A stretch of 64,000 nucleotides of DNA. It comes from Corynebacterium genitalium ATCC 33030. Lineage in GTDB: Bacteria; Actinomycetota; Actinomycetes; Mycobacteriales; Mycobacteriaceae. Shown piece after piece: positions 1 to 64,000 of this stretch. Within the stretch, counting starts at the first letter, position 1; the number at the start of each line of letters is the position of its first letter. The notes under the pieces were generated by a model. It worked only from the letters and a program-made list of their open reading frames with translations. It ran no database searches and was not told the DNA's origin. The stretch is taken from the NCBI RefSeq assembly GCF_000143825.1, contig NZ_CM000961.1:1-64000 (forward strand). Reading direction: 5' to 3'. Position numbers and translations under genes: made by a program.

Positions 1-645
1 TTGATGAAACTCGCCGGCATCCAAGGCCGCAGAAGGGGCCGCACTCCGATCACAACGCTTCGGGCTGATGTCCCGGATTGTCGTCCTGATCTGGTCAATC
101 GTGACTTCACCGCGTCAGCGCCGCACCGGCTGTGGGTCGCTGACATCACCTACGTGCGTACCCTGTCGGGGTTTGCGTACACCGCGTTCATCACCGATGC
201 GTACTCCCGCAAGATTGTCGGGGTTGCCACCAGGGCGAGCATGCGCACCGATGAGCTGCCTTTGGAGGCTTTTGAGCACGCTGTTTATCACGCAGGTGAT
301 CTCCGTGCTGAAGGACTTGTCCACCACAGCGATCGCGGCTCGCAGTACGTGTCCATTCGTTACAGTGAGGCACTTGCTCAAGCTGGGATCGATCCGTCCG
401 TTGGCACCGTCGGCGATTCCTACGACAACGCGTTGGCGGAAACGGTCAACGGTCTCTACAAGACCGAGCTGATCTATCCCCACCGGCCGTGGGCGTCGGT
501 TGGGGAAGTCGAGATCGCGACCCTTCGCTGGGTGTACTGGTGGAACAACCACCGCCTGCACGAGTCATTGGGATACATCACCCCACAAGAGATGGAAGAC
601 GCCTACTATCAACAATCACACGCCCACCCGTTGGGCGTTCAATAA
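1..645 (+). CDS. IS3-family transposase (OrfB), 5' end outside window
   Basis: This is the C-terminal 214 residues of an IS3-type DDE transposase, which cuts and joins IS ends. An integrase-core domain fills most of the visible part. The catalytic triad is D48 (in WVADITYV), D111 (in HHSDRGSQY) and E147 (in ALAETVNG), with exactly 35 residues between the last two, the DDx35E spacing of the family. The C-terminal WWNNHRLHESLGYITP block is also typical. Full OrfB proteins are about 280-300 residues, so the N-terminus and OrfA lie left of position 1. The visible part has no frameshift. It sits directly against an arsC remnant, so the insertion broke that gene. Confidence 0.93.
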   Translation: MMKLAGIQGRRRGRTPITTLRADVPDCRPDLVNRDFTASAPHRLWVADITYVRTLSGFAYTAFITDAYSRKIVGVATRASMRTDELPLEAFEHAVYHAGDLRAEGLVHHSDRGSQYVSIRYSEALAQAGIDPSVGTVGDSYDNALAETVNGLYKTELIYPHRPWASVGEVEIATLRWVYWWNNHRLHESLGYITPQEMEDAYYQQSHAHPLGVQ

Positions 646-673
646 GCGGAACGAAAACCAGGACGCTTCAAAG
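1..673 (+). mobile_element. Right end of an IS3-family insertion sequence
   Basis: The element comprises the transposase gene and a short non-coding tail after its stop at 645. Recognisable ArsC coding sequence begins at about 674, so the right terminal repeat must lie within roughly 646-673. The left end is outside the window, so I cannot pair the terminal repeats or read a target duplication. Confidence 0.75.
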
Positions 674-892
674 GGTGTGGATCCACAGCTGTTGCGCGAG
701 GTTGACCGCGTGATCATCCTGGGAGGTGATGCCCAGCTGGAACTTCCCGACGACGCCCACGGAACGTGCGAACGGTGAGTGACTGACGAGCCGTCCAGGA
801 GGGGGATAGAGGGGATCGAGCGCATGCGTCTGGTCCGTGACGACATCGACACGCGTGTACGCCGGCTCGTTGCCGAGTTGCTCGAGAACTGA
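674..892 (+). pseudogene. arsC remnant (arsenate reductase / LMW phosphatase fold), truncated and interrupted
   Basis: In one frame the DNA encodes GVDPQLLREVDRVIILGG, then DDAHGTCER, a TGA stop at 776-778, then [19 protein letters not shown] and an end at TGA 890-892. This is the C-terminal part of the actinobacterial arsenate reductase (mycothiol-linked ArsC) family, where a W usually precedes V/D-TDEPS; TGG to TGA would explain the internal stop. The N-terminal half with the catalytic Cys loop is missing because the IS lies against it. Two independent lesions make it a dead gene. It probably belonged with the ArsR/permease operon now facing it. Confidence 0.75.
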
Positions 893-908
893 CCACCCCA
901 CCTCACAC

Positions 909-948
909 CATCAACGACCCCGCGCGAACTCGCGCGGGGTCGTTGATG
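909..948. terminator. Bidirectional hairpin terminator
   Basis: Perfect 18-bp inverted repeat (909-926 and 931-948) with a 4-nt AACT loop, 16 nt after the arsC remnant stop. There is no long U-tract on either side. It lies between the converging arsC remnant and the CC-peptide operon. Confidence 0.75.
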
Positions 949-1016
949 CCTGAACTGATCATCAGCGTCGTCGGCCTGAAACCGGACATGCTGGTAGATA
1001 CCAGGAGCGTGGCAGG

Positions 1017-1145
1017 TTAGGACTGAGCCTGCGGATGCTCCTCCTCCTGGTTACTGGTGGTGTCGGTGTCGTCGTCGGCGACGATCTCGACACTGCAGCA
1101 ATCGGAGTTCGTATTCTTCTTGTGAAACAGGTCTTTGAAGCCCAT
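1017..1145 (-). CDS. 42-residue CC-motif peptide of the ArsR/permease operon
   Basis: A short gene starts ATG at 1145 behind a strong AAAGGAG ribosome-binding site and ends TAA at 1017-1019. It lies 30 nt downstream of the permease gene on the same strand. The N-terminus is MGFKDLFHKKN, followed by SDCCSVEIV with adjacent cysteines at about 16-17 and then a very acidic tail rich in D, E, T and Q. There is no signal peptide or membrane segment, so it should be cytoplasmic. Its position as third gene of an arsR-permease operon and its vicinal thiols suggest metalloid or metal handling for the pump; that is inference. I do not recognise a named family. Confidence 0.6.
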   Translation of the reverse strand: MGFKDLFHKKNTNSDCCSVEIVADDDTDTTSNQEEEHPQAQS

Positions 1146-1175
1146 GAGGGTCTCCTTTCGTTAGAGGTACGTGGT

Positions 1176-2060
1176 TTAGAGGATGATCGTCATCGCGTAG
1201 CCGGCCAGCATGGCCGCCAGCAGAATGGTGATCACGAAGGTGGCCAACAGTTTCGGCTTGAACACTGCCGCCAACATCGAGATTTCCGGTGGCGAGGCCC
1301 CGGACCCGCCGATCATCATCGCGAAGATCGGGCCGATGGCCACCCCGGCACCCGATAAAGCCAGGGCGACCGGCAGCATCGTCTCCAGTCGGACATACAG
1401 CGGGATACCGATCGCCGCAGCCAGTGGAATCAGCCACCAGACGTTTTCACCGGCCATAAATCTCAGGCCGTCTTCGGGCACGACCCCGTAGATGAATGCA
1501 CCGATGGCCACGCCGATGATCATCGGAAGGAGCATGGGGCGAAGATCGTCCCATGCCTGACGGATCGCTGCCGGGGTTTCTTGTTTGATTCCACGCCACG
1601 GGGTCCCGTCCAGCTGGCGCCCGCCCTTGACCTTGACCTTGCGCAGCTGGTCTTCCATGCCCAGCGCGGTCCAGACCCAGGGTGCTCCCAGCGACAGCAG
1701 CACCATGATCACCGCGTAGCTGATCGCGACCTGCCAGGAAAGGGTCAGCCAGATCCCGCCGACGATAACCGGGTTGAGCAGCGGCGAAGCGATCAGGTAG
1801 GTCACGGTGGTACGAAAGGCCACCCCGGCTTTGAGCATGCTGACAAACATCGGGATCGTCGAACAGGAACAAAACGGAGTGATCGCCCCCAACGCCAGTC
1901 CCTTGACCTGACCGGGAACCGCTCCACCAGCCATCCAGCTCTGCAACCGCTCCGGGCCGAAGCGCCGGTTGATCAACGCGACCGCATAGGAGATCACCAG
2001 AAACAGCAGGAGCAGTTCGACCAGGAGGGTAGCGAACGTGCCGAGCGCGCTAATCAGCAT
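1176..2060 (-). CDS. ArsP_1/DUF318-type permease
   Basis: A polytopic membrane protein of 294 residues from the ATG at 2060; a TTG one codon earlier is possible. The start has GAGG six nt upstream inside the end of arsR, which it overlaps by 11 nt. It belongs to the permease family that includes ArsP and YraQ (PF03773). A hydrophobic N-terminal helix (about residues 5-30) is followed by the ITPFCSCSTIP motif near 61-71, with the CxC cysteines characteristic of the family. A cytoplasmic basic loop (KVKVKGG) separates two halves of helices. ArsP proteins export trivalent organoarsenicals. The adjacent arsC remnant supports a metalloid role, but other YraQ proteins have unknown substrates. Confidence 0.85.
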   Translation of the reverse strand: MLISALGTFATLLVELLLLFLVISYAVALINRRFGPERLQSWMAGGAVPGQVKGLALGAITPFCSCSTIPMFVSMLKAGVAFRTTVTYLIASPLLNPVIVGGIWLTLSWQVAISYAVIMVLLSLGAPWVWTALGMEDQLRKVKVKGGRQLDGTPWRGIKQETPAAIRQAWDDLRPMLLPMIIGVAIGAFIYGVVPEDGLRFMAGENVWWLIPLAAAIGIPLYVRLETMLPVALALSGAGVAIGPIFAMMIGGSGASPPEISMLAAVFKPKLLATFVITILLAAMLAGYAMTIIL

Positions 2061-2439
2061 CAACGACCTCGTTTCTCAGGGAGGTGTCCGTGCAGCAGGC
2101 GCGTTGTCCCTCCGGCGTCAACGTCGCCAGGTGCGCCAGCCAGCGCACCGGATCAGCCAGCTGAGCACAACACACCGAATTCAGCGTGGCACGACCCGTC
2201 GGCTCCGAGTCCACCAGTCCGGCCTTGCGTAGGGCAGCCAGATGATGGCTAACCAATGCCTGACTCATCCCGGTGACCTCATGGAGCTGGCGGTTGGTCA
2301 TCGACTTCTCCGCCAAGGTGAGCAGGATCGTCAACCGGTTTTCATCCGACAGCGCGGACAGGGTGGGCACGAGTAACTGGGCCCGCTCGGCGGGACTGAG
2401 ATCCGACGCGGGGATGGATAAGGAAATCTCTGTAAGCAC
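2050..2439 (-). CDS. ArsR/SmtB-family metalloregulator
   Basis: A winged-helix repressor of 129 residues and first gene of the permease operon. The recognition region SMTNRQLHEVTGMSQALVSH is followed by LAALRKAGLVDSEPTGRAT, the usual ArsR arrangement. Cysteines that could sense a thiophilic metalloid occur as CC pairs: SVCCAQL and RACCTDT near the C-terminus. The ELCVCDLC-type helix-3 Cys motif of classical ArsR is absent, so sensing would use the C-terminal thiols. The start is GTG at 2439. An inverted repeat just upstream (2452-2467) is a plausible autoregulatory operator. Confidence 0.85.
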   Translation of the reverse strand: MLTEISLSIPASDLSPAERAQLLVPTLSALSDENRLTILLTLAEKSMTNRQLHEVTGMSQALVSHHLAALRKAGLVDSEPTGRATLNSVCCAQLADPVRWLAHLATLTPEGQRACCTDTSLRNEVVDAD

Positions 2440-2451
2440 ACCCCGACATTA

Positions 2452-2475
2452 ACAAGCGACTACTTGTATTTCAAG
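2452..2475. promoter_or_regulatory. Candidate ArsR operator
   Basis: Inverted repeat ACAAG-N6-CTTGT at 2452-2467, overlapped by a second dyad CTTG-N5-CAAG at 2463-2475, 13-36 nt upstream of the arsR start. Position and symmetry fit an ArsR-type operator; there is no direct evidence of binding. Confidence 0.45.
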
Positions 2476-2520
2476 CGATGGTTTAAACGTCGGAAAAGGG
2501 GACCCTTCCCGCCTTCCCGA

Positions 2521-2548
2521 GTGTCTCACTTCTAAGGAAGTGAGACAC
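2521..2548. repeat. Perfect 12-bp inverted repeat
   Basis: GTGTCTCACTTC, a TAAG loop, then its exact complement. It lies in the 272-nt gap between arsR (start 2439) and the truncated resolvase (2712). The motif GTCTCAC recurs at about 2593. It could be a recombination (res-type) subsite or a terminator; there is no T-tract. Nothing else is recognisable in this gap. Confidence 0.55.
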
Positions 2549-2711
2549 CATTAACAACAATGGATTGAAAATACATAGCCCCAGGAGGAGCATGTCTCAC
2601 AAGTCACACCCCAAGCGAACAATTTGTGAATGACAAAACTTCCTGTTCGCTAGGGTTAGTTCCAAGACTAACGGAACAGAACCGTCACTGCCTCTGGAGA
2701 TCACTGAACAG

Positions 2712-3071
2712 TTGGGGGCGATCTCAGGACAAAAGGTGGGCTATGCCCGGGTGAGTTCGAAAGATCAGAACCTTGATCGTCAGATTGAACAACTCAAGGC
2801 AGAGAAGGTCTTCACCTATTACACGGATAAGGCCAGTGGTGGATCGCGTGAGCGCCCTGGACTTGATGAAGCAATGCGATATGTCCGTGCAGGAGATCAG
2901 CTTGTCGTCACGTCGATGGATCGGTGCGCGCGTTCACTGACGGATCTGTACGCCATTGTTGACGAGCTAGTCAGCAAAGGAGTGTCGGTGAAGTTCCTCA
3001 AGGAGGGACAGACCTACTCAAAAGACTCCACCCCGATCGCCAAGCTGATGCTAGGGCTGTTGGGTTTTGTT
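2712..3071 (+). pseudogene. Truncated serine recombinase (resolvase/invertase family)
   Basis: From a TTG at 2712 the frame encodes the catalytic N-terminal domain of a small serine recombinase. GYARVSSKDQ carries the nucleophile Ser15, followed by DKASGGSRERPGL and VTSMDRCARSLTDLY with the active-site arginines. Similarity stops at about residue 120 (LMLGLLGFV), just before the long E-helix and the DNA-binding HTH expected there. The open frame continues to 3644 only by reading antisense through the ssb terminator and ssb. Intact relatives are about 180-200 residues, so the protein cannot bind res sites normally. It is most likely debris from a transposon or plasmid. Confidence 0.8.
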
Positions 3072-3120
3072 CAGTTGGGTAAGGCCGTGAAAGAGCTGGA
3101 TCAACACCGTGAAATAGTTG

Positions 3121-3151
3121 AAAAAAAACCCCGCAGGTTTCCCTGCGGGGT
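3121..3151 (-). terminator. Rho-independent terminator of ssb
   Basis: On the minus strand a perfect 10-bp GC-rich stem (ACCCCGCAGG and its complement, 4-nt loop) runs straight into eight U residues, beginning 8 nt after the ssb stop codon. Confidence 0.92.
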
Positions 3152-3158
3152 GTCGTTG

Positions 3159-3590
3159 TTAGAACGGTGCTTCGTCGTTGTCGGCGTCAGCGCCAGCCAG
3201 GGCGGCGTTCGCCGCCTCGCCTCCGCGACGGGCTGCGCGCGCAGCGGACTCTTTCTTGGAGTCGATCAGCTGCACCGTGTCGATGCGCGCCACCAGCGGG
3301 TACTGCTTCTGGCCGTCCTTGTCGATGTAGACGTCGGTCTTCAGCGAGTAGCTCACCGCAACGCGATCGCCGGAGCCGACGCAGCCGAACACGCCGGGGT
3401 TCTTCGCGTCCTGGACGTAGCCGGTCAGCTCCACGATCTCGCTTTCCACCTTGCCGGTGGCCTTGTTCTTGAAGGTGTTGCGCGCATAGACGCTGAGTTT
3501 CACCGTCGCGCCACCGTTTGCGTGCTCGAACAGCTTGGGTGCGCGAGCTGCGTTGCCGACGATGGTGCCGTTGTTGAAGGGGTTGGACAT
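3159..3590 (-). CDS. ssb: Single-stranded DNA-binding protein, mobile-element type
   Basis: A 143-residue SSB: an OB-fold over roughly residues 5-110 (start MSNPFNNGTIVGNAARAPKL), a short linker rich in A, R and G, and an acidic tip ending DNDEAPF, which in SSB proteins recruits repair and replication partners. It is shorter than housekeeping SSB and lacks the long Gly/Gln-rich linker, as is usual for SSBs of conjugative elements and plasmids. The start has a strong AAGGAG site. A single-gene terminator follows directly. Neighbouring resolvase debris, a DUF4192 gene and the tRNA junction mark it as part of an integrated element, not the chromosomal replication gene. Confidence 0.9.
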   Translation of the reverse strand: MSNPFNNGTIVGNAARAPKLFEHANGGATVKLSVYARNTFKNKATGKVESEIVELTGYVQDAKNPGVFGCVGSGDRVAVSYSLKTDVYIDKDGQKQYPLVARIDTVQLIDSKKESAARAARRGGEAANAALAGADADNDEAPF

Positions 3591-3681
3591 GATGGTTCTC
3601 CTTACGTGAGTGGGTGTGATTTGCCGTGCAATTTGGGTACTTAAGCAGCTGCTTTGCTGCTGCGGGGTGGTTGCGCTGCCG

Positions 3682-3825
3682 TTACAGCACTGCCCAGGGC
3701 AGCGGTGCGCCTGCCGCCTCTAGGTCGCGCAGTTCTTGCGCTGCGCCCGGATCGGCGTCCTCGCCGTCGATGCCGTCGGCGAGCTGGTAGAGCAGTTCCA
3801 GGTCGGTGTGAATGAAGTCGCTCAT
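3682..3825 (-). CDS. 47-residue acidic protein of the integrated element
   Basis: A short frame starts at ATG 3825 behind a perfect AGGAGG site and ends TAA at 3682. It encodes MSDFIHTDLELLYQLADG, then a D/E/A-rich stretch and the end LPWAVL. A competing longer frame (3641-3856) has a low-complexity, Arg-rich product and no ribosome-binding site. The product is soluble and acidic; I do not recognise a family. It lies 92 nt upstream of ssb on the same strand, and element-encoded small proteins next to ssb are common. Confidence 0.65.
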   Translation of the reverse strand: MSDFIHTDLELLYQLADGIDGEDADPGAAQELRDLEAAGAPLPWAVL

Positions 3826-3841
3826 CACGTGCCTCCTTGTT

Positions 3842-3900
3842 CGGATTGATGGTCAATCCGTCTGTTGGAGACAGCTCTGCTGTCTAGGGGGTTCTCCCCC
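3842..3900. repeat. Three short hairpins in a row
   Basis: Within 59 nt there are three perfect stems: CGGATTGA / TCAATCCG (3842-3860), AGACAGC / GCTGTCT (3869-3885) and GGGGG / CCCCC (3887-3900). They sit between the DUF4192 terminator and the 47-residue gene. Such clusters occur at single-strand origins and oriT sites of mobile elements; function here is inference. Confidence 0.5.
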
Positions 3901-3950
3901 GCCCCGCTAGGTGTGCATCTCTGCAGGCCACGGCCCCGCGAGAAAAAGAA

Positions 3951-3976
3951 ACCCCGTTGCATCGCTGCAACGGGGT
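3951..3976 (-). terminator. Rho-independent terminator of the DUF4192 gene
   Basis: Perfect 11-bp stem (3951-3961 with 3966-3976, TCGC-type loop), followed on the minus strand by a U-rich tract (TTTCTTTTTCTC). It lies 9 nt after the DUF4192 stop. Confidence 0.88.
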
Positions 3977-3984
3977 GTGTGGTG

Positions 3985-5007
3985 CTACTCGGTGAACAAG
4001 ATCCTGCGGGTCTTCTCGGCGCCTTCGCGGACAAGCTCGACCATCCGCTCGCCCTGGCCGATATCGGTCAGCTTCGCCACCAGCGACGGGAAGTTCTCGT
4101 CTGGCCCGATCTCGGTGGCTCGCTGCGCAGCCACGCCAGCTAGCCCCGGCTGGCCGGTGGCGTGCGCGAGCACTGCGACAGTGGCGGTGAGCTGCGCCCG
4201 CATCCCCGGCCAGCTGGTCGGGACAGCGCGCATAACCTTCTCTATGAACGCAAGGCCCGCCTGCGGGTCATCGAGCAGCGCCGCGAGCAGCGCGTCTCGC
4301 AAGCGCTTTGTAGTGAAGCATTTCAGCGCCGATCGAACAGCGCGCGTGCTCGGCTGGGTTATTCCTGCCGCCGCCTGCTCGTATTCACGCTGCAGCACGT
4401 CGGAGAACATGGGCGGGATATACGCCAGCGCGTCTTCGATGATGTCGGCGTGCTCGGCAGCGTCGATGCCGTGATCGGTGCTGTTCAACCGTGCCTCGAT
4501 GTCGTCTTTGCTCGGCTCCGGCAGCTCGCCGGTGTGCTCTAGCATCTGCCGCAGCGCCGCCGATGCGGCGACCTCGCCGACAACGCCGTGGCGCGGCTCG
4601 TCGATGAGCGGATGCTGGTACACAGACCACCACGCAGCCCCGGTGACGATCTCAGGCACCTGCACCACCCCGAGCAGCGGCGGTAGGTGCACTGCCCCGC
4701 TGGTGAGGTACGTGGCCGTCTCGTCGAAGATCGGCTGTGCAATGTCGTCGCTGATCATGTACGCGATAACAGCGTCGAGTTCCAGGTGGTTGATCCACGC
4801 TGCGAACCGCTCGCGGCTCTCGGTGAGCTTTGCAACAGCTTCGTCCAGGTCGAACCGCGCGACCGGGCCGAGGCGGACGGTGTCGACACCCTCGTCGTCG
4901 ACGAAGAACGCGAGGATCAGCGAGTTGTTCGGGTAGAACCCGAGGATGCCGGGGAGGTTCGCGAGGATCTCGCCGTGGGATGCAAGCGTGTGGGAATGAG
5001 TGGACAT
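3985..5007 (-). CDS. DUF4192 family protein
   Basis: A 340-residue soluble protein. The N-terminal block GEILANLPGILGFYPNNSLI and the following LAFF are the signature of the actinobacterial DUF4192 family, which is found mostly on genomic islands and conjugative elements and has no known reaction. The C-terminal half is alpha-helical with repeated Ala/Leu-rich segments. I chose the ATG at 5007 (MSTHSHTL) rather than a start 27 codons upstream because AAAGGAG lies just before it and the extension looks non-coding. It has its own terminator. Membership in the element is inferred from position. Confidence 0.8.
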   Translation of the reverse strand: MSTHSHTLASHGEILANLPGILGFYPNNSLILAFFVDDEGVDTVRLGPVARFDLDEAVAKLTESRERFAAWINHLELDAVIAYMISDDIAQPIFDETATYLTSGAVHLPPLLGVVQVPEIVTGAAWWSVYQHPLIDEPRHGVVGEVAASAALRQMLEHTGELPEPSKDDIEARLNSTDHGIDAAEHADIIEDALAYIPPMFSDVLQREYEQAAAGITQPSTRAVRSALKCFTTKRLRDALLAALLDDPQAGLAFIEKVMRAVPTSWPGMRAQLTATVAVLAHATGQPGLAGVAAQRATEIGPDENFPSLVAKLTDIGQGERMVELVREGAEKTRRILFTE

Positions 5008-5115
5008 GGCAGTGCTCCTTTGCACGAATACGGGGTGTACGTGGGCAATCCCGTATTCAGTCCGGCTCTGCCGGTCGCGCCCTGCCACGGCACCACCGCA
5101 CCTGAAGCGTGCTGA

Positions 5116-5168
5116 GCGTCGCTAGCGCAGCCTGATGCTCGCTCGCTGGGTGCGAGCGCTAGCGACGC
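5116..5168. repeat. 13-bp perfect inverted repeat with 27-nt spacer
   Basis: GCGTCGCTAGCGC at 5116-5128 and its complement at 5156-5168. It lies upstream of the DUF4192 gene and downstream of the HNH remnant. It may be a regulatory or recombination site of the element; only the symmetry is observed. Confidence 0.55.
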
Positions 5169-5198
5169 AGCATTGTTAGATCCCCGCGTCGCCGCTGG

Positions 5199-5420
5199 TT
5201 AAGCGTTACCTTTGGCGCGGTTGTGAGACTTGCACAGCAGTTCGCAGTTGCTTTCCTCGAACTGCCGGCTCCCGTGGCGTTCCTTCGTTGCTGCCGTCCT
5301 AGCAATCACTAAGCAATGCACCGAAAACCTGCGCCGCGTCGTTGGAGCGTCGCAGTTCCGTTTGGTGCAGGATTTTGACCCTAGTGCACCAGCTAGTGCA
5401 CCAAATGGCGATCCGATCAC
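5199..5420 (-). pseudogene. Possible HNH-endonuclease remnant
   Basis: A 73-codon frame ends ESNCELLCKSHNRAKGNA, which resembles the end of an HNH nuclease domain (N-x-LLC-x-x-H...K), with possible metal-site residues earlier (KSCTKRNC, VHCL). The middle does not match a normal betabeta-alpha metal fold and no ribosome-binding site precedes the start. I read it as a decayed HNH gene or gene fragment; it could also be an unrelated small protein. Confidence 0.35.
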
Positions 5421-5429
5421 AAAATGAAG

Positions 5430-5465
5430 AAGGCCCCTACCAGCGTTTCCACTGGTAGGGGCCTT
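5430..5465. terminator. Terminator downstream of the tRNA
   Basis: A perfect 14-bp stem (5430-5443 with 5452-5465) and 8-nt loop begins 5 nt past the encoded CTA end of the tRNA. The minus-strand exit is AT-rich (TTCATTTTG), so it should end the tRNA transcript. Confidence 0.85.
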
Positions 5466-5472
5466 ATCTTAG

Positions 5473-5546
5473 TAGCGGGGGCTGGATTCGAACCAACGAC
5501 CTCTGGGTTATGAGCCCAGCGAGCTACCGAGCTGCTCCACCCCGCG
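5473..5546 (-). tRNA. Initiator tRNA-Met (CAU)
   Basis: Reads CGCGGGG at the 5' end, D-arm AGCTCGGTAGCT, anticodon stem-loop CTGGGCTCATAACCCAG and T-loop TTCGAAT. The three G:C pairs flanking the anticodon loop and an unpaired first position (C1 against U72) are hallmarks of initiator rather than elongator tRNA-Met. The acceptor is followed by CTA, so a full CCA end is not encoded. A consensus-like promoter lies upstream and a strong hairpin downstream. Confidence 0.93.
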
Positions 5547-5857
5547 TCGAGTGAGTTATGAACTTCACCTGCTGCCGTATCGGCAACGGGTGTTAACTAT
5601 ACGCAGACTTGTCCTGAACAACAAATCCCCTGGCCACACGTGAAAGTGGGCCAGGGGCTCGTGGGGGTGTTCACCGCCCGTTCGCCGGGGGTTCGCCAGC
5701 TATTCAGGTTGAGACTGCGTGAACGATTTAGCGCACCGACCCATAAGTCCAAGACAATAACTGCCGGTCAGGAGCTTATGGCGCGACCGTTATGGGGCTG
5801 GAACCCTCAAATCGTTCACCGCTAATGGGTCAGGTACGGCCGTCGGGCCGCACCCGA
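5547..5857. other. Intergenic region between tRNA-fMet and the UPF0182 gene
   Basis: 311 nt without a gene. It holds the tRNA promoter, a 9-bp stem hairpin at 5627-5657 (CCCCTGGCC paired with its complement; a weak terminator candidate) and an imperfect inverted repeat whose 11-bp core GTGAACGATTT (5719-5729) recurs inverted at 5809-5819. The copies stay similar beyond the core (for example the CCCATAA/CCCATAA neighbourhood), so this may be an old insertion or duplicated site. Confidence 0.5.
5596..5624 (-). promoter_or_regulatory. tRNA-fMet promoter
   Basis: On the minus strand a -35 TTGTTG (5619-5624) and a -10 TATAGT (5596-5601) are separated by exactly 17 nt. Transcription would start about 45 nt before the tRNA 5' end. 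Confidence 0.65.
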
Positions 5858-8851
5858 CTACTGCCCCTTCTGGTAGTCCTCAACGGCGCGGTCGAGCTCG
5901 TCCAGGGCTCGGCCGTATTCCTCGAAGGAACCGTCACGGGCGTCCTCGAGGCCGCGCAAGGCCTCGTCGATAGCCGTCAGGGCTTCCTCTTGGTTGGCGG
6001 GCGGGGTGGCTGTGTCGCCGTCGCCCTCGCTTTCCTCGGTCTCCGCGTCGGTGTTGTCCGGGTCCGTCGCCGTGGCCTGGTCCTCGGCGTCGGAAGTAGT
6101 CGAGTCATCGGAGTCCACGATGGAGATGTCTTGGGCCTCCTTCGCGTCAATGCCCACCTGGCTGAGCGCCTGGGAGATCGTCGGGGCGTAACCGACACGG
6201 CCCTTGTAGAACACCAGCACACGCAGCAGCTTCGGGAACGCGGACTCCTGGTCCTTGCGCTGCGAGTAAATCGGCTCGACATAAAGGATCTCGCCGTTAG
6301 CAACCGGCAGGGTGAGCAAATTACCATTCTTCAGCGTGTTGGAGCCCTCCCACAGGGTGCGGTCGCGGGCGACCTGGTCAGAGGACATCAGCGCGTCCTG
6401 AGCCTGCTTCGGACCCTGCGTCTGCGTATTGGTCGGCAGAACGCGGACGGTGATCTGGCCGTAGTTGTCCGGGTCGGAGGTGACCGACATGTGCGCGGCG
6501 AGGAACTCACGGCTCAGACCGCGGTACGGGGTGATCAGCTGGAAGGTCGGGTCACCCGTTTCTGGGTCGGCGGCCACAACGTAGTACGGCGGCTGGTTGA
6601 GCTCCTGGCGGCCTTCCGGCGCGGTCGGATCGTTCGGGACGGACCAGAAGGCGTCGTTGTTGAAGAACACGCCCGGGTCAGACACGTGGTAGCGGGCCAG
6701 CAGCTCGCGCTGGACCTTGAACAGGTCTTCCGGGTAGCGCAGGTGGTCGCGCAGCGAATCGGAAATCTCCGAAGCGGGCTTCACCGTGTCCGGAAAAGCA
6801 CCCATCCACGCCTTGAGGACGGGGTCCTCTTCGTCGAAGGCGTAGAGGTCGACCGAACCGTCGTAGGCGTCGACTGTCGCCTTGACGGAGTTGCGGATGT
6901 AACCGACCTCGTTGTTGACCAATCGCTGGTTGGTGCCCTCCGGGTTGAGCGCGTCCTGCGTGGTGTTCTGCAGGGATTCACGGGTGGAGTACGGCAGGGC
7001 AGACAGCGTGGTGTAGCCGTCGACGATCCACTTGATGCGACCGTCGATAACAGCGGGGTACGTGGTGCTGTCGGTGGTCAGCCACGGTGCGACCTTCTCC
7101 ACGCGCTGGCGCGGGTCACGGTCGTACAAGATCTTGGACTCGCTGCCGACACGGTCCGACAGGATGAGGTTGAGTTCCTGGTACTTCACCGCGTACGCGA
7201 GGCGGTCGACCCAGTTGCCGATGCTCACGCCGCCTTCACCGTCATAGGTGAACGAGGAAGAGTCGGTGTCGTACTCGAGCGGGCCCTGGCCGACATCGCC
7301 GACGATGGCGTAGTCGAGGCCATCTTCAGCGGACGCAATGACTGGGCCGTAGTAGACGCGCGGCTGGTCCACACGGATACCCAGCTCTTCGGCGTCTTCC
7401 TTTTCTTCCGCGTTGGCGTTGGCTTGCAGGTCCGACACCGTGAACACCGGCAGGCCACCGCGGGTGGAGCCGGCGTCCTGGGCAGCTTCGTCGACAATGT
7501 TGGCCTGTGCAGCCACAAAGCCGTTTCCGTGCGTGTACACCGTGTGGCGGTTGAGCCAGTCTTGCTGGTTCTCACGCAGAGCATTCGGGTCCAGCTCGCG
7601 AGCCGCGACGACATAGTCGCGCAGCTCCCCGTCGACTGTGTAGCGGTCCATGGCCAGCTGGTCGGGGAAGCCGTAGAAGTTGCGCAGCTGCTGATTCTGC
7701 GTGAACGTCGGCGACAGGATCTCCGGGTCGAGCAGACGGATGTTGGAGATAGTCGCGGAGTCGCGGCCCACTTCCCCGTCGTTCGTGCTTTCGGAACCCC
7801 AGTTGCTTTCGTAGGTCACTGTGGCGTCGGTAAGCCCGTACGCCTCACGCGTGGCTTCAATGTTGCGCTGAATGTACTCGGACTCGCGCGCCTGGCGGTT
7901 GGGTTTGACGGAGAACTGCTCAACCATCGCGGGCCATGCCTGGCCGATAATGAGCGAGGAGAACAGCATCAGCACAGTCGCCAGCACGGGGATGCGGAAA
8001 TCGCGGAAGATGATCGACACAAAGAATGCCGCCGCTACCAGCACCGCGATGACTACCAGGATGATGCGCGCCGGCAGCTGAGCGTTGATATCGGTGTAGG
8101 AGGCACCGGTGAAGATGTCATTGCTGTCGTAGAGCAGCGTGTAGCGCTCCAGCCAGTAGTCGAGCGCCTTGACCAGCATCCACAGACCGGCAGTGACCGC
8201 GAGCTGGACGCGCGCAGGCTTGGAAATGTGGCCCTTCGTCCCGCTGACTTGGTTGGCCACCCGGATGCTGCCCAGCAAGTAGTGGGTCACCAAAGCGACA
8301 AGGAAAGCAACGATCAGCAGCATCGACAGCACGCTGACCAGCGTGGACAGCGCCGGCAGCGCGAAGGCGTAGAAGCCTAAGTCACGGCCGAATTGCGGGT
8401 CCTGGGAGCCGAAGGAAGAGGAGTTGATCCACAGCAGGAATGTCCGCCAGGAACCCTGCCCGATCATGCCGCTGATGAGCCCCACCACGATAGGCAGCCA
8501 CACCAGCATGGAGCGCACGCTGGACTGGATGGAGGACTGGTATGCCGCCATCGGCGAATTCGGGTCGGCGAAGACGGAGACCCGTTCGCGGGTGCGCCAC
8601 GCGATGAAGGCGGCGGCCCACGTGATCGCGCCGCCGAGCAGACCGAAGATCACGAACAGTGCCACACGGGCGAGGATGACGTTGGTGAACACCCCGCGGT
8701 ATCCCACCTCACCGAACCAGCGGAACTCTGTGTAGAGGCCCACAAGTAGGGGGACGAGGAACAGAATCAGCGCAATGATTCCGAAGGTCACCAGTAGTTT
8801 ATTCGTGGATTTCCCCGACTCCGGGCGGGGGCGGTTCAGGCGCGTGGCCAA
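5858..8851 (-). CDS. UPF0182 family large membrane protein
   Basis: A 997-residue protein of the UPF0182 family, conserved across Actinobacteria (Rv3193c type), function unknown. About seven membrane helices occupy the first third (the first near 20-42, LLVTFGIIALILFLVPLLVG), followed by a very large soluble domain probably facing outward and an acidic, low-complexity tail (D/E/T/S-rich, about 900-950) before a short coiled-coil-like end. The start is TTG at 8851 with AAGGAG seven nt upstream. It is divergent from the PPA1309-family gene; the same neighbours occur in mycobacteria. Confidence 0.93.
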   Translation of the reverse strand: MATRLNRPRPESGKSTNKLLVTFGIIALILFLVPLLVGLYTEFRWFGEVGYRGVFTNVILARVALFVIFGLLGGAITWAAAFIAWRTRERVSVFADPNSPMAAYQSSIQSSVRSMLVWLPIVVGLISGMIGQGSWRTFLLWINSSSFGSQDPQFGRDLGFYAFALPALSTLVSVLSMLLIVAFLVALVTHYLLGSIRVANQVSGTKGHISKPARVQLAVTAGLWMLVKALDYWLERYTLLYDSNDIFTGASYTDINAQLPARIILVVIAVLVAAAFFVSIIFRDFRIPVLATVLMLFSSLIIGQAWPAMVEQFSVKPNRQARESEYIQRNIEATREAYGLTDATVTYESNWGSESTNDGEVGRDSATISNIRLLDPEILSPTFTQNQQLRNFYGFPDQLAMDRYTVDGELRDYVVAARELDPNALRENQQDWLNRHTVYTHGNGFVAAQANIVDEAAQDAGSTRGGLPVFTVSDLQANANAEEKEDAEELGIRVDQPRVYYGPVIASAEDGLDYAIVGDVGQGPLEYDTDSSSFTYDGEGGVSIGNWVDRLAYAVKYQELNLILSDRVGSESKILYDRDPRQRVEKVAPWLTTDSTTYPAVIDGRIKWIVDGYTTLSALPYSTRESLQNTTQDALNPEGTNQRLVNNEVGYIRNSVKATVDAYDGSVDLYAFDEEDPVLKAWMGAFPDTVKPASEISDSLRDHLRYPEDLFKVQRELLARYHVSDPGVFFNNDAFWSVPNDPTAPEGRQELNQPPYYVVAADPETGDPTFQLITPYRGLSREFLAAHMSVTSDPDNYGQITVRVLPTNTQTQGPKQAQDALMSSDQVARDRTLWEGSNTLKNGNLLTLPVANGEILYVEPIYSQRKDQESAFPKLLRVLVFYKGRVGYAPTISQALSQVGIDAKEAQDISIVDSDDSTTSDAEDQATATDPDNTDAETEESEGDGDTATPPANQEEALTAIDEALRGLEDARDGSFEEYGRALDELDRAVEDYQKGQ

Positions 8852-8941
8852 ATCCAGCTCCTTATAACGGCTTAGAACGATGAACTATTAAGCTTTAACA
8901 CTAAAGTGCCTAACGCCTAAAAGACCAGAAGGGTTCCCCAG

Positions 8942-9463
8942 TTGCGCCAGCAAGCTCTCAACAAGGCCATGATGGAGGCCGTCGAGTTCGTCCACGCGGA
9001 AGGCTGGGACGCGCCGCCCACGCTGTTCGCCCTGGTGCCGACGGAGTTGGTCGTGGACCAGCTCGCCGCACTCGACGAGGAGGCGGATTCCCCGTTGACC
9101 TTGGTGGTTCAGGAGCTCCCGGAGCACATCCTGCCTGGTTCAGACGAGTTAGGCGACTATATCGCGCGCCTGGCATGGCCAGCAGAGGTCGAGGGCGTCA
9201 TCCTGGCGCAGGAGATCGTCTTCATGGACACCAGCGGCACTGCCGAAGCGTCCCCGGCCCGGTTGTTCTCCGGCGTGCTGCGGGACGAAGATATTGAGCA
9301 GACCTTGCTGCAGATCCGCCCGACCGAAGAGGAGCTGGAAGCGGCTGGCCCGTTCGCAGAAGACGATATCCAACTGCGCGGCGGACCCAACGTCGCACCC
9401 GCAGTCATCGGCGCATTGCGGTACAGCTTGGAGAACGATCCGCAGGAAGACGATCTACACTAA
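8942..9463 (+). CDS. PPA1309 family protein
   Basis: A 173-residue soluble acidic protein of the actinobacterial PPA1309 family (no known reaction). It starts at TTG 8942 with a weak AAGG site; the divergent UPF0182 gene begins 90 nt away. The conserved blocks are the alpha-helical N-terminus (LNKAMMEAVEFVHAEGW), FALVPTELV, the core LAWPAEVEGVILAQEI and the end GGPNVAPAVIGALRYSL. Family synteny with UPF0182, PDZ-Lon and Zincin_2 genes is kept here, which suggests a shared but uncharacterised role near the membrane. Confidence 0.85.
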   Translation: MRQQALNKAMMEAVEFVHAEGWDAPPTLFALVPTELVVDQLAALDEEADSPLTLVVQELPEHILPGSDELGDYIARLAWPAEVEGVILAQEIVFMDTSGTAEASPARLFSGVLRDEDIEQTLLQIRPTEEELEAAGPFAEDDIQLRGGPNVAPAVIGALRYSLENDPQEDDLH

Positions 9464-9491
9464 GGGGGTCTACTTTAAAGGAGTTACCCCC

Positions 9492-10193
9492 GTGCCGTCT
9501 TCGTCCCTGCCCCGCCATCGCCGTGCGCCTGTCGCGCTCGCGGCGATGAGCTTGGTTGTCACGCTCGCCGCCTGCTCTGACAAAGAGAGCAAAGAGCCTT
9601 TGCCGACACCTGCGCCGGAATCCACCTCCGCTGAGACTGTGGCCGACGAATCCACGGCTGAGGAATCCACGGCGGAAACCAGCAAGCAGAACGGGTGGCG
9701 CCGCCGCAGCGACGATCCAGAACTCGTGGCTCAAGTCGCGGAGCAATTCGCGGCGCTTGCGCCCGCAGAGCTTTTCGACGCACTAGATACCTGCTCGGAA
9801 ACCAGCCTGAAAGGCTCCATCGAATGCACCGGCGCTGATGTGGGAAAGATCCAGTTCTTCGAGTCCGAGTCCATGGCCGCAGACACAAAGGATCTGCTGA
9901 CTGGGCTGAGGAGCTCCCGCATCGTTGAAGAGTCCGAGGACGGCAACAAGATCGTCGGCTGGTCGATGCTGGGCCGGACCGCCGTCCTCACCGTGGTGGA
10001 CTCCGACAAGGGCCAGCTGCTGCAGCAGATGGTCGACAGCGGAGATGTTGACCCTGAGCAGCGCATTTACGAGCTGGGGCTAGCTGAAGACGACGGCAGC
10101 GGAGTGAAGACCCCTGCGCTCGCCACGGATGAAGAAGAGCAGGAAGGCGAGCAAGAAGAGCAAGACGCGAAGCAGCTCACCAACGAGCAGTAG
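9492..10193 (+). CDS. Putative lipoprotein, function unknown
   Basis: 233 residues from GTG 9492, chosen because AAGGAG lies nine nt upstream. A basic N-terminus (RHRRAP) and hydrophobic stretch lead to the lipobox TLAAC with Cys28, so the protein should be a diacylglyceryl-modified lipoprotein on the outer face of the membrane. A Thr/Ser/Glu-rich linker (about 30-65) is followed by a compact domain, then an acidic tail with E/Q runs. Two cysteines in the domain (DTCSET, SIECTG) could form a disulfide. It lies 28 nt after the PPA1309 gene and converges with the PDZ gene. I recognise no family. Confidence 0.8.
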   Translation: MPSSSLPRHRRAPVALAAMSLVVTLAACSDKESKEPLPTPAPESTSAETVADESTAEESTAETSKQNGWRRRSDDPELVAQVAEQFAALAPAELFDALDTCSETSLKGSIECTGADVGKIQFFESESMAADTKDLLTGLRSSRIVEESEDGNKIVGWSMLGRTAVLTVVDSDKGQLLQQMVDSGDVDPEQRIYELGLAEDDGSGVKTPALATDEEEQEGEQEEQDAKQLTNEQ

Positions 10194-10197
10194 CGCG

Positions 10198-11295
10198 CTA
10201 GTCCGCCGCGCAGGTTTTGACGGGGGATCCTTCGGAGAAGGCGGACATGGCGGCTACTGCGTCGTCAAGCGTGGCGACGCTCGCGACAACCATATCCCCC
10301 GCATCGACCTTGCTTGCTTCCTTGCAGTTGTTCTCGGGCGCGAGGAAGAGTTCTGCGCCGCCGTCGCGTGCGCCTTCGATCTTGTGCGTGATGCCGCCGA
10401 TCGGACCGACGGAGCCATCTTCGGAGATGGTGCCGGTGCCCGCGACGTGCTTGCCGCCGTTGAGTTCGCCGGGCGAGAGCTTATCGATGACCGCGAGCGA
10501 GAAGATCATTCCTGCGCTCGGGCCTCCCACGTCGTTGAAGTTGTAGTTCACCGCAACATCGCCAGTGGGCTCCGAAGACATGGTCACACCCAGCAGCGGG
10601 ACGGACTCATCCTGGGGGTTGGTGCCGAGGGTGATGGTGGCCTCCCCCGGCTCACCGTCGCGCTCGTAAGAAATAGTGAGCTCGTCTCCGGGATTCTTTG
10701 ACCGGACGAGGTCCTGGACCTCCTGCGGGGCGGAAACATCGGTGCCATCGACAGCTGTGATGATGTCTTCGGGCTTGAGTGCGTCGGCCGCAGCGCCGTC
10801 TTCGAGGACGTCGTGAATGAGGACGCGGGTCGGCTCCCCCAGGTAGCGCATTGCCGCGACCGTGGCGGCAGCTTCGGAGGCGACGAACGTGGCCTCATTG
10901 TGCTTGCGCATCTCCTCGTCCGACATATTTGCCGGCATGATCTGGTTGATCGGTACGAGCGTGTCATCGGAGATCAGCCAGCGGCTCAGCGCTTGCCCCA
11001 CGGTCATGTTGGTGCGCACAGACACTGTCGTCATGTCCAGGCTGCCTGCGGTCGGATCGACATCCGCCCCCTCAATTTCGATGACGGGGGTGCCATCGAC
11101 TTCTTCCAGGGTGTTGAACGTCGGCCCCGGCCCCTGCGCCGCGAACGGCACTGTGAACCGGATATCGGTCCCCGGAATGCCCCCGGCCACGAACAACGCA
11201 GCCGCCACCGCAAGGGGAATACCGCCCCACACCACCGCAGCACGGCGGCGTTTCACGGAGGGAGCGGGTTGGTCCGCAGTAGCAGGCAAAGTCAC
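10198..11295 (-). CDS. PDZ-domain protein with Lon-type serine protease domain (YlbL family)
   Basis: A membrane-anchored secreted protease of 365 residues. One N-terminal helix (VVWGGIPLAVAAALFVAGGI) is followed by an extracytoplasmic PDZ domain (around LIHDVLEDGAAADALKPEDI) and a Lon-like S16 domain. The catalytic Ser is in GGPSAGMIFS and the Lys in GGITHKIEGA, so the dyad is intact. Rv3194c is the mycobacterial counterpart. The start is placed at GTG 11295 because a -10 TAGGCT lies eight nt before it (leaderless); an in-frame ATG at 11370 is the alternative. It is divergent from the Zincin_2 gene and shares its promoter region. Confidence 0.88.
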   Translation of the reverse strand: MTLPATADQPAPSVKRRRAAVVWGGIPLAVAAALFVAGGIPGTDIRFTVPFAAQGPGPTFNTLEEVDGTPVIEIEGADVDPTAGSLDMTTVSVRTNMTVGQALSRWLISDDTLVPINQIMPANMSDEEMRKHNEATFVASEAAATVAAMRYLGEPTRVLIHDVLEDGAAADALKPEDIITAVDGTDVSAPQEVQDLVRSKNPGDELTISYERDGEPGEATITLGTNPQDESVPLLGVTMSSEPTGDVAVNYNFNDVGGPSAGMIFSLAVIDKLSPGELNGGKHVAGTGTISEDGSVGPIGGITHKIEGARDGGAELFLAPENNCKEASKVDAGDMVVASVATLDDAVAAMSAFSEGSPVKTCAAD

Positions 11296-11406
11296 GGCAG
11301 TAAAGCCTACAACAGCCTGTTCAAAAGACCGTGTTCGCTTAGAGCGTTGCCTGTTCAGCCCGTTTTTCATTGTAGGGCGTGTTTCACCGCCGGTAGGCTG
11401 GCCACC

Positions 11407-12888
11407 ATGGTTAATGGATTCGGGTTCTCTTTCCCTAACGACGACCGCGATGATCGCGACGACCGGGACGGCCAGGACGGAAACGGCCGCAACGACGGCA
11501 ACGGCCGCGACGATCAGGGCCGCCAGGACAACCCGTTCGGCCAGTTCGGGTTCGGCATTGGCGGCACCCAAGGCTTTAGCGGCGGCTTCGGCAACCTCGG
11601 CGAGGTCCTGGGCCAGTTCAGCGAGATGCTCTCCGGCTTGGGCGAGCAGGCCAATAAGGCCGGCCAAGAGCGCCCCAAGCAGGACGCGGTCAACTACGAC
11701 GTGGCGCTGCGCGCTGCCCGCCAGGTGGTCAAGAACCCGCGTGGTGCGACTGCAGGCGACACGAATGCCGTTACAGAGTCGACGAGGCTTGCGAACCTGT
11801 GGATTGATGACGCAACGGCGCTCCCCGATTCCGGCTCCCGCCCCGAGGCATGGAGCGCGGACGACTGGCTGACCAACACCCTGCCCACGTGGAAGCGCAT
11901 GGTCAGCCCCGTCGCAGAGCACATGGGCCGCGCCCAGCTCGACGCGATGCCGGAGGAGGCACGCGAGATCTTCGGCCCCATCACGCAGATGCTCGGCCAC
12001 TTCAACTCGATGAACTTCGGCGCCAAGCTCGGCCAGGCGCTCGGTGACTTAGCCAACCAGGCGCTGACCGGCAATGACTTCGGCCTTCCGGTCGCGCCGA
12101 AGGGTGTCATCGGCATTGTGCCGAAGAACATTGAGCCGATTTCGGAACAGCTGTCTGTGCCGGGGCAAGAGGTGCTCGTCTACATCTCGGCGCGCGAGGC
12201 CGCTCGCCAGCGCCTGTTCACCCACGTGCCGTGGCTCGTCGAGCGCATCGTGTCGTCGGTTGAGGAATACTCCGTCGGCCTGGAGCTGGACACCTCCCAC
12301 ATTGAGGAGAAGATCCGGGATCTCAACCTCGAGTCGGGCGACCCAGCGAAGATCCAGGAGGCGATGCAGGAGATGCAGGGCGCGGACATGTCCCCGCGCG
12401 TCACCTCGCGCAACGCTGCCGCAGCAGACCGGTTGGAAACGCTGCTCGCGCTCGTCGAAGGCTGGGTCGAGGTTGTCGTCGAGGACGCCCTCGGCTCCCG
12501 CATCCCGTCCACTGCGGCGATGACGGAGTCGTGGGCACGCCGCCGCGCGACCGGCGGGTCCGCTGAGAACGCCTTTGCCAACGTCGTCGGCATTGAGCTG
12601 GGCGCTCCGAAGACGAACGAAGCCGCCGACCTGTGGCGCCGCGCTACCACTGCCGTTGGTGCGGAGCGACGCGACAAGGTGTGGGACCACCCGGACCTGT
12701 TGCCGACGGGAGAGCACTTGGAGAATCCGGCTGCCTTCATCGACACGCTTCTCGACGATGCTCCGGACGACCAGTTCGACGAAGAGATCGCCAAACTCGA
12801 GGAGATGCTCGCTGAAGAGCCCGGCCCAAGCGAGGACGACCGCGGCACTGACGGCAGCTCCGGCACCGAGGACGACAAGAACGACTAG
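11407..12888 (+). CDS. Zinc-dependent metalloprotease-like protein (Zincin_2 / DUF2342)
   Basis: 493 residues, homologous to Rv3195 (PF10103). The first 45 residues are a disordered D/R/G/N-rich repeat (DDRDDRDGQDGNGR), then a Gly/Phe-rich segment, then the helical core with the family block EAARQRLFTHVPWLVERI, in which the usual zincin helix sits. No canonical HExxH is present, so protease activity is unproven. The start ATG 11407 follows TAGGCT by seven nt and is best read as leaderless. Its TAG stop overlaps the stop of the convergent YgjP-like gene by the shared CTAG. Confidence 0.87.
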   Translation: MVNGFGFSFPNDDRDDRDDRDGQDGNGRNDGNGRDDQGRQDNPFGQFGFGIGGTQGFSGGFGNLGEVLGQFSEMLSGLGEQANKAGQERPKQDAVNYDVALRAARQVVKNPRGATAGDTNAVTESTRLANLWIDDATALPDSGSRPEAWSADDWLTNTLPTWKRMVSPVAEHMGRAQLDAMPEEAREIFGPITQMLGHFNSMNFGAKLGQALGDLANQALTGNDFGLPVAPKGVIGIVPKNIEPISEQLSVPGQEVLVYISAREAARQRLFTHVPWLVERIVSSVEEYSVGLELDTSHIEEKIRDLNLESGDPAKIQEAMQEMQGADMSPRVTSRNAAAADRLETLLALVEGWVEVVVEDALGSRIPSTAAMTESWARRRATGGSAENAFANVVGIELGAPKTNEAADLWRRATTAVGAERRDKVWDHPDLLPTGEHLENPAAFIDTLLDDAPDDQFDEEIAKLEEMLAEEPGPSEDDRGTDGSSGTEDDKND

Positions 12889-13388
12889 TTCTGCCCGAAC
12901 CTCTGGAACGCCTCTAAATAGCCCTTCGCGCGCTCAGCGCGGGGGGCTTTGTCGGCGTGCTCCCAGAACTCAGGGCCGTGGCCGGGGATGAAGGTGTGCA
13001 CGAGTTCGTGAACCAACACGGCGTCGACCACCCAGTCGGGCACGTCCCGTAGCCGGTCAGAAATGCGAATGTCACCGGTCGCCGTGCTGCAGGACCCCCA
13101 CAGTGTCGACTGGTTGGAGGTCCACCGCACGGATCCGATGCGCGCTTGCCCGTCGAGGACGGAGTCGTTGAGGGACTGTGCGCGAGCGAGCAGGTCCTCG
13201 TCGGACAGCGTGCTGGTGGTGAGTTTGCGCTCCATCTTCGCCAGGATGCCGTCGACAGCGTCGCGTTCCTGCGCGGCGGTGAAACGTGCCGGAATGCGGA
13301 CTTCAATGCGGTCGCCTTTGAACCGCGCCTGTACCGTGCGGGTCCTGCGCTCAGAGCGGATCACGTCCACGTTGTCGCGGTCGAGCAT
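12885..13388 (-). CDS. YgjP-type M48-like metallopeptidase domain protein (DUF45)
   Basis: 167 residues. The motif HELVHTFIPGHGPEFW contains HExxH with a downstream H and E, matching the YgjP/DUF45 and SprT-like zinc peptidase fold; WGSCSTATGDIRI is the other conserved block. It is cytoplasmic, with no signal sequence. ATG 13388 is chosen because GGAGG lies nine nt upstream. The gene converges with the Zincin_2 gene and is divergent from the cyclodehydratase-like gene. The family is related to SprT-type proteases, but the substrate here is unknown. Confidence 0.85.
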   Translation of the reverse strand: MLDRDNVDVIRSERRTRTVQARFKGDRIEVRIPARFTAAQERDAVDGILAKMERKLTTSTLSDEDLLARAQSLNDSVLDGQARIGSVRWTSNQSTLWGSCSTATGDIRISDRLRDVPDWVVDAVLVHELVHTFIPGHGPEFWEHADKAPRAERAKGYLEAFQRFGQN

Positions 13389-13413
13389 GCGCAGTGTCCT
13401 CCCGTGTGCTGCA

Positions 13414-14268
13414 ATGGCTCCTATGGGGGACTCAACATTAGTTCGTTTGGCGCCCGGTGTGAATGTGCTGGTCCGTGGGGAGGGATCGGTGCAGTTCGGG
13501 CTGGATGCGTCGAGAAGCGCGGTGCTGGACACGGCGCACCCGCGCCAGCTCAAGGCCATCCTGGATGCCATGATCGAGCCTACGGCCGTGCGCGATGTTC
13601 TCAACGCCCTGCGAGGCATTCCCGAGATTGATGAGCCGGAGGCGCGGGCGCTGGTCAACGATTTGCTGAACTACCGCATCCTCGTCGACGCCAGCGAACG
13701 CACCGTCGTGGTGCTCGGCACTTCAGCTTTGGCGGACGAGGTGGTGCGGTTGCTGCGCACCGGCGGGATCACAGTGCGCACACCGCTTATCGACGAACCC
13801 CTCCACCCCTTCTTTTCCCTCCTCTCCCCTGATACACCCGTCGTGGTTGTTGACCAGGTGCCCCAGCTGGTGCGGCTGCGCGAGGCGCTGGCCGATCACA
13901 CCGGGTGGATCATCCCGGTATTCACGTTGGATTCGCGGGTGGTGGTCGGCCCGGCAAGCCTCGACGGGGACGGTCCGTGCCTTGAGTGTGTGCTCATGCA
14001 CGCCCAGGAGCGCGACCCGCACACGCATGTCACCGCTACGGCACTGTCGCAGGCCTCGAGCACGAATGCCCCGGATCCTGCGGTGGTCGCCGCTGGCGCA
14101 GCTGCCGCCGCGGTGATCGTGCGCCGGTGCGCGGAGGTGCCAGAACCTCCCGGTGTGCTCGTTCCGGAAGCGGAGCCCGGAATCGCGCTGATCATCGACC
14201 CCTTCGGGCCGCAGTGGGTGGCTGAGCACCCCCTGGGCACGCACAAGAGCTGCCCTGCCTGCTTGTGA
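13414..14268 (+). CDS. ThiF/TOMM-cyclodehydratase-like protein with zinc tetracysteine
   Basis: 284 residues with a Rossmann-like segment (TVVVLGTSALADEVVRLL) and two CxxC pairs, PCLECVLMH (about 190) and KSCPACL at the extreme C-terminus, which form the structural zinc site in ThiF/E1-like and azoline-cyclodehydratase partner proteins. No precursor peptide or YcaO gene is nearby, so a role in a RiPP pathway is doubtful; orthologues sit beside uvrD2 in many actinobacteria. The ATP-binding arginine finger of E1 enzymes is not evident. The start could be ATG 13414 or 13423; neither has a clear ribosome-binding site. Confidence 0.7.
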   Translation: MAPMGDSTLVRLAPGVNVLVRGEGSVQFGLDASRSAVLDTAHPRQLKAILDAMIEPTAVRDVLNALRGIPEIDEPEARALVNDLLNYRILVDASERTVVVLGTSALADEVVRLLRTGGITVRTPLIDEPLHPFFSLLSPDTPVVVVDQVPQLVRLREALADHTGWIIPVFTLDSRVVVGPASLDGDGPCLECVLMHAQERDPHTHVTATALSQASSTNAPDPAVVAAGAAAAAVIVRRCAEVPEPPGVLVPEAEPGIALIIDPFGPQWVAEHPLGTHKSCPACL

Positions 14269-14284
14269 GGGGGCACGGAAGGGG

Positions 14285-16342
14285 TCAGCGGAAGTCTTCC
14301 AAGACGGCCAGCACGTCCTCGCCGTACTGTTCCAGCTTGGACGGGCCGATGCCGGAGATGTCCAGTAGTTCTGCGAGGCTTGCCGGCATCGCCTCGACGA
14401 CAGACAGAAGTGTCGCATCAGTGAAGACCATGTACGGCGGGTGCTGCTTCTCGCGGGCGGTGTCCAAGCGCCACTGCTTCAAGGCTGTGAATGCGGCCTC
14501 GTTGTAGGTCGGCTCGCACTCCTCGTGCCGGCCGAGGGTCTTCTCGGCGGGCGTGGTGATGGGGTTGCCGCACACCCGGCATCTCTTCGGACGCTTGAGG
14601 CGGTCAGGGGTGGTCTCGACGTCGAGCTGCGGGGCAATGCCGTCGAGGAACCGGGACCTGTCGCGACTCTTCCGGCCGCCCTCCTGGCGGGCAAACGACC
14701 ACGACAGGTGCAGGTGCTCGCGGGCGCGGGTGATGCCCACGTAGAACAGGCGCCGCTCCTCCTCAATCTGCTCGTCGCCAGCCTTGATCGCATGCGAGAT
14801 GGGCAGCGTCTTCTCCACCAGGCCAACAAGGAAGACCGCATCCCACTCAAGGCCTTTGGCGGCGTGCAGGCTGGCCAACGTCACACCGTCGACAGCCGGG
14901 GGCTGCTTCGACTCCGCGCGCTGGCGCAGCGACTGCAACACTCCGGGCAGCGAGTCTGCTTCCCCAGTGTTCACGATGTCGGCGATGAGCTCCACCAACG
15001 CGTTGAGTGTCTGCCACCGTTCACGCTGCTGCGCACCCTCGGGTTCCGTGGCACTCAGACCCAGCGGGGCGAAAGCGGTGCGGGCGACAGTCACCGGGTC
15101 GTCCGGCAGGTCGTTGCGGCGGGTGGCCTGCACGAGCACGCCGATCGCCTCGCGGATCTCTGGGCGGTTGAAAAAGCCTTCGCCGCCGCGGACTTGGTAG
15201 ACGATGCCAGCGTCAGACAACGTCTGCTCGAACACCGCCGACTGCGCGTTGAGGCGGTAGAGGATGGCGATCTCGCGGGGTGGGACGCCGCCGTCGATAA
15301 GCGTGCGGATCTGTGCCGCGACTTCGCGCGCCTCCGTCGGCTCATCAGCATAGGACGCGAACGTCGGCTCCGGGCCTGGTGCGCGCATGCCCTGCAGCTC
15401 AAGGCGGGTGCCAGCAGCGCGGCCGGTGGCTTTAGAGATCACGGTATTCGCCAGGTCTGTGACCTCGGGGGTGGATCGGTAGTCGCGCTGCAGCTTGACC
15501 ACGGTCGCGTGCCCGTACGTCCGCGAAAAGTTCAGCAGATAGTCCGGGGAAGCCCCGGTGAAGGAGTAGATGGTCTGGTTGGCATCGCCGACGACAGTCA
15601 GATCATCGCGCTGGCCCAGCCAGCCTTCAAGCACACGTTGCTGGAGCGGGGTGACATCTTGGTACTCGTCGACGACGAAGGTTTGGTACTGGGTGCGAAA
15701 CTCCTCGGCTACCGCCGGCGCGTTCTCCAGGGCACCGGCGACGTGGAGCAGAAGGTCATCGAAGTCGAGGGCCATGCCGTCGGGGCTCGTCTTGGATTGC
15801 TCGTACCGCTTGTACACGGCGGCGACCTTCTCCGCGTCCGTCGGCGGCTCACGGCGAGAGTTAGCGATGGTCTCGGCGTAGCTTTCCGGGGTGACTAGAG
15901 ACGCTTTGGCCCACTCGATCTCGCTGAGCAGGTCACGCACCATATCCTTGTGGGACTCGAGCCCCACAGAGCGCGCTGCGCGACCGACCAGCGGGAATTT
16001 GTTGTCAATGAGGTGCCACGGCATGTCGCCTGCTACCTGCGGCCAGAAGTAACGCAGCTGGCGCAACGCTGCAGCGTGGAACGTGCGGGCCTGCACACCG
16101 CCAATGCCCATGTCGCGCAAACGGTCACGCATCTCCCCTGCCGCACGCGAGGTGAACGTCACGGCGAGCACGCGCTGCGGGGCGACAAAACCTTGATCGA
16201 TGAGGTGCGCGATGCGGTAGGTGATGGTGCGCGTCTTACCGGTGCCAGCGCCGGCGAGAATGCACACCGGCCCGCGCGGAGCGGTGGCGGCGACGAGCTG
16301 ATCGGGGTCGAGCTGAGTTTCGAGCTGGCTCAGGTCGATCAT
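14285..16342 (-). CDS. uvrD2: ATP-dependent DNA helicase UvrD2
   Basis: 685-residue SF1A helicase. Walker A GAGTGKT lies at 31-37, Walker B in VVDEYQDVT, motif III around VVGDANQTIYSF and motif VI near the LFYVGITRAREHLH block. The C-terminal extension carries the tetracysteine segment (RCRVCG...HEEC) and an HRDC domain over about 600-685, the combination that defines actinobacterial UvrD2. It unwinds 3'-tailed duplexes in repair. The ATG lies 3 nt after the stop of the K+ channel gene, so it is cotranscribed in the adnA-adnB-channel-uvrD2 run. Confidence 0.95.
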   Translation of the reverse strand: MIDLSQLETQLDPDQLVAATAPRGPVCILAGAGTGKTRTITYRIAHLIDQGFVAPQRVLAVTFTSRAAGEMRDRLRDMGIGGVQARTFHAAALRQLRYFWPQVAGDMPWHLIDNKFPLVGRAARSVGLESHKDMVRDLLSEIEWAKASLVTPESYAETIANSRREPPTDAEKVAAVYKRYEQSKTSPDGMALDFDDLLLHVAGALENAPAVAEEFRTQYQTFVVDEYQDVTPLQQRVLEGWLGQRDDLTVVGDANQTIYSFTGASPDYLLNFSRTYGHATVVKLQRDYRSTPEVTDLANTVISKATGRAAGTRLELQGMRAPGPEPTFASYADEPTEAREVAAQIRTLIDGGVPPREIAILYRLNAQSAVFEQTLSDAGIVYQVRGGEGFFNRPEIREAIGVLVQATRRNDLPDDPVTVARTAFAPLGLSATEPEGAQQRERWQTLNALVELIADIVNTGEADSLPGVLQSLRQRAESKQPPAVDGVTLASLHAAKGLEWDAVFLVGLVEKTLPISHAIKAGDEQIEEERRLFYVGITRAREHLHLSWSFARQEGGRKSRDRSRFLDGIAPQLDVETTPDRLKRPKRCRVCGNPITTPAEKTLGRHEECEPTYNEAAFTALKQWRLDTAREKQHPPYMVFTDATLLSVVEAMPASLAELLDISGIGPSKLEQYGEDVLAVLEDFR

Positions 16343-16345
16343 CGG

Positions 16346-17464
16346 CTAGCGGTCCTCTTCCTCTGCGCGGGCGGCTTCGCTCAGGTCGTCCGGAGTCTCG
16401 TCGGTGTAGCGGATGTACAGCAGGCGGTCGCCCGGCTCGACGGTCTCCGCTTCCGGCGAATCGAGGCGGTAGAGCTCGCCGGAGCGGACCACGCCCAGCA
16501 CAATATCGGCGAGGTGCCGGGGGTTGGCGCCGACTTCGTCATCAATAATCGCGCGCTCAGCCACGGCGAAACCGGCATCGGGGCTGAGCAGGTCCTCGAT
16601 CATCTCCACCACCGTCGGTGTCGACGTAGCGATGCCGAGCAGGCGGCCCGCGGTTTCCGAGGAGATGACCACCGAGTCCGCCCCGGACTGCTCGAGCAGG
16701 TGCTGGTTCTCGCCTTCGCGTACCGACGCGACGATGTTGACCCCCTGGTTGATCTCGCGCACCGACAACGTGACCAAAACGGCTGTGTCGTCGCTGGACG
16801 GTGCGACCACCACGGAGCGTGCACGGCTCACACCGGCAATCTTCAACACGTCGGACTTGGTCGCATTGCCGTGGACGGCGATCAGGCCGCGGTTCTCCGC
16901 GTGGGACAGGGCCTCCTGGTTGTCGTCGATCACGACGATCTCCGACGGCGGCATGCCTTCTGCGATCAACGCCTCGACCGCGGAGCGGCCCTTCGTTCCA
17001 TAGCCGACGACGATGGTGTGGTTGCGCACGGTTTTCCTCCAGCGCTGCAGTTGCAGGGTCTTACGCGAGTCTTCGGTCAGGACGGACAAGGTGGTACCGA
17101 CGAGCAGCATCAGGAACGCCACACGCATCGGGGTGACCACCAAGATATTCACTAGGCGCGCCGTCTGCGTCACCGGGGTGATGTCGCCGTAACCTGTGGT
17201 GGATAGCGACACCGCCGAGTAGTACACCGCGTCAATGAAGGTGAGGTGCTCCGAATAACCGTCCTTGTCCAGCCACACAAGCACAGCGACGATGACAACA
17301 AGCAAGATGGCGTACAGGAACCGCCGGCTGATCAGTGCCCACGGCGTTGCCTTGTCCGCCTGCGGCAGACGGATGACATTTAGTAGAGCGTGGTCTGGCA
17401 ACGCCGTCAACTCGTCGCTGCGGTTATCGCGGAAACGGATCGGCGGACGAAACGATGGTGCCAT
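16346..17464 (-). CDS. Two-TM potassium channel with RCK (TrkA-N) domain
   Basis: 372 residues. TM1 (about 48-65), a pore loop with the K+ filter TTGYGD (89-94) and TM2 (about 103-128) are followed by a cytoplasmic RCK/TrkA-N domain opening with VVGYGTKG (Gly-rich NAD-type loop at 154-159), then a TrkA-C-like end. Channels of this MthK/Kch type are gated by ligands at the RCK ring. A strong AAGGAGGTGACCC site overlaps the adnB stop region. Lying between adnB and uvrD2 is conserved in mycobacteria (Rv3200c). Confidence 0.93.
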   Translation of the reverse strand: MAPSFRPPIRFRDNRSDELTALPDHALLNVIRLPQADKATPWALISRRFLYAILLVVIVAVLVWLDKDGYSEHLTFIDAVYYSAVSLSTTGYGDITPVTQTARLVNILVVTPMRVAFLMLLVGTTLSVLTEDSRKTLQLQRWRKTVRNHTIVVGYGTKGRSAVEALIAEGMPPSEIVVIDDNQEALSHAENRGLIAVHGNATKSDVLKIAGVSRARSVVVAPSSDDTAVLVTLSVREINQGVNIVASVREGENQHLLEQSGADSVVISSETAGRLLGIATSTPTVVEMIEDLLSPDAGFAVAERAIIDDEVGANPRHLADIVLGVVRSGELYRLDSPEAETVEPGDRLLYIRYTDETPDDLSEAARAEEEDR

Positions 17465-17475
17465 GGGTCACCTCC

Positions 17476-20400
17476 TTAATGCTGCATGTCTATATCGGAC
17501 TCTAGACCTCTTGCCGCGGCGGTTTGCAGCAGCTCCTCCAGCTCGCCGCGTTCTGGCAGGTCGTGCGGGGCGAAGTCTTCCCCGGTGCGGACGTAGAAGA
17601 ACACTGCGTTGACTGGCAGCCCGTCGCCGGCGATGCGTTTCCACGCCTCCCGGTAGACGGCCAGCTGCAGTTTCGCGGCCCGCATCTCCGTCGCCTGGGG
17701 TTTGGCGCCGGTCTTCCAGTCGACGATGGTCCAGCTGCCGTGCGGCGCCTCTGGTGTGGGCGCGTCACGGTACACAGCGTCAATGCGGCCGCGCACGCTC
17801 GCCGAGCCCAAGTCGATCTCAAAGGGGTGCTCGATGTGCGCCGGAGCGCGCTGCGCCCAGTGGCTGGCCTCAAAGGACGCCTTGAGGCGTGCCAGTGTGG
17901 TCGCGTCGACGTCGGGTTCGGTGTTGCCGGGCAGCTCGTCGTCGTCGAGAAGCGGGCGCGCACCGAAGAACCCCTCGATCCATTCGTGGAACGCTGTTCC
18001 GCGCTTGGCATAAGAGTTCGGTTTGAACGGCACCGGGCGGCGCGCGCGGCGGGCGAACTGCTCCGGGTTGGCGCGCAGCGCGACGATGTCGGAGGCGGTG
18101 AGCATTGCGGGCATGATGACCGGCACCGACGGGCTCATGGTGGCCTCATGCTCCTCGATCAGCGCTGTCACATCGCGCTCCCACAGCCCGTAGAGCTCAC
18201 CGGCGGTGAGCTGCGGCAGGTCCTTAAGGGCCGCGTTGACGCGCTCAGCGGCATCCACTGCGGCAGGCTCGGCGCTGTAGTGGGGCCAGAAGCCTTCGCG
18301 TTCGCGAATGTCCGTCAGCTCATCCGTCACTGTTCCGTCCCACCAGGACAACACCTCCGCCATATCCCGGAAGGGCAGGAAGTGGGAGTAGGGCTCCACC
18401 GGCTTCTTCCGCGTCGGAGAGATCCCGGACGCCGTGACCAAAAGACGCCGCTCCGCCCGGGTCACCGCGACGTAGAAGAGCCGAGCGGACTCTTCGGCAA
18501 GCTCAGCGGTCTTGTCCTTCTTGTACTGGTTGGTGAGCTTCTGGAAGTCGCTGCGGGTATCGGCTTCGGCGAGTGCGGTGTAGGAGTCGTCCGGGACCGT
18601 CGCTACGTAGCCGAGGAAGGTCTCCGCCGTTCCGCCGTACGTTGCGGCGTCAGCGTGGGCGACAGCGACGGTGCGCCATTCCAAGCCTTTCGCCTTGTGC
18701 GCGGTGAGGATCTGCACCCGGTCGCCGGTGTTCGCGACAGTGCCGGGCGCCAGACCGTCCTCATGCTCGGTGGCCAACTCCAGGTAGTTCAGGAAGCCTT
18801 CCAGATCCGCACCCGGATACGACGCGACCGTTTCAGCGAATTTGTCCAGATGCACAGTGCCGGTGTCGGAGGGGCGGGAGAGCACCTCGGTGCGGATGCC
18901 GAAGATGGAGACGATGTCATCGAACAGGTCCGGCAGGCGCTTGCCCAAGCTGCGCATGCGCAGGGCGCGCAGCTGCGAGGACAGCACCTGCAGGCGCGCC
19001 AGACCTTCCTCCGTGTAGCGCTCCGGCTCACCGAGGTCCGCCACCGCGTCGGCGAGGCCAACGGAGCGCTCGTTCTCACCGACGGCGTTCTCAGCCTCGC
19101 GGATCAGGTCGGTGAGCTGGGCTTGCAACCGTTCCCGCGGATCTGCATCAGGCCCCAGCCCCGCTACAGCGCTGTCGTCTTGGTCGTGCGCCCGGCCGCC
19201 GGCCAGGTTCACTGCTCGCCGAGACAAGGCCGTGATGTCTTTCAGCCCCAATCCGCATGCGGGGCCAGCCAGGATGCGCAGAGCAGCGGCAGAATCCTGC
19301 GGGTGAACAAGCATTTTCGCTACAGCAACCGCATCGGCGACCTCCGGCACGGTCAGGAGACCTGCCAGACCGACAATCTCATAAGGGATGCCGCGCTCCT
19401 CCAGAGCTTCAGCAATCAGTGCGGACTGTTTGTTCTTGCGCACCAGCACAGCCGAGGAGACATCACCGTGCTCCGCCAACTGCTCATGGAAGTCCGCGGC
19501 CAGCATGTCAGCGACGGCGGCGATTTCCTCGTCCACAGGCCCGTAGAAGCCCACCTCCACGTTACCGGGGTCAGACGCCGGATTCGGATTGAGCGGTTCG
19601 ACGGCGCGCTGCGGCCCCGGGGCGCCGAGCACGGCCGACGACACTGAGTTGGCCAGTGCCAGCACTTCCGGTGGGTTGCGCCATGAGGTGGTGAGCTGGG
19701 CTTTCGGGGCGGAGGCACCGTCGGCAAGCGGAAAGTCGTCGACGAACGCCTGCAGATTAGCGGCAGTGGCTCCGCGCCAGCCGTAAATCGCCTGCATCGG
19801 GTCACCGACGGCGGTGACGGTCAGCGGGTGCGGGTGCCGCGCGAGGTCGTCGCGGTTTTCGCCGAACAAGCTGCGCAGAAGCACGCGCTGGGCGTGGGAG
19901 GTGTCCTGGTATTCATCCAACATGACCACCCGGAAGCGGCCGCGTTGGCTCTCCCCGACCGACGGGTGGTTACTGGCCAGTTGCGCCGCGACGGACATTT
20001 GCTCGTTGAACGTGACCACTCCGCGTTCGCGCAGCTCGCGGCTGAGCTCCTCCGCGAGGTCGGTGTAGGCGGCGCGAAGACGCTGCTTGTCTATCCAGCC
20101 GCGGACTTCCTTGGCGTACTGCTCTTTCGCTCTGCCGCGGGGAAGGGCTGCGACGTTATCAATGAACGCCTCCGCTTCCTCCCGCACCCGCGACGGCGGC
20201 ATGAGGTCGTTGCCCATGTTGGCCACGAGCCGCAGCAGAGTGTCCACGACGGTGCTCACACCGGGGTTCGCATCGACACCGTCGAGCAAAGCGCCACCGT
20301 GATTGCTCACTACGTCCCAGGCGATGGAATGCAGCTCGGCATCGGTGATAAGCCGCGCGTCAGGCTCCACGGGGACGAGCAGGCCGTATTCGCGGATGAG

Positions 20401-20778
20401 GTCGCCGGCAAACGCGTCATAGGTGGACACGGTCGGCGCGATGACCTCGAGCGTCTCCGCGAGCCCGCCGCTGGGGTCCAAGTGGCGCACCAGCTGCTCA
20501 TTCGCGGCGAGCTTCTCCAACCGGGTACGAATGCGCCTACCCAGCTCGTGCGCGGCCTTTCGCGTGAACGTCAGGCCGAGCACTTCCTCCGGCCGGACGT
20601 AGCCGTTGGCCACCAGCCACACGACGCGGGCCGCCATCGTTTCGGTCTTGCCTGCGCCCGCGCCGGCGACAACGAGGAGCGGGCCGGGGTCTGCCCCGAT
20701 GACCGCCGCCTGCTGATCGGTCGGCGGGAACTTCTCCTTCAGATACCGCGACAGTGTCACGGGTTGCATGTCAGCCAC
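17476..20778 (-). CDS. adnB: AdnB subunit of the AdnAB helicase-nuclease
   Basis: 1100 residues: a UvrD-like motor domain followed by a PD-(D/E)xK nuclease. Walker A GAGAGKT is at 39-45, Walker B MLDEYQDTSHA, motif VI in LFYVAVTRAERRL. The nuclease motif is WTIVDWKTGAKPQ near residue 1040 with QLAVYREAW after it. With AdnA it resects double-strand breaks in Actinobacteria, replacing RecBCD/AddAB. The GTG start overlaps the adnA stop by 8 nt, so synthesis of the two subunits is translationally coupled. Confidence 0.95.
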   Translation of the reverse strand: MADMQPVTLSRYLKEKFPPTDQQAAVIGADPGPLLVVAGAGAGKTETMAARVVWLVANGYVRPEEVLGLTFTRKAAHELGRRIRTRLEKLAANEQLVRHLDPSGGLAETLEVIAPTVSTYDAFAGDLIREYGLLVPVEPDARLITDAELHSIAWDVVSNHGGALLDGVDANPGVSTVVDTLLRLVANMGNDLMPPSRVREEAEAFIDNVAALPRGRAKEQYAKEVRGWIDKQRLRAAYTDLAEELSRELRERGVVTFNEQMSVAAQLASNHPSVGESQRGRFRVVMLDEYQDTSHAQRVLLRSLFGENRDDLARHPHPLTVTAVGDPMQAIYGWRGATAANLQAFVDDFPLADGASAPKAQLTTSWRNPPEVLALANSVSSAVLGAPGPQRAVEPLNPNPASDPGNVEVGFYGPVDEEIAAVADMLAADFHEQLAEHGDVSSAVLVRKNKQSALIAEALEERGIPYEIVGLAGLLTVPEVADAVAVAKMLVHPQDSAAALRILAGPACGLGLKDITALSRRAVNLAGGRAHDQDDSAVAGLGPDADPRERLQAQLTDLIREAENAVGENERSVGLADAVADLGEPERYTEEGLARLQVLSSQLRALRMRSLGKRLPDLFDDIVSIFGIRTEVLSRPSDTGTVHLDKFAETVASYPGADLEGFLNYLELATEHEDGLAPGTVANTGDRVQILTAHKAKGLEWRTVAVAHADAATYGGTAETFLGYVATVPDDSYTALAEADTRSDFQKLTNQYKKDKTAELAEESARLFYVAVTRAERRLLVTASGISPTRKKPVEPYSHFLPFRDMAEVLSWWDGTVTDELTDIREREGFWPHYSAEPAAVDAAERVNAALKDLPQLTAGELYGLWERDVTALIEEHEATMSPSVPVIMPAMLTASDIVALRANPEQFARRARRPVPFKPNSYAKRGTAFHEWIEGFFGARPLLDDDELPGNTEPDVDATTLARLKASFEASHWAQRAPAHIEHPFEIDLGSASVRGRIDAVYRDAPTPEAPHGSWTIVDWKTGAKPQATEMRAAKLQLAVYREAWKRIAGDGLPVNAVFFYVRTGEDFAPHDLPERGELEELLQTAAARGLESDIDMQH

Positions 20779-23700
20779 GGGTGGTCACCTCCCCTTCCGG
20801 TTGCACCGGACAGATTGCTTTGACATGGCAAAAGTCGCAGTGCTTGCCTGTCACAGCGCGCAGCCGCGGCCCCGTCATCTCCGCAGGCAGCGTGGCAATG
20901 CGCGCCGCGAACTCCTCGAGTTGCTCCGCGTCCTTTGGGGCTTGGTGGGCAGCGGTCACCTTCACCTGGTCGCTGCCAGGGTAAATCAGCGTTCCCCCGC
21001 CGACGTCGAGGGAGTCGGTCTCACCCGCCGTCGCCACCGAGGCGTCTGTGCCCTCCCTGAGAGCCCCGCGCGACAGTGCGAGCTGGTAGGCGAACAGCTG
21101 CGGGTTTTCTTCCGCCTCTGCGGCAGACGGATGATTCTTGCCGGTCTTCAAGTCGACGATGTGGACCGCTCCGCTTTCCTCGCGCTCCAGCCGGTCGATC
21201 CGACCGCCGATGCGCAGCCCCGGTGCGACCTCCACGTCGACCGGAACTTCTGTGTCCACAAGCTCGAACGTGCCGCGCGTCTCCTCGACCCATTGCGCCG
21301 CGCGACCGAGCAGACGCGTGAACTCCCCCAGATCGCTGACCTCTTTCCAGGACGGAACGGTGAACAGTGCGCGGTATGCCTCCAGCGTGTCCGCTTGGGC
21401 GAGTTCCACATCGGCCCCGTTTCCGACAGCCTCGAAGAAGTAGTGCGCGAGCGTTCCGCGTGTCATTGCGTCGCTCGACGCAGGCGCGACATCGCGCTCC
21501 AGCACGTTGCGCATGGGGCATTCCAGTAGTCCTTCAATGCGCGAGGGCGACAGGCGTCCAGGCGGTTCCACGCCTTCGCTTATCGACGCCTCCCTGATCC
21601 CCCACCACTGACCCGGATCCGCCCCAGGCACACCGGCCTCGGCGAGGCGGGCGAGCTGGCGGGCAGCCTGTAGTTTGACGTCCTCGCTGGAGGACTCGTC
21701 GGTGATGGCGCGGCGCAGTTCAGCGACAATGTCTTCGACTGCGAGCACCCGGACCGGTGCCACATCGACGTGCACTTCTTCTCTGCCGGTGGTACTAGTG
21801 TCCACCCCGTCGAACAGGGTCTGCTGCTCAGCAGCTCCGGACGCGGCAGTGCCGGTGCTGACATGCTCCGGAATGGTGCCACGCGCGTCGGCGAACTGCT
21901 GCACGAAGCGCGAGGGCTCGATGACCTCATCCCCGTCCGGAGCGTCCACAGCGGTGACGATCACCTGCTCCGTCGCACGGGTGACAGCGACGTGGAAGAG
22001 GCGGCGTTCCTCCTTGAGGCGGTCCACGGTGTGAGAGACCGGTGTCGCTGGATCAATGCCTTGATCAACAAGGTCGATGAGGTCTTCCTGGCGCATGAGC
22101 GTGCCGGTCTCGCTCAGTGTGGGCCAGGACAGCTCTTGCACTTCGCTGACGATGACGCGGGCGAATTCACGCCCCGCCACACCGTGGGCCGTGAGCAACG
22201 GCACCGCGTCCGGAACGGCGGTGCGCCGGTCGCGCACACCGGTGGGCAACTCCTGCTCCTCAATGTGCGCGATGAAAGCCTCAATGGTGGCAGTCGGGCG
22301 ACGCTCAGTGAAGTCACCCGCTGCGTCGAACAGCGCCATCATCGCGTCAAGGTCACGGTCTGCCTGGGATCCGGCCGCCCCGCCGCGCAGCGCAATGGCC
22401 ATGAGGGATTCTGCCAGACCAGTCTGCGCCCAGACGGCCCAGAGCACCTCTTCGACGCTGCCGCCGTCGTCAAGCGAAGTGCGCCCAGCTTCCAGAACCC
22501 CGCGGATGCGGTCCAGGATGTCCAGCTCGCGCTGGGTGAGTATGGCTCCGAAATCGGGCAACTCTCCGCGCAACGCCAGCAGTTCGCTCAGCGTGTCCTC
22601 CGCGCGGACCTCTGGCCGCCAGCGGCGCAGGCCGCGCAGCAGACGACGCAACGTGACCGGATCTGCACCACCGACCGGTCCGAGCAGGAGCTCACGCCAG
22701 TGCGTGGCATCCAGACCGTTCAGAGCGCGCAGACCCAGCAGCATCGCAGCGACAATGCGTTGCTCCCCCAATACGAGGTCCGTCGGGTTGATCGCCACTG
22801 GCACCCCTGCTTGGAGGAGCGTGCGACGCAGCGGTTCGATCATCCCTACCGAGCGCACGACGACTGCCATGTCCCGCCACGGCACCCCCTCTTCCAGATG
22901 GGCGCGGCGCAAGGTGTCGGCTACGAACGCGTTGTTCATCGCGCCATCCGGAGCGATGACAGCGCGTGCAGTGGGAGTGCGCCGGGAAACACCGAGGTCG
23001 ATGGTGGGCGCGTCCAGATTCTTGAAGAACAACGGGGAGGCGCCACGGAACCGGAATACAGCCTGCTCCTCGTCACCACCCACCACGGCAAGGTCCGCCT
23101 CCGCGATGAGTTGGTTCACAAGGATGCCGGAGGCGGGGTCGAGGTGCTGAGCATCGTCGATAAACACTGTGCCCCACGTGCGCGGCAGCGGGCGCCGCAC
23201 GACCTCGGCCACGAGCTCGGAGGCGGAATAACTGCGAGCGCCGTAGAGCGCCATGACATCCTGGTACTCGGCGAGGAAATCCCCCGCCGCGGACCAGACC
23301 GGAATGCCGTGAGTGCGGCCCATGTCCCGCAGCTGACCGGGAGTGAGGGTGCGTTCAACGGCGCGGAGCAGGAAATCGCGCAGCTGGCGCGCAAACCCGA
23401 CCATGGGCAACGCAGGCCGCAGCTCCTCCGGCCACGAGCCAGTGCCGTCGGCGGCATTGCCCTGCAACAGCTCACGGATGGCGAAGTCCTGCTCAGCACC
23501 CGAAATCAACCGAATCAGGGTCGCCGCGGCGACCGCCGGATCCTCGCTAGCGCGAAGCAACGCGAAGGCCAAGGAGTGGACGGAGCGGGCGATCGGCTCG
23601 TCAGCGACGAACCCGGAAGAGGTGAGTTTCTCGGACAATTCCTCGCGCACGCGGGCTGCCGACTCCTTCGACGCTGTGACGAAGACGATGCTGGAGGGGT

Positions 23701-23893
23701 CCTGTCCAGCTGCGATGCGGGCGGCGGCAACGTCGATGAGGAAGCTCGTCACACCGGCCCCAGCCTCACCGGTGACCTTGTGCACACCGCGTTCGGGCAG
23801 ATCAACCGGCCACGACCGCGTGCTGTCGCGGCGGTCCCGGTGGACCAGGTAGGCCTGCGGGTTCGGAGGGAGAGTCAGGTGCGGCGAACTCAT
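20771..23893 (-). CDS. adnA: AdnA subunit of the AdnAB helicase-nuclease, degenerate P-loop
   Basis: 1040 residues with a UvrD-like domain and C-terminal nuclease (VHIVDLKTGKNH). A cysteine in LLECPMRN and the C-terminal CDFCHVKAIC set match the Fe-S cluster ligands of AddB/AdnA nucleases. The P-loop reads TGEAGAGVTSF at 41-51: the catalytic Lys is replaced by Val48, so ATP hydrolysis at this site is unlikely. As I recall, in mycobacterial AdnAB the AdnB motor does the work, so loss of the AdnA site is tolerable. It is first gene of the minus-strand repair run and lies downstream of a palindromic repeat (24021-24106). Confidence 0.93.
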   Translation of the reverse strand: MSSPHLTLPPNPQAYLVHRDRRDSTRSWPVDLPERGVHKVTGEAGAGVTSFLIDVAAARIAAGQDPSSIVFVTASKESAARVREELSEKLTSSGFVADEPIARSVHSLAFALLRASEDPAVAAATLIRLISGAEQDFAIRELLQGNAADGTGSWPEELRPALPMVGFARQLRDFLLRAVERTLTPGQLRDMGRTHGIPVWSAAGDFLAEYQDVMALYGARSYSASELVAEVVRRPLPRTWGTVFIDDAQHLDPASGILVNQLIAEADLAVVGGDEEQAVFRFRGASPLFFKNLDAPTIDLGVSRRTPTARAVIAPDGAMNNAFVADTLRRAHLEEGVPWRDMAVVVRSVGMIEPLRRTLLQAGVPVAINPTDLVLGEQRIVAAMLLGLRALNGLDATHWRELLLGPVGGADPVTLRRLLRGLRRWRPEVRAEDTLSELLALRGELPDFGAILTQRELDILDRIRGVLEAGRTSLDDGGSVEEVLWAVWAQTGLAESLMAIALRGGAAGSQADRDLDAMMALFDAAGDFTERRPTATIEAFIAHIEEQELPTGVRDRRTAVPDAVPLLTAHGVAGREFARVIVSEVQELSWPTLSETGTLMRQEDLIDLVDQGIDPATPVSHTVDRLKEERRLFHVAVTRATEQVIVTAVDAPDGDEVIEPSRFVQQFADARGTIPEHVSTGTAASGAAEQQTLFDGVDTSTTGREEVHVDVAPVRVLAVEDIVAELRRAITDESSSEDVKLQAARQLARLAEAGVPGADPGQWWGIREASISEGVEPPGRLSPSRIEGLLECPMRNVLERDVAPASSDAMTRGTLAHYFFEAVGNGADVELAQADTLEAYRALFTVPSWKEVSDLGEFTRLLGRAAQWVEETRGTFELVDTEVPVDVEVAPGLRIGGRIDRLEREESGAVHIVDLKTGKNHPSAAEAEENPQLFAYQLALSRGALREGTDASVATAGETDSLDVGGGTLIYPGSDQVKVTAAHQAPKDAEQLEEFAARIATLPAEMTGPRLRAVTGKHCDFCHVKAICPVQPEGEVTTRG

Positions 23894-23967
23894 GGATAAC
23901 AGTCTCTCATCTCACCCCGACACCGGGGCGGAACACGCCGCAAAGGATTGGAACACGTTTTCTAATC

Positions 23968-24029
23968 GGGTCCGGTGCGCGCCCCGCTCGGCGAATAGGG
24001 GTCCGGTGCAGGCCCCACCCGGCGAATAG
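23968..24029. repeat. Two tandem 31-bp repeats
   Basis: Units 23968-23998 and 23999-24029 both begin GGGTCCGGTGC and end CGGCGAATAG. The second unit runs into the left arm of the palindromic element. This 62-nt block fills part of the 258-nt gap between adnA and the TIGR02569 gene. Confidence 0.75.
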
Positions 24030-24106
24030 CTAGAGCCAGACAGCTAGATTGTCCGAATTTTGGCCCGAAACGGAGCCTTCTAGTCGTCTGAATCTAGCTA
24101 ATCGCC
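24021..24106. repeat. Intergenic palindromic element, copy A
   Basis: About 86 bp forming one long imperfect hairpin: left arm 24021-24050, right arm about 24077-24106, with outer arms GGCGAATAGCTAG and CTAGCTAATCGCC nearly complementary. It aligns without gaps to copy B at 34317-34403 (shared CTAG-rich arms containing CAGCTAG). It sits between two same-strand genes, upstream of adnA. Confidence 0.7.
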
Positions 24107-24151
24107 ATGGGGAGGGGGCTGCAGGCCTCGGCGAGCCCCAAGCGCAGACGG

Positions 24152-24871
24152 CTAGAGCGCCAACAAACCCCGAACGCGCTCGATCCGCTCGGTCTGTGCC
24201 GCCGCCACGTGAGGGTTACCGGCCGCCAAGATCGCCCTGTACTCCAACGCGCGCTCGCACAGGAAGAACAGGTCGGGGATGTGGGACCAGCGGCTGAGGA
24301 CGTGATCGTCGACGGCGCCGGCCAACATCCCGTCGATAAGCGTCAGGGCCGCAGTGTAACCGTGCGGGCGCGGCTCGGCGCTGGGCACAATGTCGCTGAG
24401 CGCGGGTGCGAGCGATCCGGAGAAAAGGCAACAGGCGAGGAAATCCGCGTGGGTGAGCTGCCCGCCCTTGACGGCGACGCCGGGCGCGGAAGACCAAGCG
24501 GCACGCTCGGCGCGGGCCCAAGCATCATCACGCTGGATGGCGGGGGCGGGGAAATGGGCGACAGCGTCGTCGAAACGCAGGGCTGCGGCGATCGCCTCGT
24601 CGATGCGGTGGCCGGGCTGCCCCTCGATGAAGTCGGTGGCGCGGAAACCGGCCAGAGCAAAACGGCCGTCGGTGGTCCGCACGGGGCGCGCAATCCGCAG
24701 GCCCGGAACGGTGACCTTCTCCCGCAGTTTCGACGACCACGCGGCGTGCGCAGGCGCGGAAGAAATGACGATGCGCCCGTAGCGCACCCCGTTGCCCCAC
24801 TCGTTGCCGAGCGGCTCCGGGCGTGCGTCATCGACTTGGAAAGACGTCAATACATGCCCCGGAATCGCCAT
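24152..24871 (-). CDS. TIGR02569 family protein
   Basis: 239 residues of the actinobacteria-specific TIGR02569 family (Rv3205c-like), with a fold distantly like aminoglycoside phosphotransferases: GRIVISSAP, a basic-rich segment, then LTHADFLACCLFSGS where a kinase catalytic loop (H-x-D) would lie. Activity is unknown. ATG 24871 is chosen because AAAGG precedes it; an upstream alternative at 24916 adds a poor extension. It lies 14 nt after the DUF3152 gene, forming an operon. Confidence 0.8.
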   Translation of the reverse strand: MAIPGHVLTSFQVDDARPEPLGNEWGNGVRYGRIVISSAPAHAAWSSKLREKVTVPGLRIARPVRTTDGRFALAGFRATDFIEGQPGHRIDEAIAAALRFDDAVAHFPAPAIQRDDAWARAERAAWSSAPGVAVKGGQLTHADFLACCLFSGSLAPALSDIVPSAEPRPHGYTAALTLIDGMLAGAVDDHVLSRWSHIPDLFFLCERALEYRAILAAGNPHVAAAQTERIERVRGLLAL

Positions 24872-24885
24872 ATCAGCCGCCCTTT

Positions 24886-25782
24886 CTACAACGCAGCCGG
24901 GCGCGGATACGGCCACGGGTTCGCAAGGCAGGTGTCCGCGTTGTCCGGGTAGACCTCATCCGGCGCAACGCGGAACAGCTCGGCGTTGTTCAGGCTCAGA
25001 GTCTGCTGCATCATGATCGGCGCGAGCTCCCCGTTGGTCGGGCACGGCTCGTGGGCCGCATACCCCAGGGCGTGGCCGACCTCGTGGTTGATCACGTACT
25101 GGCGGTAGGACCCCAAGTCACCGTTGAAGGGGGCGGCACCGCGGACCCAGCGGGACTCGTTGATGAGCACCCTGTCACCGTGCTCCTCACTGAAGAGACG
25201 GCACGACGTTTCCAGGCCCAAGTCGTCGCCGCACAACTCGCGGGCTGTTCCCACCGATGCCAGTTGGATACGCAGATCCGGTTCATCACTGGCGCTGACG
25301 TGCTCGAAGCGCACACCCGGATCATTAGTCCACCCGCGCGGGTCGGACAAGGTGGTGTCCACCATCGTGGCAAAGCTGTCATCACCACCGAAGCGGCTGG
25401 TGTCAATGCCGTCTTCAACCTCGGTGCTGAAGCGCACCACCTGCTCTTCGCCCTTGCCCACGTTCATTCCGGGCGCACCGATGGGGCGGAACGTGCCCGC
25501 CCCTTCCTCGGTGTAGGGGCCGCCTGGGGGCAACTCCGTGATGGCTACCTCCCCCTCGGGCATCGGGGCCACCGTTTTGCGGGTCTCCTGCTCCTGCCCC
25601 TCCACCTGTCCCGGAGCGCGGTCTGATGCACCGATGGTCTCCCCGGACGGGGTGTTGACAATGCTCCAGATGACCAGCGCCGTCACCACAATCAAGACGG
25701 GAATGGCATACGCGCGCCAACCGTAAGTGCGCGCGAAGCGTGCCAGAGCGCCGTCGCTGGCGGTGTCGGGGTGGTGGCTCAT
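24886..25782 (-). CDS. DUF3152 protein, predicted secreted metzincin-like hydrolase
   Basis: 298 residues: short cytoplasmic N-terminus, one membrane helix (about 25-42), a Pro/Glu-rich linker and a folded extracytoplasmic domain. That domain carries NHEVGHALGYAAHEPC: H233, E234 and H237 with H244, close to the metzincin HExxHxxGxxH but with one extra residue before the third His. The Actinobacteria DUF3152 family has no proven substrate. Cysteines at ELC and TSC may pair. A -10 TAGATT ends seven nt before ATG 25782, so the mRNA is probably leaderless. Operon with the TIGR02569 gene. Confidence 0.85.
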   Translation of the reverse strand: MSHHPDTASDGALARFARTYGWRAYAIPVLIVVTALVIWSIVNTPSGETIGASDRAPGQVEGQEQETRKTVAPMPEGEVAITELPPGGPYTEEGAGTFRPIGAPGMNVGKGEEQVVRFSTEVEDGIDTSRFGGDDSFATMVDTTLSDPRGWTNDPGVRFEHVSASDEPDLRIQLASVGTARELCGDDLGLETSCRLFSEEHGDRVLINESRWVRGAAPFNGDLGSYRQYVINHEVGHALGYAAHEPCPTNGELAPIMMQQTLSLNNAELFRVAPDEVYPDNADTCLANPWPYPRPAAL

Positions 25783-25803
25783 AGGGGTTAATCTATCCCG
25801 GGC

Positions 25804-26028
25804 TTAACCGGAGAAGCCAACAGCACGCGGGGTGGAGTTACCCAATTCCACATACAGGATGCGCTCGGTGCGCACGACGAACTTCATGCCGCGCTCGTCC
25901 TCCAGGGTCAGCGTCGGTGCGCCGGATTCGATGGCACGGGTAATCTGCCCCTGGATGTCCTCCTGGTTCTGCGGGGAGGTGATGGACAGTTCGCGGTGGC
26001 TGTCAGCCAAACCAATCTTGATTTCCAT
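25804..26028 (-). CDS. DUF3107 family protein
   Basis: 74 residues, all of the small DUF3107 domain (MEIKIGLADSHRELSI, VVRTERILYVELG), conserved beside the RhlE-type helicase gene in Actinobacteria (Rv3208A-like). Likely cytoplasmic; function unknown. ATG 26028 has AAGGA eight nt upstream. It is divergent from the helicase gene, with 77 nt between the starts. Confidence 0.87.
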   Translation of the reverse strand: MEIKIGLADSHRELSITSPQNQEDIQGQITRAIESGAPTLTLEDERGMKFVVRTERILYVELGNSTPRAVGFSG

Positions 26029-26105
26029 TGTGTCCTTAAACTTCGTTGTTACTTGCTCGTTGCTGCAATGGTCACATTGTAACGGTGGGCAGTTAAGATG
26101 TTCAC

Positions 26106-27428
26106 GTGTCCGATCAGCAACCCACCTTCGCCGAGCTCGGTGTCGCCGCAGAGATTGTGGAGGCGCTCGGAGAGTCCGGCATTGAGCGCGTTTTCTCCAT
26201 CCAGGAGTTGACGTTGCCCCTCGCGTTGGCGGGCCGCGATCTGATCGGTCAGGCCCGCACGGGCATGGGTAAGACGTTCGCCTTTGGGGTTCCCCTGTTG
26301 GACCGCGTGTTCGACGATGCGGCAATTGAGGAACTTGACGGCACCCCGCGCGCTCTGGTGATCACCCCCACGCGCGAGCTCGCAGTTCAGGTCAGCGAGG
26401 ATCTCACGCTGGCAGCGTCGAAAACGCCCGTCCGCTTGACGACGATTTATGGCGGCCGCCCCTACGACGAGCAACTGAACGCCCTGGAAGCCGGTGTCGA
26501 TGTCGTGGTGGGCACGCCCGGCCGTCTGCTGGACCTGCATGAGCGCGGCGACCTGGTCTTGGACCGCGTGGCCATTCTCGTGCTCGATGAGGCCGACGAG
26601 ATGCTCGACCTGGGCTTCCTGCCCGACATCCAGCGGCTGTGGGGAGCGTTGAGTCAGCCGCTGCAGACGATGCTGTTCTCCGCCACGATGCCAGCACCGA
26701 TTCTGAAGCTGGCGCGGGAGATGATGAACAAGCCGGTGCACATCCGCGCCGAGTCTGCTGATTCCTCCCAGCTGCACGACACCACCAAGCAGGTCGTGTT
26801 CGTGTCCCACAAGATGGATAAGCCGGAGGTTGTCGCCCGCGTGCTGCAGGCCGACGGCCGTGGCCGGACCATTATTTTCACCCGCACGAAGCGCACCGCC
26901 GCTGAGGTCGCCGAGGACGTGGCGCGGCGCGGTTTCGCCGTCGGCTCCGTCCACGGTGACCTGGGGCAATCTGCCCGCGAGCGGTCGCTGGAGGCGTTCC
27001 GCAAGGGGGATGTGGAAATCCTCGTGGCCACTGATGTCGCCGCCCGCGGCATCGATGTCGACGACGTCACTCACGTGATCAACTACCAAACTCCGGATGA
27101 CCCGATGACCTATGTCCACCGCATTGGCCGCACCGGCCGCGCGGGCCGCACAGGCACGGCTGTGACCTTGGTCGGGTTCGATGAAACCGGGAAGTGGAAG
27201 ATCATTTCCGACGAGCTGGGCCTGGACATGCCGGAGCCGCCGTCGTGGTTCTCCACGTCGCCCGAGCTTTTCGACGCGTTGAGCATCCCCGAGGACGCAA
27301 AGTCCTCCGTCGGACCGGCCCGGGAGGTGCACGGCATCCCCAAGCGCTCCGGCGGTGAGGGGCAGAAGCAGCGGTCCCGCTCGCGTTCTGGCTCCGGTTC
27401 GCGCTCGCGTTCCGGGAGGCGCCGATGA
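26106..27428 (+). CDS. DEAD-box RNA helicase (RhlE-like)
   Basis: 440 residues with the full DEAD-box set: Q motif FSIQELTLPLAL, motif I ARTGMGKT, LVITPTRELAVQV, DEAD in LDEADEMLDLG, SAT in LFSATMP, and motif VI HRIGRTGRAGRTG. The tail is an RS/SG repeat (RSRSRSGSGS), a basic RNA-binding extension. It should remodel rRNA or mRNA. The GTG 26106 lies six nt after TAAGAT, so it is read as leaderless. Its stop overlaps the next gene (ATGA). Confidence 0.93.
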   Translation: MSDQQPTFAELGVAAEIVEALGESGIERVFSIQELTLPLALAGRDLIGQARTGMGKTFAFGVPLLDRVFDDAAIEELDGTPRALVITPTRELAVQVSEDLTLAASKTPVRLTTIYGGRPYDEQLNALEAGVDVVVGTPGRLLDLHERGDLVLDRVAILVLDEADEMLDLGFLPDIQRLWGALSQPLQTMLFSATMPAPILKLAREMMNKPVHIRAESADSSQLHDTTKQVVFVSHKMDKPEVVARVLQADGRGRTIIFTRTKRTAAEVAEDVARRGFAVGSVHGDLGQSARERSLEAFRKGDVEILVATDVAARGIDVDDVTHVINYQTPDDPMTYVHRIGRTGRAGRTGTAVTLVGFDETGKWKIISDELGLDMPEPPSWFSTSPELFDALSIPEDAKSSVGPAREVHGIPKRSGGEGQKQRSRSRSGSGSRSRSGRRR

Positions 27429-28651
27429 GCTCCAACACTCCCCTGCGGCGCACCCGTGGAGACCTCATCGCCACGGCCGTGATCGCGGCCGTATGCGTTT
27501 TGCTCCTGCTCATTGCGTACTTCACGGCGCCGATCCGCCAGGACGAGCTCGCACCTGCCGCCGAAGAGTTCCCCGATGCCGGCATTTTGGCGAACGTGCC
27601 GAACGGCCTCACTGAGAGTCACGCCTTGCCGGATGCTTCCCCCTCGCCAAGGCCGCTCGTGGTCAATGGTCTCGTGATCACTTACGCAGACAACACGATC
27701 ACCGCCACGAACCCGGCAGGTGAGACAGAGTGGACCTACAAGCGCGGACCTGAGCTGTGCGGCATGGCCAGCGCATGGGGCAACGTCGTTGCTGTGTACC
27801 GCACCAAGATCGGATGCGGCGATGTTGTGTCTATTAAGGCAGCGACCGGCCAATACGTGGACACCCGTTCCGCTATCTCACCCGAGCAAGTGGCTGTCAT
27901 CGCGTCGAATGACCGCGTGGGCACCGTCGGTAATGCGGGCATCTCGCGTGCCGAGTTGTGGCGCTCCGACTTGGTCCGCACCGTCGAGTACGGCGAACTG
28001 GAAGCACGCCAGGAGCCGGAGACGCAACCGAACCCCGGTTGCACCCTGACCTCCGCGCTCACCCGCACCGAGCTGTTGGCCATCACGGAGCGTTGTGAAG
28101 ACGGGGCGTGGCTGCGCTTCCAGAAGACCACTCCGGAAGATTCCCGTAAACCGGAGATGCACGACGGGTCCGTCTCCATCCCGGACGGCGCCTACCTTGT
28201 GGGCATCAGCCAGGACGCTGCGGCGATCCACGACCCAGCGACCTCCAAGGTCACCTCCTACGACCAGGACGGCGCGGAACTCGCCAGCGCATCCGTCCCA
28301 GAGTCAAACCTGCTGGCGGACTCCGCGATCGGTGTCGCCGACGTCCAGACTGCGGATCTGCCGCACCACATGAGCTACTTCGACGGCAACAACCTGCTCC
28401 TGCTTGACCCGGCTACCTTGGCCGTGACCACGATTTACCAGGGCGCGCTCGGCACCGGTGCCGCCATTGGTGGCCGGCTGCTCTACGCCAGCTCAGACGG
28501 CATCGCCGTGGCGGATTGGGATAGCGAGACCGTGGAGAAAGTCATCCCTGTCGACCGTGGCGGTTTCACGGGGCAGGTGGCGGTGGCGTCGGCTGGGCCG
28601 ACCATCGTCGAAAAGCGAGGCGCTGACGTCGTCGTGCTGGACGCGCCCTAG
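27425..28651 (+). CDS. Membrane-anchored protein with probable beta-propeller domain
   Basis: 408 residues overlapping the helicase gene by ATGA, so translationally coupled. One N-terminal membrane helix (about 17-36, TAVIAAVCVLLLLIAYF) and a large extracytoplasmic domain with repeated beta-rich blocks (LVVNGLVITYADNTITATNP, VVAVYRTKIGCGDV) suggest a PQQ/YVTN-like propeller. Two or three Cys pairs may be oxidised outside the membrane. The Rv3212 protein occupies the same place in mycobacteria. Function is unknown. Confidence 0.8.
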   Translation: MSSNTPLRRTRGDLIATAVIAAVCVLLLLIAYFTAPIRQDELAPAAEEFPDAGILANVPNGLTESHALPDASPSPRPLVVNGLVITYADNTITATNPAGETEWTYKRGPELCGMASAWGNVVAVYRTKIGCGDVVSIKAATGQYVDTRSAISPEQVAVIASNDRVGTVGNAGISRAELWRSDLVRTVEYGELEARQEPETQPNPGCTLTSALTRTELLAITERCEDGAWLRFQKTTPEDSRKPEMHDGSVSIPDGAYLVGISQDAAAIHDPATSKVTSYDQDGAELASASVPESNLLADSAIGVADVQTADLPHHMSYFDGNNLLLLDPATLAVTTIYQGALGTGAAIGGRLLYASSDGIAVADWDSETVEKVIPVDRGGFTGQVAVASAGPTIVEKRGADVVVLDAP

Positions 28652-29130
28652 CGCTGCTGTCGCGCGCGGCGCTTGTTAAAGTTCGATGTCGCCCAATCCG
28701 TCGATGCCGGGTGAAGCGCGCACCCGAGTGCGAGCAACGCCGCGATCAGCGTGGTCACACCGAGTGCGACTGCTCCCCCACTGAACATGAAGAACGCGAT
28801 GCCGAGCAGCAGCGCGTTGATGAACACGATGATGGACCGGCCCCACTGGCCGCCGCGCAGGATGTTGATGGCGCCGTAGACCATCGGCCCGAAGGCTGCC
28901 AGGATGAACAGTGCCGTGCCCACTCCCACGAAGGCGAAAGCGGCGGTGTCCGACTCCACTAAAGCCTCATCTGCCCCCATGCGTGCCTGCGTGATGGCGA
29001 AGTAGATGCCGTAGCCGATCGCGGCGGCACCTTCGACGATTGCGACCGCGGCAGACATTTTCATCGGCGCAGGCGCAGACGTAGGCACGAGGTTGTCCGG
29101 GGTTTCTTGGGGGCTGGGTGTCGAACTCAC
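28648..29130 (-). CDS. Four-helix membrane protein, function unknown
   Basis: 160 residues with four hydrophobic segments (AAAVAIVEGAAAIGYGIYFA, FAFVGVGTALFILAAFG, SIIVFINALLLGIAFFMF, LGVTTLIAALLALGCAL) and a basic C-terminal tail (NKRRARQQR) in the cytoplasm. GTG 29130 is preferred over ATG 29139 because TAGGAT ends seven nt before it (leaderless). It converges with the propeller gene, the two TAG stops overlapping in one CTAG. Confidence 0.8.
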   Translation of the reverse strand: MSSTPSPQETPDNLVPTSAPAPMKMSAAVAIVEGAAAIGYGIYFAITQARMGADEALVESDTAAFAFVGVGTALFILAAFGPMVYGAINILRGGQWGRSIIVFINALLLGIAFFMFSGGAVALGVTTLIAALLALGCALHPASTDWATSNFNKRRARQQR

Positions 29131-29280
29131 GCATCTCATCCTATGTGGCGTCCGCGATTTGACGAACTCCCCTTGCGCGGTTTTCCCGCGGTGCCCACGT
29201 TTGTGCACCACAACGCGGTTTTCGCTTATCGACGCTTCGTCCCCCTCCCCTCCAAACCCCAGCCGGCAAGCAGCACTGAA

Positions 29281-29296
29281 TATGAATTAGGTCACA
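29281..29296 (+). promoter_or_regulatory. Candidate GlxR (CRP-type) binding site
   Basis: TATGAATTAGGTCACA matches the corynebacterial GlxR consensus TGTGAnnTAnnTCACA at every fixed position except one. It ends 2 nt before the -35 hexamer of the putative whcE promoter, a suitable place for activation by the cAMP regulator. Confidence 0.6.
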
Positions 29297-29298
29297 AT

Positions 29299-29328
29299 TT
29301 GGCGTTTACCCCTAGCGCGCGCTATGTA
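29299..29328 (+). promoter_or_regulatory. Putative whcE leader promoter
   Basis: -35 TTGGCG (29299-29304) and -10 TATGTA (29323-29328) with an 18-nt spacer. Transcription would begin near 29335, about 320 nt before whcE. Confidence 0.5.
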
Positions 29329-29380
29329 AACATGCCATTATTCTCGGGTAGCAAAAACAAAGAGCTAGTTACCTAGCCAC

Positions 29381-29468
29381 TAACTCCAAGCCACCACGGA
29401 GTTAACATCCGGTAAACGGAAGACGGGTCTCGGAGCCACCGAGAACACCGCCCGTAGGGAAGCCGGAT
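29381..29468 (+). ncRNA. Structured RNA segment (leader or sRNA) before whcE
   Basis: Hairpin 1: TAACTCC (29381-29387) with GGAGTTA (29398-29404). Then a nested structure: ATCCGG/CCGGAT (29407-29412 with 29463-29468), inside it ACGGG/CCCGT (29423-29427 with 29451-29455) and TCTCGG/CCGAGA (29428-29433 with 29439-29444). Both hairpin loops show AGCCACC. All stems are perfect Watson-Crick. I compared it from memory with cobalamin, TPP, ydaO, glnA and M-box RNAs and it fits none. Confidence 0.45.
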
Positions 29469-29657
29469 TCTTCTACTTTGCGCAAACCCTGATCTCCAGG
29501 ATCACCGTGACCGCAGTGTGCCTGTACCGCACTCGCTTTGAGGCGTTGTGCTTTCCAGATGCATGCCTGCTTCACGGGGGTTTGTTAGTGGTGCGCACGC
29601 TCGACCAAGAACGCAACAACATCACACAGAACCCACTGAATAAAGGAGACCCCCATC

Positions 29658-29915
29658 ATGGATTGGCGCCACGAAGCTGTTTGCCGCGACGAAGACCCCG
29701 AACTGTTCTTCCCGGTCGGTAACTCCGGCCCCGCACTGTCCCAGATCGCCCAGGCCAAGCTGGTCTGCAACCGCTGCCCCGTCACCTCCCAGTGCCTGAA
29801 GTGGGCACTTGAGACCGGCCAGGATGCAGGCGTGTGGGGCGGCATGTCCGAGGAGGAGCGCCGCGCGCTGAAGCGCCGTAACAAGCAGCGCAACCGCCAG
29901 CGCCTTTCCGCTTAA
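29658..29915 (+). CDS. whcE: WhiB-family Fe-S regulator, WhiB1/WhcE type
   Basis: 85 residues. The four cluster ligands are C9, C37, C40 and C46 (CxxC then Cx5C), followed by the GVWGGMSEEE turn and a basic RRALKRRNKQRNRQR DNA-binding tail. A clear AAAGGAG precedes ATG 29658. WhiB1-type proteins hold an O2/NO-sensitive [4Fe-4S] cluster and act with sigma factor region 4; WhcE of C. glutamicum is linked to the SigH oxidative stress response. The genes for bL37, RshA and SigH follow immediately, as in relatives. A long structured leader suggests added post-transcriptional control. Confidence 0.93.
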   Translation: MDWRHEAVCRDEDPELFFPVGNSGPALSQIAQAKLVCNRCPVTSQCLKWALETGQDAGVWGGMSEEERRALKRRNKQRNRQRLSA

Positions 29916-30023
29916 AGTCCCGCTGCCACAGCGGTGTGAACGGGGGCAATTATCGCCCCACCGCTGAACCCCGATACAGTGAACGCATAGTTCCTAACAC
30001 CCCGATGGCCCAAGGAGGTCGTG

Positions 30024-30098
30024 ATGAGCAAGCGTGGTCGTAAGCGCAAGGACCGCCGCAAAAAGAGTGCAAGCCGCGGCAAGCGTCCCAACTCTTAA
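30024..30098 (+). CDS. Ribosomal protein bL37 (24 residues)
   Basis: A very short gene encoding MSKRGRKRKDRRKKSASRGK and RPNS. The composition (half Lys/Arg) and the KRxxRKKR...HGKRP-like ending match the actinobacterial 50S protein bL37, seen in mycobacterial ribosome structures. A perfect AAGGAGG lies five nt upstream of ATG 30024 and a strong terminator follows the stop. A gene of this size between whiB1 and sigH is conserved. It is easy to miss because it is under 30 codons. Confidence 0.9.
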   Translation: MSKRGRKRKDRRKKSASRGKRPNS

Positions 30099-30108
30099 GC
30101 AGTAATAG

Positions 30109-30148
30109 AAATGTCCCTTCGCCGAGAAATCGGTGAGGGGACATTTTT
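30109..30148 (+). terminator. Terminator of bL37
   Basis: A 17-bp stem with two wobble or mismatched positions and a GAAA loop, ending in a T-rich run (ATTTTTG). The converging rshA gene ends just beyond. Confidence 0.9.
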
Positions 30149-30175
30149 GCTGCCAGTCTGCCCCGGCAGATTGCG

Positions 30176-30451
30176 CTAGTCGAAGCGGATCTGGGTGTAG
30201 GACACCGAGGAAATGGAGATTGACTGCACGATCTTCTGCCGGAGTCCTTCCGGGGCTTGGTCCTGGCAGTTGCACCGCCGGACGATGGAGCGCACTTGCT
30301 TCTCCGACTCGAGCCACGCAAAAGATTGGGGGCAAGCTTGAATGATGGCTTCGATCTCGTCGGCACGCTCAGCAGGTGTGGCCGGGTCGAAGTATTCGCA
30401 CAAAAGCGCGTGAGCCTGGGCGGGCTCGATGCGGCAGTCGTCTTGAGACAT
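30176..30451 (-). CDS. rshA: RshA anti-sigma-H factor with atypical zinc motif
   Basis: 91 residues. Identified by its place directly after sigH (the sigH stop and rshA start overlap as TAATG) and by the C-terminal QAPEGLRQKIVQSI block shared with RshA proteins. RshA binds and holds SigH until thiols are oxidised. Canonical ZAS anti-sigma factors contain H-x3-C-x2-C; the matching segment here is I36-IQA-C40-PQ-S43, so His and the second Cys are missing. Other cysteines (C6, C18, and C60-N-C62) might provide the redox switch. Either the factor senses differently or it is non-metal. Confidence 0.88.
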   Translation of the reverse strand: MSQDDCRIEPAQAHALLCEYFDPATPAERADEIEAIIQACPQSFAWLESEKQVRSIVRRCNCQDQAPEGLRQKIVQSISISSVSYTQIRFD

Positions 30452-31026
30452 TAGTTCGCGTCCTCCAAACCGATTCCTTGCGCGTTTGCTACGTCCTTCA
30501 ACAACCCGCGCAGCTGTTTTCTTCCACGGTGCAGCCGGGACATCACTGTGCCGATGGGAATGTCCAGCGCTTCGGCGATTTCCTTGTAGGCCAAACCCTC
30601 GACGTCGGAGAGGTAGACGACCATGCGGTAGTCGTCGTTAAGCGAGTTCATCGCGTCGGCGATTTGCTGGTCCGGAAGATTGTCCAGCGCCTCAACCTCA
30701 GCCGATTGCAGACCTGTCGAATCGTGCGAGCTGGTGGTGTACAGCTGGCGGTCCGTGACGTCTTCGGCGGACGTCTCCAACGGGCGGCGCTGCTTCTTGC
30801 GGTAGCTGTTGATGTACGTGTTCGTCATGATGCGGTACATCCACGCCTTCAAGTTCGTGCCCTCTTTGAAGGAATCGAACGCGTTGAACGCCTTGAGGTA
30901 GGTCTCCTGCACCAGGTCCTCTGCGTCTTGCGGGTTGCGCGTCATCCGCAGGGCGCCGCCGTAGAGCTGGTCCAGCAGCGGCATGGCCTCCTCGGTGAAG
31001 CGGCGCTCGAGGTCTTTATCGGGCAT
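30451..31026 (-). CDS. sigH: ECF sigma factor SigH
   Basis: 191 residues, group 4 sigma. Region 2 spans [20 protein letters not shown] through [20 protein letters not shown] and region 4 is the HTH in [20 protein letters not shown]. SigH drives the thioredoxin, mycothiol and heat-stress regulon in Corynebacterium. The start is ATG 31026: TATAGT ends exactly seven nt upstream, so the mRNA should be leaderless; the longer frame from 31056 would begin upstream of this promoter. It is divergent from the YbaK-like gene. Confidence 0.95.
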
Positions 31027-31033
31027 GGGTGCC

Positions 31034-31047
31034 ACTATAGCTAGGCT
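31034..31047. promoter_or_regulatory. Divergent leaderless promoters of sigH and the YbaK gene
   Basis: Minus-strand -10 TATAGT (31034-31039) and plus-strand -10 TAGGCT (31042-31047) lie back to back 2 nt apart, each exactly seven nt from its start codon (31026 and 31055). Confidence 0.7.
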
Positions 31048-31054
31048 TGCTGCC

Positions 31055-31525
31055 ATGGCTGCCCGTACCCGCGCGCTGGAAGCGCTTGAAACTGCCGGTA
31101 TCGACTATGAGCTGCTCGAATACGCTGCGCACAGCGATCACTTCGGTGATCACGCCGTCGCGGAGCTCGGCCTGGACCCCACGTTGACGCTGAAGACACT
31201 CGTGATTTCCCACGGCCGCGACTTCGCCGTGTGCTGCGTGCCGGTCTCAGGCCACTTGTCGCTGAAGAAAGCTGCCAAGGCTCTGGGCTGGAAGAACGCC
31301 GAGATGGCAGACCCTGCCGCCGCGCAGCGCATGACGGGCTATGTCGTCGGTGGCATCTCGCCACTGGGCACCTCCCGCACCTTGCCCACGCTTATCGACG
31401 CCTCCGTCGCCCACACCGACCGCATCACCTGCTCCGCCGGCCAACGCGGTCTCTCGTTCGCGGTGAGCCCGCAGGACCTCGCGGCGGCAGCGGGGGCTGA
31501 GTTCGCCGACATCGCCAGCAGCTAG
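31055..31525 (+). CDS. YbaK/EbsC-type Cys-tRNA(Pro)/Cys-tRNA(Cys) deacylase
   Basis: 156 residues, a single YbaK/ProX editing domain. LKTLVI, the segment [19 protein letters not shown] and the GGISPLG loop are the family landmarks; the essential Lys lies in TLKTL. It hydrolyses mischarged aminoacyl-tRNA in the cytoplasm. Start ATG 31055 follows TAGGCT by seven nt. Its stop overlaps the stop of the truncated SRAP gene through CTAG. Confidence 0.9.
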
Positions 31526-31833
31526 TTAAGCCGCCGGCGTTCCTTGAACGCGGCCCGGAAGGACGGTTTCTCCGCCACGGTCTCCCCGCGCGCGTTGAAC
31601 AGCGGCGGGCCGTCCTCGTCCTTCTTCCAAGTGGGCAACAGGCCCCAGCGCGCGGAGTCGATCTGCGCGGCTGATTCGGCGATGCGGATGAGCGGCACCT
31701 GGTTGGTCGGCGCGATGTTGTACCGCGGCGGCGGGGTGCCGTCGGGTGTGGCCACGTCAGTGACGCCGGGAAGCTGGCTGACAGCTTCGACGAGATCGTG
31801 GCCGGTGGTGAAGAGAACGAAGCGTCCGCACAT
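31522..31833 (-). pseudogene. Truncated SRAP (SOS response-associated peptidase / HMCES) gene
   Basis: 103 codons from MCGRF. The catalytic Cys2 (exposed after Met removal), the [13 protein letters not shown] block and [14 protein letters not shown] with the DNA-binding Asn-Ala-Arg are present, but the frame stops at KERRRLN. Full proteins of about 220 residues continue with CLVP-x-GYYEW and later the active-site Glu and His, all missing. The frame ends in the stop of the YbaK gene, so the 3' half was deleted, not shifted. Without the Glu/His the protein cannot complete the abasic-site cross-link reaction normally. Confidence 0.8.
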
Positions 31834-31839
31834 GCTCGG

Positions 31840-31847
31840 TAATATTA
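31840..31847. promoter_or_regulatory. Shared palindromic -10 of aroA and the SRAP remnant
   Basis: TAATATTA reads as TAATAT on both strands. On the plus strand TAATAT (31840-31845) is seven nt from aroA ATG 31853; on the minus strand TAATAT (31842-31847) is eight nt from the SRAP ATG at 31833. Confidence 0.65.
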
Positions 31848-31852
31848 ACCGC

Positions 31853-33133
31853 ATGACGCAACTCTGGCCCGCGCCCTACCACCCCGACCCCATCATCCAC
31901 ACCCAGGTGATTCCGGGGTCGAAGTCGTTGACGAACCGAGCCTACGTGCTCGCCGCCCTCGCTGACGGACCATCGACGCTGGTCGGAGCTTTGCGTTCCC
32001 GCGACACCGATCTCATGGAGTCCGCGCTGGAGAGCATGGGCGTGCAGTTCACGCGCGATGGGGACGCGGTCACTGCCACCCCAGGCGCGCTCACGGGCGC
32101 GGAGGTCGACTGTGGGCTCGCAGGCACTGTCATGCGGTTCGTGCCCGCCGTCGCAGCGTTCGCGTCCGGGCCCGTGCTTATCGACGGCGACCCACAAGCC
32201 CGTTCCCGCCCCGTCTCGACCATCCTCAACGCGCTTCGCGACCTTGGCGTTCACGTGGACGGGGATTCCCTGCCGTTCACGGTGAATGGATCGGGATCGG
32301 CGCTGGGGGGACGGGTGGAGATTGATGCGTCGTCAAGCTCGCAGTTTGTGTCGGCTTTGCTTTTGGCTGGTGCCCGCTTTGAGCGCGGCGTGCAACTGGT
32401 GCACACCGGCGGCAAGCTGCCGTCGATGCCGCACATCCAGATGACTGTCGACATGGTGCGCGACGCCGGCGTGACCGTTGAGACCGGCGACAACGAGTGG
32501 ACCGTGCAGCCTGGCCCCATCGCCGGGCGGACGTGGATGATCGAACCGGACCTGTCCAACGCCACCCCGTTCCTCGCAGCTGCGGCCGTGACCGGCGGCG
32601 AAGTGACTGTCCCTTTCTGGCCGCAGGAAACCACCCAGGCCGGGGACGCGATCCGCGGCATTCTCGAACGCATGGGCTGCGACGTGTCGCTCGTGCCCAA
32701 CGGGCCGGCGCACGCGCTGAAAGTCACCGGCCCGGAAGGCGGCAAACTGCGCGGGATCTCGCTGGACATGAGTGACATCGGCGAACTCACCCCGACGGTC
32801 GCCGCGCTTGCTGCCCACGCCACCACACCGTCCGAACTCACCGGCATCGCGCACCTGCGCGGTCACGAAACCGACCGCCTCGCAGCGCTCTCCGCCGAGA
32901 TCAACGCGCTGGGCGGCCAGTGCGACGAGCTTGACGACGGCCTGCGCATCACCCCCGCCCCCCTCCACTCCGGCACCTGGCACTCCTATGCCGACCACCG
33001 CATGGCCACCGCCGGTGCGATCATCGGTCTGACCGTTGAGGGCGTGACTGTCGAGGACATCGGCACGACAGCGAAGACGCTGCCCGGGTTCGAGCACATG
33101 TGGTCCGGCATGGTCGGCGGTGCCCATGGCTAG
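31853..33133 (+). CDS. aroA: 3-phosphoshikimate 1-carboxyvinyltransferase (EPSP synthase)
   Basis: 426 residues. It joins shikimate-3-phosphate and PEP in aromatic amino acid synthesis. [10 protein letters not shown] (PEP/S3P site), [13 protein letters not shown] and the C-terminal [13 protein letters not shown] motif are all present. It begins leaderless at ATG 31853. Its end overlaps rsgA by 8 nt. Confidence 0.96.
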
Positions 33134-34274
33134 ACGCGCCTCGCGGGACTTCTCCAGCTACGACGAATCCGACGTCCGCGTCCGCCCCGGCAAAGGCTCG
33201 CGCCCGCGGACAAAGGACCGGCCGAAACATGAAGATGCCGTCGTTGGCCTCGTCGTGTCGAAGGACCGCGGCCGGTGGGGCGTCGTCCTGGAGGAAGGCC
33301 CGGAGGCCGGCACGCGCGTGGTGTGCATGCGCGCCCGCGAACTCGGCCGCACTTCCATCGAGGTCGGCGACCGCGTCGGCGTCGTTGGCGACACCTCCGG
33401 CCAGAAGGACACCCTCGCGCGCATTGTGAAACGCCAGGAGCGCACGTCTGAGCTGCGGCGCACTGCCGATGACACCGACCCGTACGAGCGCATCGTCGTC
33501 GCCAACGCCGAAATCCTCCTCATCGTCTGCGCTGTGGCTGATCCCCCGCCGCGCACCGGTTTCGTCGAGCGCGCCCTCATCGCCGCGTTCGTCGGCGGCG
33601 TCACGCCTGTCGTGTGCTTGACCAAATCTGACCTGGACGACCCCGGCGAGTTCGAGCGCGAGCTGCGCGACTTGAACGTCGACGTCCTGCGCACCGGCAT
33701 CGAGGATGACCTCGCGCATCTCCGCTCGCTTATCGACGGCCGCCTCTCCGCCCTCATCGGCCACTCCGGCGTCGGCAAATCAACCCTGGTCAACCGGCTT
33801 GTCCCCGACGCGAACCGTGAAACCGGGGAGGTCTCCGGGGTTGGTAAAGGCCGCCACACCTCTACTCAGTCGGTGGCGCTCGAGCTCCCCGCCGATGGGG
33901 ACACCGCACAGGATGGCGCGACCGAGGTTGAATCCGGCGGCTTCGAGTCTGGCGGCTGGATCATCGACACCCCGGGTATCCGCTCCTTCGGCCTCGCCCA
34001 CGTCTCGCCAGACGATGTCATCGCGACGTTCCCGGATCTTGCCGAGGCCACCGAGGCCTGCCCCCGCGGCTGCACCCACATGGGTCCGCCAGCTGATCCG
34101 GAATGTGCGTGGGACCAGCTCGCCACCGAGACCACCGACACCGCTGACACCGCTGCGCCCGCTGACACCGCTGCGACCGCCTCGGGCGGCGAGGATTCGG
34201 TGATCCGCCGCCGGGTCGACGCGGTCCGCAGCCTGCTTGCGGCCCTCCGCATCAACGAAACCACCTACGACTAG
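33126..34274 (+). CDS. rsgA: Ribosome small-subunit-dependent GTPase A
   Basis: 382 residues. OB-fold N-terminus, then a circularly permuted GTPase: G4 LTKSD precedes G1 GHSGVGKST and G3 DTPG. The C-terminal zinc finger [16 protein letters not shown] follows. RsgA checks late 30S maturation. An inserted low-complexity T/A/D run ([17 protein letters not shown]) lies near the C-terminus. I chose ATG 33126 over GTG 33120; both overlap aroA, so translation is coupled. Confidence 0.94.
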
Positions 34275-34316
34275 GTACCCGCAGCCGCCCCAGCAGGCTC
34301 CCGGCAGACCTCCCCA

Positions 34317-34403
34317 CCGCGAATGACTAGATCCAAACAGCTAGTTTGTTGGTTTATCGGCCCCAAATCGAACGAACTAGCTGTCTGGAACTAGCTAACC
34401 GGG
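34317..34403. repeat. Intergenic palindromic element, copy B
   Basis: Left arm ACTAGATCCAAACAGCTAG (34325 on) and right arm ending TGTCTGGAACTAGC (34375-34395) pair at 18 of 21 positions. The whole element aligns with copy A (24021-24106) without gaps. It separates convergent rsgA and the DUF6912 gene, where it may also act as terminator. Confidence 0.72.
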
Positions 34404-34440
34404 AAATGGGGGTGGCAGGCCGGGACGGCGGGGCAGCAGG

Positions 34441-34484
34441 GCGCCAGGCTAGGCCGGCGGGCCAGCGGGGCGCCAGGCTAGGCC
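34441..34484. repeat. 29-bp-period tandem repeat
   Basis: GCGCCAGGCTAGGCC occurs at 34441-34455 and 34470-34484, and sequence around both copies is similar, so the unit repeats with a 29-nt period. It lies next to palindrome copy B in the rsgA/DUF6912 gap. Confidence 0.65.
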
Positions 34485-34519
34485 AGCGGCGCCGGCCCAG
34501 AACAGCGGGCCGGGGGCGG

Positions 34520-35014
34520 CTAGAGCAGCTCGATGAGGAAGGGCAGCTCGGTGGGGTCGTAAAAGGCCAGGTAGTTGTCCTGGGCGTCGCCGACGGCGAG
34601 TTCGGCGTCTTGGTCGCCGAGGTCGGCTTCGTCGATAAGCTCTGTGGCGCGGCGTGTGGCATCCTCGGCTTCGGCGATGTCGATGTGGATGGCAGCGACG
34701 TCTTCAAGCGCGACGGGACCGGCAAGCTTGACCGTGGACTCCCCCATCTCCGGCTCCAGGCTCGCGTCAACGTCGGCGGAGATGACCACGCGGCGGTGCG
34801 GGAAGTCCTCCTCATCGCCGATGGCGAGCAGGCGCAGGGAGGCGAGAGCGGCGTCGTCGAACGCGACGAGTTCGATTTCCTCCTCGTCACCGGAGGTGAA
34901 GAACTCGGTCAGGGCCGGCGTCGCGGCGAATGCCCAGCCGTTGCGGGCGTGGATCAACCCATCGTTGTCGAGCTGTTTGAGCATGCCGAACGTGGCGGGA
35001 ATGTACACGCGCAC
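34520..35014 (-). CDS. DUF6912 family protein
   Basis: 164 residues, soluble and acidic (VRVYIPATFGMLKQLDNDGL start; HIDIAEAEDATRRATELI; YDPTELPFLIELL end). It is an actinobacterial family with no known activity. The start is GTG 35014, one nt after the stop of the HAD gene, so the two are coupled. Confidence 0.75.
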   Translation of the reverse strand: MRVYIPATFGMLKQLDNDGLIHARNGWAFAATPALTEFFTSGDEEEIELVAFDDAALASLRLLAIGDEEDFPHRRVVISADVDASLEPEMGESTVKLAGPVALEDVAAIHIDIAEAEDATRRATELIDEADLGDQDAELAVGDAQDNYLAFYDPTELPFLIELL

Positions 35015-35015
35015 G

Positions 35016-35429
35016 CTAGAACTCGCCCTCGATGTCGAACAGGGACTGGATCTCCACGACGGTGCGGTCGAAGGCAGTGTGGAGGATGCCGATCAAACCG
35101 GCTTCGACGGCGCCGCGGACGTTGAGAATGTTGTCGTCGATCAGCGCGCATTCGTTCAGCGGCACGTCCATCGCATCAGCAGCAGCCTGGAATGCAGCGG
35201 CCTCGGGCTTTTCCGCGCCGATCTCACCGGAAAGGACAGCAGCGTCGACGTGGCCGCGGAACTCCCACTCGCGGATGTGGTCCGCGTCAGGCCCGCCCGG
35301 ATCGTTGGAGAGGATCGAGGTGGCAATGTCGTGCTCGCGCAGCGCGGCCAGCAGCTCTCGCCAGCGGCGGGTGTCTTCCTCATCGACGTCCAGAACACCG
35401 CAGTAGTCCACGATCAAACCCTGCATCAT
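35016..35429 (-). CDS. HAD-superfamily hydrolase (HAD-IA)
   Basis: 137 residues. Motif I is IVDYCGVLDVD (nucleophile Asp; the second Asp is replaced by Gly, as in other DxxGVL members), motif II ILSND, motif III EKPE and motif IV LIDDN. It should hydrolyse a small phosphate ester, but at 137 residues the cap is minimal and specificity cannot be read. The ATG 35429 (or 35426) has AAAGGA upstream. It is in an operon with the DUF6912 gene. Confidence 0.85.
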   Translation of the reverse strand: MMQGLIVDYCGVLDVDEEDTRRWRELLAALREHDIATSILSNDPGGPDADHIREWEFRGHVDAAVLSGEIGAEKPEAAAFQAAADAMDVPLNECALIDDNILNVRGAVEAGLIGILHTAFDRTVVEIQSLFDIEGEF

Positions 35430-35556
35430 CCACGTCCTTTCATTGCTCACTGTAGTGCGCATCACCGCGCCCCGCAGGACTGCTTTTACCGGCACAATGA
35501 TACATAGCCCACGTCGCGTCCGCTGCCGCCATTGTCCCGCCCCTATGGAGGTACGC

Positions 35557-35931
35557 ATGTACCATCCTGTCCCCGGTCACACCCACTTGAAGGTCCTTGT
35601 TCCGGAGCCTGCGGTCGGCCCGGAGCCGGAATCTCCGTTGCCGAGCGGTTCGCGGTTGTCGCCGCTTGTGCGCATTGCTCTCGACGCCGCGTTCGGTGTC
35701 CGAGAGCTGCGCGTTCTGCAACAACGCGCGTATAGCTTCGGTGTGCGCAAACACGTTGCGGCGCGGCGTCGCGCGTTGCAGTCACCCTCGACTGTGCGCG
35801 TGCTGTCGTGCCATGGCCGCGACACGCCCCACGGCACCGAGCTCTACGGCAGCATTGTGTCTGACGGGAGAACGTATGGCTGGGTCGCGCTTATCGACGA
35901 GAGCCGCCTGATCACCTTCCGCATCCTGTGA
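35557..35931 (+). CDS. Rv3235-family (DUF6459-like) protein
   Basis: 124 residues. A basic N-terminal half and a C-terminal beta-rich domain (TVRVLSCHGR, ELYGSIVSDGRTYGWVALI) match the small actinobacterial Rv3235 family found just upstream of secA. Cytoplasmic, function unknown. ATG 35557 is chosen because GGAGG lies five nt before it. Confidence 0.72.
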   Translation: MYHPVPGHTHLKVLVPEPAVGPEPESPLPSGSRLSPLVRIALDAAFGVRELRVLQQRAYSFGVRKHVAARRRALQSPSTVRVLSCHGRDTPHGTELYGSIVSDGRTYGWVALIDESRLITFRIL

Positions 35932-35934
35932 GGA

Positions 35935-38505
<2,571 letters not shown>

Positions 38506-38617
38506 GTGGTGCTTCCTTTGTGTCTGGGTCAGAATTCAAATTCAAAGGACAATTGTACGCACGCCCCGCCCAAGTCCTACTTTCAGGCAGCTGGGAAGCG
38601 TGTCGGAAGTTGCGAAA

Positions 38618-38649
38618 CTGCCTGCCGCGGCGTGGGGCCGGGCAGGCAG
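38618..38649 (-). terminator. Possible hpf terminator
   Basis: CTGCCTGCC (38618-38626) pairs with GGCAGGCAG (38641-38649). Only TTT follows on the minus strand, so termination would be weak. It lies 21 nt after the hpf stop; an exact GCTTATCGACG motif copy (38650-38660) separates them. Confidence 0.45.
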
Positions 38650-38669
38650 CGTCGATAAGCGGCGAAGGC

Positions 38670-39344
38670 TTAAGCCTCTTCCTCCGGAACGAGCGTGATC
38701 AGTCCGTAGTCGTAGGCGTGGCGGCGGTAGACCACCGACGGGCGCTGGTTCTCGTCGTTGATGAACAGGTAAAAGTCGTGGCCGACAAGCTCCATCTCAG
38801 ACAGAGCCTCATCGACGGACATCGGGGTGGCCGGGTGCTCCTTGGTGCGCACGACCTGGCCCGGCAGATTCTCGTTGATGGACTCCGCGTACTTGTCGGC
38901 ATAACGGTCGTCCTGCTCCTGGCGTGCCTGCTCGGCCTCCGCGACGAGCTCGGAGGTGACCTCGTAGGTGGACTTCGGTGCACGGTGGCCGCCCATGGAG
39001 ATCTCGCGGCGGACCTTCACTTTGCGCAGGGAACGCTCCATCTTGCCAATCGCGGATTCCAGCGCGGCGTAGAAGCTGTCCTCTTTCGCCTCTGCGCGGG
39101 CGAGGTGACCCTTGCCGGTCGCGGTGATCTGGATGCGGTTGGCCTGCGCTTCACGGCGCGGATTGGGCTCGTGCTTCAGCTCAACGTGGAAAAAGTTCAG
39201 CGTCGGATCGAGTTTTTCAATCTTGGCCAGTTTTGTGTTCACACGCTCCTGGAAGTGCTCCGGTACCTCAACGTTTCGGCCGGTGATGGTCACCTGGGCG
39301 TTCGGGCTCAAGGTTTCTTGGCGGTTCTCGTCTGCAGAAGTCAT
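38670..39344 (-). CDS. hpf: Long-form ribosome hibernation promoting factor
   Basis: 224 residues. The N-terminal S30AE domain (VTITGRNVEVPEHFQERV) fills the decoding site and the C-terminal domain (SEMELVGHDFYLFINDE) dimerises 70S into 100S. ATG 39344 has AAGGAGG six nt upstream; the longer frame adds a basic leader without support. A TATAAT -10 (39410-39415) with CTGACA upstream (39431-39436) is the best sigma-70-like promoter in the window. Confidence 0.95.
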   Translation of the reverse strand: MTSADENRQETLSPNAQVTITGRNVEVPEHFQERVNTKLAKIEKLDPTLNFFHVELKHEPNPRREAQANRIQITATGKGHLARAEAKEDSFYAALESAIGKMERSLRKVKVRREISMGGHRAPKSTYEVTSELVAEAEQARQEQDDRYADKYAESINENLPGQVVRTKEHPATPMSVDEALSEMELVGHDFYLFINDENQRPSVVYRRHAYDYGLITLVPEEEA

Positions 39345-39409
39345 CTGCTGCCTCCTTCGGCTTCGGATCGGACGTTTTGAACACAATCGTTATATACCGT
39401 TTCACCTAA

Positions 39410-39436
39410 ATTATACCGCCCGCTAATATCTGTCAG
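39410..39436 (-). promoter_or_regulatory. hpf promoter
   Basis: Perfect TATAAT -10 (39410-39415) with a -35 CTGACA (39431-39436), spacer 15 nt, in an AT-rich patch between hpf and comF. Confidence 0.6.
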
Positions 39437-39480
39437 CCATTAGTTCATCTTGTTCATCCATTGGTTCACTGCTACTGTCT

Positions 39481-40104
39481 TTACGCTGCGCACAGCACAA
39501 GGCACGCAGTCACAGTCGCGCCTGCAGCCATGAGCTTTTCGACGCTCGACTGCAACGTCGCCCCCGTCGTCACCACATCATCAACCACCACGACCGGCTG
39601 CCGCGGCACCCCAGTCAAGACAACGTTTCCTTGCAGATTTCGGCGCCGGCCGGCTTCGTCGAGACCGGCTTGGTCGGCCAGCCGGTCAGGCAACGCCAGC
39701 ACCGGATGGGTGGGACGTCCGCTCACCGCACAGATCGCGGTGACGGGGTCACCACCCCGAGCCCGCGCCGACCGGGGGCGTGTCGGGGCAGGCACGAGAT
39801 GGGTCCCGGCCGGGAGGTCACCGCAGGCTTCCAGATAGTCCAACGCGGCAGCGACGACCGCCCCGACATGGCGGCGCACCGCGACGTTGTTGCGCTCCTT
39901 CATCGCCAACACCACGCCCCGGTGCGGGTCCGCATACGGCCCAAGGGCGTACACCGGCACATGCGGGTTCACGTTCGGTGAGTGTCGGAATGGTGGGGAG
40001 GCCAACTGGCGCCGGCAGGCCGAGCACAGTAGGTGTCCGTGTTCCCCACAGCCGGCGCAGCGGCGCGGCAAGATCAGCTCACCGAACTCCCCCAGCATCC
40101 CCAT
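39481..40104 (-). CDS. ComF-family phosphoribosyltransferase
   Basis: 207 residues. The N-terminal zinc site CAGCGEHGHLLCSAC is followed by a PRTase domain with VVVVDDVVTTGATL, the PRPP loop. In naturally competent bacteria ComF aids ssDNA uptake; in Actinobacteria the role is unknown. It lies 21 nt after lpqB, in the sahH-tmk-mtrA-mtrB-lpqB run. Confidence 0.9.
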   Translation of the reverse strand: MGMLGEFGELILPRRCAGCGEHGHLLCSACRRQLASPPFRHSPNVNPHVPVYALGPYADPHRGVVLAMKERNNVAVRRHVGAVVAAALDYLEACGDLPAGTHLVPAPTRPRSARARGGDPVTAICAVSGRPTHPVLALPDRLADQAGLDEAGRRRNLQGNVVLTGVPRQPVVVVDDVVTTGATLQSSVEKLMAAGATVTACLVLCAA

Positions 40105-40125
40105 GCCCGTGCCCCCGAGCTCTCT

Positions 40126-41925
40126 TTAGGGCCTTGGCAGCACCGGCGCCGCGCGCACGCCCTGCTGGCCGGGCACCTCACGCCAGTTCACGTTCTCGCG
40201 GATCTGCACTGGCATTTGCATGAGCACCTTGGAGTCCGTGATGTACATCGTGTCGTCGGACGCCCCGAGGGCCACCACCGGACCGCTGATGTTGCCTGAC
40301 GGCAGTGCAGTGGCCGTGGAGCCATCCATCTCTACCCGATAGACCGGAGTGTTCATGATTGACGTTCCCACCAGCAGGGACCCGTCCGGCTGCCAGTCCA
40401 CAGCAACGGCTGCCCCACCGAGTTCGGTCGCGGCGTACTTCACCACGTTGACGACGGCGCGGCTGCCGTCGTCACGCCTTTCGACGACACCGACCGCCAG
40501 ATGTCCATCAATGATCATCACCACGCGCGCGCCAGTCTGGGACAGCCGGAGCACCGAAATCTCCCCGCCCAGGGACTCCGGCAGGTTCATCTCAACGTCG
40601 TTGACTGTGACCTCGCCGTTCGTCGATGAGCGGTCCAGGCGCACGACGCGCTGGCCGTCGAGCACAGTCCACGCCGCAGTGTGGTCCGGCTCCAGCGAGG
40701 GGCGGGTGAGACTCTCCGCGCGCAGAACCTCCCGCGAACTCGCCTTATTGCTGTTGCCCCGGCCGTTGTCGCCGTTGTTCCCGTCAGAGCCGAGCCTGCC
40801 GAAGACCAGGGCTTGCTCCCGCTCGCTGACGTTGACCGCCGCGGCGTAAGCGCCGTCGTCACTGATGTCGATGTGGGAAATGTCGCCGATCTTGTCCAGC
40901 TCCGGGATGGACTCGACTTCACTGTCATCGCCGCCCGGATAGCTCACAGCCTTAATGGAACCGTCAGACAGCGTGTACAGGCTGGGGCCACCATCCGGCT
41001 GCGGGACTGGGTTGAGGTCAGCGAAGTCGTCGGTGGTCAACTCCACGGACTCATCGAGCAACGCGGCACCATCCGCCTTGATGGAGTACGGACCGCGCAC
41101 CCCTGCTTCGTTGAGGGTCCACACCACCTGGGCGGCGAACCGGGCGCGGGTTTGCTCGTCGGCGTCGGCGAGGCCGGTGAACTCGTAGATGCCGTCGTTA
41201 AGCCCGGTGAACGCCACGTCCTCCGGGATGGCTGAGCGCACAGCGGGAGCAATGCGCTCCTCAGGGCCGCCGACGAGCATGTTCATCAACAGGGTCTCTA
41301 TCGACGGGACCCGCGCATAGACCCAGCGGCGGTCCGACACGAGAGACTGCCCGGTGGTGTCGTAGTAGTAGAGGTTGCGCGGTTCATAGTGGCTGCGCAG
41401 GTCAGTGCGGTCAATGACCACCTCATTGGGCAGGGCGCCAATGCGCCATTCGCCGTCTTGCTGGGACAGCTCCATTGTCGCCTCGTACTGGCGGTTGTCA
41501 CCGGGCTGGAACGCGCCACCGGGCAGCAGGTAGCCCACGATGCGGCCGGCGACAGAGTAAGAGCGCTTGTTCTGGTCCGTCGAGGCCCGCGACGTCAAGT
41601 CGAAGCTATCGAGAACGAACGTGATGTCCCGCGGCGCCCACATCTCCGCCATCGGCGCAGTCATATACCGGCGAGCAGCTTCGAAGTCCCCGGTCGGGTT
41701 CGCGGACGCAGCGAAGAACTCGCGCAGGAGTAGGTCCGGCTCCATGCCTTCGCGGGGCTCTTCGACGGGCATCGGAGCGCGCTGGTCGTTGAACGGGTGC
41801 AGCACGTGCGGCTCAGTGCTTGTCGGCAGCGTGGCGCAGCCGGTCGCAGTGAACAGCAGCCCCGCGCCAGCCAGCGCGAGTACAGCTGTGCGGCGGCGGT
41901 GAGTGCTGGGGTTCATGAAGTGCAT
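40126..41925 (-). CDS. lpqB: Lipoprotein LpqB, partner of MtrAB
   Basis: 599 residues. Signal peptide and lipobox TATGC (lipid-anchored Cys about 30), a GerMN domain, and a C-terminal propeller-like domain with a disordered N/G-rich loop (DGNNGDNGRGNSN). LpqB binds the MtrB sensor and modulates its activity. ATG 41925 overlaps the mtrB stop (TAATG); ATG 41916 is a possible alternative. Confidence 0.95.
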   Translation of the reverse strand: MHFMNPSTHRRRTAVLALAGAGLLFTATGCATLPTSTEPHVLHPFNDQRAPMPVEEPREGMEPDLLLREFFAASANPTGDFEAARRYMTAPMAEMWAPRDITFVLDSFDLTSRASTDQNKRSYSVAGRIVGYLLPGGAFQPGDNRQYEATMELSQQDGEWRIGALPNEVVIDRTDLRSHYEPRNLYYYDTTGQSLVSDRRWVYARVPSIETLLMNMLVGGPEERIAPAVRSAIPEDVAFTGLNDGIYEFTGLADADEQTRARFAAQVVWTLNEAGVRGPYSIKADGAALLDESVELTTDDFADLNPVPQPDGGPSLYTLSDGSIKAVSYPGGDDSEVESIPELDKIGDISHIDISDDGAYAAAVNVSEREQALVFGRLGSDGNNGDNGRGNSNKASSREVLRAESLTRPSLEPDHTAAWTVLDGQRVVRLDRSSTNGEVTVNDVEMNLPESLGGEISVLRLSQTGARVVMIIDGHLAVGVVERRDDGSRAVVNVVKYAATELGGAAVAVDWQPDGSLLVGTSIMNTPVYRVEMDGSTATALPSGNISGPVVALGASDDTMYITDSKVLMQMPVQIRENVNWREVPGQQGVRAAPVLPRP

Positions 41926-43601
41926 TATCGCCCCTCTTCCTTGGAGCGCACCATCCGCTGCGCTTTCGCACCGGCAAAACCGGGGTCCACATATGCCCAT
42001 CCGATCTCACGGGGAGCCACGCCAGGGCCGCCCACAGCATCTGTCGCTTCAGCAGCCCCGGGCTCCTGCGGCACCACCAAGTTCACTGGCGGCTCCGAGT
42101 AGGGAACCTCGGGATCGCGCGGCAGCACGAGCCGGAACTGGGAGCCCACGCCGGGGGTGCCGGCGGCGTCGAGAAGACCGTGGTGCAGCTGGGCGTCCTC
42201 GCGCGAAATGGCCAGGCCCAGGCCGGTGCCGCCTGAATGGCGCTTGCGGGACGAGTCCGCACGCCAGAAGCGGTTGAACACGAGCTCCTCCTGGCCGGGT
42301 TTCAGGCCAACGCCGCCGTCGGTGACGGTGATTGCCACGGCATCCTCGTTGGAGGTGAGCTCCAGCACGACCGGGTTGCCCTCGGAGTGGTCGATGGCAT
42401 TGGCCAGCAGGTTTCGCACAATGCGCTCGATACGGCGGGGATCGCCGATCATCGTGACCAGTGTGTCCGGCATGTCGAACTCCACTGCAACATCGAGCTC
42501 TTCGGCGAGGTGGCTGGTCTGTGCCCAGGCGGATTCGATCGGGCTGCGAACGTCGATGCTCGTGGCGGAGAGTTCGGCGACACCAGCGTCGTGACGCGAA
42601 ATCTCCAGCAAGTCCGCCAACAGAGCCTCAAAGCGGTCGAGCTCCTTGGTCATCAGCTGGGACGCGCGACGGGCGTGGGGCTCGAGTGCTTCTTCGTCGG
42701 CGGCGATCATGTCCGCCGCCATGCGCACGGTGGTCAGCGGCGTGCGTAGCTCGTGGGACACGTCGGAGGTGAACTGCCGTTGCAGGTCACCGTATTCCTC
42801 GAGCTGGTTAATTTGGCTGGACAGCTTGTCGGCCATGTTGTTGAAGGACAGCGCCAAGCGGGCCATTTCGTCCTCGCCTTCGACGGCCATGCGCTCCTTG
42901 AGGTGACCGCCGGCCAGGCGCTCTGCAATGCGGGAAGCAGAGCGGACCGGGGAAATGAGCTGTTGAGAAGACAGCCACGCAATACCCACCAGGAGCACCA
43001 CCACCACGATGCCGGCAGAGGTGAGCAGACCGCGCATGAGGGCCAGGGTCTGCCGTTCGCTCTCCATGTCCATGACCAGGTAGAGCTGCAGGTCTGGAAT
43101 GTCGGAGTTGGTCGGCGTGCCGATGATCATCGCGTTGTACGCTTCACCGTCGTGCTGCGCCGGCGTGAACTGGTACGCCACTTGCCCACGCCCCACGAAA
43201 TCCACAAGGCGCTGCGGAATGACGAAGTTCTCTGGGGCGCTGATCGCGCCATCCTCGGACGGCACCAAGAGCACCGGCTCGTAGGCGCCTGTCGACGGCT
43301 GATCCTGCTGCGACCGCTGCGCCAACGCAGCACGCGCAGTGTTCAGGCGGCCTTGCGTGGACGTCGTCGTGGCGGTGTTCTGGAGCTGCTCTTCGACGGC
43401 AACGCGGACGCGTTCAAGGTCAGATTGGGCGTTATCGACCTTCGTGTCGACCAGGCGCTGCGTCACCACAGACGCCAGGGCTAACACGAGCACGCCCATG
43501 ACAATCGTGGACACGATGAGAACCGTGCCCACGAACCTGACCTGCAGCGAGGTGCGCCACCTGTGGGAGAAGCGGTCCCTCGCCTGACCAAAACGACCCA
43601 G
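41925..43601 (-). CDS. mtrB: Sensor histidine kinase MtrB, start codon unusual
   Basis: Two membrane helices (about VLIVSTIVMGVLVLALASVV and AGIVVVVLLVGIAWL) frame an extracytoplasmic sensor. HAMP, then H box DVSHELRTPLTTVR (His283 in this numbering), N box and G boxes (GLKPGQEELVFNRFWRAD, GGTGLGLAISRE). The first ATG/GTG/TTG in frame is GTG 43532, which would begin inside TM1 and lose the basic cytoplasmic tail RWRTSLQVRF. Upstream codons are open back to the mtrA stop and contain only CTG 43601, behind TAGGGG, or ATC. I therefore give CTG 43601 (558 residues); GTG 43532 is the conservative choice. Confidence 0.9.
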   Translation of the reverse strand: MGRFGQARDRFSHRWRTSLQVRFVGTVLIVSTIVMGVLVLALASVVTQRLVDTKVDNAQSDLERVRVAVEEQLQNTATTTSTQGRLNTARAALAQRSQQDQPSTGAYEPVLLVPSEDGAISAPENFVIPQRLVDFVGRGQVAYQFTPAQHDGEAYNAMIIGTPTNSDIPDLQLYLVMDMESERQTLALMRGLLTSAGIVVVVLLVGIAWLSSQQLISPVRSASRIAERLAGGHLKERMAVEGEDEMARLALSFNNMADKLSSQINQLEEYGDLQRQFTSDVSHELRTPLTTVRMAADMIAADEEALEPHARRASQLMTKELDRFEALLADLLEISRHDAGVAELSATSIDVRSPIESAWAQTSHLAEELDVAVEFDMPDTLVTMIGDPRRIERIVRNLLANAIDHSEGNPVVLELTSNEDAVAITVTDGGVGLKPGQEELVFNRFWRADSSRKRHSGGTGLGLAISREDAQLHHGLLDAAGTPGVGSQFRLVLPRDPEVPYSEPPVNLVVPQEPGAAEATDAVGGPGVAPREIGWAYVDPGFAGAKAQRMVRSKEEGR

Positions 43602-43610
43602 AGCGATCCC

Positions 43611-44285
43611 CTACTTACCGGTCTTGTATCCCACGCCGCGGACGGTGAGGATGATCTCCGGGTTCTCCGGGTCGTGCTCGATCTTTGAGCGCAGCCGCTG
43701 CACGTGCACGTTCACCAGACGGGTGTCGGAGGCGTTGCGGTAGCCCCACACGGATTCCAAGAGTTCTTCGCGGGTATGCACCTGCTGCGGTTTGCGCGCT
43801 AGTTCCACAAGCAGATCGAATTCGAGCGGGGTGAGAGAAATCTCCTTCCCGTCCCGGGTGACAATGTGCTGCGGCACATCCACCTGCAGATCGCCAATCT
43901 CCAGGATCTCGCTGGGTTCCTCAGAGTTCTGGCGCAGGCGCGCACGGATGCGGGCGATGAGCTCGCGCGGTTTGAACGGCTTAGTGATGTAGTCGTCCGC
44001 GCCAGATTCCAGGCCGAGCACGACATCGACAGTGTCGGTCTTGGCGGTGAGCATGACGATCGGCACGTTGGATTCCTTGCGGATTTCCTTGCAGATGTCC
44101 ACGCCGCTCATGCCCGGCAGCATCAGATCCAGCAGGACCAGGTCGGGGTCCTGATCACGGAATGCGCCGACAGCGGCACCGCCGTCGGTCACCGGAACGG
44201 CTTCAAAGCCCTCGGCTTCCAGGACGATGGTCAGCATCTCGGAGATGGCAGGGTCGTCATCAACAACCAGAATCTTCGGTGGCAT
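43611..44285 (-). CDS. mtrA: Response regulator MtrA
   Basis: 224 residues. Receiver domain with acidic pair D10-D11, phospho-acceptor D53 (LVLLDLMLPG) and K102-like KPF; OmpR-type winged helix (TPLEFDLLVELARKPQQV ... DTRLVNVHVQRLRSKI). It controls cell division and envelope genes. ATG 44285 has AAGGAG. Lies 9 nt from tmk and is followed by mtrB. Confidence 0.97.
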   Translation of the reverse strand: MPPKILVVDDDPAISEMLTIVLEAEGFEAVPVTDGGAAVGAFRDQDPDLVLLDLMLPGMSGVDICKEIRKESNVPIVMLTAKTDTVDVVLGLESGADDYITKPFKPRELIARIRARLRQNSEEPSEILEIGDLQVDVPQHIVTRDGKEISLTPLEFDLLVELARKPQQVHTREELLESVWGYRNASDTRLVNVHVQRLRSKIEHDPENPEIILTVRGVGYKTGK

Positions 44286-44294
44286 CGTTACTCC

Positions 44295-44920
44295 TTAGCG
44301 CAGGTGCCCAATCACTTCCATAATAGGCGCTGCATCAGTGGCACGGACCCACTGACTCTCCCAGTTCGTCTCCGCCATTTCCGCATACGCCGCGTACGTC
44401 GCGTCCTGCAGGGAGGCATCGCGTTCGTAACGGTCGCGGGCCCGCGAAGCGTCCGCCTGTTCGCGGGATCGTGCCCGCGCCCGCGCAGTGTCCGGCGCGG
44501 TGTCCACGAGCACCTGCAGGGCGGGTCGGGGCAGCCCGAGGCGATCGAATTCGAGCCCGGCGACCCACGCGCGGTCGTCGATACGCCCCGTGCGCGCCGA
44601 CGTGTACGCCGCATTCGAGGCGACGTAGCGGTCGAGCAGGAGCACATCGCTTGGCGACGACGCCCACTGCCACAGCTCCCCGACCACCCCGTACCGGTCG
44701 AGGGCGAACATGACGGCCATGCCGTGGGCGGAGTCGGTGAGGTCGCCCATCTTGCCGTGCAGTGCGTCGGCCGCGAGCTGGGCGTGGAGGGACTCGTTGT
44801 AACGCGGGAACGCCATGGTCGCCGCGCTGTCGATCCTGTCGGTGGCCCCGAGTTCGCGGATCAGTTTTTGGACCAGCGTGTTCTTGCCGGCGCCGTCGAT
44901 GCCCTCGAGTGCGACAATCA

Positions 44921-44921
<1 letters not shown>
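44295..44921 (-). CDS. tmk: Thymidylate kinase
   Basis: 208 residues. P-loop GIDGAGKNT (7-15), DRYVAS and the LID segment rich in Arg (ARARARSREQADASRARDRY). Converts dTMP to dTDP. ATG overlaps the sahH stop (TAATG), so the two are coupled; mtrA follows. Confidence 0.93.
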
Positions 44922-46369
<1,448 letters not shown>

Positions 46370-46402
46370 GGTGGGGGTTCTCCTTATTGTCTGCAGTGTC
46401 TC

Positions 46403-46434
46403 GCGTCTCAGCGTCTCAGCGTCTCAGTGACTCA
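46403..46434. repeat. Tandem 8-bp repeats upstream of sahH
   Basis: GCGTCTCA three times (46403-46426), then GTGACTCA. They lie 34-65 nt before the sahH start. They do not fit the McbR operator TAGAC-N6-GTCTA or an SAH riboswitch. Confidence 0.6.
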
Positions 46435-46465
46435 GCACGAGAATACGGGGTCAGCTCCCAGCCCC

Positions 46466-46828
46466 TTAGGAGAGGGCTTCGATGAACTGGTCTACGTCGT
46501 ACTCTGTGTCGCTCGCGGCGAGGTCTTCGAGGATGGCCACGGCAGCGTCGACAAGCTTTTCATCGAGCTCCGCGGACGTCGTACGCAAAAACGGGTAGGA
46601 ATCCGCGATGTCCCCTGCGGAGAACGGCGCGCCCGCCCAAATCGCGGCGACCGTGGCTGCAGCCTGGCCGTTGAGGAGCTCATCCTCAGACGCGTTGTCG
46701 CGGTCGACGGCGAGCAGGCAAGCATCACGCACTGCCTCCATTCGCTCGTCGGCATCAAGGGAGGCCAGTTCGTCGAGGAAGTCGACGTTGACATCCTTAT
46801 TGAAGATCGCGGTATCCCACGTGCTCAT
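46466..46828 (-). CDS. DUF4259 family protein
   Basis: 120 residues, acidic and helical (MSTWDTAIFNKDVNVDFLDE, AATVAAIWAGAP). It is the DUF4259 family (function unknown). ATG 46828 has AAGGAG; the longer frame adds seven residues over that site. First gene of the sahH-tmk-mtrA run or a separate unit. Confidence 0.85.
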   Translation of the reverse strand: MSTWDTAIFNKDVNVDFLDELASLDADERMEAVRDACLLAVDRDNASEDELLNGQAAATVAAIWAGAPFSAGDIADSYPFLRTTSAELDEKLVDAAVAILEDLAASDTEYDVDQFIEALS

Positions 46829-46962
46829 GCCTTGCTCCTTACCCTTCACATCTGCTCAAGTTCGCCCCTATACAGCGCTTTTCAGAATCTACTACTAGCG
46901 CTTGGCAGGCTGCCTGTCTACAAGAACCAGGCAACGCGCGGGAAATTGGGTCTAGCCTAGCC

Positions 46963-46987
46963 TACATTTCCATGGTAACTTGTTACC
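46963..46987 (+). promoter_or_regulatory. Promoter with overlapping palindromic operator
   Basis: -10 TACATT (46963-46968) and a perfect palindrome GGTAAC-TT-GTTACC (46974-46987) over the predicted start point, upstream of the 311-residue surface protein. The arrangement suits a repressor. The rest of the 223-nt gap between the divergent genes shows nothing else I can name. Confidence 0.5.
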
Positions 46988-47051
46988 GAGTTGTTATTGA
47001 TCAGCAACAACGCGGGGACATTGCGCGACACAATGAGCGAAGGAGGATGTC

Positions 47052-47987
47052 ATGGAGCTGACCAAACGCCGTTTCGCCGTCTACATGGCATCCGGTCTTG
47101 CCTTGGCGCTGCTCCTCGGGCTCGCAGTGTGGAAGATCCCCAGCCCCAGCATGAACATGCGTTCCGACGACACTGAGATCGCCGGCCAACCCGTCGCCAA
47201 AACTGGCGATGAAGAAGCCGCAGCAAGCACCGACCCCATATCCATGACCGAGGACCTCCAAGCCTCCGAGAGTGGTTCACGTGCAGCCACGGAAGATCGC
47301 GCAGATTCTAACTACGCAGCCGACCCGCTCGCCCCGCCCAACGCTCGGCTCGACGGCGCGCGTGAGGACGGTAGTGAAACCAGCTACTACCGCCCTACCA
47401 ACGCCGCCCCGAGCCCGCGAAACAACGGCAACGCCGATGAGAGCACGAACGGAAAGAACGGTTCCCGCACCCCGAGCCAGACCCCGCGATCCGGCCAGGC
47501 CAACCAGTCCCGTTCTAACTCTGATTCCCAGCCCGAGTCACGCCCAACCACCCGCGGCAACGGCGAGACCACCCGTCCGGAGCGCCCGCAGGACCCCGGC
47601 ACCGCACCGGCAACCGTTCCGAACGAGAACAACGAACCCGCACCTCGTCCGGAGTCCGCCAACGACCAAACTTCGCAGCCTGCGGACCAGCCCGCTTCGC
47701 CTGCCGACGACAACGCCACACCGCAAGGTGGAAACGCAACACCGCAAGGCGACAACCCTGCGCCTCAGGGTGGCAACGCCACACCCCAGGGCGGTAATGC
47801 TGCACCTCAGGGCGGTAACTCCACGGTCCAGAGCGGAAGTGCTTCTCCGCAGGGCGGTAACTCCACGGTCCAGAGTGGTAACGCTGCACCGCAGAGCGTC
47901 CAGGTCAGCGAGCAGCGCTCCGAAGATCCCTTCTCCGCTGCCACGCGCGAAGAGCGCGCAGGCAGCGAGAGCCAAGTACAGGAGTAG
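47052..47987 (+). CDS. Membrane-anchored, disordered surface protein with heptapeptide repeats
   Basis: 311 residues from ATG 47052 (AAGGAGG upstream). One N-terminal membrane helix (9-28, KRRFAV before it) and about 280 extracytoplasmic residues of low complexity (Asn, Gln, Pro, Ser, Glu). Residues 221-283 are nine tandem heptads of the type N-x-[TA]-P-Q-G-G, with two NSTVQSG variants. No folded domain is apparent. The length and composition suggest a flexible cell-wall-spanning protein. I recognise no family. A palindromic operator precedes it. Confidence 0.75.
   Translation: MELTKRRFAVYMASGLALALLLGLAVWKIPSPSMNMRSDDTEIAGQPVAKTGDEEAAASTDPISMTEDLQASESGSRAATEDRADSNYAADPLAPPNARLDGAREDGSETSYYRPTNAAPSPRNNGNADESTNGKNGSRTPSQTPRSGQANQSRSNSDSQPESRPTTRGNGETTRPERPQDPGTAPATVPNENNEPAPRPESANDQTSQPADQPASPADDNATPQGGNATPQGDNPAPQGGNATPQGGNAAPQGGNSTVQSGSASPQGGNSTVQSGNAAPQSVQVSEQRSEDPFSAATREERAGSESQVQE
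47712..47900 (+). repeat. Nine 21-bp coding repeats (7-residue units)
   Basis: In-frame tandem units encoding heptads around PQGGNA. Degenerate third positions show the array is not a recent slippage product. Confidence 0.8.
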
Positions 47988-48241
47988 TTCGGGGCCTAGC
48001 GCTCGGATCAGCCTGGCCTTAAAGCGCGATCCCTCGCGGCTGCCACCCCTCTAACCCGCTTCCAGCGGCGTTGCGCGCAAAGCGTGCGCAAAACTTTACA
48101 TGCGTGATTCTTTATGGTTTCAAACACGGAGGTAGTGAATTTCTATCGCTCTACCAGTATCTGGCGGATGTCAACTTTTGCGCAGATGCTCACCCCTTCC
48201 AGCCCGGCGCCCCCGTCGGGTGGCGTCTCACAGTCGGTATC

Positions 48242-49501
48242 TCACAGAGCCACTCGCGCGTAGAAGACCTCAGCCACCTCGTGGCCGGCAGCGCGAACAG
48301 AGAAAGGCCCGTCATCGGCCGGGATCCATGCGGCTGAGCCAGCTTTGAGGTCAATGGCCTCGCCAGAACCGCACGTGACAGCACCCTTTGTGCACAGAAG
48401 AATGCCGGGACCCGCACCGGAACCTGCACCCGGACCCGCACCGGCATCAGAGCCGGCACCGCCGTCGCCCACCTGCAACGCTCCTGCGCTGGGGTAGAGC
48501 CGGTGCCGGGTGAGCACGAAATCCTCAATCGGGACGGGATACTCGGTGGCCTCACCGTAGGGGGCGGTTGAGGTGGTGGTGGCGATGCGCGGGTCGGCTT
48601 GGGTGGTGAAGTCGCAGATCCGCACGAGCTCAGGGACGTCGACGTGCTTGGAGGTCAACCCGCCGCGCAGGACGTTGTCGGAGCTGGCCATGATCTCGAC
48701 GGCCATGCCGCTGATGTAGGCGTGGAGCCGCCCAGCGCCGAGAAAGAGGGCCTCACCGGGGGCGAGCTCAATGTAGTTGAGCAGCAGGGAGGCCAGCACG
48801 CCGACGTCACCGGGATAGCGGTCGTTGAGCTCGATGAAGCAGGCCATCGCCTCAACCATCCACGCTTCCGCTTCAGGTGAGGGGGATTGGGCGGAGGCGT
48901 ATATAGCGTCGATAAGCTCGAGGCGTTTTGCGCGCGGCAGCGAAATCCACGTGGTGAACAGGGCGCGCAGCCCCTCTTCCTCGTTGTCCGAGTGGAGGAA
49001 GGGCGCGTAGCGGTTCAGCGGGGCGCAGTCGAGGTGCTCGATCAACGCGAGGGTGTCAGCGACGGGGCGCAGACCAGCCAACGCGCGGAACGGGGTCAGC
49101 GCGACAAGGAGCTCAGGCTTGTGGTTGGGATCCTTGTAATTCCGCTTGGCGCTGCTCAGCGGGATACCGGCGGCGTTCTCCGCGTCGAAACCAGCCTGCG
49201 CCTGCGCGCTGTCCGGGTGCGCTTGGACGGACAGGGGCGCTTCTGCCGCGAGGATCTTCAGAAGGAATGGCAGCTGGGCGCCGAAGCGGGACTCCACCGC
49301 AGCCCCCAGGGCGGATGTCGGATCGGTGGAGATGAGGGAGTCAAGACCGGTGCCGTCAACGAGCGACGGCGCTGTGCGGTGGGCACCGAACCACAGTTCT
49401 GCTTCGGGTTGCGCCGTTGGCGCCGGCTCGCCGCGCAGCTGGGCCAGCATTGTTTTGGAGCCCCAGGGGTAAGTCTGCAGGGCTGGAGTGATCAGTTTCA
49501 C
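48242..49501 (-). CDS. manA: Mannose-6-phosphate isomerase
   Basis: 419 residues. Type I PMI: zinc-site block QAHPDSAQAQAGF and the DPNHKPELLVALT segment, then GEALFLGAGRLHAYISG. It interconverts fructose-6-P and mannose-6-P, feeding GDP-mannose for envelope glycans. A Gly/Ala low-complexity insert (DAGAGPGAGSGAG) precedes the last domain. GTG 49501 has AGGGGAG. Confidence 0.94.
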   Translation of the reverse strand: MKLITPALQTYPWGSKTMLAQLRGEPAPTAQPEAELWFGAHRTAPSLVDGTGLDSLISTDPTSALGAAVESRFGAQLPFLLKILAAEAPLSVQAHPDSAQAQAGFDAENAAGIPLSSAKRNYKDPNHKPELLVALTPFRALAGLRPVADTLALIEHLDCAPLNRYAPFLHSDNEEEGLRALFTTWISLPRAKRLELIDAIYASAQSPSPEAEAWMVEAMACFIELNDRYPGDVGVLASLLLNYIELAPGEALFLGAGRLHAYISGMAVEIMASSDNVLRGGLTSKHVDVPELVRICDFTTQADPRIATTTSTAPYGEATEYPVPIEDFVLTRHRLYPSAGALQVGDGGAGSDAGAGPGAGSGAGPGILLCTKGAVTCGSGEAIDLKAGSAAWIPADDGPFSVRAAGHEVAEVFYARVAL

Positions 49502-49568
49502 GGTCGCTCCCCTACTATCTTGTCAGCTCAATGATAGAGCGCGCACGGCCCGTTCACGGGCGGTCCAG

Positions 49569-50570
49569 CTAGGAATCGTCTGAGAGCGCCGCAGCGGCGT
49601 GGGCGCGCACAATCAAGCACAGTGCCTGCGCAAACGAGCCAGCAGCAGCCGACCTCTCTGCTCGCCCACAGGCCAGCCGCGCATCGTCCTCGCCCCACAC
49701 GATCGTGCCCACGGACACCACCGGGCCGTCTAGGTAGGGGTCGTGGAAGATGTCGTCCGCAGGGCTCGAGGTCTCCTCCAGCGCGCCAGCAAGCTCATGC
49801 TTATCGACGAATCCTCCCGCCAACCCCTTCACCGACCACAACACCGCAGCCACCTCGGCCACCACTGCCCCGGTACGCGTGTAGCCGGTGTGCATGATCC
49901 GCTTGCCCGCCACGAACTCGCGCAGCTGGCGGGCCAGGTTGGTCGTCGCGTCGCGTTCGGGTGAGAGCTGGCGCAGTTCCTCATCGACGTCGTCGGCTGC
50001 TGCGGAGAGTTCAGCCACCTCATGCGGCAATGCCCCCTCCAGCGTCTGCAGCACAGCTGTTACAGCCGCGATGGTGCGCAGCGGCGACGCCCCGAGCGTG
50101 GTCGGCGGGGCGGGGAGGACCACGGTGGAATCAGGCGCGTCCTCGACAACGGGCCCCGTCTGCGGCCCGGCCAAAACGGTCTCAGCACCACGGCCTGCCG
50201 CGGTGGCCATGGCGCGGGTCACGGCCTGTGCATCGGGCGCGTCGCCGACGACCACGACGACATCGAGCGGGCCAACATAGCCCGGCAACTCGTCAGCCAC
50301 CACAACAGGCCAGCGCAGGCCAGCACCGGCCCCAGCCTCACTATCCTGCCCCGCCAGAGCGAGAGCACACCGCGCCGCTACAGCCGCGATCTGGTCGGTG
50401 GCCAGCACCACCACACTGCGCGGGTTCACCCCGGCAAGGTGCTCCAACCGCCCCGCAGCCTCGGCCACGGCGCGCAGCTGCGCACCTTCATGGGCGACGT
50501 CGAAGAACCGCACGGTTTCCCGGTCGTAGTGCGCTGCGCCCTCGAAGTAGCGGTTGGAGGGGTCGGTCAT
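49569..50570 (-). CDS. TobH-like protein (SIS / phosphoglucose isomerase-like fold)
   Basis: 333 residues between manA and manB in an operon (Rv3256c/TobH type). Contains VVVVGDAP and ETVLAGP loops of a SIS-like Rossmann fold and a helical centre. It overlaps the manB start by 4 nt. The family may act in sugar-phosphate metabolism, but no reaction is known. Confidence 0.8.
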   Translation of the reverse strand: MTDPSNRYFEGAAHYDRETVRFFDVAHEGAQLRAVAEAAGRLEHLAGVNPRSVVVLATDQIAAVAARCALALAGQDSEAGAGAGLRWPVVVADELPGYVGPLDVVVVVGDAPDAQAVTRAMATAAGRGAETVLAGPQTGPVVEDAPDSTVVLPAPPTTLGASPLRTIAAVTAVLQTLEGALPHEVAELSAAADDVDEELRQLSPERDATTNLARQLREFVAGKRIMHTGYTRTGAVVAEVAAVLWSVKGLAGGFVDKHELAGALEETSSPADDIFHDPYLDGPVVSVGTIVWGEDDARLACGRAERSAAAGSFAQALCLIVRAHAAAALSDDS

Positions 50571-51955
50571 GACCGGATGATTCCCAGCACTTCGTCGACC
50601 ACAGCGTCGACCTCAGCCTGCGTTTCGGCTTCGACGTTCAACCGCAGCAGCGGTTCGGTGTTGGACGCGCGGACGTTGAACCACGTCTTCGACCCCGCCA
50701 AAGAGACGGTCACACCGTCGAGGGTGTCCACCGATTCCGTCCGGTCGGCGAACACGTCGACGACGGCGTCCATTTTGGCCTGCTGGTCGGCGACCTCGGA
50801 GTTGATCTCGCCGGAAGCGGCGTAGCGGTTGTACTGCGCCATCAGCTCGCTCAACGGCTTGTCGTGCTCCGCCAGGGCCGCCAGCACGTGCAGGGCGGCC
50901 ACCATGCCCGAGTCCGCGTTGAAGAAGTCGGCGAAGTAGTAGTGCGCCGAGTGCTCGCCGCCGAACAGCGCGCCCTTCTCCGCCATCTGCGCCTTGATGT
51001 AGGAGTGGCCCACACGCGTGCGCACACCCTGGCCGCCCTTCGCGTCGATCAGCTCGGGCACGGCCTGCGAGGTGATCGCGTTGTAGATGATCGTCGCGCC
51101 GGGATTGTCCTCCAGCGTGCGCTCTGCCACCAGTGCGGTGATCGCAGACGGGCTCACCGGGTCGCCCTTTTCATCGACGACAAAGCAGCGGTCAGCGTCA
51201 CCATCAAAGGCAAGGCCGATATCTGCGCCCTGCTTGACGACGAACCCCTGCAGATCCCGCAAATTCTCCGGCTCCAAGGGGTTGGCCTCATGGTTGGGGA
51301 AGGTGCCGTCCAGTTCGAAGTAGAGGGGGCGAACATCTTGGTCCCCAAGCACCGCGGGCACGGTGTGTCCGGCCATGCCGTTGGCGGCGTCGACCGCGAT
51401 GACGAGCTTCCGATCTTCGGGAAGCGGCACCAGTTCGCGCAGGAAGGAGGCGTAGTCGTCGAGGATGTCGTCTTCCTTGACGGTGCCGGTGGGCCCGTCG
51501 AAGGCGGGAGCGCCGTTTATAAGCATCTGAGTGATCTCCGCCAAACCGCTCTCCTGGCTGACCGGTGTCGCGCCCGCGCGGCAGAGTTTGATGCCGTTGT
51601 ACTGGGCGGGGTTGTGCGAGGCGGTGAACATTGCGCCTGCGCAGCCGAGCGTGCCGGCTGCGAAGTAGAGCTGGTCTGTGGAGGTCAGTCCGAGCGCGAC
51701 GACGTCGAGGCCCTGGCTGGTCACGCCGTCAGCGAACGCGGCGGCGAGCTCCGGAGAGGACGGGCGCATGTCGTGGCCGACGGCGACGGTCTTCTCCCCT
51801 TCTTCGCGCAGGATGGACGCGAAGGCGGCGCCGGCATCGAAGACGAAGTCGCGGCCAACAGTGGCCTTATCGGCGGGCTCGACCAGACCGCGGATGTCGT
51901 AGGCCTTCACTGCTTGCGTGACAGCCTCGCGGCTGCGCTTAAGTGGTTCGCTCAT
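50567..51955 (-). CDS. manB: Phosphomannomutase / phosphoglucomutase
   Basis: 462 residues. Active-site TASHNPAQYNG with phospho-Ser113, metal loop DGDADR, sugar loop GGEHSAHYY, phosphate loop RASNTEP. Converts mannose-6-P to mannose-1-P. ATG 51955 follows TAGGAT by eight nt (leaderless). Confidence 0.95.
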   Translation of the reverse strand: MSEPLKRSREAVTQAVKAYDIRGLVEPADKATVGRDFVFDAGAAFASILREEGEKTVAVGHDMRPSSPELAAAFADGVTSQGLDVVALGLTSTDQLYFAAGTLGCAGAMFTASHNPAQYNGIKLCRAGATPVSQESGLAEITQMLINGAPAFDGPTGTVKEDDILDDYASFLRELVPLPEDRKLVIAVDAANGMAGHTVPAVLGDQDVRPLYFELDGTFPNHEANPLEPENLRDLQGFVVKQGADIGLAFDGDADRCFVVDEKGDPVSPSAITALVAERTLEDNPGATIIYNAITSQAVPELIDAKGGQGVRTRVGHSYIKAQMAEKGALFGGEHSAHYYFADFFNADSGMVAALHVLAALAEHDKPLSELMAQYNRYAASGEINSEVADQQAKMDAVVDVFADRTESVDTLDGVTVSLAGSKTWFNVRASNTEPLLRLNVEAETQAEVDAVVDEVLGIIRS

Positions 51956-51977
51956 GCCTTACGATCCTAGACCGGTG

Positions 51978-52397
51978 TCAGCGCTCGGGTGCGCGCCAGG
52001 GATTGAATACAGGCACACCGAGCTCTGCAAAGTCCTTGACATTGCGCGTCACCACCGTGAGCCCGTGCACTGAGGCGGTGGCACCCAGCAAGGCATCTAT
52101 CGCTGGCTTTGGATTAGGCACGTGCGTTTGCGCTGCTCGACGGGAGATCTCCAGCGTAATCGGTAGAGTACGGCCCTCGAATCCATCCAACACGGCTTCA
52201 TCCAGCCAGTTACGCAGTCGCATGGCCTGGACCTCATCTCGACGCGATAGCCGCAAGATACCCACTTCGATCTCGAGCACGGTGAGAACAGAAATGTTGA
52301 GTTTGAAAGGGTCCACAGACTCGACCCAACTCAGCACCCCTTCATGGGGGCGGGACCGTTGAAACTCACTGAGAATGTTTGTGTCGAGGAGATACAT
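51978..52397 (-). CDS. vapC: VapC-type PIN-domain toxin
   Basis: 139 residues. PIN acidic residues: D5 (MYLLDTNILSE), Glu in TVLEIEVG, Asp in PAIDALLGATA, and the TRNVKDF end. VapC toxins cleave RNA. Its ATG overlaps the antitoxin stop (TGATG). It is intact and complete. Confidence 0.92.
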   Translation of the reverse strand: MYLLDTNILSEFQRSRPHEGVLSWVESVDPFKLNISVLTVLEIEVGILRLSRRDEVQAMRLRNWLDEAVLDGFEGRTLPITLEISRRAAQTHVPNPKPAIDALLGATASVHGLTVVTRNVKDFAELGVPVFNPWRAPER

Positions 52398-52636
52398 CAG
52401 AATTCCGGAACCCTGAACTCTAGATCTACCCTTTCAAACTCAGCGTCGACTGGATCGCTCATGCGTAGCTTTCTTACAAAGCTCGATCCATCCCCCTGCA
52501 GTTTCCGGTATGCCTCTATCGAGAGCAGGACATGCGAAGGTTTTCCCCGCTCGGTGATGACAACAGGACCGTCGAGAGCGGCGCGCTTAGCGGCGCCAAC
52601 ATCATGGTTGAAATCGCGCGAAGAAATCGTCGTCAC
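52397..52636 (-). CDS. vapB: Phd/YefM-type antitoxin of VapC
   Basis: 79 residues. The N-terminal Phd/YefM DNA-binding fold (FNHDVGAAKRAALDGPVVIT, SIEAYRKL) and a C-terminal toxin-wrapping tail. GTG 52636 has AGGAGG. Direct repeats upstream are the probable autoregulatory operator. Confidence 0.9.
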   Translation of the reverse strand: MTTISSRDFNHDVGAAKRAALDGPVVITERGKPSHVLLSIEAYRKLQGDGSSFVRKLRMSDPVDAEFERVDLEFRVPEF

Positions 52637-52647
52637 CGCACCCTCCT

Positions 52648-52663
52648 TGTAGTTACGTAGTTA
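52648..52663 (-). promoter_or_regulatory. Candidate VapB operator: tandem GTAACTAC
   Basis: GTAACTAC twice in tandem on the minus strand, directly before the vapB ribosome-binding site, with a -10-like TATGTA overlapping. The placement fits antitoxin autoregulation. Confidence 0.5.
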
Positions 52664-52702
52664 CATAGTCCACCGCGTCCGGGCTGCGGTCAACGCCTGC
52701 CG

Positions 52703-53167
52703 CTAATTCCCCTCTTCGGCGGCAGCCTCCGCCTCCGGATCCGGCACAATGCTCAAGTGCGCACGGCGGGCAGCCCTGTGTTCCTCGAGGTGCTCCCCGA
52801 TGCGCTTGGTGCGGTAGACGGGGTGGTTGGAGGTCTGCGGGTTGGTGAAGTCGCGGCCGTCGAACTCGATCGGGTCACGGGTAGTATCCACCAGGCCAGT
52901 GGTCACACGCCCTGCCTCAGACACAGCTTGGGCCAGCGCGGTGAGCTCTTCTTCATCAGACAGCTCAATGTTGTCGATGCGCACCATGTCCCACCCCACC
53001 GGCGCTGTGATGTGCTCCGAGTGTCGCTGGCATAAATCCCACGCGTGCGGGTCCGGGCTGGGTGACAACGGACTGACAATGGCCGTCTTCTCGGAGTACG
53101 CGTACACCAGCGTGGCGATGGCAGGCCGGCCGCACCCCGGGCGGCAGCAACGACGAAAGGTACTCAC
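52703..53167 (-). CDS. DUF3499 family protein
   Basis: 154 residues (Rv3258c-like). A CxxxC-type N-terminal zinc-like site (RRCCRPGCGRPA) and CQRH near 45-50 suggest a metal knuckle. Function unknown. GTG 53167 follows TACACT by eight nt (leaderless). Confidence 0.85.
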   Translation of the reverse strand: MSTFRRCCRPGCGRPAIATLVYAYSEKTAIVSPLSPSPDPHAWDLCQRHSEHITAPVGWDMVRIDNIELSDEEELTALAQAVSEAGRVTTGLVDTTRDPIEFDGRDFTNPQTSNHPVYRTKRIGEHLEEHRAARRAHLSIVPDPEAEAAAEEGN

Positions 53168-53262
53168 GGCTCACTAGTGTAAGCGCGCCTGACAGATTTT
53201 TGCCCCTCGCCACGCGGCGTGCCCCCATCCTCCCCCGTGACCGGCTGGCTTAGATTGAAGGC

Positions 53263-53823
53263 ATGTCCTCCACCGTGACAGGCCCTGACCACGAGCGCGA
53301 TCCGCGGGGCGAGCGCAACGACGCACAAGCCGGCCCGCCACCTGACCCGTCGTGGCTGCCACCGCGCCGGGACCGGCACGGCCGCGGAGTCCGCGGGCCT
53401 ATGCTGCCGGTGGCGGTACCCCGGTACCGGACCCGTTCAATGGCGTTCGACCAGCTCGTCTTAGAGGCCTACGCGCCGTTGCAGAACGCGTACTCTACGC
53501 AGCTGTCCGGCGTGGACCTGGCTGTAGACACAATCCCGCGCATGCGGATGCGCCGGGATGCTGCGCACGCGAGCGCTTCGGCAGTTCTGCCGGATGAGAT
53601 CTTCGCGGACGGCCCGGTCCCCCTCGGCCGCGTCCTGCAAGCTGGCGTGGACCGCTACGGCAATCCGACCCGCGCGCGTTTCGTGGTGTTCCGCGCACCC
53701 ATTGAGCGCAGAGCAAAAACAGCCCGGGAACGTGCCGAGCTGTTGACTACTGTTTTGACCGCCTTGGTGGCCAACTACCTCAACCTGGATCCGCGGGATA
53801 TTGACCCGGACTTCCAGTGGTAG
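53263..53823 (+). CDS. Metallopeptidase-family protein lacking HExxH
   Basis: 186 residues (Rv3259-like). The first 50 residues are a disordered P/R/D tail; the folded part (SMAFDQLVLEAYAPLQNAY ... LDPRDIDPDFQW) matches the zincin_1-type fold, but the HExxH helix is replaced by LTALVANYL, so catalysis is unlikely. ATG 53263 follows TAGATT by six nt. Confidence 0.75.
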   Translation: MSSTVTGPDHERDPRGERNDAQAGPPPDPSWLPPRRDRHGRGVRGPMLPVAVPRYRTRSMAFDQLVLEAYAPLQNAYSTQLSGVDLAVDTIPRMRMRRDAAHASASAVLPDEIFADGPVPLGRVLQAGVDRYGNPTRARFVVFRAPIERRAKTARERAELLTTVLTALVANYLNLDPRDIDPDFQW

Positions 53824-54123
53824 CTAGCCGATCTGGCGGCGGAGGCGGCGACGCTCACGGTCGGAGAGGCCGCCCCAGATACCGAAGCGCTCATCGTGCT
53901 CGAGCGCATACTCGAGGCACTCATCACGCACCGCGCAGGCCTGGCAGATGCGCTTAGCCTCGCGGGTGGAGCCGCCCTTCTCGGGGAAGAATGCTTCCGG
54001 GTCCGTCTGGGCGCACAGCGCCTGGTCTTGCCATTCCTGCTCGACGGTGCCGAACAGTTCGTCGAGGGTCATTCCGCCCGCGGCCGCACCGCGAAGAATG
54101 GCGTTGTCAACCATGTCTTCCAC
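53824..54123 (-). CDS. whcD: WhiB-family regulator, WhiB2/WhcD type
   Basis: 99 residues. C37, C60, C63 and C69 (ALC..., RICQACAVRDEC), GIWGG turn and a basic RRRRLRRQIG tail. WhiB2/WhcD acts with WhiA on division genes. GTG 54123 has AAGGGG. It converges with the 186-residue gene, with adjacent stops. Confidence 0.93.
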   Translation of the reverse strand: MEDMVDNAILRGAAAGGMTLDELFGTVEQEWQDQALCAQTDPEAFFPEKGGSTREAKRICQACAVRDECLEYALEHDERFGIWGGLSDRERRRLRRQIG

Positions 54124-54448
54124 GCCATCCCCTTTCTGATTAGTTTCGATCGCACCGTTGGAGACACCGTCTGGAGTCGCCGACTGGAAGTTCGTGGGTT
54201 CCGTGCTTTCCGTGTGGAATTACACTAATGCGATTAAAACGGCGGTCACCAAATAGCGTCAACTGAGATTGACTCTTCTCAGCCGAATAAGAGGGTTTCC
54301 TCAGAGAAAGCTGTTCATTTTCCGCGTAAGGCACCACACCAGTCACACCAGTAACACGGGGCTTTTTCCGGGGGTAAACCCTGGGGGTACTATATGTAGT
54401 AGCCGAAATAGGAGTTAGCAACTATTCCGCTACTAATTTGGCGTGCCG
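54124..54448. other. 325-nt intergenic region upstream of whcD
   Basis: It holds the whcD 5' leader. A TATAGT hexamer (54389-54394) on the minus strand is a possible -10 giving a leader of about 260 nt. A 9-bp-type repeat (ACCAGTCAC / ACCAGTAAC) is near 54335-54355. A 93-codon minus frame here has no ribosome-binding site and no family features; I see no real gene. Confidence 0.45.
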
Positions 54449-55537
54449 CTACGCGTCCGGGGAGAAGCGCACACCCAAGTCCGGAATGTTCACGCCCGGC
54501 CAGATGCGCATGCCTCCCTGCAGTTCACACCGTGCGCCGATCTGCACGCCATCGCCGATCACGCAGTCCTGGATGCGCGCGTTCGCACCGATGCGCGCGC
54601 CGGAGGCGATGATGGAATCGCGAATCATGGCGCCTGGCTCGACGGTCACTCCGTCGAAAATCACGCAGTCGTCTAGACGGCAGCCCGCGCCGATGGTAGA
54701 GCCGCGGCCGACGAAGGTTCCGCCGACGAGGATGGCACCACCGGCAACGCCGGCGGAATCGTCGACAAGCGATTCGCCCGTGCGCCCCTCAAGGAGAGGC
54801 GAGGGAGCAATGCCGCGCACAAGGTCGGACGAGCCCTGGACAAAGTCGGACGGGCGACCCATGTCGCGCCAGTACGTTGTGTCCACGTGGCCGTAGACGC
54901 GGGCGCCGGACTTCAGCAGGCCGGGGAAGGTCTCGCGCTCGACGGACACTGCGCGGCCCTGCGGGATGGACTGGATCACGTCGCGCTGGAAGACGTAGCA
55001 GCCGGCGTTGATCTGGTCGGTCGGCGGCGCCTCAGTCTTCTCCAGGAAGGCCTGGACGCGGCCGTCGGCATCAGTGGGCACGGAACCGAACTGGCTCGGG
55101 TCCGGCACGCGCACGAGGTGAAGGGTGACATCCGCCTCCCGCTCGGCGTGGGTGGTCAGGATCTGGCCCAAGTCAGCACCGGAGAGGACATCGCCGTTGA
55201 AGATCATCGCGGTGTCATACCGCAGCCGGGACTCGACGTTGCGGATCGCGCCGCCGGTGCCCAAGGCTTCCTCCTCCACAACGTATTCGATCTCTAGGCC
55301 GAGGTCGGAGCCGTCACCGAAGTGCTTCTCAAACACCTCCGCCTTATATGAGGTACCCATGACCACGTGCTTGATGCCAGCGGCCTGGATCCGCGCAAGA
55401 AGGTGCGCCAGGAACGGGTAGCCAGCAGTAGGAAGCATCGGCTTCGGCGTGGAGACTGTGAGCGGGCGAAGGCGCGTGCCTTGGCCGCCGACAAGAACAA
55501 CGGCGTCCGTCTGCGCAGGATCAATCGTAGAAACCAT
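54449..55537 (-). CDS. manC: Mannose-1-phosphate guanylyltransferase
   Basis: 362 residues. NTP-transferase start VLVGGQGTRLRPLT, FNGDVL, then a left-handed beta-helix (hexapeptide repeats: GAILVGGTFVGRGSTIGAG). Makes GDP-mannose (also called RmlA2/ManC). Completes the manA-manB-manC route. ATG 55537 follows TAGGTT by six nt (leaderless). Confidence 0.92.
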   Translation of the reverse strand: MVSTIDPAQTDAVVLVGGQGTRLRPLTVSTPKPMLPTAGYPFLAHLLARIQAAGIKHVVMGTSYKAEVFEKHFGDGSDLGLEIEYVVEEEALGTGGAIRNVESRLRYDTAMIFNGDVLSGADLGQILTTHAEREADVTLHLVRVPDPSQFGSVPTDADGRVQAFLEKTEAPPTDQINAGCYVFQRDVIQSIPQGRAVSVERETFPGLLKSGARVYGHVDTTYWRDMGRPSDFVQGSSDLVRGIAPSPLLEGRTGESLVDDSAGVAGGAILVGGTFVGRGSTIGAGCRLDDCVIFDGVTVEPGAMIRDSIIASGARIGANARIQDCVIGDGVQIGARCELQGGMRIWPGVNIPDLGVRFSPDA

Positions 55538-55622
55538 GCGTTCAACCTAACCCGATCGATCAAGAAAACCGCGCATTAACCTGTCACGGATCGGTTGCAA
55601 CTTCATAGGAGCAAGCTCCCAG

Positions 55623-56501
55623 CTACCCCACAGCACGGGCGAGCAGGGCGCGCGCCTTCAGCCCTGACCACAGCACCAGCCGCAGCGGAGCCTCCCACCA
55701 GTGCGGATGGCGGTCAGCCTGGAACCGGTAGGCGGAGTCGTGGTGCGCCGGCGTGGTCACCGCGGAGTACTTCTTCGCGGCGTGGCCCTGGTCGTGAGTG
55801 ATGAGGGCATCGGGGCAGAACAGGTTCGTCCACCCGGCGCGGGTCAAGCGCTCGCCAAAGTCAATGTCTTCGAAGTACATGAAGTAGCGCTCGTCGAAGC
55901 CACCGAGCGCCTCAAACGCATCCCAGCGGACCAGCAGGCATGACCCGGACAGCCATCCAGCGCGGCGCAGGGTGTCCATATCTTCCCCAGCCTTGTAGGC
56001 GCGGCTGAACGGATTGCCCGGCCAGAACGGGTACAGCACAGCATGGCCAATCCCGGTGACCAGCGTGGGCACTTCGCGTGCCGACGGATACGCCGACCCG
56101 TCCGCCTCTTGAATCCTCGGTCCTACTGCCCCGGCTTCCGGGTGCGTCCGTGCGCACTCGATAAGCGCATCGATGGAACCGGGCAGGAACTCCACGTCGG
56201 GGTTGACGATGAGGAAGTAGGTGGGGTTGATGTGGCCGGTGTTTTTAGCGTCGATAAGCGAACGCGCTGCGAAGTTGATCGCGGGGCCGTACCCGATGTT
56301 GCCGCCTGTGGGCAGGAAATCCACGCTGTCGTTGGCGCAGGCGACATCCTCCGGCACCCCGTCGGTGGAACCGTTGTCCGCGCAGATGAGGCGGGTGGGA
56401 AACACGGTTGCCTCGGCAAGCGATTCCACTAGCGCCGGCAAATGCCTGCCCGGCGAGTAGGTCACGGTGATCACTGCCAGCGGAGTTTCGGGGTTGGTCA
56501 C
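55623..56501 (-). CDS. wbbL: Rhamnosyltransferase WbbL (GT2)
   Basis: 292 residues. GT2 fold: VITVTYSPGRHL, CADNGSTDG, VNPDVEF (DxD-like), and GSCLLVRWDAFEALGGFDERYF with the ED catalytic site in MYFEDIDF. WbbL adds rhamnose to GlcNAc-PP-decaprenol, the arabinogalactan linker, and is essential in mycobacteria. GTG 56501 follows TAAGCT by eight nt. Confidence 0.9.
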   Translation of the reverse strand: MTNPETPLAVITVTYSPGRHLPALVESLAEATVFPTRLICADNGSTDGVPEDVACANDSVDFLPTGGNIGYGPAINFAARSLIDAKNTGHINPTYFLIVNPDVEFLPGSIDALIECARTHPEAGAVGPRIQEADGSAYPSAREVPTLVTGIGHAVLYPFWPGNPFSRAYKAGEDMDTLRRAGWLSGSCLLVRWDAFEALGGFDERYFMYFEDIDFGERLTRAGWTNLFCPDALITHDQGHAAKKYSAVTTPAHHDSAYRFQADRHPHWWEAPLRLVLWSGLKARALLARAVG

Positions 56502-56550
56502 AGTGGGGCAGCTTACCGCGCGCGGGAAGAGTTTTGGCGGGCCCGTACCG

Positions 56551-56556
56551 TATACT
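56551..56556 (+). promoter_or_regulatory. Putative -10 of lcpA
   Basis: TATACT, about 35 nt before the GTG start, giving a normal leader with AAGGGG. Confidence 0.5.
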
Positions 56557-56591
56557 TCTGAGCTAATTCGAGACAAGGGGCGAGACGATTC

Positions 56592-58214
56592 GTGAGTGAG
56601 CACTTGAGGCCTGTGCGCGACATTCAGGCGGCTCCGTCGCGTGCACGGGACATCTCCCAAGCAGGGCACCCGGCCGTCAAGGGCCTGCTGGCCACGTTGT
56701 CTGTTGTGCTGCTCGTTATCGCCGGAATGGGCTACTACTCCATCGGCCGCCTGGGCAACAGCCTGTCCGCCTCCGAACTGGACCTGGGCAACAACGACCT
56801 CGACGGTGCCGACGGTGCCGTGGACATTCTCCTGGTCGGATCAGACTCGCGCACGGACGCTCAGGGCAACCCCCTCTCTGACGAGGAACTCGCCCGCCTC
56901 AACGCCGGTGAGGCCGAGGGCGAGCTCAACACCGACACCATCATGGTCGTGCGCGTGCCCAATGACGGCTCCCGCGCCACCGCCGTATCCATCCCCCGCG
57001 ACACGTACGTCCACGACGACACCTTCGGCAACACGAAGATCAACGGTGTCTACGGCCTTCACGCGCTGGACAAGCGCGAGGAGCTCACCGCAGACGGCAT
57101 GGACGAAGGCAAACCCATGGAGGAACAGGTCGCGCGCGCTGGCCAGCAGGGACTGATCAACGCCGTGGCGGACCTGACCGGTGTCGAAGTCGACCACTAC
57201 GCCGAGGTGGGCCTGCTCGGTTTCGTGCTGCTCACGGACGCTGTCGGCGGTGTCGACGTCTGCCTGAACGCCGCCGTGGACGAGCCGCTATCCGGTGCGA
57301 GGTTCCCCGCTGGCCGCTCCACCCTCAACGGCACCCAGGCCCTGGCGTTCGTGCGCCAGCGCCACGACCTACCCCGCGGCGACTTGGACCGCATTGTGCG
57401 CCAGCAGGTGTTCATGGCCTCCCTGGTGAACAAGGCTATCTCCGCCGGCACGCTGTCGAACCCGGCGAAACTGCGCGAGCTGTCCACCGCCGTGGAACGC
57501 TCCGTGACGGTGGACACCGGCTGGAACATCATGTCCATGGCCACCCAGATGTCCGACCTGGCTGCCGGCAACGTGCATTTCGTGACCATCCCTGTCACCT
57601 CCGTCAACGGTGTGGGTGACTACGGCGAGTCCATCGTCACCGTCGATACCGGCCAGGTGCACAACTTCATGGATGAGCTGGCGCGCGAGGAGGGTGTCAC
57701 GGAGCCAGGTGCAGACGATCCAGGTGCCGGTGCAGGTGCCGGTGCTGCAGAGTCAGATAAGGACGCTTCCGGAGGCGCCGCTGCTGCCCTGCCGGATACC
57801 GTGCAGAACTACACAGCGACGGTCCTCAACGCCGGGGAGATCACCGGCCAGGCCAGCGGCGTGGGTGCCTACCTGTCGGAACAGGGCATGACGGTCGAAA
57901 GCGTCAGCAACGCGAGCCCCGGCCTGTACTTCGAGTCCCAGATCCTCGCCGCTAACCCGAGTGATCCGGCAGCGGTCAAGCTGGCAGAAGCACTCGGTGG
58001 CCTGCCCATCGTGGCACATGAGACTGTGGAGGCAAGCTCTGTCGTCGTGGTCATCCACGACGATTACACCGGCCCGACCTCCGACTCTGCCGCCGCCGCT
58101 CCCACCGAGGTCTCCCAGGAAGAGACCGTGGGTACGCCCGGTGAGGACTTCGGAGCCGCCGAGGTCGCCCCAGAGTTCAACGCCGGCGGCACCGGCCCCC
58201 GCTGCGTGAACTAA
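56592..58214 (+). CDS. lcpA: LytR-CpsA-Psr ligase (LcpA type) with LytR_C domain
   Basis: 540 residues. One membrane helix (28-50), then the LCP catalytic domain (DILLVGSDSRTD, SIPRDTYV, FVRQRHDLPRGDLDRI with catalytic Arg/Asp), an A/G-rich linker, and a LytR_C domain (YTATVLNAGEITGQASGVGA). LcpA joins arabinogalactan to peptidoglycan. It sits divergent from wbbL. Confidence 0.93.
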   Translation: MSEHLRPVRDIQAAPSRARDISQAGHPAVKGLLATLSVVLLVIAGMGYYSIGRLGNSLSASELDLGNNDLDGADGAVDILLVGSDSRTDAQGNPLSDEELARLNAGEAEGELNTDTIMVVRVPNDGSRATAVSIPRDTYVHDDTFGNTKINGVYGLHALDKREELTADGMDEGKPMEEQVARAGQQGLINAVADLTGVEVDHYAEVGLLGFVLLTDAVGGVDVCLNAAVDEPLSGARFPAGRSTLNGTQALAFVRQRHDLPRGDLDRIVRQQVFMASLVNKAISAGTLSNPAKLRELSTAVERSVTVDTGWNIMSMATQMSDLAAGNVHFVTIPVTSVNGVGDYGESIVTVDTGQVHNFMDELAREEGVTEPGADDPGAGAGAGAAESDKDASGGAAAALPDTVQNYTATVLNAGEITGQASGVGAYLSEQGMTVESVSNASPGLYFESQILAANPSDPAAVKLAEALGGLPIVAHETVEASSVVVVIHDDYTGPTSDSAAAAPTEVSQEETVGTPGEDFGAAEVAPEFNAGGTGPRCVN

Positions 58215-58227
58215 CCGTGTCTGCCGG

Positions 58228-58322
58228 CTGGAATACTGCTCGGCCTTATGCAATTTTTTGCAACCTTGTGACCAGCGAGTTCATCTGAGCAGTATTCCGG
58301 AAAACCCCGAGCAGTATTCCAG
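58228..58322. repeat. Three copies of GAGCAGTATTCC (one inverted)
   Basis: Copy 1 inverted at 58228-58243 is the exact complement of copy 3 (58307-58322, 16 bp). Copy 2 (58287-58298) shares 12 bp with copy 3, 22 bp apart. All lie in the 170-nt gap between lcpA and the TIGR03089 gene. Confidence 0.8.
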
Positions 58323-58393
58323 CTCCCCGGGGTTACGCGCCCCAACCGTGACCGCGGCCACTCCCTGCCGAGAAAATCCTTACTATGGGGCGC

Positions 58394-59086
58394 ATGAGCT
58401 TGCTCACACCCCTCCTCTCCGCCGACCCCGCCAGCCCCAGGCTGACCGTCTACGACGAGGTCGCAGGCACCCGCATGGAGTTCTCGGCGATGACGTTGGA
58501 CAACTGGGCCAACAAGATTGCCAACATGCTTATCGACGAATTCGACCTCGACCCCCACGATCCCTTCGGGGAATCCCCGACCATCATCGTGGACCTGCCA
58601 GTGTCGTGGCAGGCGGCAGTCATCCCGGTAGGCATATACAACGCGGGCTTGAGCCCGTATGTGGACGTCAACCGTGAGAAGCACCAGTCCTCTGCGGGTC
58701 CGAGACTCGTGTTCACCACCGTTGAGCGGGCGAAGGATTGGGACGGCGTACCGGATGTCGTCGTGGTCTCCAACGACCCATTCGGCCGGGGCGTGGTCGA
58801 ATCCGGCGGCACTCTCCCACCGGGGCTGGTCGACTTCGGCCCGACGGTGCGGTTCTACGGCGACCAGTTCTATGACAACCCTTACGATCTGAACAGCTGG
58901 GTTCTCCCAGAGGACGGCCCCGAGCGCTACCTGGTCCCCGGCTGGACCACGGGCCCGGAATTCGAGCGCCGGATCATGTGCCCGCTGGCTGCCGGCGGGT
59001 CCGTCGTGGTCATTGCAGGCGTGGCGTCCGCCGAGCGCGTAGAGCAGATCATGGAGGCAGAGAAGGTCACGGAGACGCTCAGCTAA
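58394..59086 (+). CDS. TIGR03089 family protein
   Basis: 230 residues (Rv3268-like). Resembles the N-terminal part of AMP-binding enzymes (MEFSAMTLDNWANKIANML; VDLPVSWQAAVIPVGIYNAGL) but ends before any adenylation core, so probably a non-catalytic relative. ATG 58394 follows TACTAT by exactly seven nt. Confidence 0.85.
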   Translation: MSLLTPLLSADPASPRLTVYDEVAGTRMEFSAMTLDNWANKIANMLIDEFDLDPHDPFGESPTIIVDLPVSWQAAVIPVGIYNAGLSPYVDVNREKHQSSAGPRLVFTTVERAKDWDGVPDVVVVSNDPFGRGVVESGGTLPPGLVDFGPTVRFYGDQFYDNPYDLNSWVLPEDGPERYLVPGWTTGPEFERRIMCPLAAGGSVVVIAGVASAERVEQIMEAEKVTETLS

Positions 59087-59096
59087 CCGAAACCGG

Positions 59097-59582
59097 CTAG
59101 CGCCCGTAGCGGCGCCGCACGTACTTGCGCCACACCACCCGCGCCGCCGAGTGCGGCGTGGCCACAATCTCGCGGGCGTAGTTCTTCAACCGGGACTTTC
59201 CCGGCGTCGGCGCAGCCACCACTGTCACGGGCACCTCGAGGTGCGCCGCCCACACGCGTACCCGGGCGACGTGGAACCCGTTGGTGACCACGATCAGCCG
59301 CCGCGCGTCCGGGAACAGAGCCCACGACTGTTCCAGGTTCTCATTGGTGGAGGTGGCGAAAGGCTCTTCGATGATGTCGCGGGCATCGACACCGTTGTCG
59401 GCCAGCCACGCAGCCATGACGGCAGCTTCCCCATGACCGGATACGACGACGGGCCGCCGGCCGTGGGACGCGACGTACTCGGTAGCTGTGCGGAGGCGAG
59501 CTTCGAGCATGCGGGAGGGGCGGCCGTCGATAATGCGGGCGCCAAGTACGACTAACGGGTCGCGGCCCGAGGTGTTACTCAC
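59097..59582 (-). CDS. YdcF/DUF218 family protein
   Basis: 161 residues. DUF218 core: [35 protein letters not shown]. Lacks the membrane helices of many relatives. GTG 59582 lies inside the last codons of purE, overlapping by 8 nt. Confidence 0.87.
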
Positions 59583-60078
59583 CGCCGAGGAGACGCTCGC
59601 GCAGGGCCTGGTCTTTGCGCTCGACGTCCTTGGCCATGTTCTCCTGGTAGTTGACCATTTTGCGCTGCACCGCTGGGTCGGTGGCACCAAGGATGCGCGC
59701 GGCGAGCAGCCCGGCGTTCTTCGCCCCACCGATGGAGACAGTCGCCACGGGCACACCACCGGGCATCTGCACGATAGACAGCAAAGAGTCGAGACCGTCC
59801 AGGTCCGCCAGAGCGCGCGGGATGCCGATGACCGGCAGCGGCGTCGCGGCCGCCACCATGCCCGGCAGGTGCGCTGCCCCGCCCGCGCAGGCAATGATGA
59901 CCTGCAGGCCACGGGTGTGCGCATCCTTGGCGTAGGCGAGCATGCGCTCTGGGGTGCGGTGGGCGGAGACGACACCCACCTCGAACGGGATTTCAAACTC
60001 CGCGAGGACCTCCGCCGCCGGGGCGACAGTGTCCCAGTCAGAGTCGGACCCCATGATGATGCCTACTTGCGGTTCCAT
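59575..60078 (-). CDS. purE: N5-carboxyaminoimidazole ribonucleotide mutase
   Basis: 167 residues. GSDSDWD and SAHRTPERM (catalytic His) with GGAAHLPGM. Converts N5-CAIR to CAIR in purine synthesis. ATG directly abuts the purK TAG, so the pair is coupled. Confidence 0.96.
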
Positions 60079-61260
60079 CTACGCTCCTGTTCCCTTCACG
60101 ATGATCTCCGCGGCCGCCTTCGCCGTCTCCAGCACAGTATCCAGGTCGTGGCCCGCGACGTTGACGTGCCCCATCTTGCGCCCCGGGCGGTAGCCCTTGC
60201 CGTAGAGGTGCACTTTCGCCTCCGGGTAGCGGCGCATGACTTCTGCAACGCGCTCCTCCATCGGCTGGGTTGGCTCGGTCTCCCCGCCGAGAGTGTTCAC
60301 CATGACGGTGAACGGCGCGGTCATCTCCACCGAACCGAGTGGCCAGTCCAGCACTGCGCGCAGGTGCTGCTCGAACTGGCTGGTCACGCAGCCGTTCTGC
60401 GTCCAGTGGCCAGTGTTATGCGGACGCATGGCCAGCTCGTTGACGATCACCTCGTCACCGTCGGCGAACAGCTCCACGGCCAGCACGCCGGTCACGCCGA
60501 GCTCTTCGGCCACGTTCATCGCTAGCTCTTGGCAGTAGGTGGCCATCTCCGGCGCCATGTTCGGCGCAGGCGCGATCGCTTCCACACAAATGCCGTCGCG
60601 TTGGCGGGATTCCACGACCGGCCACGCCCGGATCTCGCCGGACGGGGTGCGCGCGACCATCGCGGAGAGTTCGCGGTCAAAGTCGATCTTGCGCTCCGCG
60701 TACAGCGGGGTGCCGTCTGCCAAAAGCTTATCGACGAGCTCACCCGCCCCCTCCCGCGACTTCGGGAACCACACACCGTGGCCGTCGTACCCACCGCGGG
60801 TGGCCTTGAGGCACATCGCGCCTTCGACCGAGTCGAAGAAGGTCTCCGCATCCTCGACGCTCTCAATGGCCGCGAACTCCGGGACTGGCGCCCCGATCTC
60901 TGCCATCTTGCGGCGCTGTTCCAGCTTGTCTTGGGCGTAAATGAGTGCCTGGGGTTGCGGCTGCACGCTCACCCCGGAGGCAATGAGCTCATTCAAGAAT
61001 TCATTAGGAACATGCTCGTGGTCAAAGGTAGCGGCGGCGGCGCCGGAGCAGACTCTTTTGACGTCGTCAAGCACTGTGTAATCGCCGATGACCACGTCGC
61101 CGAAAACCTGCGCGGCGGACGCGTCGGCGGAGCTGGCGAGCACCCGGGGTTTCAGGCCCAGCTCAATAGCTTCGGTGTGCATCATCCGGGCAAGCTGGCC
61201 ATCGCCGATCACGGCGAGAATGGGCATTCCCTGGGGGTCTCTGTTCGCTGCGTCACTCAC
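60079..61260 (-). CDS. purK: N5-carboxyaminoimidazole ribonucleotide synthase
   Basis: 393 residues, ATP-grasp. GDGQLARMM start, ATP-binding CLKATRGGYDGHG, metal site VNELAMRPHNTGHW. Makes N5-CAIR from AIR. GTG 61260 follows TAGAGT by eight nt. Confidence 0.96.
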   Translation of the reverse strand: MSDAANRDPQGMPILAVIGDGQLARMMHTEAIELGLKPRVLASSADASAAQVFGDVVIGDYTVLDDVKRVCSGAAAATFDHEHVPNEFLNELIASGVSVQPQPQALIYAQDKLEQRRKMAEIGAPVPEFAAIESVEDAETFFDSVEGAMCLKATRGGYDGHGVWFPKSREGAGELVDKLLADGTPLYAERKIDFDRELSAMVARTPSGEIRAWPVVESRQRDGICVEAIAPAPNMAPEMATYCQELAMNVAEELGVTGVLAVELFADGDEVIVNELAMRPHNTGHWTQNGCVTSQFEQHLRAVLDWPLGSVEMTAPFTVMVNTLGGETEPTQPMEERVAEVMRRYPEAKVHLYGKGYRPGRKMGHVNVAGHDLDTVLETAKAAAEIIVKGTGA

Positions 61261-61330
61261 GCTTGTCCACTCTAGTGAGCCTGCCCGCCCGACGAGCGCT
61301 GGACCTGCTTTCGGTATGCCATCCAGGGCG

Positions 61331-61444
61331 GCGTAGGCCCCATCCCGAACTCAGTCCCATGCGCCACAGCAGCCACAACTAGGCGCGCGGGACACAATGC
61401 CATCTATGTGACAGGGGTGACTCAGTTCGGGATGGGTCCTACGC
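61331..61444. repeat. 26-bp inverted repeat flanking 62 nt
   Basis: Arms 61331-61356 and 61419-61444 pair at 24 of 26 positions (core CCCATCCCGAACT). They lie in the 247-nt divergent gap between purK and budA. Confidence 0.8.
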
Positions 61445-61507
61445 AGTTCCATGGCGCAGTCCGGCACCCCTCGTCCCCAACCGCCTCGCATGGCTACCAT
61501 CGGGCCT

Positions 61508-62233
61508 ATGACCACGATTGGCCGCCACACGATTTTCCAAAACTCCCTCATGTCCGCGCTTCTCGACGGCATCTATGACGGTGAACTCACCATCGGCGAC
61601 ATGCTGTCTCGCGGCAACTTCGGCCTGGGCACCTTCGACGCCCTCGACGGGGAGATGATCATCCTGGACGGCACGTGCTACCAGCTGCGCGGCGACGGCT
61701 CCGCCACCATCGCCGACCTGGATCAGAAGAGCCCGTTCGGGCAAGTGACCAACTTCGTGCCGAAGATCGTCGCCGACGCACCGAAGGGGATGCGCCGCAG
61801 CGAGCTATCCGCATTCATCGACGAGCTGCAGCCGTCCGGGAATTACCTGCACGCTGTGCGCATTACCGGCAGCTTCGACACCGTGACCACCCGCACGGTG
61901 ACCAAGCAGGAGAAACCCTACCCGCCGATGCAGGACGCCGTTGCCGACGACAAAGAAATCAAGTTTGAAAACGTCTGCGGCATCATCGGCGGCTTCCGCA
62001 CCCCCGGCTACGCGAAGGGCATTGGTGTGCCGGGCTGCCACGTGCACTTCATCGATGAGGACCGTACCACCGGCGGCCACGTGCTGGACTACACCGTTCA
62101 TGAGGCCGTGATTGAGCTCTGCCCCGCCACGGACATCGAACTCCACCTGCCGCTGACGGCCGACTTCGCCGCGGGCAACCTCTCACCGGAGGATCTGGAC
62201 CAGCAGATCCACGACACTGAGGTGAAAAGCTAA
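61508..62233 (+). CDS. budA: Alpha-acetolactate decarboxylase
   Basis: 241 residues. IFQNSLMSALLDGIYDGELT, GNFGLGTFDALDGEMI, zinc His block PGCHVHFIDEDRTTGGHVLDY. Converts acetolactate to acetoin, diverting pyruvate. ATG 61508 follows TACCAT by seven nt. Absent from the mycobacterial synteny, so probably acquired with or before the Abi gene. Confidence 0.93.
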   Translation: MTTIGRHTIFQNSLMSALLDGIYDGELTIGDMLSRGNFGLGTFDALDGEMIILDGTCYQLRGDGSATIADLDQKSPFGQVTNFVPKIVADAPKGMRRSELSAFIDELQPSGNYLHAVRITGSFDTVTTRTVTKQEKPYPPMQDAVADDKEIKFENVCGIIGGFRTPGYAKGIGVPGCHVHFIDEDRTTGGHVLDYTVHEAVIELCPATDIELHLPLTADFAAGNLSPEDLDQQIHDTEVKS

Positions 62234-62262
62234 AGCAGCTGCCGGTGGGAGCGGAAATAAGT

Positions 62263-62276
62263 GAAGGGATCCCTTC
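62263..62276. repeat. Perfect 14-bp palindrome
   Basis: GAAGGGATCCCTTC, between budA and the Abi-like gene. Could be an operator. The rest of this 196-nt gap is moderately AT-rich with a TAAGATAAT -10-like run near 62367. Confidence 0.5.
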
Positions 62277-62429
62277 CGATGCTTCGGTTCTAGGACCGGT
62301 ATTCGGACGTGACCCCTTCGGCTGGAGCTATCCAAAGGGCCAATACGGCCCCTGTGCTCTCTCAACATAAGATAATAGATCGGTAGTCGAGGAAAATCAA
62401 GAGACGCATCGGTTCGAAGGGGAAATCGG

Positions 62430-63236
62430 ATGCACGGCAGTGAGCACGGCAAGCTAGTTCTGAGCGCGCTTAGTGAAGAGCGCACTGCGAAGTATTTGGC
62501 TCAGACGGGAAACAACGCTGATCGGGCTTTGAGTTTGTACAAGTGGGATTCGAGACTATCTGCCGCGATGTGGAGTTTGATTTCGCTTTTCGAGGTCGTT
62601 TTAAGGAACAAGCTTTGCGATGCAATTGATGCTTGGAGCGATTCAGTCACTCCCCCTAGCAATAAGCAGTGGATCAAGGAGCCGAAGGACAATGTTCGTG
62701 AGCCGCTTTCCAAAGTGAGCGCGTCCATTGCTAACTCAGCTAAAGGCAAGGCAGCGAAAGCCAAGGAGCTACGCGATAGTGGTGAAGGCCTAATTGGAGG
62801 GCAACATCCCCGCATGGGGGAGCCAATTACGCGGGATGACCTGATTGCTCAGGTGACCCTGACTCAGTGGAAGGAAAACTTCTTCTACCGCTCCCCCGAA
62901 ACGCAGCCGGACGGGGAAGTCAAGTTCTTTCCGGATGAGACTCGATACAACGATCTCACAAGGGTCTACGAGGCCATTACTGAGCCGGCGCTTTCTGCGG
63001 GCCCCAGACCGATTGATCCCGATCGAGCAAGTTTCTTGATGCACCGGATCAACTTGCTTAGGAACCGGATCGGCCACCAAGAGTCCCTAATTGACATTGA
63101 CTGCGGTAGATTGCGAAAGGAAATCTTTGAACTTCTCAATTGTCTTGATCCGGCCGTGCTCGAGCACTACTCTTCCAACGACCCGATCCCCGGAATCTTG
63201 AGGGACGACCCAAGGAAAAGGAGAGCTTCCAGCTAG
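62430..63236 (+). CDS. Abi-like protein with HEPN-type RxxxxH motif
   Basis: 268 residues, all helical, no signal. The N-terminal WDSRLSAAMWSLISLFEVVL and RNKL are typical of the actinobacterial Abi-like (AbiD/F, Abi_2) group. RNRIGHQESL at 211-220 gives R211-x4-H216, the HEPN ribonuclease signature, so it could be an RNA-cleaving abortive-infection effector. AAGGGG precedes ATG 62430. Codon use and AT content differ from neighbours, suggesting transfer. No partner antitoxin is adjacent. Its TAG overlaps the PH-domain gene stop through CTAG. Confidence 0.75.
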   Translation: MHGSEHGKLVLSALSEERTAKYLAQTGNNADRALSLYKWDSRLSAAMWSLISLFEVVLRNKLCDAIDAWSDSVTPPSNKQWIKEPKDNVREPLSKVSASIANSAKGKAAKAKELRDSGEGLIGGQHPRMGEPITRDDLIAQVTLTQWKENFFYRSPETQPDGEVKFFPDETRYNDLTRVYEAITEPALSAGPRPIDPDRASFLMHRINLLRNRIGHQESLIDIDCGRLRKEIFELLNCLDPAVLEHYSSNDPIPGILRDDPRKRRASS

Positions 63237-63670
63237 AGCAACTGCCGGCGGATGAGCTCCTCCACCCGCTTGGAGCGCCCCACATCGGGGAAGTACACCG
63301 GCTGCGCGTAACCGAACACAGCGATGCTCATTCCTCCGCGGTAGCGCCGGGCACCGCGGATCTGCGCCAACGGGATCGACTCGGTCCGGCCGCGGCCGAT
63401 GTAGAGGACACGCTTGTTAGTCACCACGAAGCGTTGCCGGCGCGAGCGCACGAGCGGAAACACAAACCGCCACAGGGCGAGCACCGCCCACACCGCCACG
63501 GCACCGTTGCGGAAAGCTACATCCACCCTGTTGACGTCCATCCATCCGATTGCCATCCACGACAGGGCGGTGATGACGATCAGCTCGAGGAAGGGGAACA
63601 CCAGCGTCGTCATCGGCGGCGCCATGTCCGCCAGGACGACTTCTCCCCTACCGAGCTTGATCTTGGACAC
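63233..63670 (-). CDS. PH-domain membrane protein (YdbS-like)
   Basis: 145 residues. Two membrane helices (about 18-42 and 55-75), then a bacterial PH-like domain (RRQRFVVTNKRVLYIG, SIPLAQIRGARRYRG). Rv3278c-like, function unknown. GTG 63670 lies 10 nt after the birA stop; same operon. Confidence 0.88.
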   Translation of the reverse strand: MSKIKLGRGEVVLADMAPPMTTLVFPFLELIVITALSWMAIGWMDVNRVDVAFRNGAVAVWAVLALWRFVFPLVRSRRQRFVVTNKRVLYIGRGRTESIPLAQIRGARRYRGGMSIAVFGYAQPVYFPDVGRSKRVEELIRRQLL

Positions 63671-63680
63671 GTCAGGGAGT

Positions 63681-64000
63681 TTAGTTGGCGGGTCGCAGGT
63701 GAGTCACGTCGCCAGTCGAGTAGCTCACCCCATCCACGACTACTTCGCCATGCTTATCGACGTCGTCGACGACCCCTTCCACGTCACCCTGCGCCGTCGA
63801 CAAGCGAACGCGTTGGCCGATGGTGGCCGAGACTGCCCTGTAATCACCTAGAAGCACCGCGTCGCGATTCTGCCACTGGGTGAGCCGCTCGCCGAGCGCG
63901 CGCAGCAGGTCGATGACAAATGAGTCCCACTCAATAGTGATGCCTTCGAGGTTGAGCGCCGTGGACCAGTCCGTGGGCAGATCCTCCGCACGCCACGCGA
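63681..64000 (-). CDS. birA: Biotin protein ligase BirA, C-terminal part (5' end outside window)
   Basis: About 105 codons in the frame ending VDGVSYSTGDVTHLRPAN. ERLTQWQN, LLGDYRAVSATIGQRVRLST and AQGDVEGVVDDVDKHGEVVV match the C-terminal SH3-like domain of BirA. It should biotinylate acyl-CoA carboxylases. The catalytic core lies beyond 64000. The motif GCTTATCGACG occurs antisense at 63752-63762. Confidence 0.9.
   Translation of the reverse strand, partial: AWRAEDLPTDWSTALNLEGITIEWDSFVIDLLRALGERLTQWQNRDAVLLGDYRAVSATIGQRVRLSTAQGDVEGVVDDVDKHGEVVVDGVSYSTGDVTHLRPAN

What the first reader, a model, noticed from the sequence alone, without database searches (positions are those of the whole stretch)
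13785..63762. Over-represented 11-mer GCTTATCGACG, 18 exact copies in 50 kb
I find 18 exact copies on both strands (11 plus, 7 minus), about one per 3 kb from 13.8 kb on, against roughly 0.03 expected from base composition in the whole window. Twelve encode Leu-Ile-Asp in the sense frame using the codon CTT, but four are read in other frames from the opposite strand (in adnA, tobH, purK and birA) and two are intergenic, so selection must act on DNA, not protein. A variant GCTTATCGATG lies at about 10475. The island contains none. It could be an uptake signal, recombination (Chi-like) site, nucleoid-protein or segregation motif; the lack of strand bias argues against a polar signal.
Basis: seen in the sequence. 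Interest (0 to 1): 0.78.

Follow-up and report, generated by a model that had tools for sequence, protein, structure and literature searches.

The report
DNA self-recognition motif in Corynebacterium genomes
The repeated 11-letter word is the commonest form of a short DNA mark written more than a thousand times into this Corynebacterium chromosome; relatives carry altered or replaced versions, which fits a password for taking up DNA from kin.

Summary
The window holds exactly 18 GCTTATCGACG; the chromosome 527, strand-balanced. The real element is a spaced core, GCTT-NN-CGACG (42 in the window; GCTTNNCGAYG 1567 genome-wide against 111 for reversed letters), followed here by a strand-specific C-rich, G-poor tail of about 35 bp. 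Genes hold 304 copies; codon shuffling gives 25. In the two best frames 47% and 71% of permissible positions carry it. It abounds in 186 of 242 Corynebacterium genomes and in none of 149 genomes of other genera. There are dialects: one clade has CGATG for CGACG, and one genome without the motif has 1144 copies of another spaced word, CGCGNCGTCA, at that level in no other of 242. Copies turn over by point changes and are scarce around phage terminase genes. No replication-strand bias, against Chi or KOPS. Best explanation: a DNA-uptake (self-recognition) sequence as in Neisseriaceae and Pasteurellaceae, here in an actinobacterium. Uptake and receptor are unproven; competence genes occur in motif-less genomes too.

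The parts
13785..13795 (+). core, spacer AT (GCTTATCGACG)
15292..15302 (-). core, spacer AT
21578..21588 (+). core, spacer AT
24331..24341 (-). core, spacer AT
29224..29234 (+). core, spacer AT, intergenic
31390..31400 (+). core, spacer AT
32176..32186 (+). core, spacer AT
33728..33738 (+). core, spacer AT
34630..34640 (-). core, spacer AT
35889..35899 (+). core, spacer AT
36348..36358 (-). core, spacer AT
38650..38660 (-). core, spacer AT, intergenic
48907..48917 (-). core, spacer AT
49799..49809 (+). core, spacer AT
56249..56259 (-). core, spacer AT
58528..58538 (+). core, spacer AT
60726..60736 (+). core, spacer AT
63752..63762 (+). core, spacer AT
7825..7835 (-). core, spacer AC
9770..9780 (+). 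core, spacer TT
10260..10270 (-). core, spacer GA
12747..12757 (+). core, spacer CT
13508..13518 (-). core, spacer CT
17943..17953 (-). core, spacer CT
19719..19729 (-). core, spacer GC
22465..22475 (-). core, spacer GA
26434..26444 (+). core, spacer GA
27266..27276 (+). core, spacer TT
28606..28616 (-). core, spacer TT
30633..30643 (-). core, spacer AA
32328..32338 (-). core, spacer GA
32929..32939 (+). core, spacer GA
36882..36892 (-). core, spacer GG
39534..39544 (+). core, spacer TT
41193..41203 (-). core, spacer AA
44649..44659 (+). core, spacer GG
46546..46556 (-). core, spacer GT
51232..51242 (+). core, spacer GA
54760..54770 (-). core, spacer GT
61062..61072 (-). core, spacer GA
61558..61568 (+). 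core, spacer CT
63795..63805 (-). core, spacer GT
13797..13831 (+). example of the C-rich, G-poor 3' tail (+2 to +36 after the core at 13785)
   Evidence: the tail is a statistical feature over all copies; this is a clear example
29236..29270 (+). example of the C-rich 3' tail of an intergenic core

Best explanation
The motif is most likely the DNA uptake (self-recognition) sequence of a natural-transformation system in Corynebacterium. Inferred mechanism: a surface DNA receptor, perhaps a Tad/Flp minor pilin or a partner of ComEA, binds the spaced core GCTT-NN-CGACG, in this lineage with its C-rich 3' tail, on double-stranded DNA. Pulling by the Tad pilus and entry through ComEA/ComEC then favour fragments that carry it. 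Because incoming kin DNA recombines, copies accumulate at a large share of the places that protein coding tolerates. When the receptor changes, the genome drifts to a new dialect; when uptake specificity is lost, the motif erodes. Shown here: the motif, the tail in this genome and in parts of the genus, the high filling of permissible positions, dialects, a replacement word in one genome, scarcity around phage terminase genes, point turnover in one region, and lack of replication polarity. Inferred: uptake, receptor and pilus role.
For: 1567 GCTTNNCGAYG in 2.35 Mb against 111 reversed; H. influenzae is reported to have about 1300 uptake sequences (PMC5217627, passage). Single changes at the nine fixed positions fall to 0.2-1.9 times expectation, except T to G at position 3 (3.3). 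Codon-shuffle mean 25.2 against 304 observed, all six frames enriched. 196 of 418 and 56 of 79 permissible positions filled in the two best frames; the other four frames 18-31%; reversed-letter control 0-5% in four frames, but 9 of 23 and 1 of 4 in the other two. Tail C-rich and G-poor in sense, antisense and intergenic copies, graded with core quality. Dialects: G000 CGACG 19x, CGATG 0.9x; G001 CGATG 16.6x, CGACG 4.3x. In a tree of 42 TadA rows the 12 D1 rows form one clade (93/87) and the 13 D2 rows lie in one clade of 16. G012 has 1144 TGACGNCGCG (the same word on the other strand) against 50 reversed and no clear GCTTNNCGAYG excess (93 against 68). Eight terminase regions: 17 copies in 160 kb (reversed control 7), against 43 in 100 kb (control 1) from the same five genomes. 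20 of 48 site comparisons conserved against 7.0 expected (overlapping comparisons). ComEA, ComEC, DprA and a Tad-type locus are present. The Pasteurellaceae case looks alike: two subclade-specific consensuses, mutation in place, shared flanks, competence genes in all species (PMC1626085, abstract).
Against: ComEC (241 of 242), DprA (80 of 80), the Tad locus (20 of 20 loci picked by their TadA) and ComEA (30 of 30 loci, those with the best ComEC scores) occur also in motif-less genomes, so presence of machinery does not track the motif. No receptor was identified; the Tad pilin reading frames look intact with or without the motif. No report of natural transformation in Corynebacterium was seen in the listings (20 of 209, 20 of 44, 15 of 105, 12 of 34 and 1 of 1 papers listed). 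Scarcity around phage genes would also be expected of Chi. The tail is weak in deep lineages (C-G 0.06-0.09 in G054, G056, G070), weak in 43 copies from five other motif-rich genomes (C 0.34, G 0.28) and absent in G012, so it is not a general part of the system.
Confidence: 0.74

Rival explanations
1. Chi-like recombination hotspot: the motif tells the AdnAB-like end-resection machine, encoded in this window, to stop degrading and load RecA.
For: High copy number and scarcity around phage genes fit Chi; an AdnAB-like pair is present; the strand-specific tail would suit an enzyme that reads one strand.
Against: No replication polarity: 174 of 329 copies on the leading strand as set by GC skew and 262/265 by strand genome-wide, whereas Chi is oriented with replication in E. 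coli (recalled). AdnB-like protein in all 56 genomes tried, with and without motif. Dialects and the replacement word in G012 are odd for a core repair enzyme. The high filling of permissible sites exceeds what I recall for any Chi.
Confidence: 0.1
2. A chromosome-wide binding site for a nucleoid or segregation protein (KOPS-, SlmA- or MatS-like).
For: Dispersed, DNA-level, sharply defined site.
Against: Spacing as random (CV 0.955 against 0.98) and density 0.40-1.00 per kb in all 23 sampled stretches, no polarity, absent from 51 congeners and from 149 genomes of other genera.
Confidence: 0.07
3. A motif spread by a mutational or conversion drive with no function of its own (HIP1-like, or tied to a methyltransferase and repair).
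For: High filling of synonymous positions; the cyanobacterial HIP1 repeat shows that such words can exist with unclear function (recalled).
Against: Nine positions plus, in this genome, a 35-bp asymmetric tail are held together; simple mutational bias does not make a composite, non-palindromic element or put another word in its place.
Confidence: 0.06
4. Protein- or codon-level artefact (Leu-x-Asp with a favoured codon).
For: 12 of 18 window copies read Leu-Ile-Asp.
Against: Codon-shuffle mean 25.2 against 304; antisense and intergenic copies enriched with the same tail; CTT is a minor Leu codon, 8.8%.
Confidence: 0.01

Closest known systems
Uptake signal sequence (USS) of Pasteurellaceae, e.g. 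Haemophilus influenzae AAGTGCGGT
   Same: Short core, abundant (about 1300 in H. influenzae: PMC5217627, passage), extended flank, two subclade-specific consensuses, arises by mutation in place, competence genes in all species (PMC1626085, abstract). Both strands and mostly in genes (recalled).
   Different: Different sequence; bipartite core with a free 2-bp spacer; flank is a one-sided C-rich, G-poor tail instead of AT-rich tracts; no excess of close pairs, whereas USS pairs often form terminators in H. influenzae (PMC5217627, passage); host is an actinobacterium; uptake untested.
DNA uptake sequence (DUS) and its dialects in Neisseriaceae, read by the minor pilin ComP
   Same: Thousands of copies and dialects that follow the phylogeny (PMC3630211, abstract); ComP as receptor (PMC6370729, passage).
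   Different: No ComP-type receptor found; a Tad/Flp-type locus was seen here, a type IVa pilus was not searched for; one lineage has an unrelated word.
Micrococcus luteus transformation by Flp/Tad pili with ComEA/ComEC
   Same: Actinobacterium with comEA, comEC and Flp pili needed for transformation (PMC6370729, passages).
   Different: No uptake sequence is mentioned for it in the passages I read; here the motif is known and transformation is not.
Chi sites
   Same: Over-represented, non-palindromic DNA-level word.
   Different: No replication polarity; longer, spaced and, here, tailed; dialects; high filling of permissible positions. (Features of Chi recalled.)

Membership tests
DNA uptake sequence (USS/DUS) | Hundreds to thousands of dispersed copies far above chance | tested here: met
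DNA uptake sequence (USS/DUS) | Acts as DNA: both strands, all frames, intergenic too | tested here: met
DNA uptake sequence (USS/DUS) | Dialects that follow the phylogeny | tested here: met
   the tree holds 42 rows, 12 of the 165 genomes rich in the exact word
DNA uptake sequence (USS/DUS) | Arises by point mutation in place, not by insertion | tested here: met
   (one region of about 20 kb, four genomes; 48 overlapping comparisons)
DNA uptake sequence (USS/DUS) | Scarce in newly acquired DNA | tested here: met
   (8 terminase regions in 5 genomes, 7 of the 8 hits over the family cut-off; prophage boundaries not mapped)
DNA uptake sequence (USS/DUS) | Competence machinery present | tested here: met
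   but present in motif-less genomes as well, so it does not discriminate
DNA uptake sequence (USS/DUS) | Motif raises uptake or transformation of DNA | not testable with these tools
   needs uptake assays
DNA uptake sequence (USS/DUS) | Cognate surface receptor | not testable with these tools
   Tad pilins aligned; nothing points to one of them
Chi site | Orientation bias along the replichore | tested here: not met
   174 of 329 leading; 262/265
Chi site | Recognised by RecBCD/AddAB/AdnAB | not testable with these tools
   AdnB-like protein in 56 of 56 genomes regardless of motif
KOPS / FtsK polar motif | Strong polarity from origin to terminus | tested here: not met
Paired terminator repeats | Frequent close pairs | tested here: not met
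   30 gaps under 200 bp against 39.8 (sd 5.6) expected at random

The most novel reading that the evidence does not exclude
Corynebacterium runs a sequence-specific self-recognition system of its own kind: a mycomembrane actinobacterium whose Tad/Flp machinery reads a spaced core which, in the lineages best sampled here, is joined to a strand-polar C-rich tail into a composite of about 46 bp. The tail could set which end or strand enters. The recognised word can be exchanged whole (GCTTNNCGAYG for CGCGNCGTCA) within one genus, so that the words partition the genus into gene-exchange groups. This would be the first such system outside the two proteobacterial families known to me.
Probability: 0.55. 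Interest if true: 0.92.

Novelty: new variant of a known kind. Interest (0 to 1): 0.86.

Why it matters
If true, sequence-specific DNA uptake is not a peculiarity of two proteobacterial families. It would exist in Actinobacteria that have an outer mycomembrane, in a genus of skin, nasal and industrial species (recalled) for which I saw no natural transformation described in my searches. It would give a genetic tool (add the word to DNA), a way to predict which species exchange genes, and a natural experiment on dialect change. It also explains synonymous codon choices at the positions where the core fits.

Tried and rejected
Exact 11-mer as the element: rejected, the two central bases are free. 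Presence of ComEC, Tad, AdnB or DprA as the discriminating gene: rejected, all are universal or nearly so in what was examined. Two hints remain. TadA scores at least 168 bits in 36 of 37 motif-rich genomes but under 165 bits in 28 of 38 motif-less ones (80 genomes, the other five being weak); this is not corrected for phylogeny, and the odd rich one, G198, is a fragmented assembly without a TadA hit. DprA is weak in motif-less G029 and G112. Even spacing and close pairs: not found. Decayed remnants in motif-less genomes: none clearly seen (small samples; one-mismatch ratios of 1.3-1.6 in G043, G206 and G232 and 1.7-2.4 in weak G028 were not followed). Top words in G216, G007 and G018 were mostly local repeats, those of G227 partly so. 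G206 has TCGCCGAGG (50 against 5.8 in 100 kb), which may be codon usage at 75% GC; not followed. Tad pilin alignments showed no clear dialect-linked residue by eye. The C-rich tail as a general part: not borne out.
Full report
Observation. The window holds exactly 18 copies of GCTTATCGACG (11 plus, 7 minus). The own genome G000 (2.35 Mb, one contig, the window being its first 64 kb) has 262 + 265 copies and none of the reversed word. In a 464-kb sample the word occurs 115 times against 1.49 expected from an order-4 Markov model, the highest ratio of the 11-mers seen at least 15 times.

The real element. Across 504 kb of G000, GCTTNNCGACG occurs 329 times against 17.5 expected. Changing any of the nine fixed bases brings the ratio to 0.2-1.9, except T to G at position 3 (68 against 20.4). 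All 16 spacers are used, AT best (130 against 1.7). The window has 42 such cores, 18 of them with AT. After the core, positions +2 to +36 are mostly C-rich and G-poor on the same strand, also after correction for codon position in genic copies; the C excess is gone at +37 (one later peak at +44) and small G deficits run to about +41. The composition change is seen in sense, antisense and intergenic copies. The tail skew (C minus G) is strongest for AT spacers (0.267), lower for GT spacers (0.162) and the partly tolerated GCGT form (0.153), and near zero for changes of the A at position 9 to C or G or of the T at position 4 to C. In this genome core and tail thus look like one unit.

The tail elsewhere. 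It is clear in G001 (C 0.44, G 0.23 at +11 to +35; 68 copies) and in 87 copies from G009, G152, G171 and G183 (C 0.46, G 0.21). It is weaker in 27 copies from G004, G027, G096 and G106 (C 0.40, G 0.25) and in 43 copies from five other motif-rich genomes (C 0.34, G 0.28), weak in G054, G056 and G070 (C minus G 0.06-0.09), and absent around the different word of G012.

DNA-level drive. Shuffling synonymous codons within genes gives 25.2 copies on average against 304 observed, with enrichment in all six frames. Of all positions where synonymous codons would permit the core, 196 of 418 (sense) and 56 of 79 (antisense) in the best frames carry it; the other frames are filled to 18-31% on small numbers. 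The reversed-letter control is at 0-5% in four frames but at 9 of 23 and 1 of 4 in the other two. Sense copies outnumber antisense ones because the opportunity is greater. Spacing is as random (CV 0.955 against 0.98, sd 0.05) and there is no excess of close pairs. Taking GC skew to define the replichores, 174 of 329 copies lie on the leading strand.

Across the genus. GCTTATCGACG: 165 of 242 genomes have 20 or more, 75 have 12 or fewer, two lie between. Thirteen genomes, 12 of the poor ones and G004 (one of the two between), have 133 to 478 GCTTGCCGATG (80 genomes examined). Eight more, 7 of the poor ones and G188, are at least 10-fold over the reversed control for GCTTNNCGAYG (which examined 67 genomes of the genus and 13 reached through loci). 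Together 186 of 242 are rich, 5 weak (about 3- to 5-fold: G028, G032, G156, G185, G231), 51 without (at most 2.7-fold). The rich genomes outside these 67 rest on exact-word counts. The genus is Corynebacterium by inference: the genome behind L170 (titled Corynebacterium sp., a MAG) is rich (1924 against 137), and the one behind L205 (titled C. urealyticum, a MAG) has the same counts as member G228, without motif. Among 149 genomes of 55 other genera of the order no ratio exceeds about 2.1.

Dialects and replacement. G000: CGACG 19-fold, CGATG 0.9-fold. G001: CGATG 16.6-fold, CGACG 4.3-fold, with the tail on both. In samples of six motif-less genomes (G011, G043, G065, G131, G142, G232; 60-140 kb) and G206 (100 kb) the counts are 0 to 5 and the ratios 0 to 3.0. 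In a TadA tree of 42 rows the 12 D1 rows form one clade (93/87) and the 13 D2 rows lie in one clade of 16 that also holds motif-less G043 and weak G032 and G185. The motif also occurs in lineages that branch elsewhere (G054, G070, L170), with poor support for their order, so it may be old and lost several times. G012 lacks it (93 against 68) but carries CGCGNCGTCA: 28 in 60 kb against 1.7 expected, most single changes near background (up to 5.2-fold on small counts), spacer A or G in 26 of 28, often followed by TYA. Genome-wide G012 has 1144 copies (searched as TGACGNCGCG), 563/581 by strand, against 50 reversed. Of the other 241 genomes the highest ratio is G021 (143 against 30) and the highest count G069 (159 against 87). 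So in one lineage the word appears to have been replaced whole.

Turnover and foreign DNA. In an orthologous region of about 20 kb of G000, G009, G171 and G183, copies in aligned sequence differ by point changes in place. They are kept in 20 of 48 pairwise site comparisons against 7.0 expected from flanking windows of the same codon phase; three further comparisons were set aside as gapped or unaligned (comparisons overlap; G000 also has sites in stretches not aligned there). Terminase genes were found in 5 of 56 rich single-contig genomes, 8 places, 7 of them over the family cut-off. The 8 regions of 20 kb around them hold 17 GCTTNNCGAYG (reversed control 7), against 43 (control 1) in 5 stretches of 20 kb from the same genomes; one region (G044) holds 6 of the 17.

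Machinery. G000 has ComEA (SLBB + helix-hairpin-helix; NCBIfam ComEA repeat model over its cut-off), ComEC (Pfam Competence; NCBIfam ComEC N-terminal model over its cut-off) and a Tad-type locus whose ATPase matches the NCBIfam TadA-family model over its cut-off. The Flp-like protein matches DUF4244; the TadE- and TadF-like ones match Tad models only below the cut-off; the TadZ-like one has no hit; TadB, TadC and the neighbouring helicase, CspA and TopA were named by me from sequence and position. ComEC is found in 241 of 242 genomes, DprA in 80 of 80, the Tad locus in 20 of 20 loci fetched around TadA (TadZ not detected in G065), ComEA in 30 of 30 loci, those with the best ComEC scores, the AdnB-like protein in 56 of 56, with and without the motif. 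The Pasteurellaceae show the same picture of competence genes in all species with dialects by subclade (PMC1626085, abstract). This is the main weakness: no gene that tracks the motif was found. TadA tends to score lower in motif-less genomes, but phylogeny was not controlled.

Interpretation. An uptake sequence explains the high filling, strand symmetry, dialects, replacement and scarcity around phage genes with one known process: biased uptake followed by recombination. Chi explains them less well because of the missing polarity and the dialect changes. The uptake-sequence families known to me are those of Neisseriaceae (PMC3630211, abstract) and Pasteurellaceae. In Actinobacteria, Micrococcus luteus is transformed with the help of Flp pili and has comEA and comEC (PMC6370729, passages). 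Searches of the paper library for the words and for Corynebacterium with uptake terms (listings only, 40 of 125 and 15 of 94 papers listed for the two word searches; one search found none) showed no description of this motif. One spaced-motif survey of prokaryotes names Corynebacterium only for CRISPR-related pairs in the passages I saw (PMC5217627). A Chi listing was not read further. Subscription papers and preprints were not searched.

Limits.

Noticed in passing
G012, L081, L082, L164: A Corynebacterium genome without the GCTT motif carries 1144 copies of CGCGNCGTCA (often followed by TYA), strand-balanced, seen at this level in no other of 242 genomes.
   Followed up: partly
G021: A GC-rich motif-less genome with the next highest ratio for TGACGNCGCG (143 against 30 reversed); not examined further.
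   Followed up: no
G206, L074-L078: In a 75% GC genome TCGCCGAGG occurs 50 times in 100 kb against 5.8 expected; may be codon usage.
   Followed up: no
G029 C1:1842183-1842692 and L024; G112 C12:221750-222433: Two motif-less genomes have strongly diverged DprA matches (60 and 129 bits; the best match is at least 189 bits in the other 78 of 80 genomes); G029 also has a diverged ComEA hairpin domain (34% identity).
   Followed up: no
G065, G142, L205 (C. urealyticum): Long-branched TadA in a group without the motif; relaxed or altered Tad pili in motif-less lineages would fit a link between pilus and motif.
   Followed up: partly
G043 against G004/G027/G001: A motif-less genome inside the CGATG dialect clade in the TadA tree, with Tad and DprA present: a good pair for finding a lost receptor.
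   Followed up: partly
G230, L111 and L112: CTGGTGGCGTC dispersed six times in 40 kb against 0.11 expected; may be another word or codon usage.
   Followed up: no
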